This document shows, in pieces, positions 1 through 64,000 of a stretch of 64,000 bases of DNA. How positions within the stretch are numbered: the first letter of the stretch is position 1; every line of letters begins with the position of its first letter. The notes under the pieces were generated by a model. The model was not told the DNA's origin and searched no databases. It saw only the letters and a list, made by a program, of their open reading frames with translations. The DNA is from Owenia fusiformis (taxonomy: Eukaryota; Annelida; Polychaeta; Sabellida; Oweniidae), in the NCBI GenBank assembly GCA_903813345.2, contig CAIIXF020000007.1:37036759-37100758 (forward strand), in the 5' to 3' direction. Made by a program: the position numbers and the translations under genes.

Positions 1-220
1 CCCTCTTTAGGTGTTCGTGTGACTATTTTTACCTAAGGGCTTCTAGGGTTAACCCCCCCCCCTCTCGGTCACGCTTTCGTTTCCTTCCTGCCCATTACAA
101 ATAGCTACGTGTACCAAGGAGGATACCGACCTTTTAAAATAAATAACATTAAAATAAAAAGTCAAAATTGTAATGTTCATAATCCGATTGGATACTTACA
201 TATTAGTTGTGTTGTGTTAT

Positions 221-400
221 CTAGAATCTTTCCACTTAGCAGTGTGCTTTTAGTTGTGTTGTAGTCTCTAGAATCCTTCCACTGAGCAGTGTCCTTTTAG
301 TAGTAGAATCCTTCCACTGAGCAGTGTGCTTTTAGTAGTAGAATCCTTCCACTGAGCAGTGTGCTTTTAGTAGTAGAATCCTTCCACTGAGCAGTGTGCT
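221..400. repeat. 35-bp tandem repeat, about five copies
   Basis: The unit contains AGAATCCTTCCACTGAGCAG followed by TGTGCTTTTAGTAG. The last three units are nearly identical; the first two are diverged and slightly longer. The array is a short minisatellite. Confidence 0.85.
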
Positions 401-566
401 TCGAGCATTGGCAATTCAAAAACCAAAATTACCCAAATATTCATATTGATTATTAATTTGTAAGATTCTCTTGTTTATGTAAGTTGCAATTTAATTGGCC
501 TTATGAAATCAAAACTCCTAAGCCTTTAAACAAACATAACTAATCGTCTAATGGCTTCTATTTTGA

Positions 567-1224
567 TTAAAGGCCCGTATAAAGTTTTAACCATCTTGGC
601 GTACAACTATAGTCCTGCTATCAAAATGTTGCATGTGAAACATTTCATTTAAATTTCAAAAAGTTGATTTTGAATGATTTTTGTTATAGAATTGTGGATA
701 TCATATAAAAGTTTAGTTGTCATACACGTACACTTTACATTGTTAAGTAATAAATTACACAAAATGCATAGGGCAGGTATCCAAACCTTTACTGTTCAAA
801 AAGTTAGGAAAATGTGTTGAAAATGAGAAAGAAAATGACTTATAAGCTCAAAAATTAAAGTGGTTCAGAAAATATTGCATTTTGAGATTTTAATTCCTAA
901 TATACATGCATGTATTAAAAACACGAGAACGACTTATTTTCAACCCATATGTAGGTAGCAAATAGTATTGCTTTATTTTGACAGTTTAACTTGTTTAGAA
1001 AACACTGTGTCACCTTAGTGATATCAAAGCGTTTCGTCACGTTGTATTTTGTGAACTAAAATCTAAATGTTTGTGTCCAAAATGACGGGAAATTCAAATA
1101 TTTGAAAATTATAAGTTGAACTACAAGTTTTTTTTTAGAAATGACTCAAATGCTTTTAAAGTCATAAAAAGTAATATTTGAATGATAAAATTCTATATGT
1201 TAAAACTTCATATGGGGCCTTTAA
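567..1224. mobile_element. Inverted-repeat MITE, GGGGCCTTTAA-type ends
   Basis: The left end reads TTAAAGGCCCGTATAAAGTT and the right end is its near reverse complement (AACTTCATATGGGGCCTTTAA-like). The interior is AT-rich and has no ORF. A related element with the same type of ends lies at about 18811-19652. A non-autonomous DNA transposon is the likely identity; the superfamily is not assigned. Confidence 0.6.
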
Positions 1225-2437
1225 TGTTTGTTCACAGAATTTTGAAGACAGAATGTAACATTTTGATAAGGTGACAAAATTCTTTATACAAGCACATGTA
1301 TCTGATAGTAAAATTAGAAACATGTTAGAAACACGTGTAGAATACGTGACTCTCGTGTTTCTCCTCGTGTTTTTGATTGGTAAATATGAAACTCCATTTT
1401 TGAAGTCATGGGACTTCTTAATTGTAGTTTTAGAATTACACTGAAATCAAATGATACAGGACAACATTCAACACGAACATCCATCCATGGCATCCGGGCA
1501 TGCAACATGCATCCGGGCATGGCGATTAATCATTTTGGTTTGTTTGGACTTTGATCCAACCTAATATGAGTCAGATTCGACATTGGTGCGAGTTGACTTT
1601 AGCCCCGAGTTGACTTCGATTCGAGTTAACCTTGGTCTGAGTTGACTGTTATGTGCATGTTCACTGTAATGCGCCTTTAAACGATGCGCATATTTACACA
1701 GGTAAAGCGATTCTACCATTTGCCAGCAGGTGTATTGCGTATGGTCTATCCAGCGTATATTATTTTTAACATTAAGTCTTACCATCATGTAGCTACCTCA
1801 TTCATTAGTTCTAGAGATGAAAATACCGAAGCTTCGTAATGGTTTACATTGGACCTCAGATTGGAATGGCAGTTAATGGGATTGGATTTCTATTTTTCAT
1901 GACTTGTATAGGTAGGCAACGTTAGTCCATATATTTTAATTACCTAGTTTTTGCTTTACGAACGGATGTTGACCCTTTGAATTGCCTCTGGACTTCGAGA
2001 CTGGATTTTATCTATACCACATCATTTGAGCCTGAATACTCTATCTTTTATGAGTACTAGTATCTACAACTATTTTTGATGTTTTGAGTATTGGCTATCA
2101 ATTTTTCAATTTTTCTTCAACATGTATTGTAATGACTTCAGTATGAATGAAGTGCCCCTTGTTCTGGTCCTGGATTGTGATATTGGTTCTCGATTGGAGG
2201 GGGAGGGGGATGTTAGACATTGTTTCCTTTCACGTTAGATTATGGTTTTGAGATATATAGGATCTACTTTTCTTATGACAGATTTACACTTACAGTTTGC
2301 TTTTCCTGTTGGGTTTCCTTAAAGTTTTTAGTCACCCTTCTCTTTTGGCATTTGTGCCTAAGTATATATTTTTATTCTCGTTAATTCGTTTGTTTCTTAT
2401 TTGAAAATATTGCAAAAGAAATTTCTTCCTAATTTAG

Positions 2438-2672
2438 AGATCGATGTTTATTGCCGTGGCGGTCGTGGCGGGTCAAAAGGCGGGGGAGGTAGAGCTCGGA
2501 TATATTCGGGGACCCCGAGTAGAATTTACTCCGCCGGTGGGGGCAGATCACGTGGTTTTAACCTTGAACAGTCAAGATACAATATAAGGTTGCGCAGTGG
2601 AAGAAGTTCGAACAACGGATATAGAATTAGTTCATATAGATTCACCAGAGCGCAATCCATGGCAAACGAAAG
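2438..2672 (+). CDS. Shisa-like gene, Gly/Arg-rich ectodomain exon
   Basis: The acceptor follows a pyrimidine tract (TTTCTTCCTAATTTAG) and the donor is AG|GTATGT. The encoded stretch starts around VYCRGGRGGSKGGGG and continues with Arg, Ser and Tyr, low in complexity. There is no plausible ATG with a signal peptide in this exon, so it is probably the second coding exon. The upstream exon boundary is the least certain one in this gene. Confidence 0.65.
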
Positions 2673-5500
2673 GTATGTTGCTTCTTAATTGAATCTGGTA
2701 GATGTTGCATCTCTGGTCATCTCTGGTTACGGATACCAATATAAAGAATTGATGGAGTTCATACTCGAAGAAAGGATCTGTACGTCGGTTCGGATGTTCC
2801 CGTGATGTTCGTGCATGTTTATGTACTACTAATGAATGTCGATTGTCTTATCTTAATTGTCTGATTATTGTTTTAGGGTATCAATCATTCGATAAAATCA
2901 CATTTACCGAATATAAATCAAATAAAATCAAACATTTTTTGTAATTGATATAAAGCCACGATTTAATCATGGGTCGTTGACCAAAGAACACCACGGGACA
3001 CAATTTGAACCATTGTGTTCATTGTTCCGATTGTGACAGTGATGTGCACACGCGCTAGCTGAAGAAAATAAGATAGCATTGTGTGTATCACACATACTGT
3101 TGTAAACAGGAATGAACGGATGTCAGATTAGGCGATTCCTGGTTCCTGGACTTTACTTTGTTTCAATTTTAGAATCTCACAGATGTATAATGCCCAACAA
3201 CGGAGGAATTTCCCAGGATCCTCCAGTGCAAGTTACAGACACGGTCGATATACTTTATACTACAGCCGTTTGTATTCGAACTACCGTTCTGTAGATTACC
3301 AGAACAAAGGATATGGGAGCAGTAATGCTGAAATGTGCTTTAATAAGGACCTTGGGGGAAATCGCACAAATGTAGGTGCTTTCACATGCCCCTTGCCGTT
3401 TGAGCCATCCTATTTTGTGTACTGTTGCGGTCAACAGAATTCCCAGTATTGTTGTGGCTTTTGGGACTTGTAAGTATACAATCTTTTATTTTATTTTATC
3501 GTATACTATCCATTCTGAAAGAAAATTGAGCTCGTATGTATACCAGTACTATCTATTGTAAAGTTTCAGTTTCAGTTTAGTTTTTATTTCTACCCACACC
3601 TGTGAATATAAATACATATACAATATACGTGTAATATAAAATTGATACAATATCCAATGACAGTTATTTACATCCTAAATTTTGTCATGTACAGACGTAT
3701 GCTCAATGGGTGATGGAGATCAGATTCAAAGTTAATATTGGTCTTAATTGCCTTGTGCAAATCTTTTGCAAAACTTTGAGATATCCAGATATTAGGAAAA
3801 CCTATTTCATTTTAAATATCCTCTACACACTTTAACCACTGTGACTTATAAATACCTTCCTGGTATAGTTTTAGCATTGCCGTTATATACTTTGCTACTT
3901 TAAGTATCACAAATTAATTATCCTTGTTTTTATTAATATTTCAATAGAGTATCTACCCAACTCACTGTATATTATAAACGATGGTGTTGCTCGTTTAACT
4001 CTCAAGATATATTTACAATATTTTTAATGAAGTTTTTCATACTTGAGCATTGCTTTGAGCATCCCCATACCTCACATGCATAAGTAAAAGATTGGCAATA
4101 TTAATGAGTCAAATAAATGTAATTGTATATCGAGTGGCAAGCTCATCTCTGTACATCTCCCTAAGACACTATACATAGCATTTTCTGCATTTCGTAATAA
4201 TAAATTAACATTCTTGCGAAAATTCTTATTATAAGAGAACCAGGGGGTCATTAACAGAACTTTCGCAAAGTTACGAATTCGTAATTCGTAACTTTATGAA
4301 ATTCGTAAATATTTAAAAAGTTACGAATGATTTACGAATTCATAAAGTTACGAATCGGCCATTAACAGAACACCTTCGTAAGTCATTCATAAGTTTTATC
4401 GTTCGTAAACGAATTTCAAATTGTGACGTCATCTTATATCATTATTTAGCACAAATAAAAATATGATGTCATTTGATATCATTGCGCGCTGTGATCAAAC
4501 CTGTCTCCGCGATTTCAAAGATTCCCAGCTCAGGAACATATTTGCTTATCATGTAAGAATAGGTAAATATTTTAGCTTGAAACTCAGCATGCATATAGAG
4601 AACGATTTCTTTTTGCCAACCTGTATACCTTACATAAGAATTGGATGAGAAATGTGCCATTCGCAAAGTTATGAAAGGGTCTGAGGTGCTATTAAAGTTA
4701 CGAACGAAAGCATACGTGACGTCATTTTTTCGTAACTTTGCGAATCGTTCGTAACTTTACGAAAGTTCTGTTAATGCACATTTACCAAATTCGTAAAATT
4801 AACAATTGACTTGCGAATTCGTAACTTTACGAAAGTTCTGTTAATGACCCCCTGACTCCCAAATACCAAAGGCGACTGAGTTGCGAAAAGTAACAAGAAG
4901 TTCAAATAGTTGAAAATTGTTGGTTGATTGAGGTATTATTTTTTGAGGTACGCTGGGAAACATGAAATTTCTTCACAGCGCAAGTATTTCATTGTCATCA
5001 AATACATGTAAGTAAACGTTAAACCACGAAAGCACTATTGACCTTAAAAGAACTGCTGACCGCATAAGATGATTACATAAATCAGTTTTACTTGCTTATT
5101 GTGTATGTTGGTTGGTCCGTGGAATAGCATGGGACTAATATAATACCGAGGTAAAAATATTTTGATGAGACGAATCGTAATTTCATAAATATCAAGCCGT
5201 GTTTTTCCAACTGCATTTTATGATGTCCCCAAAAAGAAGTTTGAATATTCAAGTTTATTATACCCCCTTGTATGTGCCGCTCTCGTTGGAGCATAAGGGT
5301 GTTGATATCGCATTGAAGTTTGAAATATTAGAAAGTAGCTGATTCAAATTTTGTTTTTTGATTTCAGGTCTTCCCACGTAATTGGCGTTATTTCTGGAGT
5401 TATCATCCTCGCTGTGTGTATCATTGTCATCTCTTGTGTGGCAAGGACCAGATGTCGTAAGACAAAAATTGATGATACACGAAAACAAAATACGGGATAG
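2438..5500 (+). CDS. Shisa-like single-pass membrane protein (5' end missing)
   Basis: Three exons (2438-2672, 3173-3469, 5368-5500) join in frame through GT-AG introns and give about 220 residues ending at TAG 5498-5500. The first part is a Gly/Arg/Ser/Tyr-rich ectodomain. It is followed by a cysteine cluster with FTCPLPFEPSYFVYCCGQQ and YCCGFWDL, then a hydrophobic segment (IGVISGVIILAVCIIVISC) and a short basic tail with RTRCRKTK. A CP...YCCG...YCCxFWD cluster just before one membrane helix is the signature of the Shisa family, whose vertebrate members act on receptor trafficking in the secretory pathway. The tail is only about 20 residues and lacks the long proline-rich region of many Shisas. 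The signal peptide must lie in an exon I did not find, so the start is open. The family call is firm; the exact subfamily is not. Confidence 0.82.
3173..3469 (+). CDS. Shisa-like gene, cysteine-cluster exon
   Basis: The acceptor TTTCAATTTTAG at 3161-3172 restores the reading frame left by the donor at 2672 (AG + A gives Arg). It encodes an Arg/Tyr/Ser-rich stretch and then the family cysteine cluster ending in CCGFWD. The donor is TT|GTAAGT. A nearer acceptor-like CACAG at 3178-3182 gives the wrong frame, so I rejected it. Confidence 0.85.
3470..5367 (+). other. Shisa-like gene intron 2
   Basis: Intron of 1.9 kb from GTAAGT to TTTCAG. It contains a palindromic element at 4241-4854 and otherwise unremarkable AT-rich DNA. 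I see no further exon in it. Confidence 0.7.
4241..4854. mobile_element. Nested inverted-repeat element, CAGGGGGTCATTAACAGAAC ends
   Basis: The left end reads CAGGGGGTCATTAACAGAAC and the right end is the exact complement, GTTCTGTTAATGACCCCCTG. A second, inner pair of the same type (ATTAACAGAAC near 4361, GTTCTGTTAATGCAC near 4765) sits inside, giving a palindrome within a palindrome. The interior is dominated by the motif TTACGAATTCGTAA. There is no transposase. Flanking bases do not show a clear target-site duplication. Confidence 0.8.
5368..5500 (+). CDS. Shisa-like gene, transmembrane and tail exon
   Basis: The acceptor TTTTTTGATTTCAG is followed by 43 codons and TAG. The exon encodes a membrane helix of about 20 hydrophobic residues, immediately followed by basic residues (stop-transfer), and ends KQNTG. 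The phase (TT + G gives Leu) agrees with the donor at 3469. Confidence 0.85.
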
Positions 5501-6114
5501 TTATCGTGACGAGAACAAGTATACATATGATTGGCCAGGGATGACCATATTGACACTAACACAAGTTCACACCAACGGCGCTTTGATGGCGCTTTAAAGC
5601 GTACAAAGCTGATTTGCCTATTGATTTTGCCATTTACATACCAATAGATCAGGAGCATTTGGACCCCCTCCCCTGGCAAGGCATGTGAAGACTACATGTA
5701 CTTGACTTGTCTCATTTCAATGATTAGTTTTATAAAATACCAATCAAAGCAAATAACATGAATTACCCTGGCGATAATTTAATAGGCAAACGCTGACTTT
5801 AGTTGAACCTGAAGTCACAAAAATATCATAAATGTCTTAGTAAGATGGCAGCTATATTCAGCTATATTAGCGCTCACAGTTGAAACATCAATATCAAGTT
5901 TCGAGTAAATTGAATATTGAAAGGTGGCGCTCTGTATACAGATACATGTTGAATTCACATATAAAATTTCACCTGCGTGCTGAGCAGTTCAAAAATCAAA
6001 CCAGATTTTCGAGTCAGCAATTAAAGAATTCTATCTAAGAAAATCACTCATTAGATCAACTATTCCAAATAACCTAACCACATTCAATGTCAAACGCAGT
6101 CGACTCAAAAACAA

Positions 6115-6120
6115 AATAAA
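6115..6120 (+). terminator. Possible polyadenylation signal of the Shisa-like gene
   Basis: AATAAA about 615 nt after the stop codon, ahead of the degenerate repeat block. In AT-rich DNA this hexamer is expected often by chance, so support is weak. Confidence 0.25.
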
Positions 6121-6189
6121 TTGAAAAGATTCACAATTTGTACAAGTATGCTCAGCACAGCAGTGAAGTTTCAATATGAAGATACAACC

Positions 6190-7560
6190 TCAATCGTATG
6201 ATGTTGTTAAGCATAATGCTGTTCTATACGACGAGGCTATTGTTTTGTACAATATTATGCTATTCTCTTCAATCTTTGTTTTATTGTTTAGCATGATGCA
6301 TGATGTTGATGTGTCATACAATACACGGTTGTTGAACTGTACAACGCATTGTTGTTCCGTACAATCTAAATATTATTGTTCAGAACAATAATGTTGATCT
6401 TTCTATATTTCAGGCATCGATCTGTACAATATTGTCATGTTCCATACAATCTTTACATTGTTAAGCATCATGTTGTTTCTTACAATAAGGTGTTCTGTAC
6501 AATCCTTTGTTTCTCAGACTGAAAAACATATATTGTAAATGTATATTGTTGTCCAGCACAATAACGTTGATGTTTCATACAATACGGTTATTATCCTGTA
6601 CAGTTTTTTTGTTGATCCGTACAATCTGTATATTGTTGTCCGCACAATAATGTTATGTTTCATGAAATTCGCTTATTGTACTATACAATCCTTTCTTGTT
6701 CCGTACAACATTAATTATGTTGTTCAGCTCGATGATGTTGTTGTTTCATACATAATAGTTATTGCTTCATGCGGTCTTAGGCTGTTCTTTACAATAAAGT
6801 ATATACCCCATATAAAACAGTTTATGTTCTGTTCCAAGACATTTTCCTTACAATAAATTTCTATTTTGTAGAATAGACTCACAAAATAAAAATGGCATCA
6901 AGTGGAGAACGTCTCGGTCAAAACTAGAAAGTCATATTGATTACACCCTTCGAAAAGGAAAATATCAGGAGGGAATAAGAGTCTTACTGCATTAAATAGA
7001 AAATATAGTGAGTGAGCTATTAATGAGGGTACCCAGGATATATGAGCGTTTCTTGTGAATACTTTAAAGTCGCGACACATTACTATCTTCATTTAAAGGG
7101 CGTGTATCAACGTTTTTTTCCAATTGATAAGTAAAATCTTTATATTATTGTTCGTCATAATAATGTTGATCTTTCATACAACACGGTTGCTGTTCTGTAC
7201 AATGTTTTGCTGTTCCGTACAATCTTTAAGTTATTGTTCTTCAGCACTATAATCTTGATGTTTCATATAATAAGCGTATCGTTATGTACAATCCTTTTGT
7301 CCTGTGCAATCTGTATATTGTCGTTAAGCACAATATTATTGATGTTTTACATAATACAGTTATTGTTTTGTGCAATCTTTTTTGTTCCATACAATTTCTT
7401 TATAGTTGTTCTGAAAATATGGATGATGTTTCATACTATAGGGTTATTGTCCTTTACAATTTTTTGTTGATCCGAACAATCTGAATATTGTTCAACATAA
7501 TAAAATTGAAGTTTTTACAATACAATTTTGTTCTGTATAATCTCTTTTGATCCATTTTAT
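6190..7560. repeat. Degenerate array of roughly 125-bp units built on ACAAT/ATTGT
   Basis: Two blocks (about 6190-6860 and 7140-7560) repeat a diverged unit with landmarks CCGTACAATCT, ATTGTTGTCCAGCACAATAA, TGTTGATGTTTCATACAAT and CGGTTATT. ACAAT and ATTGT alternate, so each unit can fold on itself. The middle (6860-7140) is unrelated. The apparent Ile/Val-rich ORFs here are repeat artefacts. Confidence 0.75.
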
Positions 7561-7885
7561 ATTGTATCATCTTTACGATATGTACCATGTAAGGTACCAT
7601 CTACCATTTTCATTAAGTGAAAATTCAATGGAGATTCAAATAGAAAATCTCTAAGGAGCGCTCTAGGCTCTATTTACATTAGTATTGCGTTGCATAAATC
7701 AATGTAAACATAAGAAATATATATGTGAATCATTTGTGCGTTTAAGTTGACCCTTCATATTATTACTGGCATTACAATAAAGATTGAATTTTAATAAAGG
7801 AATAATAAAATTATAATATGAATAATATGAATACTGAATGTAATATTTTTTGTTGGAAATTGTTGAAAGACCCAGGAGGATACTC

Positions 7886-8157
7886 TTATTTTAGGCAAAC
7901 TTTCATGTCAATCTTTTTAAAAGAACTGTGATGGTCGTTTGGTGAGCCAATTGTGTTTGGCCACTTGTACCATGACACACACTCACTATTAGCAGGGCAC
8001 TTAGCATTAGCACTATAAAGCCAAACAGATTTGCATGGCGGCAGAAATTATACCACCAAGTCCCTTTGAAGTTTACAGCACAATTGCTCCTGTATTCATC
8101 ATGATCACTGTCCTTTGTAGTAAATACCATACAATTTTGGTACGCAATAGAGCATAG
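7886..8157 (-). pseudogene. FReD C-terminal exon with a frameshift
   Basis: The open frame from a possible acceptor (CCCTACAG) encodes the WWYNxC core. A one-base shift near 8020 diverts it into an unrelated hydrophobic tail. The neighbouring frame carries the expected end of the domain and a stop at 7886-7888. Confidence 0.7.
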
Positions 8158-9475
8158 CTGTAGGGATCGCGTGTTCTTCTAAAAACAATTTATTTCTCAA
8201 AACGATTCTCGACATTATTAATAATAAAAAACAACGAACGTTGATAGGGAATGAAAATTTTCCAAAGTTATTAAATAGAGAACCAGATTTAGCGAGCAGC
8301 ATACATAACGAAAAATTGTTTCAATCTCAGAATATTTCAGGCTTATGTCATTCCTTTTCATGTCTATTTTCTGAAAATCCCCATAGTGTACACTTTTTTC
8401 AGGAAATCTAAGGATCGATTTTTACAATATTGTATTATTTTCTATAAGAATGGTTACCATTCTTATAACTTGGGGCAATTTTTTATTTAAATTTTCACTT
8501 TGAATCCATTATAAACTCACCAATTTATAACATATCGTGAATCCTTTGGGAGATATAGTATTTGAGATCATAAGGTATAGATTGGTAGGTCAATTGTTCA
8601 TGTTACTTAGAAATTTGTCAGCCCCATAGATCCGATTCTGCCTTTTAGTACATATTATTTTTTATTTTCAATTCAAAGAAAGAACAAATATGTATTTTGA
8701 GCACTATGTATTCTTTGATGCAAGGCATTGGAATTTATAAAAGGTTTAACTATAGAGTCTACAGAGCACAATTGATATCTTGAATACAAATTGAGAGCAT
8801 TCGTATAGCCATAAAGACTTTTATATGTGCGCCATGATTAAATAAATATTACATTCTTCGAAAAATGTTGCTATTAAATATTCCACTCTTCAGTAACTAA
8901 CTGTAAGTTTATAAGGTTATTATGAACACTCCTCTATTATAAAAAATGAAATACCAAACAAAAATTTCTTGAATTGGAATCTTTTCAAATCATCATCTTA
9001 CCTCAGTATTGAAGTGTGGGAATCGCATGTTCCAGAATTTGACATATTGAACTCTGAAGTCTCAATGAATTAGGAATGAGGATTTCTCCCTAAATATCTC
9101 GTTTTAAAAAATATGTTCCATTTTAAAGATATTTTGGTATTTGCCTTTGAAGGTATGTTAACTCTTGATTCTGACTTCATTAAACAAATGTTATATTAAA
9201 ATGTATGATTTTGCCTTCAGATATCAGGATATCTATCAGTAAAAGATTCACCGAAAACAATTTTAAAATAGAAAATCAAATTGTCTAACTTTTCCAAATT
9301 CAATTGTATTTTGCGAAAACAAATGCAGGTATCGGAAATGATGTCAATTAATTTTTTTCCAGCCCTAAAAACATTTTTTTCTTTACACTGTACATATCAT
9401 TCAAATAAGAATTCAAACATAAGGAGGCTTAAACACTTCGGTTGCCAAACTTTTGGAGGGGATGTAAATTGTATG
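8158..9475. other. FReD intron, no other feature
   Basis: AT-rich sequence without recognisable exons. A solo end related to the element at 20055-20405 (TTGCCAAACTTTTGGAGGGG) lies at about 9440-9465. Confidence 0.5.
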
Positions 9476-9981
9476 TACAGGGTGGTCAAATAAAACGGCA
9501 ACCCTGTCGCTATACTCCCTGATATTTGGTACATGTGTACATCATTCAATCTCCCACCAGCCAGGTTGATAGTTTACAGCACTTTAAACAACATGCTCCA
9601 AAGTTCAATGTTTTGCTTTTGGCAAACCTGCATCCGTCGTCAAAAATGTTCTTACCCGACTTCTACCTGTGGGATATGCCAAAGGTAAAGTAGTGTACAG
9701 AAAGGACATCAGGACAATTACAGACCTCAAAAAGGAGATCGTACTTTTTTTCAGGCCTCAATACTGAGGATTGCAGTTGGGTCATAGACAACCTGTGCAG
9801 GTTTACCTAAGCGCGATGATGGCCGAACCTGGGGCATGTTGTAACATTGTGATCAATCTTGAAATATGGTAAGCTGATAAAAAATAAATAATGTAAAATT
9901 GTGTAAAATATCAGGGAGTAATTCTTTAAAATGACAAAGATATGAGGAAAATACAGGGTTGCCATTTTTGACCACCCTGTA
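9476..9981. mobile_element. MITE with TA-CAGGGTGGTC ends
   Basis: The left end is TACAGGGTGGTCAAATAAAA and the right end TTTTTGACCACCCTGTA. The TA dinucleotides at both outer edges are consistent with a TA target duplication, as in Tc1/mariner-type elements. Subterminal CGGCAACCCTGT / ACAGGGTTGCC and CTCCCTGATATT / AATATCAGGGAG extend the inverted repeat. There is no transposase ORF. Confidence 0.8.
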
Positions 9982-10067
9982 TGAAAAATACAGAAATGGT
10001 TTCATGTGAGGAACCCCAATGAAGGGGGAGATTTGTTGATAACATAAACCGTAGAACCCCTGGTCAC

Positions 10068-10316
10068 CGAATCCTGGATACGCATCCCATGCATCGACAA
10101 TATATCCCTCAATTGTCAGTGTGTAGTTATCATGTTCATCACTCACATCAAATATGGAGTATTTAGCATGAGGCGTTTCGTTCTGTGGTGGCCACATGGT
10201 AAGATCAACTCTGAGTTTATAGTTCCCTTTAGTAACTAAACCATTTAGATTGTCTAGGCCAATGAAATGTTCTCCCATCGGGCTACCAAAATGCAAACCC
10301 TCTTTGATACTCTGTC
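10068..10316 (-). pseudogene. FReD middle exon
   Basis: Open throughout, about 83 codons, with acceptor CTCCATGTTTAG and donor TTCG|GTGACC. Homology to fibrinogen-like domains is clear from the G(E/D)xFxGLDN, YxLRVDL and YxLTIxGY motifs in order. The acceptor lies at the edge of a palindrome (10317-10735). The ORF can be read on into a MITE (9476-9981), but that extension is not part of the gene. Confidence 0.75.
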
Positions 10317-10735
10317 CTAAACATGGAGAAATAACTTTTTCAGCCCTCTGAAAATGTGATTGGAAAATAGCTAAAAGTAAGAGCTTAGGAAAGGTCACTG
10401 AACAGAATCTTTTGAATTTTTCTGAAAATGCCGTGCCCAATATAATTGCTCTAAATAAAACACTCTTTGAAAATGTGAGATATTATTCGTAGAAAAAGAA
10501 AAATTGAAAACAACTGAATTGAAAGGCAATCTATTTTCCTTTTTATGACCGTCATTTTTGTTTCAGACAATTTTCTAAAATTTCGAAGATTGTATCAGCA
10601 GTAAGAGCAATATATTGGGTACATTTTCTGAAAAATTCAAAAGATTCTTCAGTGACCTTTCCCGAGGGGCTACTTTAAGCTATTATTCAGTCACATTTTC
10701 AGCGGGCTAAAAAGGTTATTTCGTCATGTTTAAGG
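10317..10735. repeat. Imperfect palindrome abutting the FReD exon
   Basis: Arms of about 100 bp (10317-10430 and 10619-10735) are reverse complements, e.g. GGTCACTGAACAGAATCTTTT against AAAAGATTCTTCAGTGACC. Similarity between the arms stops at the FReD acceptor, so the right arm looks like an inverted copy of the intron end. Confidence 0.7.
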
Positions 10736-12680
10736 TCATTCTGACCATGGACATTTTGATCCTGGTCCTGTAAATGATGTGGAACTATTTGAATTGACTG
10801 GAGGTCAATATAGAACTCTGTTATCTTTGTTCAAAAAATGTCTAAAAATGCCAATTTTTTTTCACTTCCTGTTTTGTCATTTCCTGTTTAGTACCACTGC
10901 ACCTTAATAAGAAGATCAGGATAAGTTGTACTCATGTTAGATTCATTTGTCCTTTTCAGTTCTAGCTCAGTAGGATATATCTCAAAAGTCCTTAAGTTTT
11001 GGGTTTAACAGGTCATCAATATATATATATTAATGCACTGGCATAGATTTATCTATAATCTGACGTAAACATTTATACTCATATGAGAATAGGAAAAGGT
11101 GTGCCAAAGATGAGCACAAACTGTACCCATTTTTATACCTACACTCTGATGTAAAACTGTATTAAGGACTGTTCATGTACTTCATTTCTAGTATATACTC
11201 TTCAAAAATTGAAATTAAAAACTAAGTTGATTTCCAGTGAAGATAATTTGAAGTAAAATCTTGATAACAGGAGAATATGTTTTATGGACTCCTTTACCAA
11301 ATGGTATCAACAACTTGAGATGATTATGACACTGTTGCACACAGCATTTCATGTCTATTTTTCTAAAAAATATGGTTCTGAGTTTATTCCATGATTTAAT
11401 CATGATACAAGGCATTTCATTTTTAAGTTTAAGTGCAACATGTAATGATTATAATTTTTGGTCAAACTATGGTACCTTCATTACCTATTTGTTAACATTT
11501 TTGTACTCCCACATTCCCACATTCAATACAAACTAATTGGTCTACATGTCATAAGAACAGAAATATTGGATTTCAATCTAAACAAAATGAAACATAAAGG
11601 GGCTAATCTCCAGAATTTCGGTTTTCAGTTGGGGGGGGTGCGATTGTGGCATAAACAAGCCAGAAAATTAAGATTAACCCTGCATTTTACATACAAAAAG
11701 CATTTAAAAGCTCCTATATTGGGGGGGGGGGTGCGATCGCACCCATCGCATCCCCTTGGCTACGCCTAGATGGGAAATGAATATGAAACATATCAGCAGA
11801 TTGACATTTGTTGACTGTTACCACGTTGTACATATATACAGAATACAGGCTGAGACAAGTCCATACATATATGATATGCAGATACAAGTACAGAATGTAC
11901 ATGGACAACTTATTTCCGCTCTCTAGGCCTACGCAAACTTTTCTTCCAAAAATCGGCCCATTAGAGCTTCTGAGAAAGTTCTGACAAATTGGTGTCTGTC
12001 ACCGAGTTATATGCTTAGATTGAGTTACTGGTCTTTAAGTCTTGAACTACTGTAATGGGATACTCTTAACAGATCCTAGGTGGACATAGATAACGCGTTA
12101 CAGCCACACGTAGCTGTTCAAAACGAGGCTGCCCGGACCAGGCACCAACTTTCTCTGTATTGTAAAACATAAAGTAGTTAATGCCTTATGCTTTTCTATT
12201 GAGGATTTTGAATGAATCAGGTATCTAACGCAATTTCTCAAAAAGAGAAGATCAAGCAAGGGCAATATATCCCTTTATCCCATACTTGGACGTGTTACAG
12301 GTACATAAAGCCAGTTTGTAAAAACTTATATTTTCATCAGCGGGCAGATATAGCTTTACGTCCCGCTCCGAGCGGGCAGATATAGTATATCTGCCCGCTA
12401 CGTCATAATCGTCGCTCGCATATTTGTTCAGAATTTGTAACGTTCGCGTAATGACTGTAAACGACAATGGAGAAAACACAGACAATCGGGATCTGTTTAA
12501 TAGCAAGGAGCATCCACTTAATCAATCAAAAATTCGAGAAAATAAATATGGGAATATTTGAGAGAACAGGAAAATCCACCCACGGCCAAGAAAACAAAAC
12601 TGGACATGAATATTCTAAAACATGTCCACGATTGAACAATGTGAACCAGATGACCAAGATTGGTATGGGATAAACATATT
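10736..12680. other. Gene-free stretch
   Basis: AT-rich DNA. It contains G runs (11633-11640, 11721-11731) in a short repeated context around 11600-11770 and a small hairpin built from CGGGCAGATATA at about 12340-12400. I see no supported exon. Confidence 0.5.
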
Positions 12681-12817
12681 ATCCTATAGTCGGTTCAGGA
12701 TATTGGGATTATCCCTTGGCCAATATAACATATTTTCCCTCGGGACCTGCGGCCCTCGGGCAAATATATTATATTAGCCTCGGGATAATCCCAATATCCT
12801 GAACCTCATATAGGATA
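12681..12817. repeat. Palindrome, CTCGGGAC loop family copy 1
   Basis: The arms GGTTCAGGATATTGGGATTA and TAATCCCAATATCCTGAACC are exact complements, around a loop with CCCTCGGGACCTGCGGCCCTCGGG. It is followed at 12890-12990 by short tandem copies of ATCCCGTATCAG. Confidence 0.85.
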
Positions 12818-13009
12818 ATCTCTATTTATTCCATAATAACATGTTTTCCCTGGGAAAATAACAGGGAATAAAAGTGTTATTTGAAAAATCCCGTATCAGA
12901 TCCCGTATCAGCCAAAATCCCGTATCAGATCCCGTATTGGATCCCGTATCAGCAAAAATCCCGTATCAGATCCCGTATCAGAAAAATTGAAAAAAAAATA
13001 TTATGAAAT

Positions 13010-13200
13010 AAATAGGTTATTGATGGTCGTGATGGAATATGGATTTATTCCTTGAGAAAATATGATATTGGCCTCAGAAAATATCATATTGACACTCGGG
13101 CTATCGCCCTCGGTCAATATGATATTTTCCTTGGCCAATATCATATTTTCCCTCGGAATAAAATCCATATTCCATCCCTCCCATTAAATAACCTCTATTT
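13010..13200. repeat. Palindrome, CTCGGG loop family copy 2
   Basis: The arms pair GGAATATGGATTTATTCC with GGAATAAAATCCATATTCC, and an inner GGTCAATATGATATTTTCC pairs with its complement. The loop is ACTCGGGCTATCGCCCTCGG. The outer edges, AGGTTATT and AATAACCT, also match. Confidence 0.85.
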
Positions 13201-13511
13201 ATCCTATGCCAAGTCGAGTTTTAGGGAGATAAGTTGGTAAGATATATCCCGTATCCTGATTTTGAGGTTTCCATATACTGAACCTCCATATCTCCCGCCA
13301 TATCTCCCGCTCCAGGGCATATCTCCCCGCTTCGAAAGAAAAATTTGAAAAATTGAAAAAATAAGAAAAAATGTTTAAAAGAAATTTGAAAAAAATAAAA
13401 ATTGAAAAAAAGAAAAAATAGAAATAATTAAAAAAAATTGAAAAAAATTTTGAAAAATGTGAACAAAAATTGAAAAAATTGAAAAAAATTGAAAGAAAAT
13501 TAGAAAACTCG

Positions 13512-13645
13512 TATAGGATAAAGCAGTTATGTACGGTCGTTTTGGATATTGGGTTCATCCCTCGTGAGATATGCACATCTACCTTCAGTCCCTACGGTCC
13601 CTCAGGATAAACCCATATCCAAAACCTCCCAGTACATTACCCTTA
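13512..13645. repeat. Palindrome, GTCCCTACGGTCCCTC loop family copy 3
   Basis: The arms GTTTTGGATATTGGGTT and AACCCATATCCAAAAC flank AGTCCCTACGGTCCCTCAGG. The upstream 13330-13500 is an A-rich GAAAAAATTGAAAAA simple repeat. Confidence 0.8.
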
Positions 13646-16042
13646 TGTATCGAACGAAACGAAGAATAATAGGGAGCACGTCTTCAATTAGTATAAATGT
13701 CGAGGAAAAAACGAAAACCGATAGGAGGAGCCCGTCCGAGGGGGAGCCAGGCCCCATGCCCCCCCCCCCCTGGACCCGCCAGTGCTAATGGTACATCTTC
13801 AGACCAGTCTATACTTTCTGTATCCCCAGGCTGATAGATTAAAAAATTGCGCATCACACTTAGTTATTTATGCTTAGTACAGGGTGATCGGAAAAAAGGG
13901 AGACCATTAAAATGGGCAATATCTCTCAAACTAATACGTATAGTGACATCAATGAGATTTTGCACACATCAGAAAAGTTCTATGGAAATTTGTACCTGGA
14001 AGTTTCAATACAACCAGTCGACAGGTTTAGGAGCTGTTTTTTGGGGGGGAGGTGGGTAAATTAAATTTCAATTTTCCTTGAAAATTAAATGTATTAAATG
14101 AAGAATCCTGCCATGGGTATAAAAAGGTTTGCTTTTTGAACTACTTTTGGAATAAGTGAGTGCTATGCATTTGATAACAGAGTGAGGATTATAGGGAGTG
14201 GGGGTAAATTAGAACTTTTCTAGTGATCATGCCCTCCCCCTAATAAACTTTATGTAGTTTTAAGAATGACAGCATAGACTCTCTCCTCAATAGCATTACC
14301 TCCCTACCCCCCCCCCCACAAATAAATCATTGAGCTGATAAAATGTACCCGCGTCTCAGAGTGTAATATATGGTGGACTAGACAGAGCTCATGCTTCAAG
14401 GCATCATTGGCGTGTAAATTTCTGTACTTTCAAATGCAGACTATTGCATATGAATATAGAACCACGAGACATTTCGCTTGGTCAATATCATATTTTCCCT
14501 CGAAATAAAAGTCCATCCCTTCCATTAAGCGCCATATATCATACATATACATTTTTAGAATACTCCTTGGAGAAGTATTACTACTCATTATAGAATTTCT
14601 AATCTAATTGTGCAACCTCCACATTCTTGTATTTCTAAGTGGTAGGGGTCAACAAAGCCATATTAAAAATACAAAATAGAACTTAATCCTTAAATGACAA
14701 TGTCAAACATAGCCTGGAAATGATTTATTGAATATTACTTGAAACACTATAACTGCATATTATTTCTCTTGAGTTGCAACAATAAAATCATTGAGACTAA
14801 AAAGGGGTAAGGGGTAGAGGTCAACAAAGCCATATTAAAATTACAAAATAGTACCCAATCATTACATTCCTTATATTACAATGTCAAACATAGCCTAAGA
14901 ATGATTTGTGAATACTACTTAGAGCACTCTTACTGTATATTATTTCTCTGAACCTGCAAAAATAAAATTGGTGAAACAAAAATATGGTTTTTATTTCTAT
15001 AAATAATGTTTCTCTTAGACCAGTCAACACATCTCTTTTCAATTTTAGGATACACTTAAGAACTGGACTAGTGACCCATTGTACGTAAATCATTACTATA
15101 AAAAAAATTTAATTGATGTTATAGAATGATTATCTAATACCCCCTCAAATATTATTCGAGGGGAGTATGCTCAAAATCCTTCGTCCACCAACTAAATAGA
15201 AACAGACATATATGAATTGATGCTAAATAAAGTCATCTTTCAGTAAAATTATGTCTACCAAGTGGCCCTCTGACATATATGTATATCACCCAGGTCATAT
15301 GTCGTCTAAAAACAGCTTCAAATAGTAATACGTGTATGCACGTAGTACAGTTTATTTTCATCGTTAGTGTATTAGAAAGTGATCTTCTGTAAGATGGTGT
15401 AGGGTTCTTATTCAATTTCTTGTCATCTTTCAGTACAGCAATGTTATTTCAATATTTTTGAGATCATGATTTATTGTGCTACATGAATTTTTTACCTCGA
15501 TCTCATTCGTGCCGTGATTGTGTTATAAATAACTTCAGAACGTATAGAAGTTACATGTATATGAAAAACACAACAGTTATTAAATACGTATTTTTTAAAT
15601 CATAAACGTAAGGTCCATTTTTGGGATATCCTAAAACCAAATGAATTACTAATGATGTTGAGGAATGAAAAAAGAAAGTCAACATTGTCTGTACAATTTG
15701 TGCAGGAGTGATTATCACTTTACTAGGCGAATCACCCTGAATATAGTTCTGCTTGAAATTGATAATACATAATATAACTGTTTTCAATTGGAGTGTCGGA
15801 GGAATGACATGAATTGAAGCTTGTCCTTCCAAGTATAAGCAAATTTTCCTTAACCTCCTTGTTTGATGTATTTGTATATATTTCCAAACTGACTGCTCAT
15901 TATGCTAGCTAAAGTGTCAGAAGTGGCTCAAAATTCAATACTAGTATTTTATTTGATATATCGTAAATGTTCGAAATAATAAGGTTCGGAAATGGGAAAT
16001 CGTGAAATATACAAACTTTTAACTTCCTTGTCTGATGCTATC
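13646..16042. other. Gene-free stretch with repeat fragments
   Basis: It contains a MITE left end at 13878 (ACAGGGTGATCGG), C/G runs (13759-13770, 14310-14319), a fragment of the palindrome family at about 14470-14530, and a diverged tandem duplication (14641-14800 and 14816-14990) sharing GTCAACAAAGCCATATTAAA and GACAATGTCAAACATAGCCT. No exon is supported. Confidence 0.55.
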
Positions 16043-16688
16043 TACAGGGTGTCCCGAAAGTATGGCCCCCCCCCTAGGCAGACATATTCCAGTGTCCTAA
16101 TAGTATGTGTCATATATCATTTTAAAGCTTATCCAAAGTTACATTGATTCACCAAGTATCATGGTTCAACTCTCGAATGTGAAAAAATTACAGGCATTTC
16201 AAAATTTAGTGTTTGGTCAAAATTAAGTTCAATTTTACACCAAATCACTAGTCAATGTGTCTTCCTGGGCCATCTTAACAGCAGCAATTCTTTTCGTTTC
16301 GGATGGATATTGAGTTGGTAAAAGAGGACAGTGAGGGTAGAAACGCTAAGGAAACTCTTCTAAAGTGCCTTAGCAGGTTTTAAGAGGGTTATAAAATTCC
16401 ACACCCCTATTTGAAGGGCTTTTAAGGTCATATTTGAAAATAATCGCGGCTGTTAACATGTCCAAGGGGGGACTCATTGACACGTAATGTGGTGTAAAAT
16501 TGAAATTTATTTTGATAAAACACTAACTTTTAAAATGACTGTAACTTTTTCCCATTTGGGAGTTAAACCATGATACTTGGCGAATCAATGTAACTTTGGA
16601 TAAGCTTTAAAATGATATATGACACATACTATGAGGACACTGGAATATGTCTGCCTAGGGGGGCCCCATACTTTCGGGACACCCTGTA
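16043..16688. mobile_element. MITE with TA-CAGGGTGTCCCGAAAG ends
   Basis: Long terminal inverted repeats: TACAGGGTGTCCCGAAAGTA on the left and the complement TACTTTCGGGACACCCTGTA on the right, continuing with CCTAGGCAGACATATTCC and further inward (about 180 bp in all, including CATGGTT/AACCATG). The TA edges fit Tc1/mariner-type insertion. A C run lies just inside the left end. A truncated relative lies at 22365-22548. Confidence 0.85.
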
Positions 16689-16784
16689 TATTTCCCAACT
16701 GACTGCGCATTATGCTAATACAGTTTTCTCATTGGGCAATCACATAAAATGTGACTAGAAATATACAGAGTTTATTTACCTGGA

Positions 16785-16888
16785 GGGATTCAATATGGGT
16801 TTTATTCGGAGGGGCACTATGATAATTCCCAAGGGCCCGGAGGGAAATATCATATTGTCACAAAGAATAAAGCCGTATTTAATCCCAA
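16785..16888. repeat. Palindrome, GAGGG loop family copy 4
   Basis: Diverged arms (GGGATTCAATATGGGTTTTATTC against GAATAAAGCCGTATTTAATCCC) surround a loop with AAGGGCCCGGAGGG. The layout is that of the copies at 12.7-13.6 kb, but the stem sequence is different. Confidence 0.6.
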
Positions 16889-17406
16889 TTACTGAACACG
16901 CTTTTTATCCCATAATAGTCACAACCCTCTGAATAATATTATTAGATCCAAATTCATATCTGTTTTTGCAGGAAACAAAATCAGACTACATATATTAAGT
17001 CTATAAAATATGACTCAACGTTATGACATTTTGATTTAAATTTACAACAGACAACATCAAAAAATTCAACATGAATACATGTTTATCACAAGGCTTATTG
17101 CCCAGATTTTTATGACGTACACTCGCTTTGTCAGAGCATGATGATGAAATTACAATCCGTTTAATAGGCTTATATAGCGCCATACCTCTTACGTTTTTAA
17201 ATACTCAATGTAACTTTGTTTGGAGAATATCGCCTTTCACATAAAACACTGTTGTAGCACGCTATATCGACCCAACTAAACGAAACAGGAAGTTTTATTT
17301 GTCAAAATTCTTGGGAGTTGAATATTCTTTTCATTTTCATTCACAAGTTTTAACATTTATAAGCCAGCATAACATAAGTGGGTAACGCACACCAAGAAAC
17401 GCCAGC

Positions 17407-17604
17407 ATGGAGGAAGCTTCGGACAGTAATTGTTGTGCTTCATGTAATAATACTGCAAAAGAACTGAAGACATTAGATTGTACGCACATTTGCTGTTTGG
17501 GGTGCCTTCAAGGTCTCATCAAAGAAAACAAATCGTCGAAACTTGTAAAATGTCCGAAATGCAAAAAGGAAAGCCGCGTACCTGATGGGGTGGAGCAGTT
17601 GAAG
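17407..17604 (+). CDS. RING finger exon (start of the TRIM-NHL-like gene)
   Basis: Sixty-six codons from ATG to the donor GAAG|GTGAGT. Cys and His spacing fits C3HC4: C10-x2-C13-x11-C25-x-H27-x2-C30-x2-C33-x15-C49-x2-C52, i.e. a cross-brace zinc site that recruits E2 enzymes in ubiquitin ligases. The sequence TLDCTHICCLGCL is typical of TRIM-class RINGs. The ATG is the first in frame, and no upstream exon is needed. Confidence 0.88.
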
Positions 17605-20600
17605 GTGAGTATCAAAAGAAGAACATAAACGATTCAAATGTTAGGCTTGAAACAAGATTTAGAAGGCTCCCATTCCGTTTGATTATACGCATATTATATA
17701 ATGGGCCATTACATTTAAGAAATGTACGGGGATATGGATGCAAAATTCTGGGGCGGGGGTGGTATCCGAAAAAAATCTGTGGGGGTTGGTGGCCGAAAGA
17801 AATCTGAATGGGAGGGGGGGTAGTGTCCGAAAAAATGCTGGAGGGTCTCCGAAAAAAATTCTTGGTCGGGGATGTTGACCATTGCATCCATACTCCTTGT
17901 TCTAGAGGGGGATGTCTTACATATAGAAATTCCACTGTGGAATTTTCTAATATTACAGATTTTTATAGTTAACATATTAATATTTAAAAAAATTAAATTT
18001 CTGAAATTTTCTTATTTTTGATATATTTAGCTGTTAAATAATTCAGATGATAATGTATCAATCATCAAAAGACCCTGTGCAGAACAGTTTTAAAGTTATA
18101 ATGCCCATTTCCCTAGTGTGTTACAATAACATGATTATCTTCAAAATAAAAAGGGTTAAATGTTTATCTTTTACCTAGTTTCAAAGAAATTTGCGTTTGA
18201 ATTTTTGAAAATCCCTATTGGTTGCCATTATAAACCGCTATCAATATGGCTTCACTAAAGTGTCCTTTTCTAAAAAAATCGACTATCGAATTTTCTAATA
18301 TTGTAGATTTCTTTAGTTAATATATTGATTTAAACAAATCAAATAGCTACTTTTATGAACATTTCTTATTTTTAATTTATTTCGCCATTACGTTAGAGAT
18401 TGATAAATTAACATGGGGTACACACGAGGGTAAAAGCTGCTAAAATTGAACTTTCTTATGTCAAGCAAGTTGGGTGATTAATTACACCCTTGTAGGCCAG
18501 TAGCGTATGTTTACTAAGCTTGCTGCTGTGTAGCCCTATTAACAATATTAACACTTTTGAATTTCACAATAACGGTTTTGGTCCATTCTAACAAGAATAT
18601 ACAAACGTTTGTGACATGACTGTTAGCAAGAGATGACTAGGTTAATTTCAGGGTTCAATCTTGATTTGTTTTTTAAACTTCTGTTCTTAAATTATGCTAA
18701 ATCACAATAAAGTTAAAATCTACTTTTTGAGTATTTTCTAAAATCTTTATTTCAGTGAAACAGATGATTAACATTACTTTACAACAATCATTTTTTATAA
18801 AGTTGGAAAGAAAATGACACTTTAAGTCCCCGTCTAAAGTTGAAAATATTTTTTTATCATTCATTTACTATTTGTAATGATGTAAAAAGTTATTTTGAGA
18901 TTTTTGAAAAAAAATGTTTTGAAAAAAAAGTTGTGAGCACTTCTCAAATATTCAAATTTCCCGCCATTTTTCAAAAAAGTTGAAATTTTTTAATCATCAA
19001 ATATTTCTTAATTCATTTCAAATAAGATTATCTTTTTAACACCAATGCAAAGATTGAACAAAGAACTCACTATTTCAATAATAAAATGCCATATTTAATG
19101 GGCTACTTCAATGTTTTAGCATATCAAAAATATTTTGAACATTAGTGATGTCACTAAGGTAGCCAAAACTTTTTGAAAAAAATGAAATTTTTTTTCTCGA
19201 TGTCAATCTTTTCTAAATATGCTAGACTTCAATTATAAACCAATTTTGATTGTCTAACCAGGTTAAAAGGAAGAATATATTATGTTTTAGATGTCATTGT
19301 ACCATTGGTTTCTATGAGAACTAAAATATTTAAATGCATTTTCTCGGAACCATTTTGATGCACTGATAAGTTCATCTCTCGCTTATTTATGAACCGATTT
19401 TCTTAATTTTTTCGACAAAAAACATGTGAGGATGAATGCTATGCATTGGTATGAATTGTGGCCAATTAAAAGATATGTGTGACCTCTAAAAGTTAGTTTT
19501 AAACAAATTCACAAATTTTGGAACAAAAAGTCTATCAAAAACCACTTTTTGAAATTAAAAAAAAGTTTCATATATCACACTTTGATAACATTTGGTAAGA
19601 CTACAATATAAGCCAAAGTGGTTTAAACTTTATATGGGGACTTTAAATGATTTGAATGAATCAATGAATTGAATTGCTCAAAACAATCTCAACAAATACA
19701 GTAAATGCTTTGATATAAAAAGTGTCTCATAAGCCGGTCGGACGACTGGGGGCTATTGCCTTTTTTGTAAATGTATAATGTTTTCAAGATGTATAGCCTG
19801 TGACACTATAATAAATATTTAACTATCTAACTAACTTAAAAAACAAAAAACACACATAAATCCGAAGGTAATGGGTATTCAATACTTCATAAACAATACT
19901 TTGCAACTATTTATTTGTGCAAAGTTGGATCTATGCTATTGAGATAATTATGTAGTACATAGAAATCAAAATATAAGTACTATACATATTAAGTACCTAT
20001 AATACATATTTTATATATTCACTCGAAAAATCCCTGAGTCAATGGTAAAATATTGTACACTCCCCCCCATAAGTTTGGCAACATTGGCTCCCCCATTGAA
20101 CTAAGTGTTAAAGCCTCTTTAAAAAGGTCAAGTAAATTTTATTTACTTGACCTTTTTTTCCTCAATTTTCAAATTGAGGAAAAAATTCATCAAATTTATC
20201 ATCAATTTTCGACTTATTGTCATTGAGAAAAAAATTCAGAAAATTTGGAGGTATTTGAAATAAAGCAAAATTACGTTTCCATCAATAGTATAAATATTTT
20301 CATCGCAGGTTTAAGTAAATAAAAAGGTAAAATTCAAAGGTAAAGAGGCTTTAACACGTAGTTCAGTGGGGAGCTTAGGTTGCCAAACTTATGGAGGGGA
20401 GTGTAGCAAAACGGAAAGTTCTACTTACACTGATCTTGTTAAGATGCATATTTCCTAAATTCAAAATTGTTACTAAAAGAAAAGAAATATGGATGGTGAA
20501 AGATATTTGAAAAGTCTAATTGCAAGTAAAATTTTGTCGAAATAAATAGTTGCAAAAGTGTTTTAATTGTTGCATTTTACCAGTGGAGAAGTAAAAATTC

Positions 20601-23600
20601 CAAGAAATTGTTTCTCTCTGAAAATCCAAATGTTATATTTGAGAAATGACCCACACTTCTTAATGAGTAATATCTAGGAGTTTTACTGGATCAATTTTCT
20701 TAAGATTTCACCATTTGGTACTTATTGGACAATATAAACCAATAGGAGGGTTCATCGTTTTCCGAAATAAAGTTAAACTAGTTTTTAAATCACTTTAAAC
20801 AGACATTCTTTATGCGGGTTAATTAAGCTAGCCTTCATGGCATTAGAGAACTCTATGCTATGCTTATCTCAGAATGCCTGATAAGGCTAGTAAACAAAGC
20901 AGTGGCTCTGGATCAAGGGGTAATTAATTTTCTGAGCTTTTGACATTAACAGATACACGGAGTCTCCTAGTGTGGGCACAATATGTTTTTTTATAGTTTT
21001 TAACAGCTAAATATATTAAAAATATAAAAAAATCAGAAATTTGCCTATAGAAATTTAACTATAGAAATCTACAATATTAGAAAATCTCTAGGGGACTTTC
21101 TGAGAAAAATACACTTTAGTTAAGCCACGTTGATAGCCGTTTATAATGGCAGCAAATGAGGTTTTTTTCAAAATTCAAATGTATCTTTGGAAAAAGGTAA
21201 AATATTATCCTTCTTATTTTTAAGATAATCGTGTTATTGTAACATCCTAGGAATATATGCTTAATCACGTTTGAACTGCTCTGAAAGGGGTAGTTTGAAG
21301 ATTGATAAATTAGCATGGGTCTCAATATAGTTTTTTTAATAGTTTTAACGGCTTAATATATTAAAAGTAAGAACTTTTCAGAAGTGTGCCTGTTTAATTT
21401 TTTTAAATCAATATATTAACTATAGAAAATAATGTACAATATTAAAATGTCCATAGTGGACGTTTTGAGAAAAGGAGACTTTAGTTAAGCCATATTGATA
21501 GCGGCTAATAATGGCACCCAATGGGGATTTCCAATAATCCAAACCCAATATCTTTGGAACTAGGTGAAAGAATAACCCTTCTTGTTTTGGAGAAAATCAT
21601 GTCATTGCAACATCCTAGGAATATGGGCTCCATCGCTTTTGAACTGCTCTGCAGGGGGTATTTTGAAGATTGATATAAATTAACAGGAGGGGGGGTCAAT
21701 ATAGTTTCTAGAATCTTTAACACATGTACAGGGTGATTCATAATGACCGTGCCCACACCCACAGTCAATCCTAGATCACGTGGCCCCATAAGCTATATGC
21801 CATAGTAAAGGTTATTCAATTCTGGACTTATGTGCCAAATGTTAGCGTGACTGGTCAATGGGAACATAATTGTAAACTAATGTTTGATAGTCACTATACC
21901 CTCAGTTTGTGTGATTAGTGGCTACCATTTCTAATGGATTAAAGAGAAAAGCATATTGCTATATAATCCATTGAATCACCAAGAGCTCTCTGGGTACTTC
22001 TTTGAAATATTTAATACTTTTGTCTTTCAAATATCATTGGGATATATCCTAAGCATCCATCAAATTTTAAAAGTTGTACATTACTTTATATAATAGTGTA
22101 TTGAGGCATGGTTATCATAGCTGTTTGCAGGGCACGTGGCTAATTTTGGAATAAAAAAGTAGCTATCAGATTCTATGCTTAAGTTAAAATGGGTACCTTT
22201 TAGAGGGGTATGTAGAAAGTTGTAAAGATTGTTGAGCTTATTCAAAGTTGTTTTAATAAGTCCAGAATTGAACAAGCCTTCATATGATATATAACATATA
22301 CTGGTATGCTATTTGGGATTGGTGGTTGATGGGGGACGGTCACTATGAAACACCCTGTATATATTAAAAATAAGAATTTTTAAGAAATGTGCCTGCAACT
22401 TTTTCCCATTTGTAAGTTGAACGATGATACTTGGCAAATCAATGTAACTTTGGATAAGCTTTAAAATAATATATGACACATACTATGGATAAAATTGGTG
22501 TATGTCTGCCTAGGGGGGGGGGGGGTCATACTTTCGGGACACCCTGTACATCTACAAAGTAGAAAACTAGTGTTTGAAGTACTACTTTTCCTATACCATG
22601 AACAAAACAAATGTCAAGTAGGTTGTATTGACCCACAGTGGAAGAGTGATAGGAAGAATGTTTTCAAAGTACAGATTATTTTCATTTTCAATTCAATGAA
22701 AGAACGAATATATAGGTATTTTTGTGCGTCACGATAAAATAAATATCAAATTCTTCAAAAATATTTGCTTTTGAATTTGCCACTATTCAGTAAAAACTGT
22801 AAGTGCATAAGGTCATTAGAGACACTCCTCTATAGTCAATACCTGAGTCAATACAAGTAAAAATCTTTTGTTTGGATTTTTTCAAATAATCGTATCTCAG
22901 TATTAAAGTGTGGGAATTGCATGTTTCAGAATTTGACATATCTTTGAATGAACACTATGTTTGCCTATCTCATTGAATAGACTAGATGCGAGTAGAAATA
23001 ATCTTGATTTGCGTCATTAAATATTCAAAATTCAGTCAAAGTGATGTCATATGTGAAATTTACATGTAGAAGTATATTTAGAAATAAAGTTTCAAAAATT
23101 GTTTATCAACTTTGCAAATTTAATTTTTTTTTGAAAATGTGACTTCTAGTTCGAGTTGATTTCCCATAGACCTGTAGACCTCATGTTACAAAATCATAAA
23201 AAAGTGAAATATATTTTCTTGTATTTGACGGATAACATTTTCTTTTACTGGAGATATTTTGATTTGCATAACTATTAGTTACATAAGGGTGATATGAAAA
23301 TTGAACCACTAAAACAGATGTTATTTAAGTTAAATGGAACTTTTTTTCCATTCCCGCAATGCTATCTGACCCGAATGAGCCACCTGGTTGCGAAACTGGT
23401 AACTACCTACTCGCATCTGCAGAACGAGGATTTGCCCCTTAAAGCTCGTTTAAAAATATTCTCTATGATAGGATTTGCCCTTAAAGTTAGCTCAATCTAT
23501 GATTACTCTTCTGATTTGAATTTCATCAAACAAATGTTTTAATAAAATGTATGTTAGGCTGGGTTTTTCAAGGTAGCTCTAACTCTGGGATGGACTTTGT

Positions 23601-26600
23601 GAAAAAATGTATGCAAAGACCAGTAGCTACTTTTTAAATAACAAAATGACTATACGTGTAATTCTGTCAGTCTGAGAAAATATTTCGTCGTCATTAAATT
23701 ATAATGTCTTTATCCTCGAGTTATTTGATTATAACTGGTATAAAGGGGACAGAAATAGTAAGCTTCCCGGGGATAAATACGTTTCTGGTCTAGAAAATCA
23801 CAATACAGTAGTTTCTAAATAGCTTTAAAATCTCGCTAAATCTCGTTTTTTCATGAGATTTTTAGAGATTTGTACTTTTTACCTCTAATGACTTACTTTT
23901 CTTTATTTTTGATAGCATATTTGAATTCAGTGACAAGTTTTCTCCAATAATAAGTTTGATTTACACAGTTATGTCATTTAAATTATTTTCCATGACATTT
24001 AAAAAAACTTGAGCCAAATCTCCATTGGTGCAATGCTAAGATTCATTAAAACATTGGCTTATTCGTATGACAACCAACATTTTCATGTTTAATCACAATA
24101 TGTACATTAACAGTATCATCCGATAGTATGCCATTCGAGTTTCAGACAGATTCAACAAACACTTTTTGACAAATCATGAAATTAAGTTACTATTGCAAGT
24201 TCCTAGCATTGAACTGAATGGAGGTGTGGCCCAAGAAAATCAAAGACAAACAAGGGTGACATCTATTATGTCAGCGTTAATCGGCTATTTAGAAACTATA
24301 CAATTCGGCTTCCTCTCAAGAATATTGGGCTTTTCAAGATGACACCATGTTCAAAACTAGCAAAACAACCTGCAGGTCATATTCTACTTTTGGTCCCCAT
24401 GTAGGTCGCAGATGTAGATTGCAGAAATTTAATTACCTTTGTCCTTCCGATCAATTATTTAGTAACTGCCCAAGGCTAAGTTACCCAAGGCTAAGGCTGC
24501 ATTTTTGTACATGCTTTTTGCCTGTGGGCAAGATTTTAATCATAAAAATTAGCTAAACCGTGGCTACTCCACAATAGTATGTGTGAAATACCGCTGTTTA
24601 AAACAATTGAATATACACAACCATATCAATTTTACTTGCTCCGCGGGCATACGAAAATACACCCTTAGTCTGGGTACTTTGACGATATATTAACTAACTC
24701 ATGTAATTTGGACAAAAATAGTTTTTTCTGTACAATGTTAATCCTTTCCGAACATCATGTGGTTACAGTTCACTGTGTGAGAACAGGGCCGTGGGTCCTT
24801 TATTTTGTTTAATTTTGGTGAATGTGTCTAATCAAACATGAATGTTATGCTACCTTCAGCTCCTTTCTCTAACAACCTTAGATGAAGAGGTATCACAGTT
24901 ACTTAAAAGCCTGTGCGATCAATCAAAAGAAGATAAAATACATTTTGAGAAAGAACGAAAAAGGGCTGATGAAGAAAGACAAAGGATAGAGAAAGAAGCA
25001 ACAAAGAGGGCAGAAGAGGCAAGAAAGCAGGAGGAGGAGCAGAGGCAACTAGCAGAGGAACATCAGAGATGCATCGAAGAGAACGAAAAGCGAGCACAGG
25101 AAGATGTAAGAACTACTTTTATTTTAGATTACCTCTTATAGCAAAGTATACTTAGTCAAGAGCGTTGTTGAAATGTAATGTACTTCAATATTTTGATTTA
25201 ATAATGACCAAGTTGTTTGAAATCAAACTCTAAATCGTGACAATTTATAACATGTTATTATATTCTTTATTGCTGTCACAATAATGTATCATTAACTAAA
25301 AGCATCTGACTCAATAAATTACATCTGAGTATTAGCCAACAATAGCTCTCACTCACAGTAATAATGATGTATACCTTAGCCGCTGACATTGTCTTTCAAA
25401 TATCTATCACCCTTCCCCCTGACAGAGTCTTTTATCTCATTCCCATCGTAACAGTCTGGGAAATGATCAAAGAAGAATAATTACGAAGACATTGGTTATC
25501 TGTAAAACAACAAGATTTGACCTGCTACATAAATGATGAATAAACTGTAGTTGCAGTTGTAGCTATGTTTTTTAAAACTCCAGTCTTTCCTAGTTTGGCA
25601 TTAAAGAAAGTGGTTGTAAACACATGCTTTACAAAATATGTATAAATTCATAAAACATTTAAGTTAAAGTAAAAAAATCAGATGACAGTCATTTTGAATT
25701 TAAAGCCCAATTTGGAAATTATCTTAATTGAATACAAGGTATGAGTACAATAACCTAACATGACAGTTCATTCGATATTTGAAACTGCAAATCAGCAACT
25801 CCCTAAACTATATATATTTTATCCAAACAATCGTCATTTTGAACTTCATGAGACAGAAATGCCTTATTATCATTGGGCCGTGCCGGTATATTAAGAAGCA
25901 AAAGGGTATGAATATACTGCATGTATTGCAGGTATCCCAAAATGTAGCCGCCATCAGGCAATTACAGGAATACATCGCCATGTTACGGAAACAATATCCA
26001 GACATAACACTAAAGCTCGACCAACTAAAAAGACAAGAACTAGAAATAACAAAATCGCTAAAAGAAATTCCATCTATAAACAAAAATCTACAAAGGTATC
26101 CAGGGGAGGTATCTAAAGAGGAATGGAAAACTAACAGAGAGAAACATTTGCAACTGTTGAGAGAAGTTGGGAATCTTCATAAAGATATTGGTGAAGTAGA
26201 CAAGAAGCCAATGGAATATGTAAGAGCTATTGGCATTTATGAAACGGGAATAGTGCAATGTGGAGATGAACTGGCCAGTGAGTTGTCTAAATATAAAGAA
26301 GAGAAGGAATCTGCTCTTGAACTTTTCTTTAAAAATTGCATTGGAACAAAGACACCAAAACAATACTTGGACGATGAGAAAACTAATGAAAATAGACTTA
26401 AAGTAATACGGGTTAAATTAAAAGAAAAAATCCTACAGATTGATGAAAAAGAGGCCTGTTACTGTTACACCCCTGAGCTCACAGAGAAAGAAAGGATTCA
26501 ACGAGAAGAAGAGAGAATAGAAGACATTGGAAATATTTTCAAGTGGATCATTCAGGAAATGAAAACACTCATATCAAGTCTCATACAACAGTGTTTGGAT

Positions 26601-29600
26601 CTCCTAAATTTCCATGATGATGACTTCGCCTTGATTGCATTTGGGTCATTCTCAAGAAAAGAAACAACACCTTTCTCTGATGTAGAATTTGCTGTAGTGC
26701 AGAACTCTGATGATTTGGAAATGCAGTCTGAATACAGAGAAACCATAAACAAGATGGTTATGATTCTTCATCTGAAGTTCTTAGCATTTGGTGAAACTGT
26801 CCTCCCAGCAATGTCAATAGAGTCTTTAAATGACTGTGACCTCAATGACAAAACAAAGGACTGGTACCTTGACTTACGAAGTTATGTAAATACAAAACAG
26901 GGAATCTCATTTGATGGACTGATGCCACATGCCAACAAAACACCCTATTACATTAGTCATCAAAACACTAGTAACTGCTTTCGATTGACAAATACAAAGG
27001 CCGCATTCATAGCGAACTATCGTGAAATGGAAGAAAGTGATCTAAAACGGGAATTATATTTCTTCAAAGGGGACTTTACGACACTGTATGGAAACAAATC
27101 TGTTGAGGATGATTTGAAAAAAGAATTCAAGGAAAATAAGGCTCGAAGAGAAACAATTTTAAAGCTTATCAAAAATCAGCTCAGTGAAGACTTGGTCAAA
27201 CACTCCTGTATAAAAAAAATGTATGACAGTAAATACAAGAAAGAATTGATAAAGAAAACATCACTTCATGTAAAGAAAGAAATATACCGCTTACCAAGTG
27301 TTGTAGTAAACAACTTACTCCACTTGATGAACAGTAATGCAGATTGTATATGGGACATTAAAAAGTTAGAAGGTTTGGACAGTACGAAAACACACAACTT
27401 GAAAATGATATTATGTAACGCTGCAGAACTGCGACTAAGGTGCTACACAGAAAACAATGGTCAAGTAGACGAATCGAAGGACCAGCTGTTACCAAACTTG
27501 CTTGTCAAAGATGGCATTGAACAAACAACCTTCAGTACAGATCTCATTTTGCGCTACTACCAAACTGCCATACCACTTGTGTCTGCTATTGAAGCAGAAA
27601 AGTCAGGGGAAATAGTGGGAAAGATTGGACAATCATCTCTGTATGATCCATCTGACTTGAATAATGCCATTGCCTATATGCTGATGCGAAATCAGGAAAA
27701 GGCAAAGACGTACTTGAAAACAGCTAATGAAACATATGTGACTTCCGAGGCAACGCAACTAATTATGCATATTCTCTGCAATTTGTACATTGAAGATGAC
27801 AGTATAAGCAAGCCCTTTTTGGACAATCTGAAAATCAGAGTTCTTGAAAGTAAAAGCTCGGGGACCATGAATACATTGGGATGTGCCCTGCAACAAAAGG
27901 GCAACATTGAAGATGCGACTGAGGTACTAGAAACAAGTGTTCAAAAATCACCTCAAGATGTCGATTCTCTGATACTCTTGCTGTCAGCGTATGAAGAGGG
28001 TGGGAGGACAGCAGAATATGAAGACCTTCTGAAGAAACATCCAACATTAGCAGAGGTGAACACATTAATGTTATATTTTAATATAACCTTTCTTGATGAT
28101 TTGTTAAGATTTTCCAGTAAAATAATACTGTGCATACAAACTGTTCTGCTGTGAAAATCATTGGTGCAGATTTCAAAGCAATATATTGTCAATATTGAAA
28201 TATAGACATTATATCTGAAAGTATATAATTTAAGAATAGTAATTCAGTTAATCCATCGTTTTTTTAGATTCACAAACTTAGAAATGGCCTTGACGAAGCT
28301 AAGCAATTGCTGAAAATTGCAAATGAAAAGGTATATTACTTGCTTGATATGTTGTATATGTCTGTTTAAATTATTTTATTTCGGTTACTATTTGGAAAAC
28401 TGTTACAGCCCTAAACCCTCCAAATGTAAATACAGTAACATTTATAGCTAAAAATTAGAATAGGCAAACGTACATATATGCCTCGTATTTACTTTTATTG
28501 TAACACTCTTGAATGGGACATGTTGCTTCCTATTACTAAGTAACATATAAGATCAATTGAGAAATCAGACAGTTGGGAATATGGCTGTGACATTATGATA
28601 ATGAATAGTCCTAATGGTCTTAACTGTAAATTCTTCATTCGTGCATAAACCTCAGATAACTGATATTAAAAAACATTCATTTTTTAACTTTCAAACTGTC
28701 AAGTGAAAACACTACACTGATGTATAAGCAATTGCAGTATGTAACCTGACAATAATTATTTCATTTTAGGCTCGGGTTTTTTCCTCAAAGGTGAACACCC
28801 TTCAGGAAGAGCTGACAATGACAAAGGATAATCTGGTAGTAGAAGAACTAAAATCAAAAACAGAGGTACTCTATGCATGCAGTGTTCTAGCTAAATGTCT
28901 ATACTTAAACATATGGTGCCTTTTGGGCATCACACATATTTACACAAATAAAAATAATTCAGTTCAGTAGGTATGTTGATATTAATCAAATTCCAATCGT
29001 TCTACATCATCATTGTAGGCCAAAAATGTAAAAAGACTCCAGGATGAACTGTTAAAGGCAAGCAATAATCTGACAGAAGTAGAATCAAAAGCTGAGATAA
29101 AGGTATATTAATGTTACATCTCACTATGTCTCATTTTGTTACCGAGTCTCTATGTCTTTACAGCAAGATAAGTGGTGAAGTGATGTTAGTCCGAGATCCT
29201 ACAAACTGTTCTTCTTAGATTCGCATATCCCGTGTATTTTTACTTCTAGTGATTATGGTCTCCATAGGGCTGTTTTGTATTAATGTTACCATGAACATAA
29301 TCATTAATAGACCTCGCTTCTTTCTATGGAGGTTTATGGAATTTCGAATTTTGAAATAAATTAAAACCAAACCATAGATCTATTTTAAATATTTACGTAT
29401 ATCCAAACGCTATTACTGTTAAATATCTACTTTGAATGGGCCTAATATAATTTGAACTGAATACAAAGTAACAACAATTCTGTGAAGTGATAAAACAAGA
29501 CAGTGATCTCTACAGGCCCTCGCTGAAGATTATCATCTGAGAAATTAGTTTCAAGTTTTTCAAGAAAAATCTGCTGCCGGAAGGCAGGCGCTTTTTTGTG

Positions 29601-32600
29601 TTGCTCAGACACGGGGCTCGGTAACAAGGTGAAACACAGTGTATCTAATGCATATATATAGAGGTTATTTAATGGGAGGTTTTTGATACAGGGTATATCT
29701 GAGGGAAATACAACATATTAACCCGAGGGACCGTAGGGACCGAGGGTTGATATATTGTATTTACCGAGGGATATACCCGGTATTAAAAATCGACAATTTT
29801 ACTGAATGATTTATTCTATACTTAGAAGATTATAAGGGTTTATAGTCAAGTCCCCTTGCTCAGTATCTCCTCTCTAAATTTGTGACGTAGTAGATCTGAT
29901 GAGCCGGGTTTTTTACCTATAACACTACTAAGTATGGAATAAATCAGAAGCAGGCTCTGGATCTTTCTTCCAAGGTGAAATCTCTACAGGATGAGCTGGC
30001 AATGGCAAATAATAACCTGACAGAAGAAAAGCAGAGATCAGAGGCAGAGGTATAAAGTGAATATTTTAGAATGTTTTTTTATAAATAAATGTTGCCACTT
30101 GAACATTCATTTGATTCATATATTCCAAATCTTTTTTTCAATCACAGGCTCTGGATCTTTCTTCCAAGGTGAAATCATTACAGGATAAGCTGGCAATGGC
30201 AAATAATAGCCTGAAAGAAGAAATGCAGAGATCAAAGGCAGAGGTATGTGGGGAAATATGTTAGAATGTCTTTTTTCATACATATATAAATCTTGCCATT
30301 TGAACCTTTAAACATTCAAATGATTTCTTTGTTTCAAATCTTTTTTCTTAATTGCAGGCTCTGGATCTTTCTTCCAAGATGAAATCTCTACGGGATGAGC
30401 TTGCAATGGCAAATAATAATCTGACAGAAGAAAAACAGAGATCAAAGGCAGAGGTATGTGGGGAAATATGTTAGACTGTCTTTTTCATACATATATAAAT
30501 CTTTCCATTTGAACCTTTAAACATTCAAATGATTTCTTTATTTCAAATCTTTTTTCTGAATTGCAGGCTCTAAATCTTTCTTCCAAGGTGAAATCTCTAC
30601 AGGATGAGCTGACATTGGCAAATAATAACCTGACAGAAGAAAAGCAGAGATCAAAGGCGGAGGTATGTAGGGAAATATGTTAGAATGTCTTTTTTCATAC
30701 ATGTATAAATCTTTCCATTTGAACATTTAAACAATCAAATGATTTCTTTATTTCAAATCTTTTTTCTTAATTGCAGGCTCTGGATCTTTCTTCCAAGGTG
30801 AAATCTCTACAGGATGAGCTGACATTGGCAAATAATGACCTGACAGAAGAAAAGCAGAGATCAGAGGCAGAGGTACATAGGGAAATATTTTAGAATGTTT
30901 TTTTTTATAAATAAATGTTGCCACTTGAACATTCATTTGATTCATATATTCCAAATCATTTTTTCAATCACAGGCTCTGGATCTTTCTTCCAAGGTGAAA
31001 TCATTACAGGATAAGCTGGCAATGGCAAATAATAGCCTGAAAGAAGAAATGCAGAGATCAAAGGAAGAGGTATGTGGGGAAATATGTTAGAATGTCTTTT
31101 TTCATACATATATAAATCTTTCCATTTGAACCTTTAAACATTCAAATGATTTCTTTATTTCAAATCTTTTTTCTTAATTGCAGGCTCTGGATCTTTCTTC
31201 CAAGGTGAAATCATTACAGGATGAGCTGGCAATGGCAAATAATAACCGGACAGAAGAAAAGCAGAGATCAAAGAAAGAGGTATGTGGGGAAATATGTTAG
31301 AATGTCTTTTTTCATACATATATAAATCTTGCCATTTGAACCTTTAAACAATCAAATGATTTCTTTATTTCAAATCTTTTTTCTTAATTGCAGGCTCTGG
31401 ATCTTTCTTCCAAGGTGAAATCATTACAGGATGAGCTGGCAATGGCAAATAATAACCTGACAGAAGAAAAGCAGAGATCAGAGGCAGAGGTATATAGAGA
31501 ATATTTTAGAATGTTTTTTTATAAATACATGTTGCCACTTGAACATTCATTTGATTCATATATTCCAAATCATTTTTTCAATCACAGGCTCTGGATCTTT
31601 CTTCCAAGGTGAAATCATTACAGGATAAGCTGGCAATGGCAAATAATAGCCTGAAAGAAGAAATGCAGAGATCAAAGGCAGAGGTATGTGGGGAAATATG
31701 TTAGAATGTCTTTTTTCATACATATATAAATCTTGCCATTTGAACCTTTAAACATTCAAATGATTTCTTTATTTCAAATCTTTTTTCTTAATTGCAGGCT
31801 CTGGATCTTTCTTCCAAGGTGAAATCTCTACAGGATGAGCTGGCAATGGCAAATAATAACCTGACAGAAGAAAAGCGGATATCAGAGGCAGAGGTATGTA
31901 GGGAAATATTTAGAATGTTTTTTCAGATATAAATGTTCATCCGAATCTACATTCGGACAGTTGAGCAACGTGTGTATGTGTAGGAATATATAAGCACAAA
32001 TGCCAAATGGAAAGGGTGGCTAATTGAAAGGGTAGGGAATGTCAGCTGTGCTTCCTCTGGTGTGTTTGAGCGTTAACATCTGCTGCCCCTAGTCAGATCG
32101 ACTAACAAAACAACTTTTTTTGGGGTTGTTGAGTTGGCCGAGAGGGCTTAGGCGATTGGGCGCCGTAATCATGAGGGTGCGAGTTCGAGACGTGGTGTGC
32201 TCCGTGCATTTATTCATTCATTTGATGATTCCTACATTTCAAATCTTTGTTCATTTGCAGGCTCTGAATCTTTCTTCTAAGGTGAAATCTCTACAGGATG
32301 AGCTCGCGATGGCGAATAATACCCTAACTGAAGAAAAGCAGAGGTCAGAGGCAGAGGTATGTAGGGAAATATTTAGAATGTTTTTTATACATAGATATTC
32401 ATTCGAATTTATACATATTCATTTGATGATTCCTATATTTCAAATCTTTGTTCATTTGCAGGCTCTGAATCTTTCTTCCAAGTTGAAATCTCTACAGGAT
32501 GAGCTGGTTATGGCAAATAATAACCTAACTGAAGAAAAGCAGAGGTCAGCGGCAGAGGTATGTAGGGAAATATTTTAGAAGATTTTCTTTTCATATATTA

Positions 32601-35600
32601 ATGTTACCATTTGAGCTTAAAGGGCCAACAAGTATTGTAAAGAGAATTTTTTTTTTTTTGATTTTTTCTGATTTTTTTTAAAGATTTACCACGTTTCAAG
32701 AGGAATGTCAGCTGAAATAATGTTCATCCAGGGGGTTTCTTTGTAGATAATAAAAATATATATTAGTCTTGATGAAATATTCAAACTTAAGTATATTTTG
32801 ACACTGGTCGATGATCGTCGAATGCCCCCCCCCCTGCACTAATTGTTGCACCTAAAACACATTCCTTTGAGTTTTGTACTTCAAATATTTTTTAAGACTC
32901 TAGATCTTTCTTCCAAGGTGAAATCTTTACAAAATGAGCTGACAATGACAAATAATAACCTGACAGAAGAAAGGCAAAGATCAGAGGCAGAGGTGAGTAA
33001 GAAAGTATTTTAGAATGTTTTTGATAATATAAAATGTTGCCATTCGAACCTTATCAGTTTCTATGGATATCTATATTTCAAATCTTTTTTCAATTGCAGG
33101 CTTTGGATCTTTCCTCTAAGTTAAAATCTTTACAAGACGAGGTGGCAATGTCAAAAAATAGCCTGGCAGAAGAAAAGCAGAGATCAGAGGCAGAGGTATG
33201 TAGGAAAATATTTTAGAATGTTTTTTCATACATAAATGTAGTGTCATATATTGCATTCCTGCAATAATGATTAAATACAATGGGTAAACCCCACTGCCAA
33301 TGCAATATACGTGACTTGAGTGCTGCGTGCATTATAGGTTTTCCGTACATGTTCAGAAAGAATACTCTGACGAGTTGAAGTACACTTTTTATAATACGTT
33401 GTCCACCTGTAACACTACCTTTTAATTTTTTCTAGCAGTTTTTAGAGTTCCAGAATACATATTTTAGCAAGTATATTTTTGCATTATTTTCACCATGACC
33501 ATTGTTATCCTGCCATATAGAACAAGTAACAAGATTGATAAAATGTCGAATGGAGTAATTAATCTATTTGGAAGTGAAAGAGTGTCAAATAAATTAATCA
33601 TATGGAATTCAAACAATCCCAAGCAAACAAGTATTTTGGCATTCACAACAGTGGTGTCCAATCATTCCTTTATGAATATATCGTGTACTAGAGATAGTGA
33701 GTTGATCAAACTGACAATTTCTGATATTGAGCTACTCCGTTCGACCTCTGCCGAAACAAAAGCTGGAATCCTATTGGCTTACATAGTGTACATTATGTTA
33801 CAGGGCAAGCTAGAACACAGTGCCCCTATTCGTGTTTACTGCCTGTTGATTATAAACCAAACATAACAATATAAATTATTGCCTGTAGCGAACTTTTATT
33901 TTTTACATTACATAAATATGTATATTTACATCAAATGAATTATGACATGACTGCATGATCACACACCTGTTGAAAACAGGTTTCACGCCTAACCATCGAC
34001 AACGTACGGTGACAAAAATATCGTTGTACACTTTGGATGTACGTTGTCAATGTTAAGTGATTTGTAGTAAATACTATGATGTAGGTGTTACACGCCTAAC
34101 CATCGACATGGTACAGTGACAACATATACCATAAAACACTTTAGATGTACGATGTCACTATTTAACCGATTTGAAGCAACGACAATGATGTAGGTGTGAT
34201 GTAGGTTTTAAAAAAGTAATCTTGGGAATACTTGAAAGATTTCATATTTAATTTCGTGTGTATTCGTTTAGGAAGACATTTAACTTTCTAATAACGTTAA
34301 AAGATTTTCGAACAGTGCTCGATTTTTTCGTTGTCAATCTACCCACGAAAATTGATCGGTAGGAAAATGTTGGGTTTTTCACATTTCCTTTGATCATTTT
34401 TCCCCTGTTGCCTAAGAGTGTCGATTATTTTTACGAGAACATGTTTCTCTATACTACACAATTGAGGACGGGTAGTGATTAATAAATATTCAAGTATTTA
34501 TTGTAATTGAAAAAATCGGAAATGTGCGTTGTCAACTCGAATGTACGTTGTCCCTGTAATTAAAATTCATGAGATATACGTAATATTAAACAATGTAATG
34601 ATTTCATTTCAAAATTCATTAAGGTTTTTATGAGTAACAAGTGATCTTTAACGAACATGTTCAAGTATCCTTTGTCCTTTTTCATTTTATGAAAGTATTG
34701 TTGTTGTGGTGGTGGTGGTTAATTTGTGCCCATTTGGTGTTAGCTTCCAGCCAAAACTCCCATTCAGTGTCTCGTAATAGAATATGTTGAAGACTAGCAC
34801 TGCCACGGAGCCTGCTTCCAGCCTGTTTGATTATTTGGCGTCTGTTCCTTACGTTTTGTAAGTTACATTGATAGATAGATCTACTGATCTATACTAGCTT
34901 ATTGAATATGACTTTAAAATCCTGTTTATGATATATCTGGAAAGTTTCAATAGTTCAATCAAATTGAAGTAATTCTGTAATTGTTCTGTTTCAATTTTAA
35001 TTGCATCTGACCCCCCTGTCTGTTAGTGTTATGAAAATACATTGTCTGCATTAGGGTTAACTGTGAATTGAGTAAGTTCAATGGGACAACGTACACTTAT
35101 GATTTTTTAAATTATAGCCAAAATGTTAATACTTGTTATATCTTCAACAGACCTTAATTGTGCTGTTTAAAGAAACATATTCTCATAAAAATCTTCGACA
35201 CTCTTAGACGACAGGGGAGGAAATGATCAAAGGAAATGTGTAAAAACACAACAATTTCCAACCAACCAAATATATTGGTAGATTGACTACGAAAAAATCG
35301 AGCACTGCTCGAAAATCTTTTAATGTTATTAGGAAGTTAAATGTCTTCCTGAACGAATACACAAAAAAAGTCAAGCATGAAACCCTTAATGCATTCCTCA
35401 GATTATTTTTTTAAAACCTACATCAAACCTACATCATTGTCTTTGCTTCCAATCTATTAAATAGTGACATCGTACATCTAAAGTGTACCACGGTATATTT
35501 TGTCACTGTACCTTGTCGATGGTTAGGCACGTGTTATGTAAATGAAAAATACGTTGCCTGTATTAGGGTTAAAACTGTGAATTGAAATCTGTAAATTCAA

Positions 35601-38600
35601 TGGGACAACGTACAATCGATTTGACAACGTACTATGCTTCTGATTTTTAAAAATATAGCCAAAACGTAAACATTTATTAAATCTTTAACCTACCTAATTG
35701 TGAAGTTTAGAGAAACATATTCTTTAAAAATAATCGACACTCGGCGGCAGGGGAAAAAAGATCAATGGAAATGTGGATAAAGCCAACATTTCCCAACAGT
35801 CAGTTATGTGGGAGGAATTACGAAGAAAAAACTCGAGCGCTGATCGAGAATATGTTAAGTTAATTAGAAAGTTAAACGTCTTGCCAAGAGCATGCAACTT
35901 TTTTTTCTTAGATAATTTATCATAGTTTTAGCTTCAAATCGGTGAGTGTGCTTCACTATTTGATAACGTGCATCTAAACTGTGCGACGGTATGTTTTGTC
36001 ACTGTACGATGTCGATGGTTAGGCATGGGTATGTGTCATGCCCAAACTCAATACAAACAGTGTAGATGGGAAACCTTCCAATTATCTATCGCATTGCCAT
36101 ATCAATTGGCGTATTTTAATCAATTTTGTTTGGATTGATGAGAATGAGGATTCTGCTCCTGCTTAACAAAAATATCCCCGGAAGAACGCATTTATGATCT
36201 TCCAGATTTTGCTTAAAATCCATACAAGTGAATTTAATATGTTTCAAATTAGCTGAAACAAGTCTCTGTTATTTTAAGCTAAAAAGCTCATTTGGATAAC
36301 AACAAACATAAAAATCAGTTATTTTATTCATTTCAGGTTCATGGCCTTTCCACAAAGGTGACAACCCTTCAGGATGACTTGTTAATGTCAAATAAAAAGC
36401 TGGTGGATGCTCAACTAAAATATGAGACTGAGGTATTTAAACACAAATGGTGTACAGTTTCTGCATGAAATATTTTTCTATACAAGCTGTAGAAGGAGCG
36501 TACAATAAGCAACGGACGCTTATTTTCAAATGCGTTTATTTTCCTTAATGACAAATCTTTAATCAAATCGATGCATAATTGTTCAGTTGTCAATCAGCCC
36601 TCATATTTTAAGATAAAATGAAGCCAGATATCTTTTGCAATCTTAATTTAAATGAACATAATACATGTACCCCGGGATCGTAATTACCTATTCAATAATT
36701 CACTATTTTAGATTTCTGAAGCTTTTTAGGCGAATTTCGTATATTGAATGTCATCCAAAATGTGTTGTAAAATTATTAATAGAATACAATTTAATAATTT
36801 TATTTCCGTATAATTTTGGTTCCATGACCATCTATATCTTACCTTAACTGAGGTACCCAGTGACCTGCGAATTACATCTTGCGCATATCGCCATTTTGTA
36901 GTTAAAATGACCAAACCAGTTGATACATCTTGCGAAACATCTCTCTTTATCCGGCAGCTCCACCATGTGATATTCCTTTGTATGAATCAATTTACAAACT
37001 AAGTAGTCTTGGGTCAAATACAATTTAATAATTCTATTTCCATATAATTTTGGTTCCACTACCGTACCATCTATCTTATCTAAACTGAGGTACCCCGTGG
37101 CTCGTGCTTTACATCTGGCGCAAATTGCCATATGATATCTCGAATAACCAAACCAGTTGATACATCTTGCGAAACATCTCTCAATACTTGGCAGCTCCAT
37201 TATTTGATATTCTTTTGTTTCAATCTATTGACAAACTAAGTAATCTTTATTTAAATACAAATTAATAATTTTATTTCCTCATAATTTTCGTTCCGTTATC
37301 GTATCATTTATTTTAAATAAACTGAGGTAGCCCGTGGCTTGTGCTTTACATCTGGTGCATATTGCCATATGGTATCTCGAATAACCAAACCAGGTGAGAC
37401 ATTTCGCGAAACATCGCTCCAAATGCTTGAGTCACATTAGTTTTTATTTATCAGCAGGCACCCGGCTGACTGAGTATTTTGTTCAAAATAAAATTACATT
37501 CAGCTTTTAACAAAGTACTCATCGGCCGGGTGCCAGTGTTGAAGATTGGAGCTAATGTGACAACCGCGATACCCGGCAGCTCCACCATGTAATATACTTT
37601 TGTTTCAGTCTATTGACAATAGGTATTCTTTTGTCAATTTCAATTAATAATTTTACTTCTTTATAATTTTGGGTTCCACCATGAGCTCTATGTATAGCCC
37701 ATGGTTCCACGTTCCTCTATCGTATCTAAACTTGGATAACGTATGTCTTGCGCTTCACATCTGGCGAACATAGTGGAACGGCGAACCACGTGGTTTCTCA
37801 AATTACCAAACCAGACATTTAGCAAAACATCCTCAAAACAGTCGCTAATGCACGTATTGCTCACTACTAGACTACAAGCAATAACATAGAATTACAGGGT
37901 GACCCCCAAAAATGCAGTCCTCCATTTCTTCAATATTTTTCTTAAATGAAGGTTGATTGCTTTGAAATTTGGCACACAAAGACTTCATTCAATGCGGGAT
38001 CATCTGGCAAAGTTATAATAATCATAATCTTATATTGACAGAGTTTTGGTCGTTCCAAAATATGCTATGAATTGAATGAAGTCTTTGTGTGCCAAATTTC
38101 AGAGCAATTAACATTCATTTAAGAAAAATATTGAAGAAATGGAGGGTTGCATTTTTTGAGTCACCCTGTATATACACTTATGAATACATGGACAAGAAAT
38201 GTTTTGTTTTATTCAAGTACTATAGGTAGTTCACAAAAATGCTTTGATATCACGTTCTCCTTTCTTAATTTTATATTATAGGTACAGCGACTTCAAAATG
38301 CCCTTGCCCAATCCCAAGCATCCGTAACTGCATTACAAGAGGCAGCAAAGGTAAATATGTAGTTTAGTATATGTGGATTGCTACCCTTACCCTTGTATCA
38401 CACCAAACCAGTTCTCACTACACTTTCTCGAAACGGGCAAAACTGTGTACAAACGGATTAGACTGTCTCGTGGTCGTCACGATACAATCAGAACGAGTAA
38501 CTTTAGAGCTCAACGTACTACGAGCCGAACTGTCGTGATTTAAACCAACAAGGAAACCATCGCACAGGGTATTATCGTTATCAGGTTAATAAAGGATTGT

Positions 38601-41600
38601 GAATACATTCTGCACGGATTAGGGACAAGATTCTACCTTTTTAGAACGAGTTGAACTGTCTGGAAATTATGACATGATCACATTTGCTCCGATCTTCAAC
38701 ACTTGTGCTCGGCCGATGAGTATTTTTAAAACTGATGGCATTTAAAAAACGAACTAAACTAACGTACTGTAACATAGCAACGTACGACGAGATGAAAGCA
38801 TATATGAAAGAATGCTGATGAAAGAGTCGGCAAAAATAGTATTTCCCATAGACCCTATGTTGTAAAATAACTAAAAGTGAAATATCTTTTCTTGTGTTGG
38901 GCAAATAATATTTTCTTTTACTGGACATATTTTAATTTGTATAACTATCAGATACATAAGGGTTATATTAAAAGGGAAAACTGGTGAATATTCAAGTTTA
39001 AAGGAACTTTGTAATACCCTGCCATGTCATTTCCCCCACTTAGCCACCTGGTGGAGAAACTGGTAACTACCTACACTCGCATCTGAGTAATTAGATCGTT
39101 TGACAACGTACATCAAACGTTGAGATACTAGACGAGCGTAATCGCCATAGTTAGACCTCACTAGGGACGCGTTAACGATGTTGTTCGATCGGATATCGTT
39201 TGCACTGCAGTACGTGTGCACACCGACATGGTGCGACCTGAACGAACTGCGATAGAGATGGACGTATTGAAGACTGTTTATGAGCGAAGTAGCTAATTAT
39301 TGTATATGTTTTTCAAGACTGCAATCAGATTTAGTCCATTGTACGACTTTTTGTATGACTGGAAAGAAGCGAACTAATTTGGTGTGATAGGGGGGTAAGA
39401 GGATGATTAGTAATATTGTAATATATACAAATACTAAATATGTCATAAAAAGGGGTAAATGACTAGGTATTACGTATAATTCTTTGTTTAAAAATGATCA
39501 AAAAGCAAGGCACTATATGAAACACCATCCAAAATATACTCTTCACACATGAGAGAGCATTCAAAATATCCTTTACTCTCGAGAGATCATTTAAATTACT
39601 TTTCACACTAAAAGTTGTTAGTCTGCAAAAAAGATTCGCATTCATTTCTAAAGTCCCATGCGTTATACGTAACTTATCAGTTCCCGAACGTTTAATTCAA
39701 TTCTGCTATAAAGAGGGCGAAAAAGACAAAATAAGCTTTGCCGGGGATGCTTTTTATCTAAAGATGATGTTATACAAATGTATTTTCTTAAAGTTCATGT
39801 CGTAAAAATGTTTTAATTGTTTTAAGGTATTCTAATCAATGAAAACAGATAACACGATCAACAAAATGCGTAATGATTTTTTAACTTAATTTGGAATCGC
39901 AATGGAAATTTCCCATTTATTCCAATATTGCTCAAAAGGCATTGCATGAAACTGGCAAAAGTAAAAACATCAGTGTATCATTTTATAAAGTAAGATAGCC
40001 CTGTTTTCACCCAGACTTTTCGCTGTCCAGACAATAGGTATCAGAAGTGACGTAATACTTGCCCTTTGGCACGGATTAAGGGTGACTATTTGTACTGCTG
40101 AAGGAGGATTTGCTCCCTGAATGCAACATTGATATTTTGCCTAAAATGGTATCGTGACCTTTAACCTTATATACACGTGACAGTTTTTGAAATGGCAGAA
40201 CTGCATGTCACGATACCATATATATAATGGGGCAGAATATCGATGTTGCATTCTGGGAGCCAATCCTTCTTGAGCACTGCTCAATATTTGGAAGACACAT
40301 CTCTAAGAAAATGAAAAGTTGCATGTCGTTGATTACCGGCAGCTCCACCACCTGATCTTATATTTATTCATTTTATCGACATTGACAATTTGAGGCAATT
40401 ACAATTTTATTTCCTTTTAATTTGGGTTCCATAATTACCATAAATGTTGAATTTTGCATCTAAACTGAGGTACCATGTGGCTTACGCTTTTCATTTTGAG
40501 TGCATCGCCACGTGTGGTATCTCAAATTACCAAACCAGATTTGGAAACATTGCTCAATAACACGTAAAAGGATAAAACTCTCACTAATGCCTTGGTCACA
40601 TTACTTCCGATTTTCACTACGGCGCCCGGGCGATTGAGTATTTTGTTCAAAATTGAATACAATATTGAACAAAACACTCAATCGGGCGGGCGCCGGCCGA
40701 TGGATCGGCGCAAATGTGACCCGGGCATTACGTATAGCTCAATGATTGCCCTCAGATTTTGAATCACAATTCAAACATGATAACATATTAAGACTGAAGG
40801 ACATTTCTTTAGAAAGTGGTAGTAATACAGGGTGTTTTATAATGACCGTCTCCCCGTCCACATATATATTTTATCACTTAACCCTTAATCTATATGTCAT
40901 TGTGAATCTTTCTGGACGAATTCCGACCCTTGGTTATTGCTTTTGACAGATCACATAGCTTTTAAAGAAATATGTGGCTGTCACGGTTATGCCAAAGATC
41001 AAATAGGCACCTTTTGTAGTAATATGTAGGAAGAAGTAAAAAATACTGAACTAAATTTAAATTATTTTAAAAAGTCAAGAATTGAACGAGCTTTTATGAT
41101 ATGGAGAAATGTTATCTAGGATTGATGATTTACGGGGGACGGCCATTATGAAACACCCTGTAACGTGGAATTTCGCACGTTCAGTAAACCAAGCAGCATT
41201 CAGATTCTACAGTGTGTTAAGTTCCTGAAGTGGTTTTGATGAAACTCTACCTACTTACCACACATTAAATGAAGCTAATTTGTGCCAAATTAAAAATGCA
41301 AAAAACACCATGGACATGATGGAAGTCATTTGGTTTTATTGCGGTTGCATGTTTTACACCAATGTCTGCGTTTTGAAGTATTTTTCTATTACAAATGTCT
41401 TCTGAGCAGGTGTCCAAGACATTATGTTTTTTCCAATAGCTAATTACATGAGCTATACATTTGAGGTACCTTTTTTCTTTCCTAAAACAATAAACACAAT
41501 TGGTTAGTATTTTCCAAGATATAGCGATTTCTTACGGTTGCTTTTTTGAACACCCTGTATAAAACTCTTACTATTAAAATCTCAACATTTCAACATTAAC

Positions 41601-43546
41601 TTTTACTCAATGGTCCAATCTAATGATGAATAAAATTATGGAAAATCATGGCAGTAAGGTCAGAAAAGTGAAATGATGTGGTTTATGTCATCTAGGATTG
41701 GTGATTTACGGGGGACGACATTTAGATCCTTTTGCAGCAAACAAATTGTTTACAGTTTCAATATGGAATTACACTTAATCGTCACAACTTAAGAAATATA
41801 ATATAATAAACAAACTTCTAGAAATTTTGTCAGCTTTAAAATGCTTTTTATTTCAACATTCTAGCTCAATTACTTAGAAAGTTCTGAGCGTTTTATTTGG
41901 CTTGGTCTAATATATTATAATGGTCAACAAAAGCACATTTGCCCTTACAGAAAAATCAGAAACATTAGTTTCAATTCCTTTATTTCACAAGATTAAGCAT
42001 AATCTCGAGATGGAATGTAACTCAGAAGTAAAATCAAAAATACAAGTTTTGAACTCATTTTTAATAATACTGCATCATTAATTGTCAAGAATTCAAAGAT
42101 TGCGTGATTTTAAATAGAATTTTGCAAGGGAATGCGTTTTTTAATAAGATGAACAGGTGGCCAATCTTTGCAACAAAATCTTAATATAGAGCGAAATTGA
42201 TTGACAATGGGTCCTTGCGGACCAGCTTATTTATTTTTAGCGAGGGTTGTCAGCTAGAAAATCAATACAGGTCCAATGCAACAAAAAGTAAACAAAACTT
42301 CGTTTTCATCCCTTTCCCTAAAATAATGTTTTTGGCGCTAAACTTTGCCTAGATAACTTTTGCAACGCATCATATTCGTCTGCTTGTTCCATTCAGTAAT
42401 ACATAACATCATTTTGTGCTACAAATATGATAAATATCAGGTAATATGAATTGTTTATTTGTAATTGTTTATTTGCACTTTGTAGATAAACACTTACTAT
42501 TACAGATCTAATAAACAATAAAATGCTACATATGCAAATTCCAATAAGGCAAAGTAAAAACTTGTGTTTGATCCTTCTAATTATATGTCAGATTATCTAC
42601 AATTCAAATTGCTACAAAATTAGTTTTGAAAATTCATATAAAACTCATTAAATCTTTTGTTTTAATCTCATAAATTTATTGTTTTGAACTGAATTATTGA
42701 TGCTAACTTTTATATTAATGTTTTGATTTGATGTGATTGCAGGTCAGCAAGCTTGTGGAAATGAAACTCAAGAAAAAGCCAATAGTGGAGAAGAAGAATC
42801 TACGATCAAATACGATACAAGATCTAACTCTCATTCCCAATGGCCATTTTGCAGTAACAGGTCTTGGCATTTCCACAAAGATATATGGCCGAGAGCACAA
42901 CCAGTTGAAAGATCTTGGAAAGCAGTTCCTTTTCGTAACATTAACTTCCGATGGCCATCTGGCATTCACCAACAACACGAACACCATAAGTGTCTACAGT
43001 GTAGACGGGACCCCCACACGGGACATCACCTGCAGAGGACCTGCAGCTAAGCTACAGCTAGCAGGTATTACATCAACCCCTGCAGGTGAGCTGCTTGTAT
43101 GTGATCGCACCACCAAGACAGTGTACCGTGTGGATCCGTCCACTGGAGACACGACTCCCCTTTCCAAGCCTGATACATTCGTGACCCCTTGCTATGTGGC
43201 ATCAACAACATCTGATGTCACCATAGTCAGCGACTACATGGGTCATTGTATTAAAGGCTTGGATAAAGATGGCAGGGAAGTTTTGAATTACGGGAAGCGC
43301 GGCAGTGGTCAGGGTGAGTTGAAGTTCCCCTGTGGTGTCTGCACAGATGCAGCCAACCACATCATAGTTGCAGACAGTCACAACAACAGGGTACATCTCC
43401 TGACCCCTGACGCCAAATTCCTTCACTATCTGCTTTCCGAGAAAGATGGCGTGTTTGGCCCCCGTTCTGTTGCCATCAACCAGGAGGGGCAACTGGTAGT
43501 TGGAGATAACGATGGCAACATATTCACTATTACATACAGGAAGTGA
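17407..43546 (+). CDS. RING-nucleotidyltransferase-TPR-coiled-coil-NHL protein (TRIM-NHL-like)
   Basis: One gene model of 22 recognised exons, all joined in phase 0: 17407-17604, 24860-25105, 25932-28055, 28268-28330, 28770-28865, 29019-29102, fourteen 96-nt exons (29954-33195), 36337-36432, 38282-38350 and 42743-43546. If all are used the protein has about 1,707 residues. In order it has a C3HC4 RING finger (10-52), a charged helix (67-148), a coil plus a GlnD/DUF294-type nucleotidyltransferase core (motif at about 386-400), a helical substrate-domain-like region and TPR-like helices (to 856), a long coiled coil (857-1440) and an NHL-type propeller (1441-1707). RING and NHL proteins of the TRIM class are ubiquitin ligases; here no B-box is seen and a nucleotidyltransferase domain stands in the middle. 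A TATA-like ATTTATAAG lies about 50 nt before the ATG. That all exons belong to one transcript is inferred from strand, order, phase and domain logic. A split into two genes, or missed exons in the large introns, remains possible. Confidence 0.72.
17745..17880. repeat. G-rich tandem repeat, about four diverged units
   Basis: Units of about 40 bp contain CCGAAAAAAATCT followed by G-rich GGGGGTTGGTGG. The apparent Pro/Phe-rich minus-strand ORFs here come from this repeat. Confidence 0.65.
17935..18420. repeat. Dispersed repeat, copies A and B (direct)
   Basis: A unit of about 330 bp begins TTTTCTAATATT(A/G)(C/T)AGAT and includes CGCTATCAATATGGCTTCACT. A second, truncated copy follows at 18285. 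Inverted copies lie at 20985-21320 and 21335-21690, so the 18.0-21.7 kb stretch is a large, loose inverted repeat. Confidence 0.7.
18811..19652. mobile_element. Inverted-repeat element, second copy of the 567-1224 type
   Basis: The left end ACTTTAAGTCCCCGTCTAAA and the right end TTTATATGGGGACTTTAAAT are near complements and resemble the ends at 567-1224. The interior is AT-rich and non-coding. Confidence 0.6.
20055..20405. mobile_element. MITE with TACACTCCCC ends
   Basis: The ends TACACTCCCCCCCATAAGTT and AACTTATGGAGGGGAGTGTA are complementary. The repeat continues inward with TTGGCAAC/GTTGCCAA and AAAGCCTCTTT/AAAGAGGCTTT. The middle carries the hairpin GGTCAAGTAAATTTTATTTACTTGACC. Confidence 0.85.
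20985..21690. repeat. Dispersed repeat, copies C and D (inverted)
   Basis: Two tandem copies, in the opposite orientation to 17935-18420, share TTAGTTAAGCCA(C/T)(G/A)TTGATAGC and ACATCCTAGGAATAT. The two copies are separated by about 20 bp. Confidence 0.7.
21727..22359. mobile_element. MITE with TA-CAGGGTGATTCATAATGACCG ends
   Basis: The left end TACAGGGTGATTCATAATGA pairs with the right end TCACTATGAAACACCCTGTA, with TA at both edges. The same family occurs at 40826-41162 and as a relic near 41690. Confidence 0.8.
22365..22548. mobile_element. Truncated copy of the 16043-16688 MITE
   Basis: Only one end is present. It shares ATACTTGGC(A/G)AATCAATGTAAC and TATGACACATACTAT with the intact copy and ends ACTTTCGGGACACCCTGTA after a G run. 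It lies directly against the element at 21727-22359. Confidence 0.75.
24860..25105 (+). CDS. Charged coiled-coil exon of the TRIM-NHL-like gene
   Basis: Eighty-two codons between acceptor TGCTACCTTCAG and donor GAAGAT|GTAAGA. The first 20 residues are Leu-rich (LLSLTTLDEEVSQLLKSL). The rest is an Arg/Glu/Lys/Gln-rich single helix with repeats such as EERQRIEKEA and EEQRQLAEEHQR. A nearer AG (before ATGAAGAGG) would break phase 0, so the CTTCAG site was chosen. It takes the place a B-box/coil would have in a TRIM protein. Confidence 0.82.
25932..28055 (+). CDS. Large exon: nucleotidyltransferase core and TPR-like helices
   Basis: A single 708-codon exon, phase 0 at both ends (acceptor TGTATTGCAG, donor GCAGAG|GTGAAC). 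Exon residues 1-215 are mainly helical and charged. At 231-254 the stretch FALIAFGSFSRKETTPFSD then VEF has the GS...R.E.T..SDxE pattern of GlnD/DUF294-type nucleotidyltransferases, with G238-S239 and the acidic pair D250/E252 in the metal-binding positions. Residues of about 440-510 (HVKKEIYRL, NAAELRLRCYTE) resemble the helical domain that follows in that family. Residues of about 573-708 form TPR-like helix pairs (NAIAYMLMRNQEKAKTYL; CALQQKGNIEDATEVL). The family includes enzymes that transfer nucleotides to proteins. Whether this one is active, and on what, is unknown. An upstream in-frame extension to 25779 is intron sequence. Confidence 0.85.
28268..28330 (+). CDS. Short coiled-coil exon, 21 codons
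   Basis: Phase-0 exon (TTTTTTTAG acceptor, GAAAAG|GTATAT donor) encoding three heptads with KLRNGLDEAKQLLKIANEK. It links the TPR end to the coil. Confidence 0.7.
28770..28865 (+). CDS. Coiled-coil exon, 32 codons (array-like founder)
   Basis: It is 96 nt and phase 0. The residues FSSKVNTLQEELTMTKDNL are clearly related to the tandem exons downstream (SSKVKSLQDELAMANNNL), but diverged, so it probably resembles the ancestor from which the array expanded. Confidence 0.8.
29019..29102 (+). CDS. Coiled-coil exon, 28 codons
   Basis: It is 84 nt and phase 0, exactly four heptads, and contains VKRLQDELLKASNNLTEVE. Related to the array exons but four residues shorter. Confidence 0.78.
29103..29953 (+). 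other. Intron with a palindrome
   Basis: Between coil exons. It contains palindrome copy 5 (29660-29795) and otherwise nothing recognisable. Confidence 0.6.
29660..29795. repeat. Palindrome, GACCGTAGGGACCGAGGG loop family copy 5
   Basis: The outer arms (TTTTTGATACAGGGTATATC / GATATACCCGGTATTAAAAA) and inner arms (AAATACAACATATTAACCC / GGGTTGATATATTGTATTT) flank CGAGGGACCGTAGGGACCG. The loop matches copy 3 and the copy at 44251, while the stems do not. Confidence 0.8.
29954..33195 (+). CDS. Array of fourteen tandem 96-nt coiled-coil exons
   Basis: Exons: 29954-30049, 30148-30243, 30358-30453, 30567-30662, 30777-30872, 30974-31069, 31184-31279, 31394-31489, 31588-31683, 31798-31893, 32261-32356, 32462-32557, 32897-32992, 33100-33195. 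Each is 32 codons, phase 0 at both ends, with consensus start ALDLSSKVKSLQDELAMANN and end EEKQRSEAE. Heptad positions are held by L4, V8, L11, L15, A18 and L22. Thirty-two residues equals three heptads plus one hendecad, so the coil keeps register across repeats with one stutter each. Exons 1, 7, 8 and 10 differ from one another at only a few residues, and 2 and 9 encode the same peptide; 13 and 14 are the most diverged. All donors are GT and acceptors AG. Addition or skipping of any copy keeps the frame, so coil length could vary between transcripts or alleles. Confidence 0.88.
31939..32210 (+). mobile_element. Insertion in a coil intron with a tRNA-like segment
   Basis: The intron between the tenth and eleventh array exons carries about 270 bp absent from its siblings. 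Its 3' part (about 32128-32206) has an A-box-like GAGTTGGCCGAGAGGGC and a B-box-like GCGAGTTCGAGACG with spacing fitting a Leu/Ser-type tRNA, though no clean cloverleaf. It is probably a tRNA-derived SINE fragment or tRNA pseudogene. Confidence 0.45.
33965..35535. mobile_element. Large inverted-repeat element, arms of about 450-700 bp
   Basis: The left arm includes CACGCCTAACCATCGACA, GATGTACGATGTCACTATTTA and CGAACAGTGCTCGATTTTTTCG. The right arm carries their complements (TAAATAGTGACATCGTACATC, CGAAAAAATCGAGCACTGCTCG, TGTCGATGGTTAGGC-like). The left terminus is partly duplicated (33985 and 34088). The centre (about 34690-35050) is unrelated single-copy DNA. No ORF; possibly a foldback-type element. 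Confidence 0.75.
35555..36040. repeat. Third, partial arm of the foldback element
   Basis: Direct repeat of the right arm of 33965-35535, sharing GGGTTAAAACTGTGAATTGA, CAATGGGACAACGTAC and ending CGATGTCGATGGTTAGGC. It is more diverged and lacks the inverted partner. Confidence 0.7.
36337..36432 (+). CDS. Coiled-coil exon, 32 codons, after the array
   Basis: It is 96 nt and phase 0 (TTCATTTCAG acceptor, ACTGAG|GTATTT donor). It encodes LSTKVTTLQDDLLMSNKKL and is homologous to the array unit but diverged, like the upstream exon at 28770. Confidence 0.8.
36785..37790 (-). repeat. 237-bp repeat with a conserved Cys-rich reading frame
   Basis: Four tandem or near-tandem units start near 36785, 37020, 37257 and 37640; a fifth relic is at about 40340-40560. 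On the minus strand two adjacent units (37200-36844) form one open frame of 118 codons. Each unit carries ERCFARCINWFGY, then MAICARC and TGYLSL: a C-x3-C...C-x2-C pattern about 20 residues apart. The third unit keeps ERCFAKC, WFGYSRYHMAICTRC and TGYLSL but has a stop after it. The fourth and fifth are broken. Unit length is 79 codons, so repeats stay in frame. I do not recognise the family; it may be a decayed zinc-knuckle gene or a coding piece carried by a mobile element. Confidence 0.55.
37430..37570. mobile_element. Short palindromic element, GTCACATTAG ends
   Basis: The arms GTCACATTAG and CTAATGTGAC enclose CACCCGGCTGACTGAGTA and TACTCATCGGCCGGGTG. It is inserted between units of the 237-bp repeat. 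A second member lies at 40597-40730. Confidence 0.75.
37893..38170. mobile_element. Nearly perfect palindromic MITE, TA-CAGGGTGAC ends
   Basis: The arms of about 110 bp are near complements: TACAGGGTGACCCCCAAAAA against TTTTTTGAGTCACCCTGTA, then CCTCCATTTCTTCAATATTT and GGCACACAAAGACTTCATTC with their complements. The spacer is under 60 bp. TA at both edges. Such fidelity suggests a recent insertion. It ends about 110 bp before the next coil exon. Confidence 0.85.
38282..38350 (+). CDS. Coiled-coil exon, 23 codons
   Basis: It is 69 nt and phase 0 (ATATTATAG acceptor, GCAAAG|GTAAAT donor). It encodes VQRLQNALAQSQASVTALQE, a helix related to coil ends rather than to the 32-codon unit. Confidence 0.72.
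40095..40280. mobile_element. Palindromic element, AAGGAGGATT...AATCCTTCTT
   Basis: The arms CTGAAGGAGGATTTGCTCCC and GGGAGCCAATCCTTCTTGAG pair, and inside them TGCAACATTGATATT / AATATCGATGTTGCA and ATGGTATCGTGAC / GTCACGATACCAT. A related pair lies at about 55433-55770. Confidence 0.8.
40597..40730. mobile_element. Short palindromic element, second member of the 37430 family
   Basis: The arms GGTCACATT and AATGTGACC enclose GCGCCCGGGCGATTGAGTAT and the complementary ACTCAATCGGGCGGGCGCC. The GC-rich CCCGGCG ends contrast with the AT-rich surroundings. Confidence 0.75.
40826..41162. mobile_element. MITE with TA-CAGGGTGTTTTATAATGACCG ends
   Basis: The left end TACAGGGTGTTTTATAATGA and the right end CATTATGAAACACCCTGTA are complementary with TA edges. 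Same family as 21727-22359 but about half its length. Confidence 0.8.
42743..43546 (+). CDS. NHL-type beta-propeller exon (C-terminus of the TRIM-NHL-like gene)
   Basis: Acceptor TGTGATTGCAG in phase 0; 267 codons to TGA 43544-43546. After a basic coil end (KLVEMKLKKKPIVEKKNL) come blades with the NHL rhythm: IQDLTLIPNGHFAVTG, FVTLTSDGHLAFTNNTN, LAGITSTPAGELLVCDRTT, GVCTDAANHIIVADSHNNRV, SVAINQEGQLVVGDNDGNI, with G-x-G-x-L-x-P before a blade (GQGELKFPCGV). In TRIM-NHL proteins this propeller binds RNA or protein partners. Five to six blades can be counted, and the fold is complete by its C-terminal strand. GC content is higher than in the coil exons. Confidence 0.88.
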   Translation, partial: VSKLVEMKLKKKPIVEKKNLRSNTIQDLTLIPNGHFAVTGLGISTKIYGREHNQLKDLGKQFLFVTLTSDGHLAFTNNTNTISVYSVDGTPTRDITCRGPAAKLQLAGITSTPAGELLVCDRTTKTVYRVDPSTGDTTPLSKPDTFVTPCYVASTTSDVTIVSDYMGHCIKGLDKDGREVLNYGKRGSGQGELKFPCGVCTDAANHIIVADSHNNRVHLLTPDAKFLHYLLSEKDGVFGPRSVAINQEGQLVVGDNDGNIFTITYRK

Positions 43547-43696
43547 GGTAAATAGAAAACAAAACATTAAAACAATTAGTTAATATCAATCAAATACTGC
43601 ATTATTACATGAATATAACGTTTTAAATACATCAATTTATAATAACAAATGATTACAAATTGAAAATAATTGAGAAAATATGTTAAAATAATGTTA

Positions 43697-43702
43697 AATA
43701 AA
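43697..43702 (+). terminator. Possible polyadenylation signal of the TRIM-NHL-like gene
   Basis: AATAAA about 150 nt after the stop codon. The position is plausible, but the hexamer is common in this AT-rich flank. Confidence 0.35.
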
Positions 43703-46278
43703 CAGAGAATTAAAAGTGCAGATTGTAAACAATAGAAGTAAACATTATAATGATTTTCTAATGCTTACTATGATTTCTATTCTATTGTTATTTCGAAATG
43801 CATTTAATCAGGGTGTTGAAGTTAACAAAATATAGAAGTACTACATTAATTCCAATATGCAGTATGAAGAAATATATCAGTACATTTTTGTTTTAAGGTA
43901 CAGCTTGAAAATAACATTTATTTTTTGTAATACATTTTGGGTATATTATTAAAGCTTCATGTAAAATCATACTATTGGTGACTACATTTTAGGCATATTT
44001 AATCCTATTTGATTTCACAATTAGAATGTATGATTTATGATTGACTCTTGCAATTATATGATCACTTTTGCTTTTATATATTAATTTTCACTTTAACACT
44101 CAAAATATCGTAAAAAAGATTCAGAAATACATTGGTACTAGTTGACTAGGGCCTGAGTTGACTAGGGTCAGAGTTAAATAGGGTCTGAGTTGACTAGGAA
44201 CCGTTGCTATGTGTTTGCTAGGCATATGTTATGACTACTCAATGCCTAAATATATAAGGGTTATGTACTGGGAGGTTTTGGATATGGGGTTTATCCAGAG
44301 GGAGATATGCGTATCTACCTGAGGGACTGTAGGGACCAAAGGTAGATGTGCATATCTCACGAGGAATGAACCCAATATCCAAACCGACCGTACATAACTG
44401 CTTTATCCTATATCAAGTAGAGTCTTTCTCACCTTAACTTTTTTATTTTGAAAGTTATATTTTCCAATATATCATTTTAAAGCTTATGAAAAATGCTGAT
44501 CACCCTTAGAATATCAAAAATGAACTCTTCCTAAATTGCTACAATGTTTCTTGTAAGGTTGTAGTTGACCATTGATTACGTCAAAAGAAGTTAAATTACC
44601 AGGAGAGTGAATGGACGGTGAAAAGTTGATACTGCAATTATGGAGGATAGGGACGAAAGATTAATTGAAGACTAACAAGAGGAGAAACTTTATAGCCATG
44701 AAACATTGCTCAAATGTATCAAAAGGCTCCCAGAAGCCTAGAAAGTGCAACACTCCTGTTTGTGAACATTTTGGAAGCGTATCCTCGTAGAATTGAGACT
44801 ACCCGAGCTGCTTGGGGGAAACATACGAACTATTAAAAATGTGAAATATGGACATCACTAAAAATGCTCTAAAAAATTTGTAATGTAACCTATCACTCGG
44901 AAAATTGGTGTGTGATCAGCAAATTGAATTCCCTTTAAGATGATTTTTGATAAACCTATGTTAGTTCTAAATTAAAAAATTATGGGGGATGGAAAACTGA
45001 CTTATTTGATGCCCTGTACATTGTATTTATGAAGCTCAGATGTGTTTTGTGGTTGCATAAATTGTAAATTAGCTTTTGACCGTTTTTAGGTGGTTCCTAG
45101 GCAGGTACATTTTATTTTGTTGCAGAGTGCCCGTTTTGAACACACACATTGGTATTTCTTAGATTATAATACTAGTGTCTTAATCTTAAATGAGTGTTTT
45201 GATAACATAACCTGTGAGTAAATGGAAGAATACTGAATGAACTTGGCAAAATTTAGAACATTTCTATGTGGTTTCTAGGCAACACAGATGACATCACAAT
45301 AACCAGTGTACAAAGACAGTGATATACTGTAGGGTCAATGCTGAGGGGTGATTCTTTCTCCATATCTAGATGTTTTAGTGCCTATACAATGATGAAACTA
45401 TGGCAAAATGGCCATAATAAGGCGTTTTAATCCATTCCTAAGTGGTTGCTAGGCAACAAGATGACATCATAAGTTCTTAACCACTTTATATTCGAGGGGG
45501 GTACTATACTGGACATATGCGCCACGTTTTGTTTTCTAACGTCTAAATGGTTTGGTAGCAAACAGGCATAGACATACACACACAGAGAATCAGTAAATTG
45601 TAGTAAAATGCGATTAAATATGGATTCAGCATTTTACCATAGTGTAGCCATGGGTTTAAGAGGCTCTAGAACAAAAGTGTATTAGTGTTATGTAACATCA
45701 AAGGTATCACTGGAAAGAGCACATTAACGTGAACAAAAATAATCTCATTTTATTTGATAAGAATATTCACTAAGGTATTTAATTGACATTGATGTGGAGC
45801 AATTCGTTAAATATACCTTAAAATGGGAATTTAAGGATATTATGACGTCATAATTGCCGGGTGAACAATTGAAACCGACTAAATAATACATAGGGTGACG
45901 GGACATTTTATTACCTTCAATATGGTACCAATATCATTAAAAATAGTTAAAAATTAAAAAAGTTATGGCCAATATTGTGTTTATCATTCTTTATGGCTAA
46001 TGAAAAGTGGGCGTGGCACTTTGCATCCGTTTCCATGGTAACGGGCCATTTTTCAAAACTTTTCATTGTCATATTTGGAATCTACATATCAATATTATGA
46101 AAGTACAACATGTTTTGAGCGGTTGCAGTCAATCTTAATTAAAGTTCCATATTTGACCCTGCTCCCACTCGCCTATTAATAAAAGTGTCAAACGGATGAA
46201 TTTAATCACAACTTATTACCAAAATTATGTTTCAGCCCAGCATCCTGATACAAGTGAGAAACAACAACACTGACAAAT

Positions 46279-46279
<1 letters not shown>
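43703..46279. other. Gene-free stretch with repeat fragments
   Basis: Contains GAGTTGACTAGGGTCAGAGTT-type short repeats (44140-44200, related to 1580-1660), the palindrome at 44251-44412 and three diverged copies of GGTTGCTAGGCAAC followed by AGATGACATCA (45092, 45271, 45445). No exon is supported. Confidence 0.55.
44251..44412. repeat. Palindrome, GGGACTGTAGGGACC loop family copy 6
   Basis: The arms GGTTTTGGATATGGGGTTTA and its near complement (GAACCCAATATCCAAACC) flank an inner pair (GAGATATGCGTATCTACC / GGTAGATGTGCATATCTC) and the loop TGAGGGACTGTAGGGACC. Closest to copy 3 at 13512. Confidence 0.8.

Positions 46280-46281
<2 letters not shown>

Positions 46282-46333
<52 letters not shown>
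46282..46333. repeat. (CAA)n microsatellite
   Basis: About 17 uninterrupted CAA units. The 99-codon ORF that reads it as poly-Asn is an artefact; its flanks are CAA/ACA-rich and show no splice context. Confidence 0.9.
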
Positions 46334-47109
46334 AGACAATGATAGTAGTGACAATTACAACACTAATGTTACACCAATATTGACAATAACAACATCAATT
46401 ATTCGAATAATGCCAAGAAATACAACACCAACTCAGAGACAAACAGACCAGTGGCAATTACAATACAAAACAACAACAATGCCAAGAGATACAACAACAA
46501 TGATTGGTTATAAAACAACAATGTGAAAACTATTATGAAGCAAATGATAGTTATATTTGCCATTAATTGGAGACTGGATTCATTAAAGCTAATATGGATT
46601 AATTACATATTTACAAATATCAGGATTAAAAATGGATATATATGTTCTTTGATAACTGTAAGTAGATTGTATTGAACTTGTTTACATTTTGAATTAGTGC
46701 CCTAAATGTATATTTTTTTTACATGAGAATGATGAATTTATCAATTTGTAAATTGATTGCTATAAGCATGCAATATCATTGTTGTTTTTTATTGGAAGCT
46801 TATTTAAAAAATGTCAAAAACAATTGAAAATGTTCATTTTTGATTCATACACTTCTTTTAAAAGCATATTTCCTAGGTCTCTGAAAATAAATGTGACTTT
46901 TGAGAGAGCTCTAAAATTAAAAAATTAAAGGACTATACATAGTTCTAAGCCCCCCCCCCAAAGAAGGTAGACAGCGTCATACCATATACATGTACATCAC
47001 TTCATTGCGTATTTAATGAGAGATTCTTTACTTGGAGAATATTGTATAAGAATTGCGAGCTTTTCAATGACCTAAACGGTTGTGCACCAGTTTTGATGAG
47101 TTCTACTGA

Positions 47110-48240
47110 TATTTTTTTAACTAATATAGGGTCAACATTTTAACTACGATCTACATTCCAACTGTAAAGCATTGAGTCAAAATTTTGAGAGTAATGTAGG
47201 GTCAACATTTTGAATGTAATGTAGGGTCACGTCAAGTTCTTGACTATAATGTAGGGTCAACATTTGACTATAATGTAGGGTCAACATTTTGACTGTAATG
47301 TAGTGTCAATATTTTGACTGTAATCTAGGGGGTTCAACATTTTGACAGTAATGTAGGATCAACATTTTAACGGTAATGCAGGTCAACATTTTGACTGTAA
47401 TGTAGGGTCAATATTTTGACAGTAATGTAGGGTTAACATTTTGACTGTAATGTAGTGTCAATATTTTGACTGTAATGTAGGGTCAATATTCTGACTGTAA
47501 TGTAGGGTCAAGGTCTTGACTATAATGAAAGGGCAAACTTTTAACTGTAATGCAGGGTCAACATTTTGACAGTCATGCAGAGTCAACATTTTGACAGTAA
47601 TGCAGAGTCAACATATTGACTGTAATGTAGGGTCAATATTTTGACTATAATATAGGGTCAATATTTTGACTGTAATATAGTGTCAATATTTTGACAGTCA
47701 TGCAGAGTCAACGTTTTGACAGTAATGCAGTCAACATTATGAAAGTAATGTAGGGTCAACATTTTGACAGTAATGCAGAATCAATATTTTGACTGTTATG
47801 CAGAGTCAACATTTTGTCAGTAATGCAGAGTCAACATTTTGACAGTAATGCAGAGTCAATATTTTGGCTGTTATGCAGAGTCAACATTTTGACAGTAATG
47901 CTGTGTCAACATTTTGACCATAATGAAGAGTCAACATTTTGACAGTAATGCAGTGTCTACATTTTGACCATAATGAAGAGTCAACATTTTGACAGTAATG
48001 CAGAGTCAACATTTTGACAGTAATGCAGAGTCAATATTTTGGCTGTTATGCAGAGTCAACATTTTGACAGTAATGCTGTGTCAACATTTTGACCATAATG
48101 AAGAGTCAACATTTTGACAGTAATGCAGTGTCTACATTTTGACGGTAATGCAGAGTCAATATTTTGACTGTTATGCAGAGTCAACATTTTGACTGTAATG
48201 CAGAGTCAAAATATTGACTGTAATGTAGGGTCAGTATCTA
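47110..48240. repeat. 25-bp minisatellite, about 44 copies
   Basis: Consensus GTCAACATTTTGACAGTAAT then GCAGA. The unit contains the inverted pair GTCAA/TTGAC. Left units tend to read TGTAGGGTCAA, right units TGCAGAGTCAA, and blocks such as CATAATGAAGAGTCAACA recur in the right half, showing higher-order duplication. Confidence 0.9.
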
Positions 48241-49047
48241 TGTCAGATTTTGACCTGTTACAGGTGCATCTGTGCACCAATGAATGCCTATTTGTCAAAC
48301 AACCAATGAAAATATACATGTCAATTGCAAGGCAATCGCAAATGGTATAATTATATATAATATGTGTATCGACAGAGCATCTGCCTTAATCTTATTTGTA
48401 TTTTAAGCAAAACATTTTCAAAGGATATGGAAATGATCTATCTGCATATACTTTAAGGTAACTTGAACACAAATAAGAAGACATAAGACAGGTGCCTATG
48501 TACCCAGTGCATATGAAGTAATGTGTAAAGCTTCAAAGTTTTCTGTATGAATGAGTACCTGTGCAAGATTGTTCAATGAGTCACATATGAGATACATTTA
48601 TATCAAAACCGATCAAGATTTTACACAGGTACGAGTACAAGAAGAAAGTTTTTCTCAAATGACTGTATAAGCAATGTTTCCACATTTTGATGCCAAAACT
48701 GATGGTAAAACTTGGTGTAAAACAGCTTCAAATTGATTGAACTTCATCTTTCCATTGTTATTACTTCATAACATATATTGTATAAAATGCATAGGTATGC
48801 ATGTCAACAAAGCTTGATTGTTATGACATCACAGCTAATTCTGTAAAAAAGCATAAATACTCAATACTCCTAGTAACAGTGTACGCGTATATGTTGCCAT
48901 TATGTTTATAAAAGCAGTAATGTTACTATTGTTAACCAATCTTGGAAATAATCTTTAATGGGGCAAAGATGGTTGTATCTCGGTTAGTCATATGAGGAAA
49001 ACTGTAAACAAAGGCATCTTAGAATATGCAACCACTGTAAATAATTG
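48241..49047. other. Unremarkable spacer
   Basis: AT-rich sequence between the two satellites. No ORF, inverted repeat or RNA gene is recognised. Confidence 0.5.
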
Positions 49048-51178
49048 AATACAGTAAAACCTGTCTAAGTGGAACACCTATGATATCTCTAAAATGTGTT
49101 CCAATTGGGAGGTGTTCCACTTAATATTACTCGTGCATGTGATTTTCAAGGATGAGATATGGCAATTATCTTTCATGGGATAAAGATGATTGTTTCTCGT
49201 TTGGTCATATGAGAAAAACTATTAACCAAGGCATCTTAGAATATGCAACCACTGTAAATAGTTGAATACAGTAAAACCTGTCTAAGTGGAACACCTATGA
49301 TATCTCTAAAATGTTTTCCAATTGGGAGGTGTTCCACTTATATATTACTCGTGCATGTGATTTTCAAGGATGAGATATGGCATTTATCTTTCAATACAGT
49401 AAAACCTGTCTAAGTGAAACACCTATGATATCTCTAAAATGTGTTCCAATTGGGAGGTGTTCCACTTATATATTACTCGTGCATGTGATTTTCAAGGATG
49501 AAATATGGCATTTATCTTTCAATACAGTAAAATCTGTCTAAGTGGAACACCTATGATATCTCTAAAATGTGTTCCACTTGGGAGGTGTTCTACTTATACA
49601 TAACTCGTGCATGTGATTTTCAAGGATGAGATATGGCATTTATCTTTCAAAACAGTAAAATCTGTCTAAGTGAAACACCTATGATATCTCTAAAATGTGT
49701 TCCAATTGGGAGGTGTTCCACTTATATATTACTCGTGCATGTGATTTTCAAGGATGAAATATGGCATTTATCTTTCAATACAGTAAAATCTGTCTAAGTG
49801 GAACACCTATGACATCTCTAAAATGTGTTCCAATTGGGAGGTATTCCACTTATATATTACTTGTGCATGTGATTTTCAAGGATGAGATATGGCTATTATC
49901 TTTCAATCCAGTAAAACCTGTCTAAGTGGAACACCTATGATATCTCTAAAATGTGTTCCAATTGGGAGGTGTTCCACTTATATATTACTTGTGCATGTGA
50001 TTTTCAATGATGAGATATGGCATTTATCTTTCAATACAGTAAAACCTGTCTAAGTGAAACACCTATGATATCTCTAAAATGTGTTCCAATTGGGAGGTGT
50101 TCCACTTATATATTACTCGTGCATGTGATTTTCAAGGATGAGATATGGCATTTATCTTTCAAAACAGTAAAACCTGTCTAAGTGAAACACCTATGATATC
50201 TCTAAAATGTGTTCCAATTGGGAGGTGTTCCACTTATATATTACTCGTGCATGTGATTTTCAAGGATGAGATATGGCTTTTATCTTTCAATTCAGTAAAA
50301 CCTGTCTAAGTGGAACACCTTTGATATCTCTAAAATGTGTTCCTTCCAATTGGGAGGTGTTCCACTTATATATTACTCGTGCATGTGATTTTCAAGGATG
50401 AGATATGGCTTTTATCTTTCAATCCAGTAAAACCTGTCTAAGTGGAACACCTATGATATCTCTAAAATGTGTTCCAATTGGGAGGTGTTCCACTTATTCA
50501 TAATTCGTGCGTGTGACTTTCAAGGATGAGATATGGCAATTATCTTTCATGGGATAAAGATGGTTGTTTCTCGTTTGGTCATATGAGAAAACCTATTAAG
50601 CAAGGCATCTTAGAATATGCAACCACTGTAAATAGTTAAATACAGTAAAACCTGTCTAAGTGGAACACCTATAATATCTTTAAAATGTGTTCCAATTGGG
50701 AGTTGTTCCACTTATATATTACTCGTGCATGTGATTTTCAAGGATGAGATATGGCTTTTATCTTTCAATCCAGTAAAACCTGCCTAAGTGGAACACCTAT
50801 GATATCTCTAAAATGTGTTCCAATTGGGAGGTGTTCCACTTATTTATAATTCGTGCGTGTGACTTTCAAGGTTGAGATATGGCAATTATCTTTCATGTGA
50901 TAAAGATGGTTGATTCTTGTTTTGTCATATGAGAAAACCTATTAAGCTAGGCATCTTAGAATATGCAACCACTGTTAATAGTTAAATACAGTAAAACCTG
51001 TCTAAGTGGAACACATTTGATATCTCTAAAATGTGTTCCAATTGGGAGGTGTTTCACTTATATATTACTCCTGCATGTGATTTTAAAAGATGGGATATGG
51101 CAATTATCTTTCAATACAGTAAAACCTGTCTAAATTGAACACTTATGATATCTCTAAAATGTGTTCCAATTGGGAGGT
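49048..51178. repeat. 128-bp satellite, about 15 copies
   Basis: Each unit carries AGTAAAACCTGTCTAAGTGG, AACACCTATGATATCTCT and GGGAGGTGTTCCACTTATAT. AAGTGGAACACCT and AGGTGTTCCACTT are exact complements about 45 bp apart, so every unit can form a stem-loop. Three junctions (49150-49275, 50520-50640, 50860-50990) carry an extra segment of about 95 bp with GGCATCTTAGAATATGCAAC. Confidence 0.92.
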
Positions 51179-51356
51179 ACAGGCTACAGTGAAGTTGCAA
51201 ATGGAGGACGTTTGTTTTTCCATATTTCTGAAGGTACACTACATGTTACATATATATCAAGTGTTCTACTGTACAATACATTGTATTCTTCACATCGAGC
51301 ATTTTGTAAAGATAGAGAATGAATACTCGCTCCATTTGCAACTTCACTGTAGCTGG
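51179..51356. mobile_element. Palindromic element at the satellite edge
   Basis: The arms GGCTACAGTGAAGTTGCAAA and TTTGCAACTTCACTGTAGCT are near complements, with a spacer of about 120 bp. It interrupts the last satellite unit right after GGGAGGT. Confidence 0.75.
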
Positions 51357-51498
51357 TATCCCTTTAAAAGAAATACAGGTTACAGTAGGGGATATGGTAG
51401 TATTTGTGTATAACTTTCAAAAGCGTTGCACACGTTTGGTCAAATTATGTCACGATAATTTGAATGATTGAGTAAGCTCTTCATATGTTTGCATTATA

Positions 51499-53767
51499 TA
51501 CAGGGTGGGCCAAACCAGCCCCTAGCCAATATTCGTGATAAGTATTTATTTTTCAAGAAAAAACACCAACAATGATATATCTTTTTAAAGATAATTATGT
51601 CACCACCAAAAAGTTGTGACATATAGTTATGGTCTCCATTTCTTTGTCGGCGGATGGCAGTTGGTGGTTGGCGATCAGCGTCTGTAACAAATTCTTACAA
51701 CTTCCAATAACAAATACTGTTTAGACTGACTTCAATTTATTTCAAAATCATCTACAAGTTTTCAGAAGTTCAAATCTGACCTTCATTGACCCTTTCAAGG
51801 TCAAAAAGGTATTTTTCCAACTATCTTCAAATTGACAAATCTACAAGTTATCAGAAGTTCAAATCTGACTTTAGATTTGACTTTCACCTTCACTTCACTT
51901 TTCAAGGTAAAAAAGTTCAAAAAGGTATTTTTCAACTTGCTTCAAATTGACCAATTGAAAAAAAAAATATTTTACCTTCAATGACCTTCTCAAAAAGGTA
52001 TTTTTCATCTTTCTTCAAATTGACCAATTTTTTTTCAAAATCATCTACAAGTTCTTAGAACTTCAAATCTGACTTAAGATTTGTGATTTCACCTTCAATG
52101 ACCTTCCCTTAGTCAAAAAAGCTTACTTAAAATCTTACTTAAGATTGAACTCATAATATTGTGAGCGACTCGGTTGTGACATTTTGTCATGTTAATGCCT
52201 TGTTTAATTTGCAACAAAATGATATAAGATAGAACAAAGGACGATTCTCGGTTTGGAGAACGAAGTTCATCAATCTAAATGAGCATTATCCCTGCTTCGG
52301 ACAAATTTGATTTTTTTTACATAGTATAGATTTGAATGTCGTCTTTTGAATAGTCATAATTTAATTTGGGTAATATTTCTAGATTTTTCGCAAAAAAATA
52401 TTAGCGCAGTACACTGATGAACTTCTTTCCCCAAATCGAGACTTGTATTTTATTGAAATCGGTCTAATTGAGCGTTATTCCTGCTTCAGACCAATTTGTT
52501 ATTTTTACATCTTGTAGATTTAAATGTCCCCTTTTGAATATTCATAGTTTAATTTGGGTAATATTTTTAAATTTTTCATGAAAAAAATTATTAGCCTAGG
52601 AGACTGTTCTCCAAACCGAGAATCGTCCTTTGCAAAAAATCTGACTTGAGATATAACCAATTATGTGACATGGGTTTCAAAAAACACTCTCAATTTTCAT
52701 TAATTTTGCGAACAATAGCCTATATTTCTACTAAATTTTACTGCTCTGTTAAAAATTGCATCATTATCGTGAGACTTTCATAATTCAATATTATAAAACA
52801 AGTTCATTTCTTCAGTCTGTTCAAATATGGCTCAATAGACCCACCCTCTGATTGGATCATTCACTAAGACATGGAAGCCATTGGTTGATGACATGATTGA
52901 TGGATGTACTATGCGGACGTACAATTCAACTTCGAGTTATTCATTCCTTTGGTTCATCTATTCCCTGACAGGCTGGATATCTTTATACAACTGTTCCAGT
53001 TGCCCCAAAGTATCAATATGATTGGCATCTGGACTGCCAGGAAGCCATTTGTCTGGTCTAGTGATTTTGATGATGGCATTTCCAAGTGACACCACTACCT
53101 TTTCAGAAAAATGTCAACTTGATGTGAGGGATTTGAGTAGCCTTTTTTCGCAAATGTCACTCTTCTTGCTTACTTATATATAGTCTAACCTGTTGAATAC
53201 ATGTATAGAACATGGGGGCATTTAGAACAGTTGGTCTATGAAGATCCCTAGCCCATCGGGGATGTAGACAAACTGAATGAATAACTCGCAGTTGAATTGT
53301 ACTTCCGCATGCCATCAACCAATGGCTTCCGTGTCTTAAGCGAATAATCCAATCAGAAGGTGGGCACATTGAGCCATATTTGGACAGACTGAAGAAGAAA
53401 TGAATTTGTTTTATATAAGCATACACATGTATTTTAAGCATGTATGGTTCAAAAACTGAGTGAAAACAATATATTATATTCAGTTAGGAAAGTCTCGTGA
53501 CAGTGATGCAAATTTTAACTGAATGGAAAAATTGGGTAGAAAAATGCTAATGTTCGCAAATTGATAAAAATTGAGAAGGTGTCTTTTGACTCCCATGTCA
53601 ACATAAATGGTTATATCTCGAGCCAGGATTGTTAAATTGATCTATTTTATATCATTTCGTTGCAAATTAAATTATCTTTAAAATGATATATAATGGTTGG
53701 TGTTTTTCTTAAAAATAAATATTTATCAGGAATATCGGCTAGGAGGGGGGGGGGGGGGGGGGGGGGG
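51499..53767. mobile_element. 2.3-kb nested inverted-repeat element
   Basis: The left end TACAGGGTGGGCCAAACCAG opens an arm of about 100 bp (AACACCAACAATGATATATC) whose complement lies at 53670-53735. The right terminus is lost into a 23-G run (53745-53767). Inside are a pair of arms of about 150 bp around 53100 (CCAATGGCTTCCGTGTCTTA against AAGACATGGAAGCCATTGG), a pair at 52240-52630 (GATTCTCGGTTTGGAGAACG / CTCCAAACCGAGAATC) and a Glu/Lys-free simple repeat of AAGGTCAAAAAGGTATTTTTC. No transposase. It looks like several elements inserted into one another. Confidence 0.75.
53745..53767. repeat. Poly-G run of 23
   Basis: An uninterrupted G run at the position where the inverted repeat of 51499-53767 should continue into GGGCTGGTTTGG. 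The length may be unreliable in assembly. Confidence 0.8.
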
Positions 53768-56700
53768 AATTTAGCCAAATGTAGTTATTAATTATAACTT
53801 GTTAAATATGTATTACAATACAAGTATACTATACAATTGAATTCGAGTTTATGTTGTCTTTTATAAATAACCGTCAATAATGTAAACCCTGCCTTCTTTT
53901 GCTACACAGGCTAAAATGTGGATGTAATCCCAACACAAGCTTCTAAACTTTGGGTCATATTATCATCCTTGCTGCAAGGGTATATAGTATTTTAAGCATA
54001 AATGAAGTCCTTCTTCAAAGGATGCATATTATAGTCCTACCGAATGTTATCAAAATGTGTAATGTGAAACTTTCCAATTTTAATTTCAAGTCTTGAAAAG
54101 TAGTATTTGAGTGATTAAACTATATTTTCAATCTTGGCATGTTTTTTTTTAAAAGATATGAGAGTGATAAAATGTGGCATCTTGATCCCCAACTTCATTT
54201 CCTTTTTATATGCATTGATTTTACTATTGCCATATTTTATTTACTGCATAAATGTTGAATCAGATCATATACTCAGATTGTGGCATTGTTAAAGAATTTT
54301 TAGGAACACGTCACCAAGTTGGATTTATTTATGGTCTCCCATTTTTCAATTAAGGCGCCCCTCCCAGTTCCGTTGCCACATCTCCTAGCCCTGCGTACAT
54401 TGGAAAAACAGGCTTATGAATGTCCTTTGATCATCTTCGCCTTTAAAAGCGGTTATTGCAAGTTAACCTTCAAGTTTAGGTTAGAGCAACAGAAGCATTG
54501 TGAATCAAGATGGCGTATGGTTGACGTGGCTTGGGTTTATTTAGTATGGAGGCATTTAAGGCAAGCCCATAGCCAGGGGGTTCGACCCCCCCTGTCGAAA
54601 AAACTATTTCAAAATCATAGTTTTTTACCATTCTGAACACTTTTCAAGTGATTTTGGCCACTTTCGGGCCAAAGTGTACCCCTTGAAATTGTTTTCAAAA
54701 AGTGAACCCCTCTTTGGCAAGTCCTGGCTACATGCCTGTATGGTCCGCGCCGCGTGTACTTTCGGTCATTTATAATGAAATTGCTTGACCAGTGCATGTA
54801 TTGTATTATTGGAAACATCTCATTCCACGAACGATTTACAACTTGACATCTTTCATTTTTTGCAAAAAAAGATGCCTATTGTGCCTAGATTATTAACTGA
54901 GTGTTGATGCTTTAGAACGTGCGAACAACTAGAATATTCAGTGATCTACTTTTCAATTTGTAAAAAATCCAAAAGTACACATTGACCATAAGGAAATAAC
55001 ATAATTTGAGTTGGTAAGATCAAGTCAAAGGAGAATCACAAATTAGTAAAAAATGATTTTATTTCATTTTAGCATAAATACAGTCTTCATTTACAATTTT
55101 TACAATATATTATAAATTATAAAATGGCATATATTAAAAGCTACATATTTACAATGAAAATGAAAAATATCTGCATCAACAAAGAATTTAAGTAAAAGCC
55201 GAAGAACATTGTAATCTGCAAGCATGTATTCAGGAGAAAAATGGAGAAAAGTGCAGAAATTATATGCAACAATAAGGTCCTAAAGGTAGCCATATTTTGT
55301 CATGACCTTGACCTCTGTAGATGACCCTGACCTTGTGGTGGTCATGTATATTTTGAAAATGAAAGTTATAATACCTCATATTAGAAGTATTGTACATCTA
55401 TAAATACTATAACAATGTATCTGTTATAAACTGCAGCAAGGAGGATCGGCTCCCAAAGTGCAACATCATGTCAACATCAACATGATATTCTGTCCCATAT
55501 ATGGGCATGTCATGATGCAAAATTCGAAATTAAATTCAGCCGCCATTGAATTGTGAATTTGGTCTTATTTCCTGACGAAAAATTCCAAAACTCACAAGAA
55601 ATGATCTAGATATTGGTTTGAATTTTTTAACTGTTAATTTTTAATTATACATGTACTGTAGTTGGTTATAATTTCAGAAAATAATGACATTTCTACATTT
55701 TTATTGTTGGAAAATATCAAGTTTGGATCCAGGGAGCCAATCCTCCTTGAAACTGCTAGATAGATGCTATAGATTATGCACTTATTAATAAAATTATCCA
55801 AACAAAGTTGAAATATTGCTTGTAGTTGTTCTAGGAAGGATTTTATATTCCTTAAAAAGCAAGTTCATACCTTGTTTCATTTCTTGTTTTAAATACAGGA
55901 TTTTTAAGAACAGGTCAACTAAAAAGTGTAATTTTACACATTACACATTGTGGATTGACTAACTTTATTTGTCAAGCTTTGTTTTCTGAAGAAACATGGG
56001 AAAAACCAGATAATTTGGCAAATGATCAACAACAACAAAAAGGGATGCAACACTGTTTTTTCATGATATATAGAATTTAATATAATTATGTACATAGCTA
56101 TATACCATTATAAAGCCCATAACATTCAAGCATAAATAATATCAGCAACAATTATAAAACTTAACACATAGTCCTCGTGTTATTGCAATATAACATACAT
56201 ATCTGGATGTACATAGTACATATTGTACATATAGTACATATGGTACATATTGTACAGGGTGCCTATAAGTATCTTTAGAATTACAGTGCAAAATCTGTGT
56301 AAAGAGACTTTATGGACATCCTGTATATCTTACTTATATTTCTTATATGAATAACTGGAATTTTAATTTCCAGTTACAAATGGAATGGCTTTTTTGTTGA
56401 ATAAATCACTGTGTGTAGAAGCACATCTTACTTTACCAAATCTGAAATTGAAAAAAACAAAAAAAACATACAAGGTGTGCCCAAAAAATAAATGCACTTT
56501 ATATTCACGATACGGGGTGTCAATGAAGTCTCTTTATAATCAAAATAAAACGTTATGGACACCTTAGGGTAAATCTGTAAAGTCTCAATAAAAGTCTCTA
56601 TAATTTGTAATTCATTTTATTACCTGAAAACTTAAAAAGTGTGTAATTTAGATTTAACACCCATAAAACATAACCAGTACTGCTTATCACATACATTGTT

Positions 56701-58505
56701 TTAAAATTTGTATTTTCTGTCCAATGGTTTATCAAATGTAAACAAAACCTGAAGTATTATAAAGACGGCTTGAACATTAAGAAAAGTGTACCCTTTTCTG
56801 GAACACCTTGTACTTGCGCATACAAATGATAACTTCAAATTCTTTAAAGATTTAAAGATATAGAACACATGAATAAAAAGGCACACTACATAGCATGAGC
56901 ACTGAGCAGAATACTATATGAATATTTGTGAATTCATGATCATTGATGATTTAATCAATTTTGATGTATCATAATTCAGTTTTACTTATATTTGTATTCG
57001 ATTTTATGAGACCCCCATAGGGGGAGGCTAGGAATTTTTGCAGTGAAATGCATAATTCTTGATAATTTGAATTTTGACAACATTTGATCTGCTATTACTG
57101 CTCTCGGGGCGGGAAAATATACTCTCAAGGATGCTTCTCAATAAGGAAATTTGACAGCCCAATTTTTGTTTTGTCAAAATTCCCACCCCTTCATGTGTGG
57201 GGTCTCACTCAAACCTGAATGAACATTGCTTTACTTCTATGTTTAGAATCTATAATCATGTTCAAAAATTGTCAAAAATGCATCAACTGCACCAGATTGA
57301 ACGAACTACATACAAAACTAGTACAAACTTTTTTTGCTCAAGAAAGAGAATTAGAAACAGATTAGGCTGGTAAATGGTATCATAAAACAATAAACCCAAC
57401 ATGTAAGAGAATGGCTCAGTTGAGTAAAACGCTCTAAAGGGATTCAAAGCTTCTTTCGGGGGGAGGTTAAGCTATATGTTTTTAAGAGAGTTTGTACATG
57501 AACACGTAATCTTATGTGGCACCATAGACTAAAAAGTATTGTACTGTTGTGTACAGTGATCCCTGTATGGCACTAAACTGAATGGTACCATACAGTATTT
57601 TGATTTAAGAGTGTGAATGGGGGGGGGGGTAATGTCCTTATTTAATCGACCATTGATCCACAAAGTCACTTTGTAAGCATACTTACTGAAAACTCCAGTA
57701 CTACATTTTTTCGCTGAGATAATAACATTTTTCTAAAATTCTCCAATGCAGATATCCACAGTGTTGGTCCACTGCTATTTCAGGTTGATGTGGGAACTCA
57801 AAATATTCTTGGAGAATGTCCTGTCAATCATTATGATTGGCAGCTGTGCCCATATATGGAATATCAATGGAACACTTTTACATTACATGTACTTCTCTTC
57901 AGGAACTTAATCCAGAATGTGATTTCTTTCACTTAACCATACTTAGAATCTTGTAAAAAGCAGTAAATCCATGCACGGTTGTAGTTGTGTTCCAGTTGAA
58001 GCTGAAATTCAGAGTGCAGGCAGCTCATTGGACTGTATCATACATGTATATAGCTGCCATTACTCGAGCCACTTGGTTTTATATATTAAGCAATATATTT
58101 CAAAGTTCATATATCCAATTTTAGATTCTCTCTTCATACAAAAATCCTCCAAAAGTCTAGTGTATCCATTTAGGTCAAAATTCACCTAGCACATTTGACC
58201 AAGTCATATATCTTATATAGCTACCTTACTCCAGCTTTCCAATTTTAAGATACTCACTATTCAAGTAAACTGCTATATTACTAGTTGCACTTTCCCATTG
58301 TTCACTGCAATATAACTCCAGCATATACAACAGTATTATTTATGCTGAGTTTTTGATAAAAATTAGACGATTGTAAATCTCCGACATAAAATGGAAGTTG
58401 TATTGTCATAACAACATCCATTAACCAGTCTGTTAATCAGCAACAACAGGTAAATTTTCCATTTTGTGCATGGCTAAAACAATGCACCAATAATATCACA
58501 TTTGG
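53768..58505. other. Gene-free stretch between the two ubiquitin-ligase genes
   Basis: It lies downstream of both converging genes. It holds inverted-repeat pieces at 55433-55770 (related to 40095-40280), a MITE-like stretch at 56252-56813 (ACAGGGTGCCTATAAG left, ACACCTTGTA right) with a TACATATTGTACATA simple repeat before it, a G run at 57619-57628, and a fragment with AGCCAGGGGGTTCGACCCCC at 54570-54590. Part of the right side is probably the 3' UTR of the HECW gene. No coding exon is supported. Confidence 0.55.
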
Positions 58506-58595
58506 CACCATCTTGTATTCCACATCCTGGCATTTTCATATAAAGCACAGCACCATCTTGTATTCCACATCCTGGCATTTTCATATAAAGCACAG
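58506..58595 (-). repeat. 45-bp direct duplication in the HECW 3' UTR
   Basis: Two identical adjacent copies of a unit containing CACCATCTTGTATTCCACAT and TTTTCATATAAAGCACAG, ending seven bases before the HECW stop codon on the plus-strand coordinate. Confidence 0.9.
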
Positions 58596-58601
58596 CGCCA
58601 T

Positions 58602-63819
<5,218 letters not shown>

Positions 63820-64000
63820 CTTGAGAAAATATCAAATCGGTTATCTGGTATTTTACAATTGAAGTGGACAAGTGGAATGTGCAAGTTTAATGTGGTTAAC
63901 ATTCAAAAACAACACAATCACAGAAATCAACACAAGCCATTAACATGAAAAATGTTACCACCTGCCATTTGTTACAGACACAGAATGCCAAAAAATCGAA

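Follow-up and report, generated by a model that had tools for sequence, protein, structure and literature searches.

We found that a RING finger, a nucleotidyltransferase (NTase) followed by putative TPRs and an NHL propeller, encoded by separate exons on one strand of the Owenia fusiformis genome, are strongly supported as parts of one protein, for which we infer a single transcript. On balance, we lean towards a single spliced gene whose product of about 1707 amino acids, with the layout RING-NTase-TPR-coil-NHL, would couple target recognition to modification by its RING and NTase parts. The window, i.e. the whole stretch of 64,000 nucleotides analysed here, corresponds to C7:37036759-37100758, and the genome searched for relatives comprises 498 Mb in 525 contigs.

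The exon model read from the sequence spans 17407-43546 on the plus strand and consists of 23 exons (5124 nt, 1707 aa, no internal stop), each of a length divisible by 3, with AG/GT borders at all introns. The model holds the exons recognised so far, and the larger introns may hold more. According to the original prediction, RING, 708-codon, coil and NHL exons follow each other on this strand with every junction in phase 0; all were recovered at the predicted positions with splice borders, and the junctions 17604/24860, 25105/25932 and 38350/42743 are indeed in phase 0. The features in order are as follows:

17407..17604, plus strand: RING exon, C3HC4, 66 codons, with a start ATG and GT at its end (Pfam, ligand pattern)
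24860..25105, plus strand: first coil exon, LLSLTTLDEEVSQLLKSL..., 82 codons, AG/GT flanks
25932..28055, plus strand: NTase-TPR exon, 708 codons, AG/GT flanks (Pfam, predicted structure, paralogue alignment); approximate borders are ~1-225 for a helical N-terminal part, ~226-390 for the NTase core, up to ~560 for a HEPN-like helical domain and ~570-708 for the putative TPRs
28268..28330, plus strand: short coil exon, IHKLRNGLDEAKQLLKIANEK, 21 codons, found after the NTase in 4/4 fetched paralogue loci
28770..28865, plus strand: short coil exon, ARVFSSKV..., 32 codons
29019..29102, plus strand: short coil exon, AKNVKRLQDELL..., 28 codons
29954..33195, plus strand: array of 14 alike 96-nt phase-0 exons, each encoding a 32-aa coil unit, ALDLSSKVKSLQDELAMANNNLTEEKQRSEAE
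36337..36432, plus strand: final 32-codon coil exon, VHGLSTKVTTLQ...
38282..38350, plus strand: coil exon, VQRLQNALAQSQASVTALQEAAK, 23 codons, which also precedes the NHL at C9:29.95 Mb, the sole fetched locus extending to the NHL
42743..43546, plus strand: NHL propeller exon, 267 codons plus TGA, with hypervariable loops on one face
43697..43702, plus strand: AATAAA, candidate polyadenylation signal (from the sequence)

A chance open frame can be ruled out for the 708-codon exon: at the stop frequency of window 5-17 kb, the probability that 708 given codons stay open is ~7e-20. Genome-wide, at least 68 rows match this exon (63 of 103 candidates scored), while searches with the RING, the NHL and the first coil exon returned 78, 145 and 15 rows, respectively. 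For linkage we counted 22 of the 68 NTase rows (at least 44% identity, one per locus), 12 of the 78 RING rows (at least 44%), the best 12 of the 145 NHL rows by E-value and 14 coil rows, two adjacent pieces among the 15 having been merged. Among the 12 NTase loci of highest identity (55-100%), 11 are followed 12-46 kb downstream by one of the NHL exons counted, in the same orientation, the exception lying on the small contig C381, and a RING is found upstream at 4-25 kb in 8 of the 12. As for the four RING-less loci, one starts at contig base 205, the first coil on C381 lies at base 782, C7:36.16 Mb retains a RING-like piece of 14 residues only, and at C9:28.22 Mb no upstream RING was found among the RING rows used. 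In turn, 11 of the 12 NHL rows are paired with close NTase loci (the unpaired one lies at C7:39.38 Mb), and the chance of a random NHL locus landing in such a place is ~0.0013 by a crude uniform reckoning. The inner exon order is kept in the four fetched paralogue loci, and C9:29.95-29.97 Mb carries the full row of RING, coil, NTase, short coil, coil array, last coil and NHL, with 73% (RING), 67% (coil), 73% (NTase) and 73% (NHL) identity to the window. Because the domain order recurs in paralogues at 55-82% identity, it does not reflect chance.

Annotated Owenia proteins join the parts pairwise. P0003, which is marked partial, has RING, coil and NTase together (Pfam RING 20.1 bits, just under the cut-off of 21; DUF294 24.8 bits). 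P0009 and P0011 have the NTase and then an NHL, with NTase identity to the query of 42% and 41% over 94%; DUF294 is below the cut-off of 21 in both (16.9 and 17.2 bits), and NHL reaches 20.9 and 40.5 bits against a cut-off of 20. P0014 continues from the NTase-TPR part into coil units. If instead RING, NTase-TPR-coil and NHL were two or three adjoining genes, duplicated as a block and unspliced to each other, the introns of 7.3 kb (17604-24860) and 4.4 kb (38350-42743) that set the end exons apart would find a ready explanation, as would the fact that none of the 11 closest Owenia proteins combines RING, NTase and NHL in one annotated model and that 0 of the next 10 NTase loci (44-56% identity) has the close RING or NHL relatives. 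We nevertheless consider separate genes very unlikely, since splice borders are in phase 0 throughout with no stop, the gene models above bridge the parts, and the identical order is repeated among the paralogues. P0009 and P0011, which are relatives on contig C4, do have a more distant NHL. Short of transcript reads, the one-protein fusion that had been predicted appears close to certain, given the order, strand and phase kept in paralogues and the gene models of other loci. Genome-wide, 31,678 of 31,903 filtered transcripts of Owenia have RNA-seq support according to the available text of PMC9977687.

Pairwise comparisons (NG86) of the window with its paralogues gave dN/dS values of 0.12-0.32 for the RING (n=3), 0.17-0.30 for the first coil (n=4) and 0.13-0.30 for the NTase (n=4), and the within-group means for the NTase were 0.33 (six copies) and 0.26 (three copies). 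At the level of coding divergence, these values show purifying selection on all three exons, most copies of which look kept as working protein. The NTase copies compared come from 11 of the 12 close loci, C381 being left out; the F copy is represented by its first piece only, the K copy has one in-frame TAA that was masked as X for alignment, and the C29 copy, one of the 11, has an in-frame stop.

Several other relatives lie outside this set. Two tandem RING exon copies at C9:11972617-11972811 and C9:11973410-11973604 are 78-82% identical to the window RING but look decayed, with two in-frame TGA each, by eye at RING cysteine positions, and no adjoining NTase match. At C7:39.38-39.45 Mb, an NHL exon on the plus strand, coil exons on both strands and two RING exons on the minus strand occur with no NTase match, possibly a rearranged or incomplete family copy (L032, L047, L048). 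A row of partial NHL matches at C8:2.234-2.244 Mb (51-77% identity, several with in-frame stops), left out of the counts, looks like decayed NHL copies. P0009 and P0011, together with P0023 and L060, form a side group; the layout of the first two is an MGN start, repeats (STDTEALFERKE), NTase and distant NHL, and in 80-residue bins they are 81-99% identical at residues 320-879 and 51-92% past 880, the NHL region. An NTase-NHL fusion within one exon at a C4 locus was considered and dropped, as the open frame stops with the NTase-TPR part. P0007 joins a ZIP zinc transporter to an NTase-TPR module and may be a fused gene model. A further 40 NTase-TPR rows at 24-32% identity are spread over many contigs with open frames of up to 4014 codons; judging from these matches, the DUF294-TPR repertoire of Owenia fusiformis is very large.

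The NTase core of the 708-codon exon has the residues G238, S239, D250, E252 and D328, the first four of them numbered as in the original prediction. The motif GSFSRKETTPFSDVE at residue 238 is present in 11/11 paralogues, and G238, S239, R242, E244, P247, S249, D250, E252, E288, G324 and D328 are identical in all 11 NTase copies; furthermore, the motif residues are nearly invariant (at least 90%) in a 23-sequence set that includes distant relatives. The identity of the motif in 11/11 copies argues against a dead enzyme, an option that had also been raised. DUF294 scores just above the Pfam cut-off in this exon (21.4 bits against 21) and is above it in 4 of 11 Owenia relatives scanned (P0003, P0006, P0008 and P0010), while TPR_2 stays below (21.4 bits against 27).

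The predicted model contains the NTase fold, as had been expected for residues 215-330, and a following helical domain, as in the GlnE/DrrA type. A structure search, also proposed, gave a divided answer: Foldseek with the NTase model was weak (nothing at E <=0.001; an IFT-A chain at rank 1, GlnE at rank 2 and DrrA at rank 5), and a second structure aligner singled out DrrA and GlnE, matching them far above other rows. Searching the PDB by sequence, with the NTase exon or a profile, returned TPRs and a weak kanamycin nucleotidyltransferase; GlnE and DrrA were not found. The earlier assignment to a GlnD/DUF294-type enzyme is in need of correction: the DUF294 match stands, just above cut-off, and the domain is like GlnE and DrrA, which are protein adenylyl transferases. 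Membership of the GlnE/DrrA class is well supported by the predicted structure, and the domain would then be a transferase that places AMP on a protein. GlnE (glutamine synthetase adenylyltransferase) and DrrA/SidM are bacterial and have no RING and no NHL, and the likeness to them is structural, with no match in the sequence search; the halves of GlnE carry out opposite reactions, according to the available part of a review (PMC8097203). An active HEPN ribonuclease was rejected, because the motif R-x4-6-H is absent from the helical domain and has its sole match in the exon at residue 77. Protein searches with the core alignment returned 23 proteins, 16 from Owenia and 7 from other, in part metagenomic, sources; the latter are 25-29% identical and carry DUF294, TPR domains or both. 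In bacterial and archaeal genomes, two peptide patterns derived from the Owenia core hit 48 stretches, none of which was confirmed.

The RING exon scores 25.2 bits with Pfam zf-C3HC4 (cut-off 21), and the C3HC4 ligand pattern is kept in 8/8 RING copies compared. The coil exons that follow are charged, repetitive and coil-like by sequence, and the protein ends in an NHL propeller, as TRIM subfamily C does. No B-box model was among the listed Pfam matches (E up to 10, weak ones filtered) in the RING, first coil, NTase and NHL exons. Since a RING together with a B-box defines TRIM proteins according to the accessible text of PMC3503706, we describe the protein as TRIM-like and do not file it as a TRIM; the TRIM-NHL plan originally proposed holds for the N-terminal RING and the C-terminal NHL. 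The protein differs from TRIM-NHL ligases (TRIM2/3/32/71, Lin-41, Mei-P26), in that no B-box was found in the exons scanned, and from both these and NHLRC1/malin, itself TRIM-like, by the 708-codon NTase-TPR exon and the variable exon array between RING and NHL.

In the dense part of this array, the 32-aa units are encoded by 96-nt exons about 200 bp apart. The window holds 17 matching units by profile, 14 of them close, and tblastn found 40 at C7:36.15 Mb, 27 at C9:29.95 Mb, and 18 and 16 at two loci where the fetched stretch may clip the arrays. At the twin locus C7:36.81 Mb, the stretch corresponding to window 31986-34839 is present twice, ~9.4 kb apart. As the coil exons are symmetric and in phase 0, adding or removing an entire unit leaves the frame intact, and we infer that the array forms a coiled stalk of variable length.

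The NHL exon is recognised by Pfam (E 7e-13), and its predicted model (mean pLDDT 72.7, first 61 residues <50) matches TRIM3, TRIM2, Thin and TRIM71/Lin41, including the RNA-bound Lin41 and Brat entries. A protein search with the NHL returned 5 proteins, one of which, P0026, has RING, B-box and NHL. For this exon, dN/dS, given as NG86 counts at low dS with gene conversion likely, was 1.45 in the C7 group (seven copies, mean dN 0.103, dS 0.071; bootstrap 1.06-2.16), 1.74 (1.07-3.01) in the C9 group of three copies and 1.29 in a third group of 2 sequences, where it is not significant (CI 0.82-2.44); dS within the C7, C9 and last groups was 0.04-0.10. Between the window and the C9:29.95 Mb copy the ratio was 0.54 at a dS of 0.36, so silent sites are not frozen. 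Replacements concentrate on one face of the propeller, where the top loops vary, while strands B and C hardly do, and the variable sites overlap among the three groups (P 2e-13, 9e-5 and 1e-10). Two other Owenia NHL pairs used as controls gave 0.51 and, on very few changes, 1.13, and fast NHL evolution may therefore not be special to the RING-NTase-NHL family.

Copies of the C7 group share 86-98% of the 700 bp preceding the NHL and 80-98% of the 150 bp past the stop; beyond 150 bp after the stop, the window flank is unlike all of the other six copies (54-57%). The window and its twin at C7:36.81 Mb are 99.4% identical in the NTase exon, 98.1% in the surrounding introns and short coil exons, 97.8% in the intron before the NHL and 96.0% in the 201 bp after it, but only 92.0% in the NHL exon (Fisher P 9e-8, NHL exon versus intron). 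This pair excepted, silent divergence within groups is several times larger in NTase than in NHL exons, indicating that the NHL ends are also homogenised between copies, and gene conversion and selection probably act together on them. The NTase and NHL trees agree in their main groups and place the window copy and its 99% twin differently; the two are paired by the intron 150-700 bp before the NHL (98%) and not by the flank >150 bp past the stop (55%), a mismatch that we attribute to rapid change of the exon, to conversion or to the two together. A combination of relaxed constraint and gene conversion, with no positive selection, would fit the low dS and the largely alike intron before the NHL in the C7 group, both signs of homogenised ends, as well as lower confidence limits of only 1.06 and, for the third group, less than 1, the between-group ratio and the mixed controls. 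This account is unlikely, however, given that in the recent duplicates the NHL exon has diverged further than the intron before it and that strands B and C are spared in three groups while the top loops vary, as relaxation should not spare the other faces.

We propose that the N-terminal RING serves as an E3 ubiquitin ligase finger, and that a polymerase-beta-type NTase akin to the protein adenylyltransferases GlnE and DrrA forms the middle of the protein, together with a HEPN-like helical domain and the TPRs behind it. The long coil of near-identical exon units would space the protein and probably oligomerise it, and the fast-evolving face of the C-terminal NHL would bind a foreign or altered molecule. 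Clustering on this target would bring RING and NTase together, with ubiquitylation by the RING and transfer of a nucleotide, AMP or a different one, by the NTase onto the target or a signalling partner. Ligase activity, target binding by the NHL and an immune role are what we would expect from such an arrangement. The family combines lineage-specific copies with an enzyme that is conserved and a face that evolves fast, as immune recognition families do, for which reason a defence role is preferred, and a role in recognition or immunity is plausible by this analogy. Tentatively, these proteins may be diversified intracellular receptors, in which the hypervariable NHL selects the target, the RING ligase and the GlnE/DrrA-type AMP transferase act on it and the exon-array coil sets the reach.

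Other functions have to be weighed against target modification. An RNA regulator, with an NHL that binds RNA as in Brat and Lin41, an NTase that extends RNA ends and a RING as in TRIM71, would agree with the RNA-bound entries among the NHL matches and with the variable face being formed by the loops that bind RNA in TRIM3/TRIM2/Thin/Lin41/Brat-type proteins. We find this improbable, because GlnE and DrrA, by far the best matches of the NTase model with the second aligner, modify proteins and a fast-diversifying face would be unusual for a conserved RNA regulator. Little credence is likewise given to a plain RING-NHL ligase whose NTase is dead or a nucleotide-binding scaffold and works as a sensor: the motif is D-X-E rather than the D-X-D of DrrA, but it is identical in the paralogues and at least 90% invariant in the larger set, the NTase dN/dS is 0.26-0.33, and either Asp or Glu occurs at both acidic positions according to the part of the review available (PMC8097203). 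Finally, it is highly improbable that the NTase makes a small signalling nucleotide, cGAS-like, when the NHL binds a ligand; animal NTase receptors of the cGAS-like kind exist, as the accessible text of PMC9980059 describes, yet the nearest folds listed are GlnE and DrrA (the missing cGAS-like rows are not a test).

The closest published layout found is that of the NEX2 family of Neochlamydia, with 50 members and a lineage-specific expansion (PMC4209131, from the text available). Like the predicted Owenia protein, its members have an N-terminal ubiquitin-ligase part, DUF294 (in most members) and TPRs; unlike it, they are bacterial and have an F-box in place of the RING, and the available text mentions neither an NHL nor a coil array. 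The metazoan AMPylases FICD and SelO, which add AMP onto animal proteins according to the same partial review (PMC8097203), differ from the Owenia NTase in having Fic and pseudokinase folds. In the open-licence literature searched, no paper was found on TRIM/NHL/nucleotidyltransferase/TPR in invertebrates or on RING, NHL and DUF294 together, and none on an NHL propeller under diversifying selection. Proteins with RING and NHL and proteins with DUF294 and TPRs are each known on their own, and their union in one animal protein would tie ubiquitylation to nucleotide transfer. We know of no earlier GlnE/DrrA-type AMPylase in animals; if our reading is true, this would be the first, and the NHL fold would be a variable recognition surface. 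With at least 12 loci, a conserved NTase and a diversifying NHL face, the family would be an invertebrate counterpart of variable immune receptors, with hypervariable positions readable straight from the genome. The chlamydial F-box-DUF294-TPR parallel suggests that ubiquitin targeting and NTase have been paired more than once, and the RING-NTase-NHL idea is testable in vitro.

Elsewhere in the window, a 25-bp satellite of about 43 copies occupies 47161-48233 and a 128-bp tandem array 48943-51178. A WW-domain exon lies on the minus strand at 63471-63902 and is presumably that of a HECW-type ubiquitin ligase.
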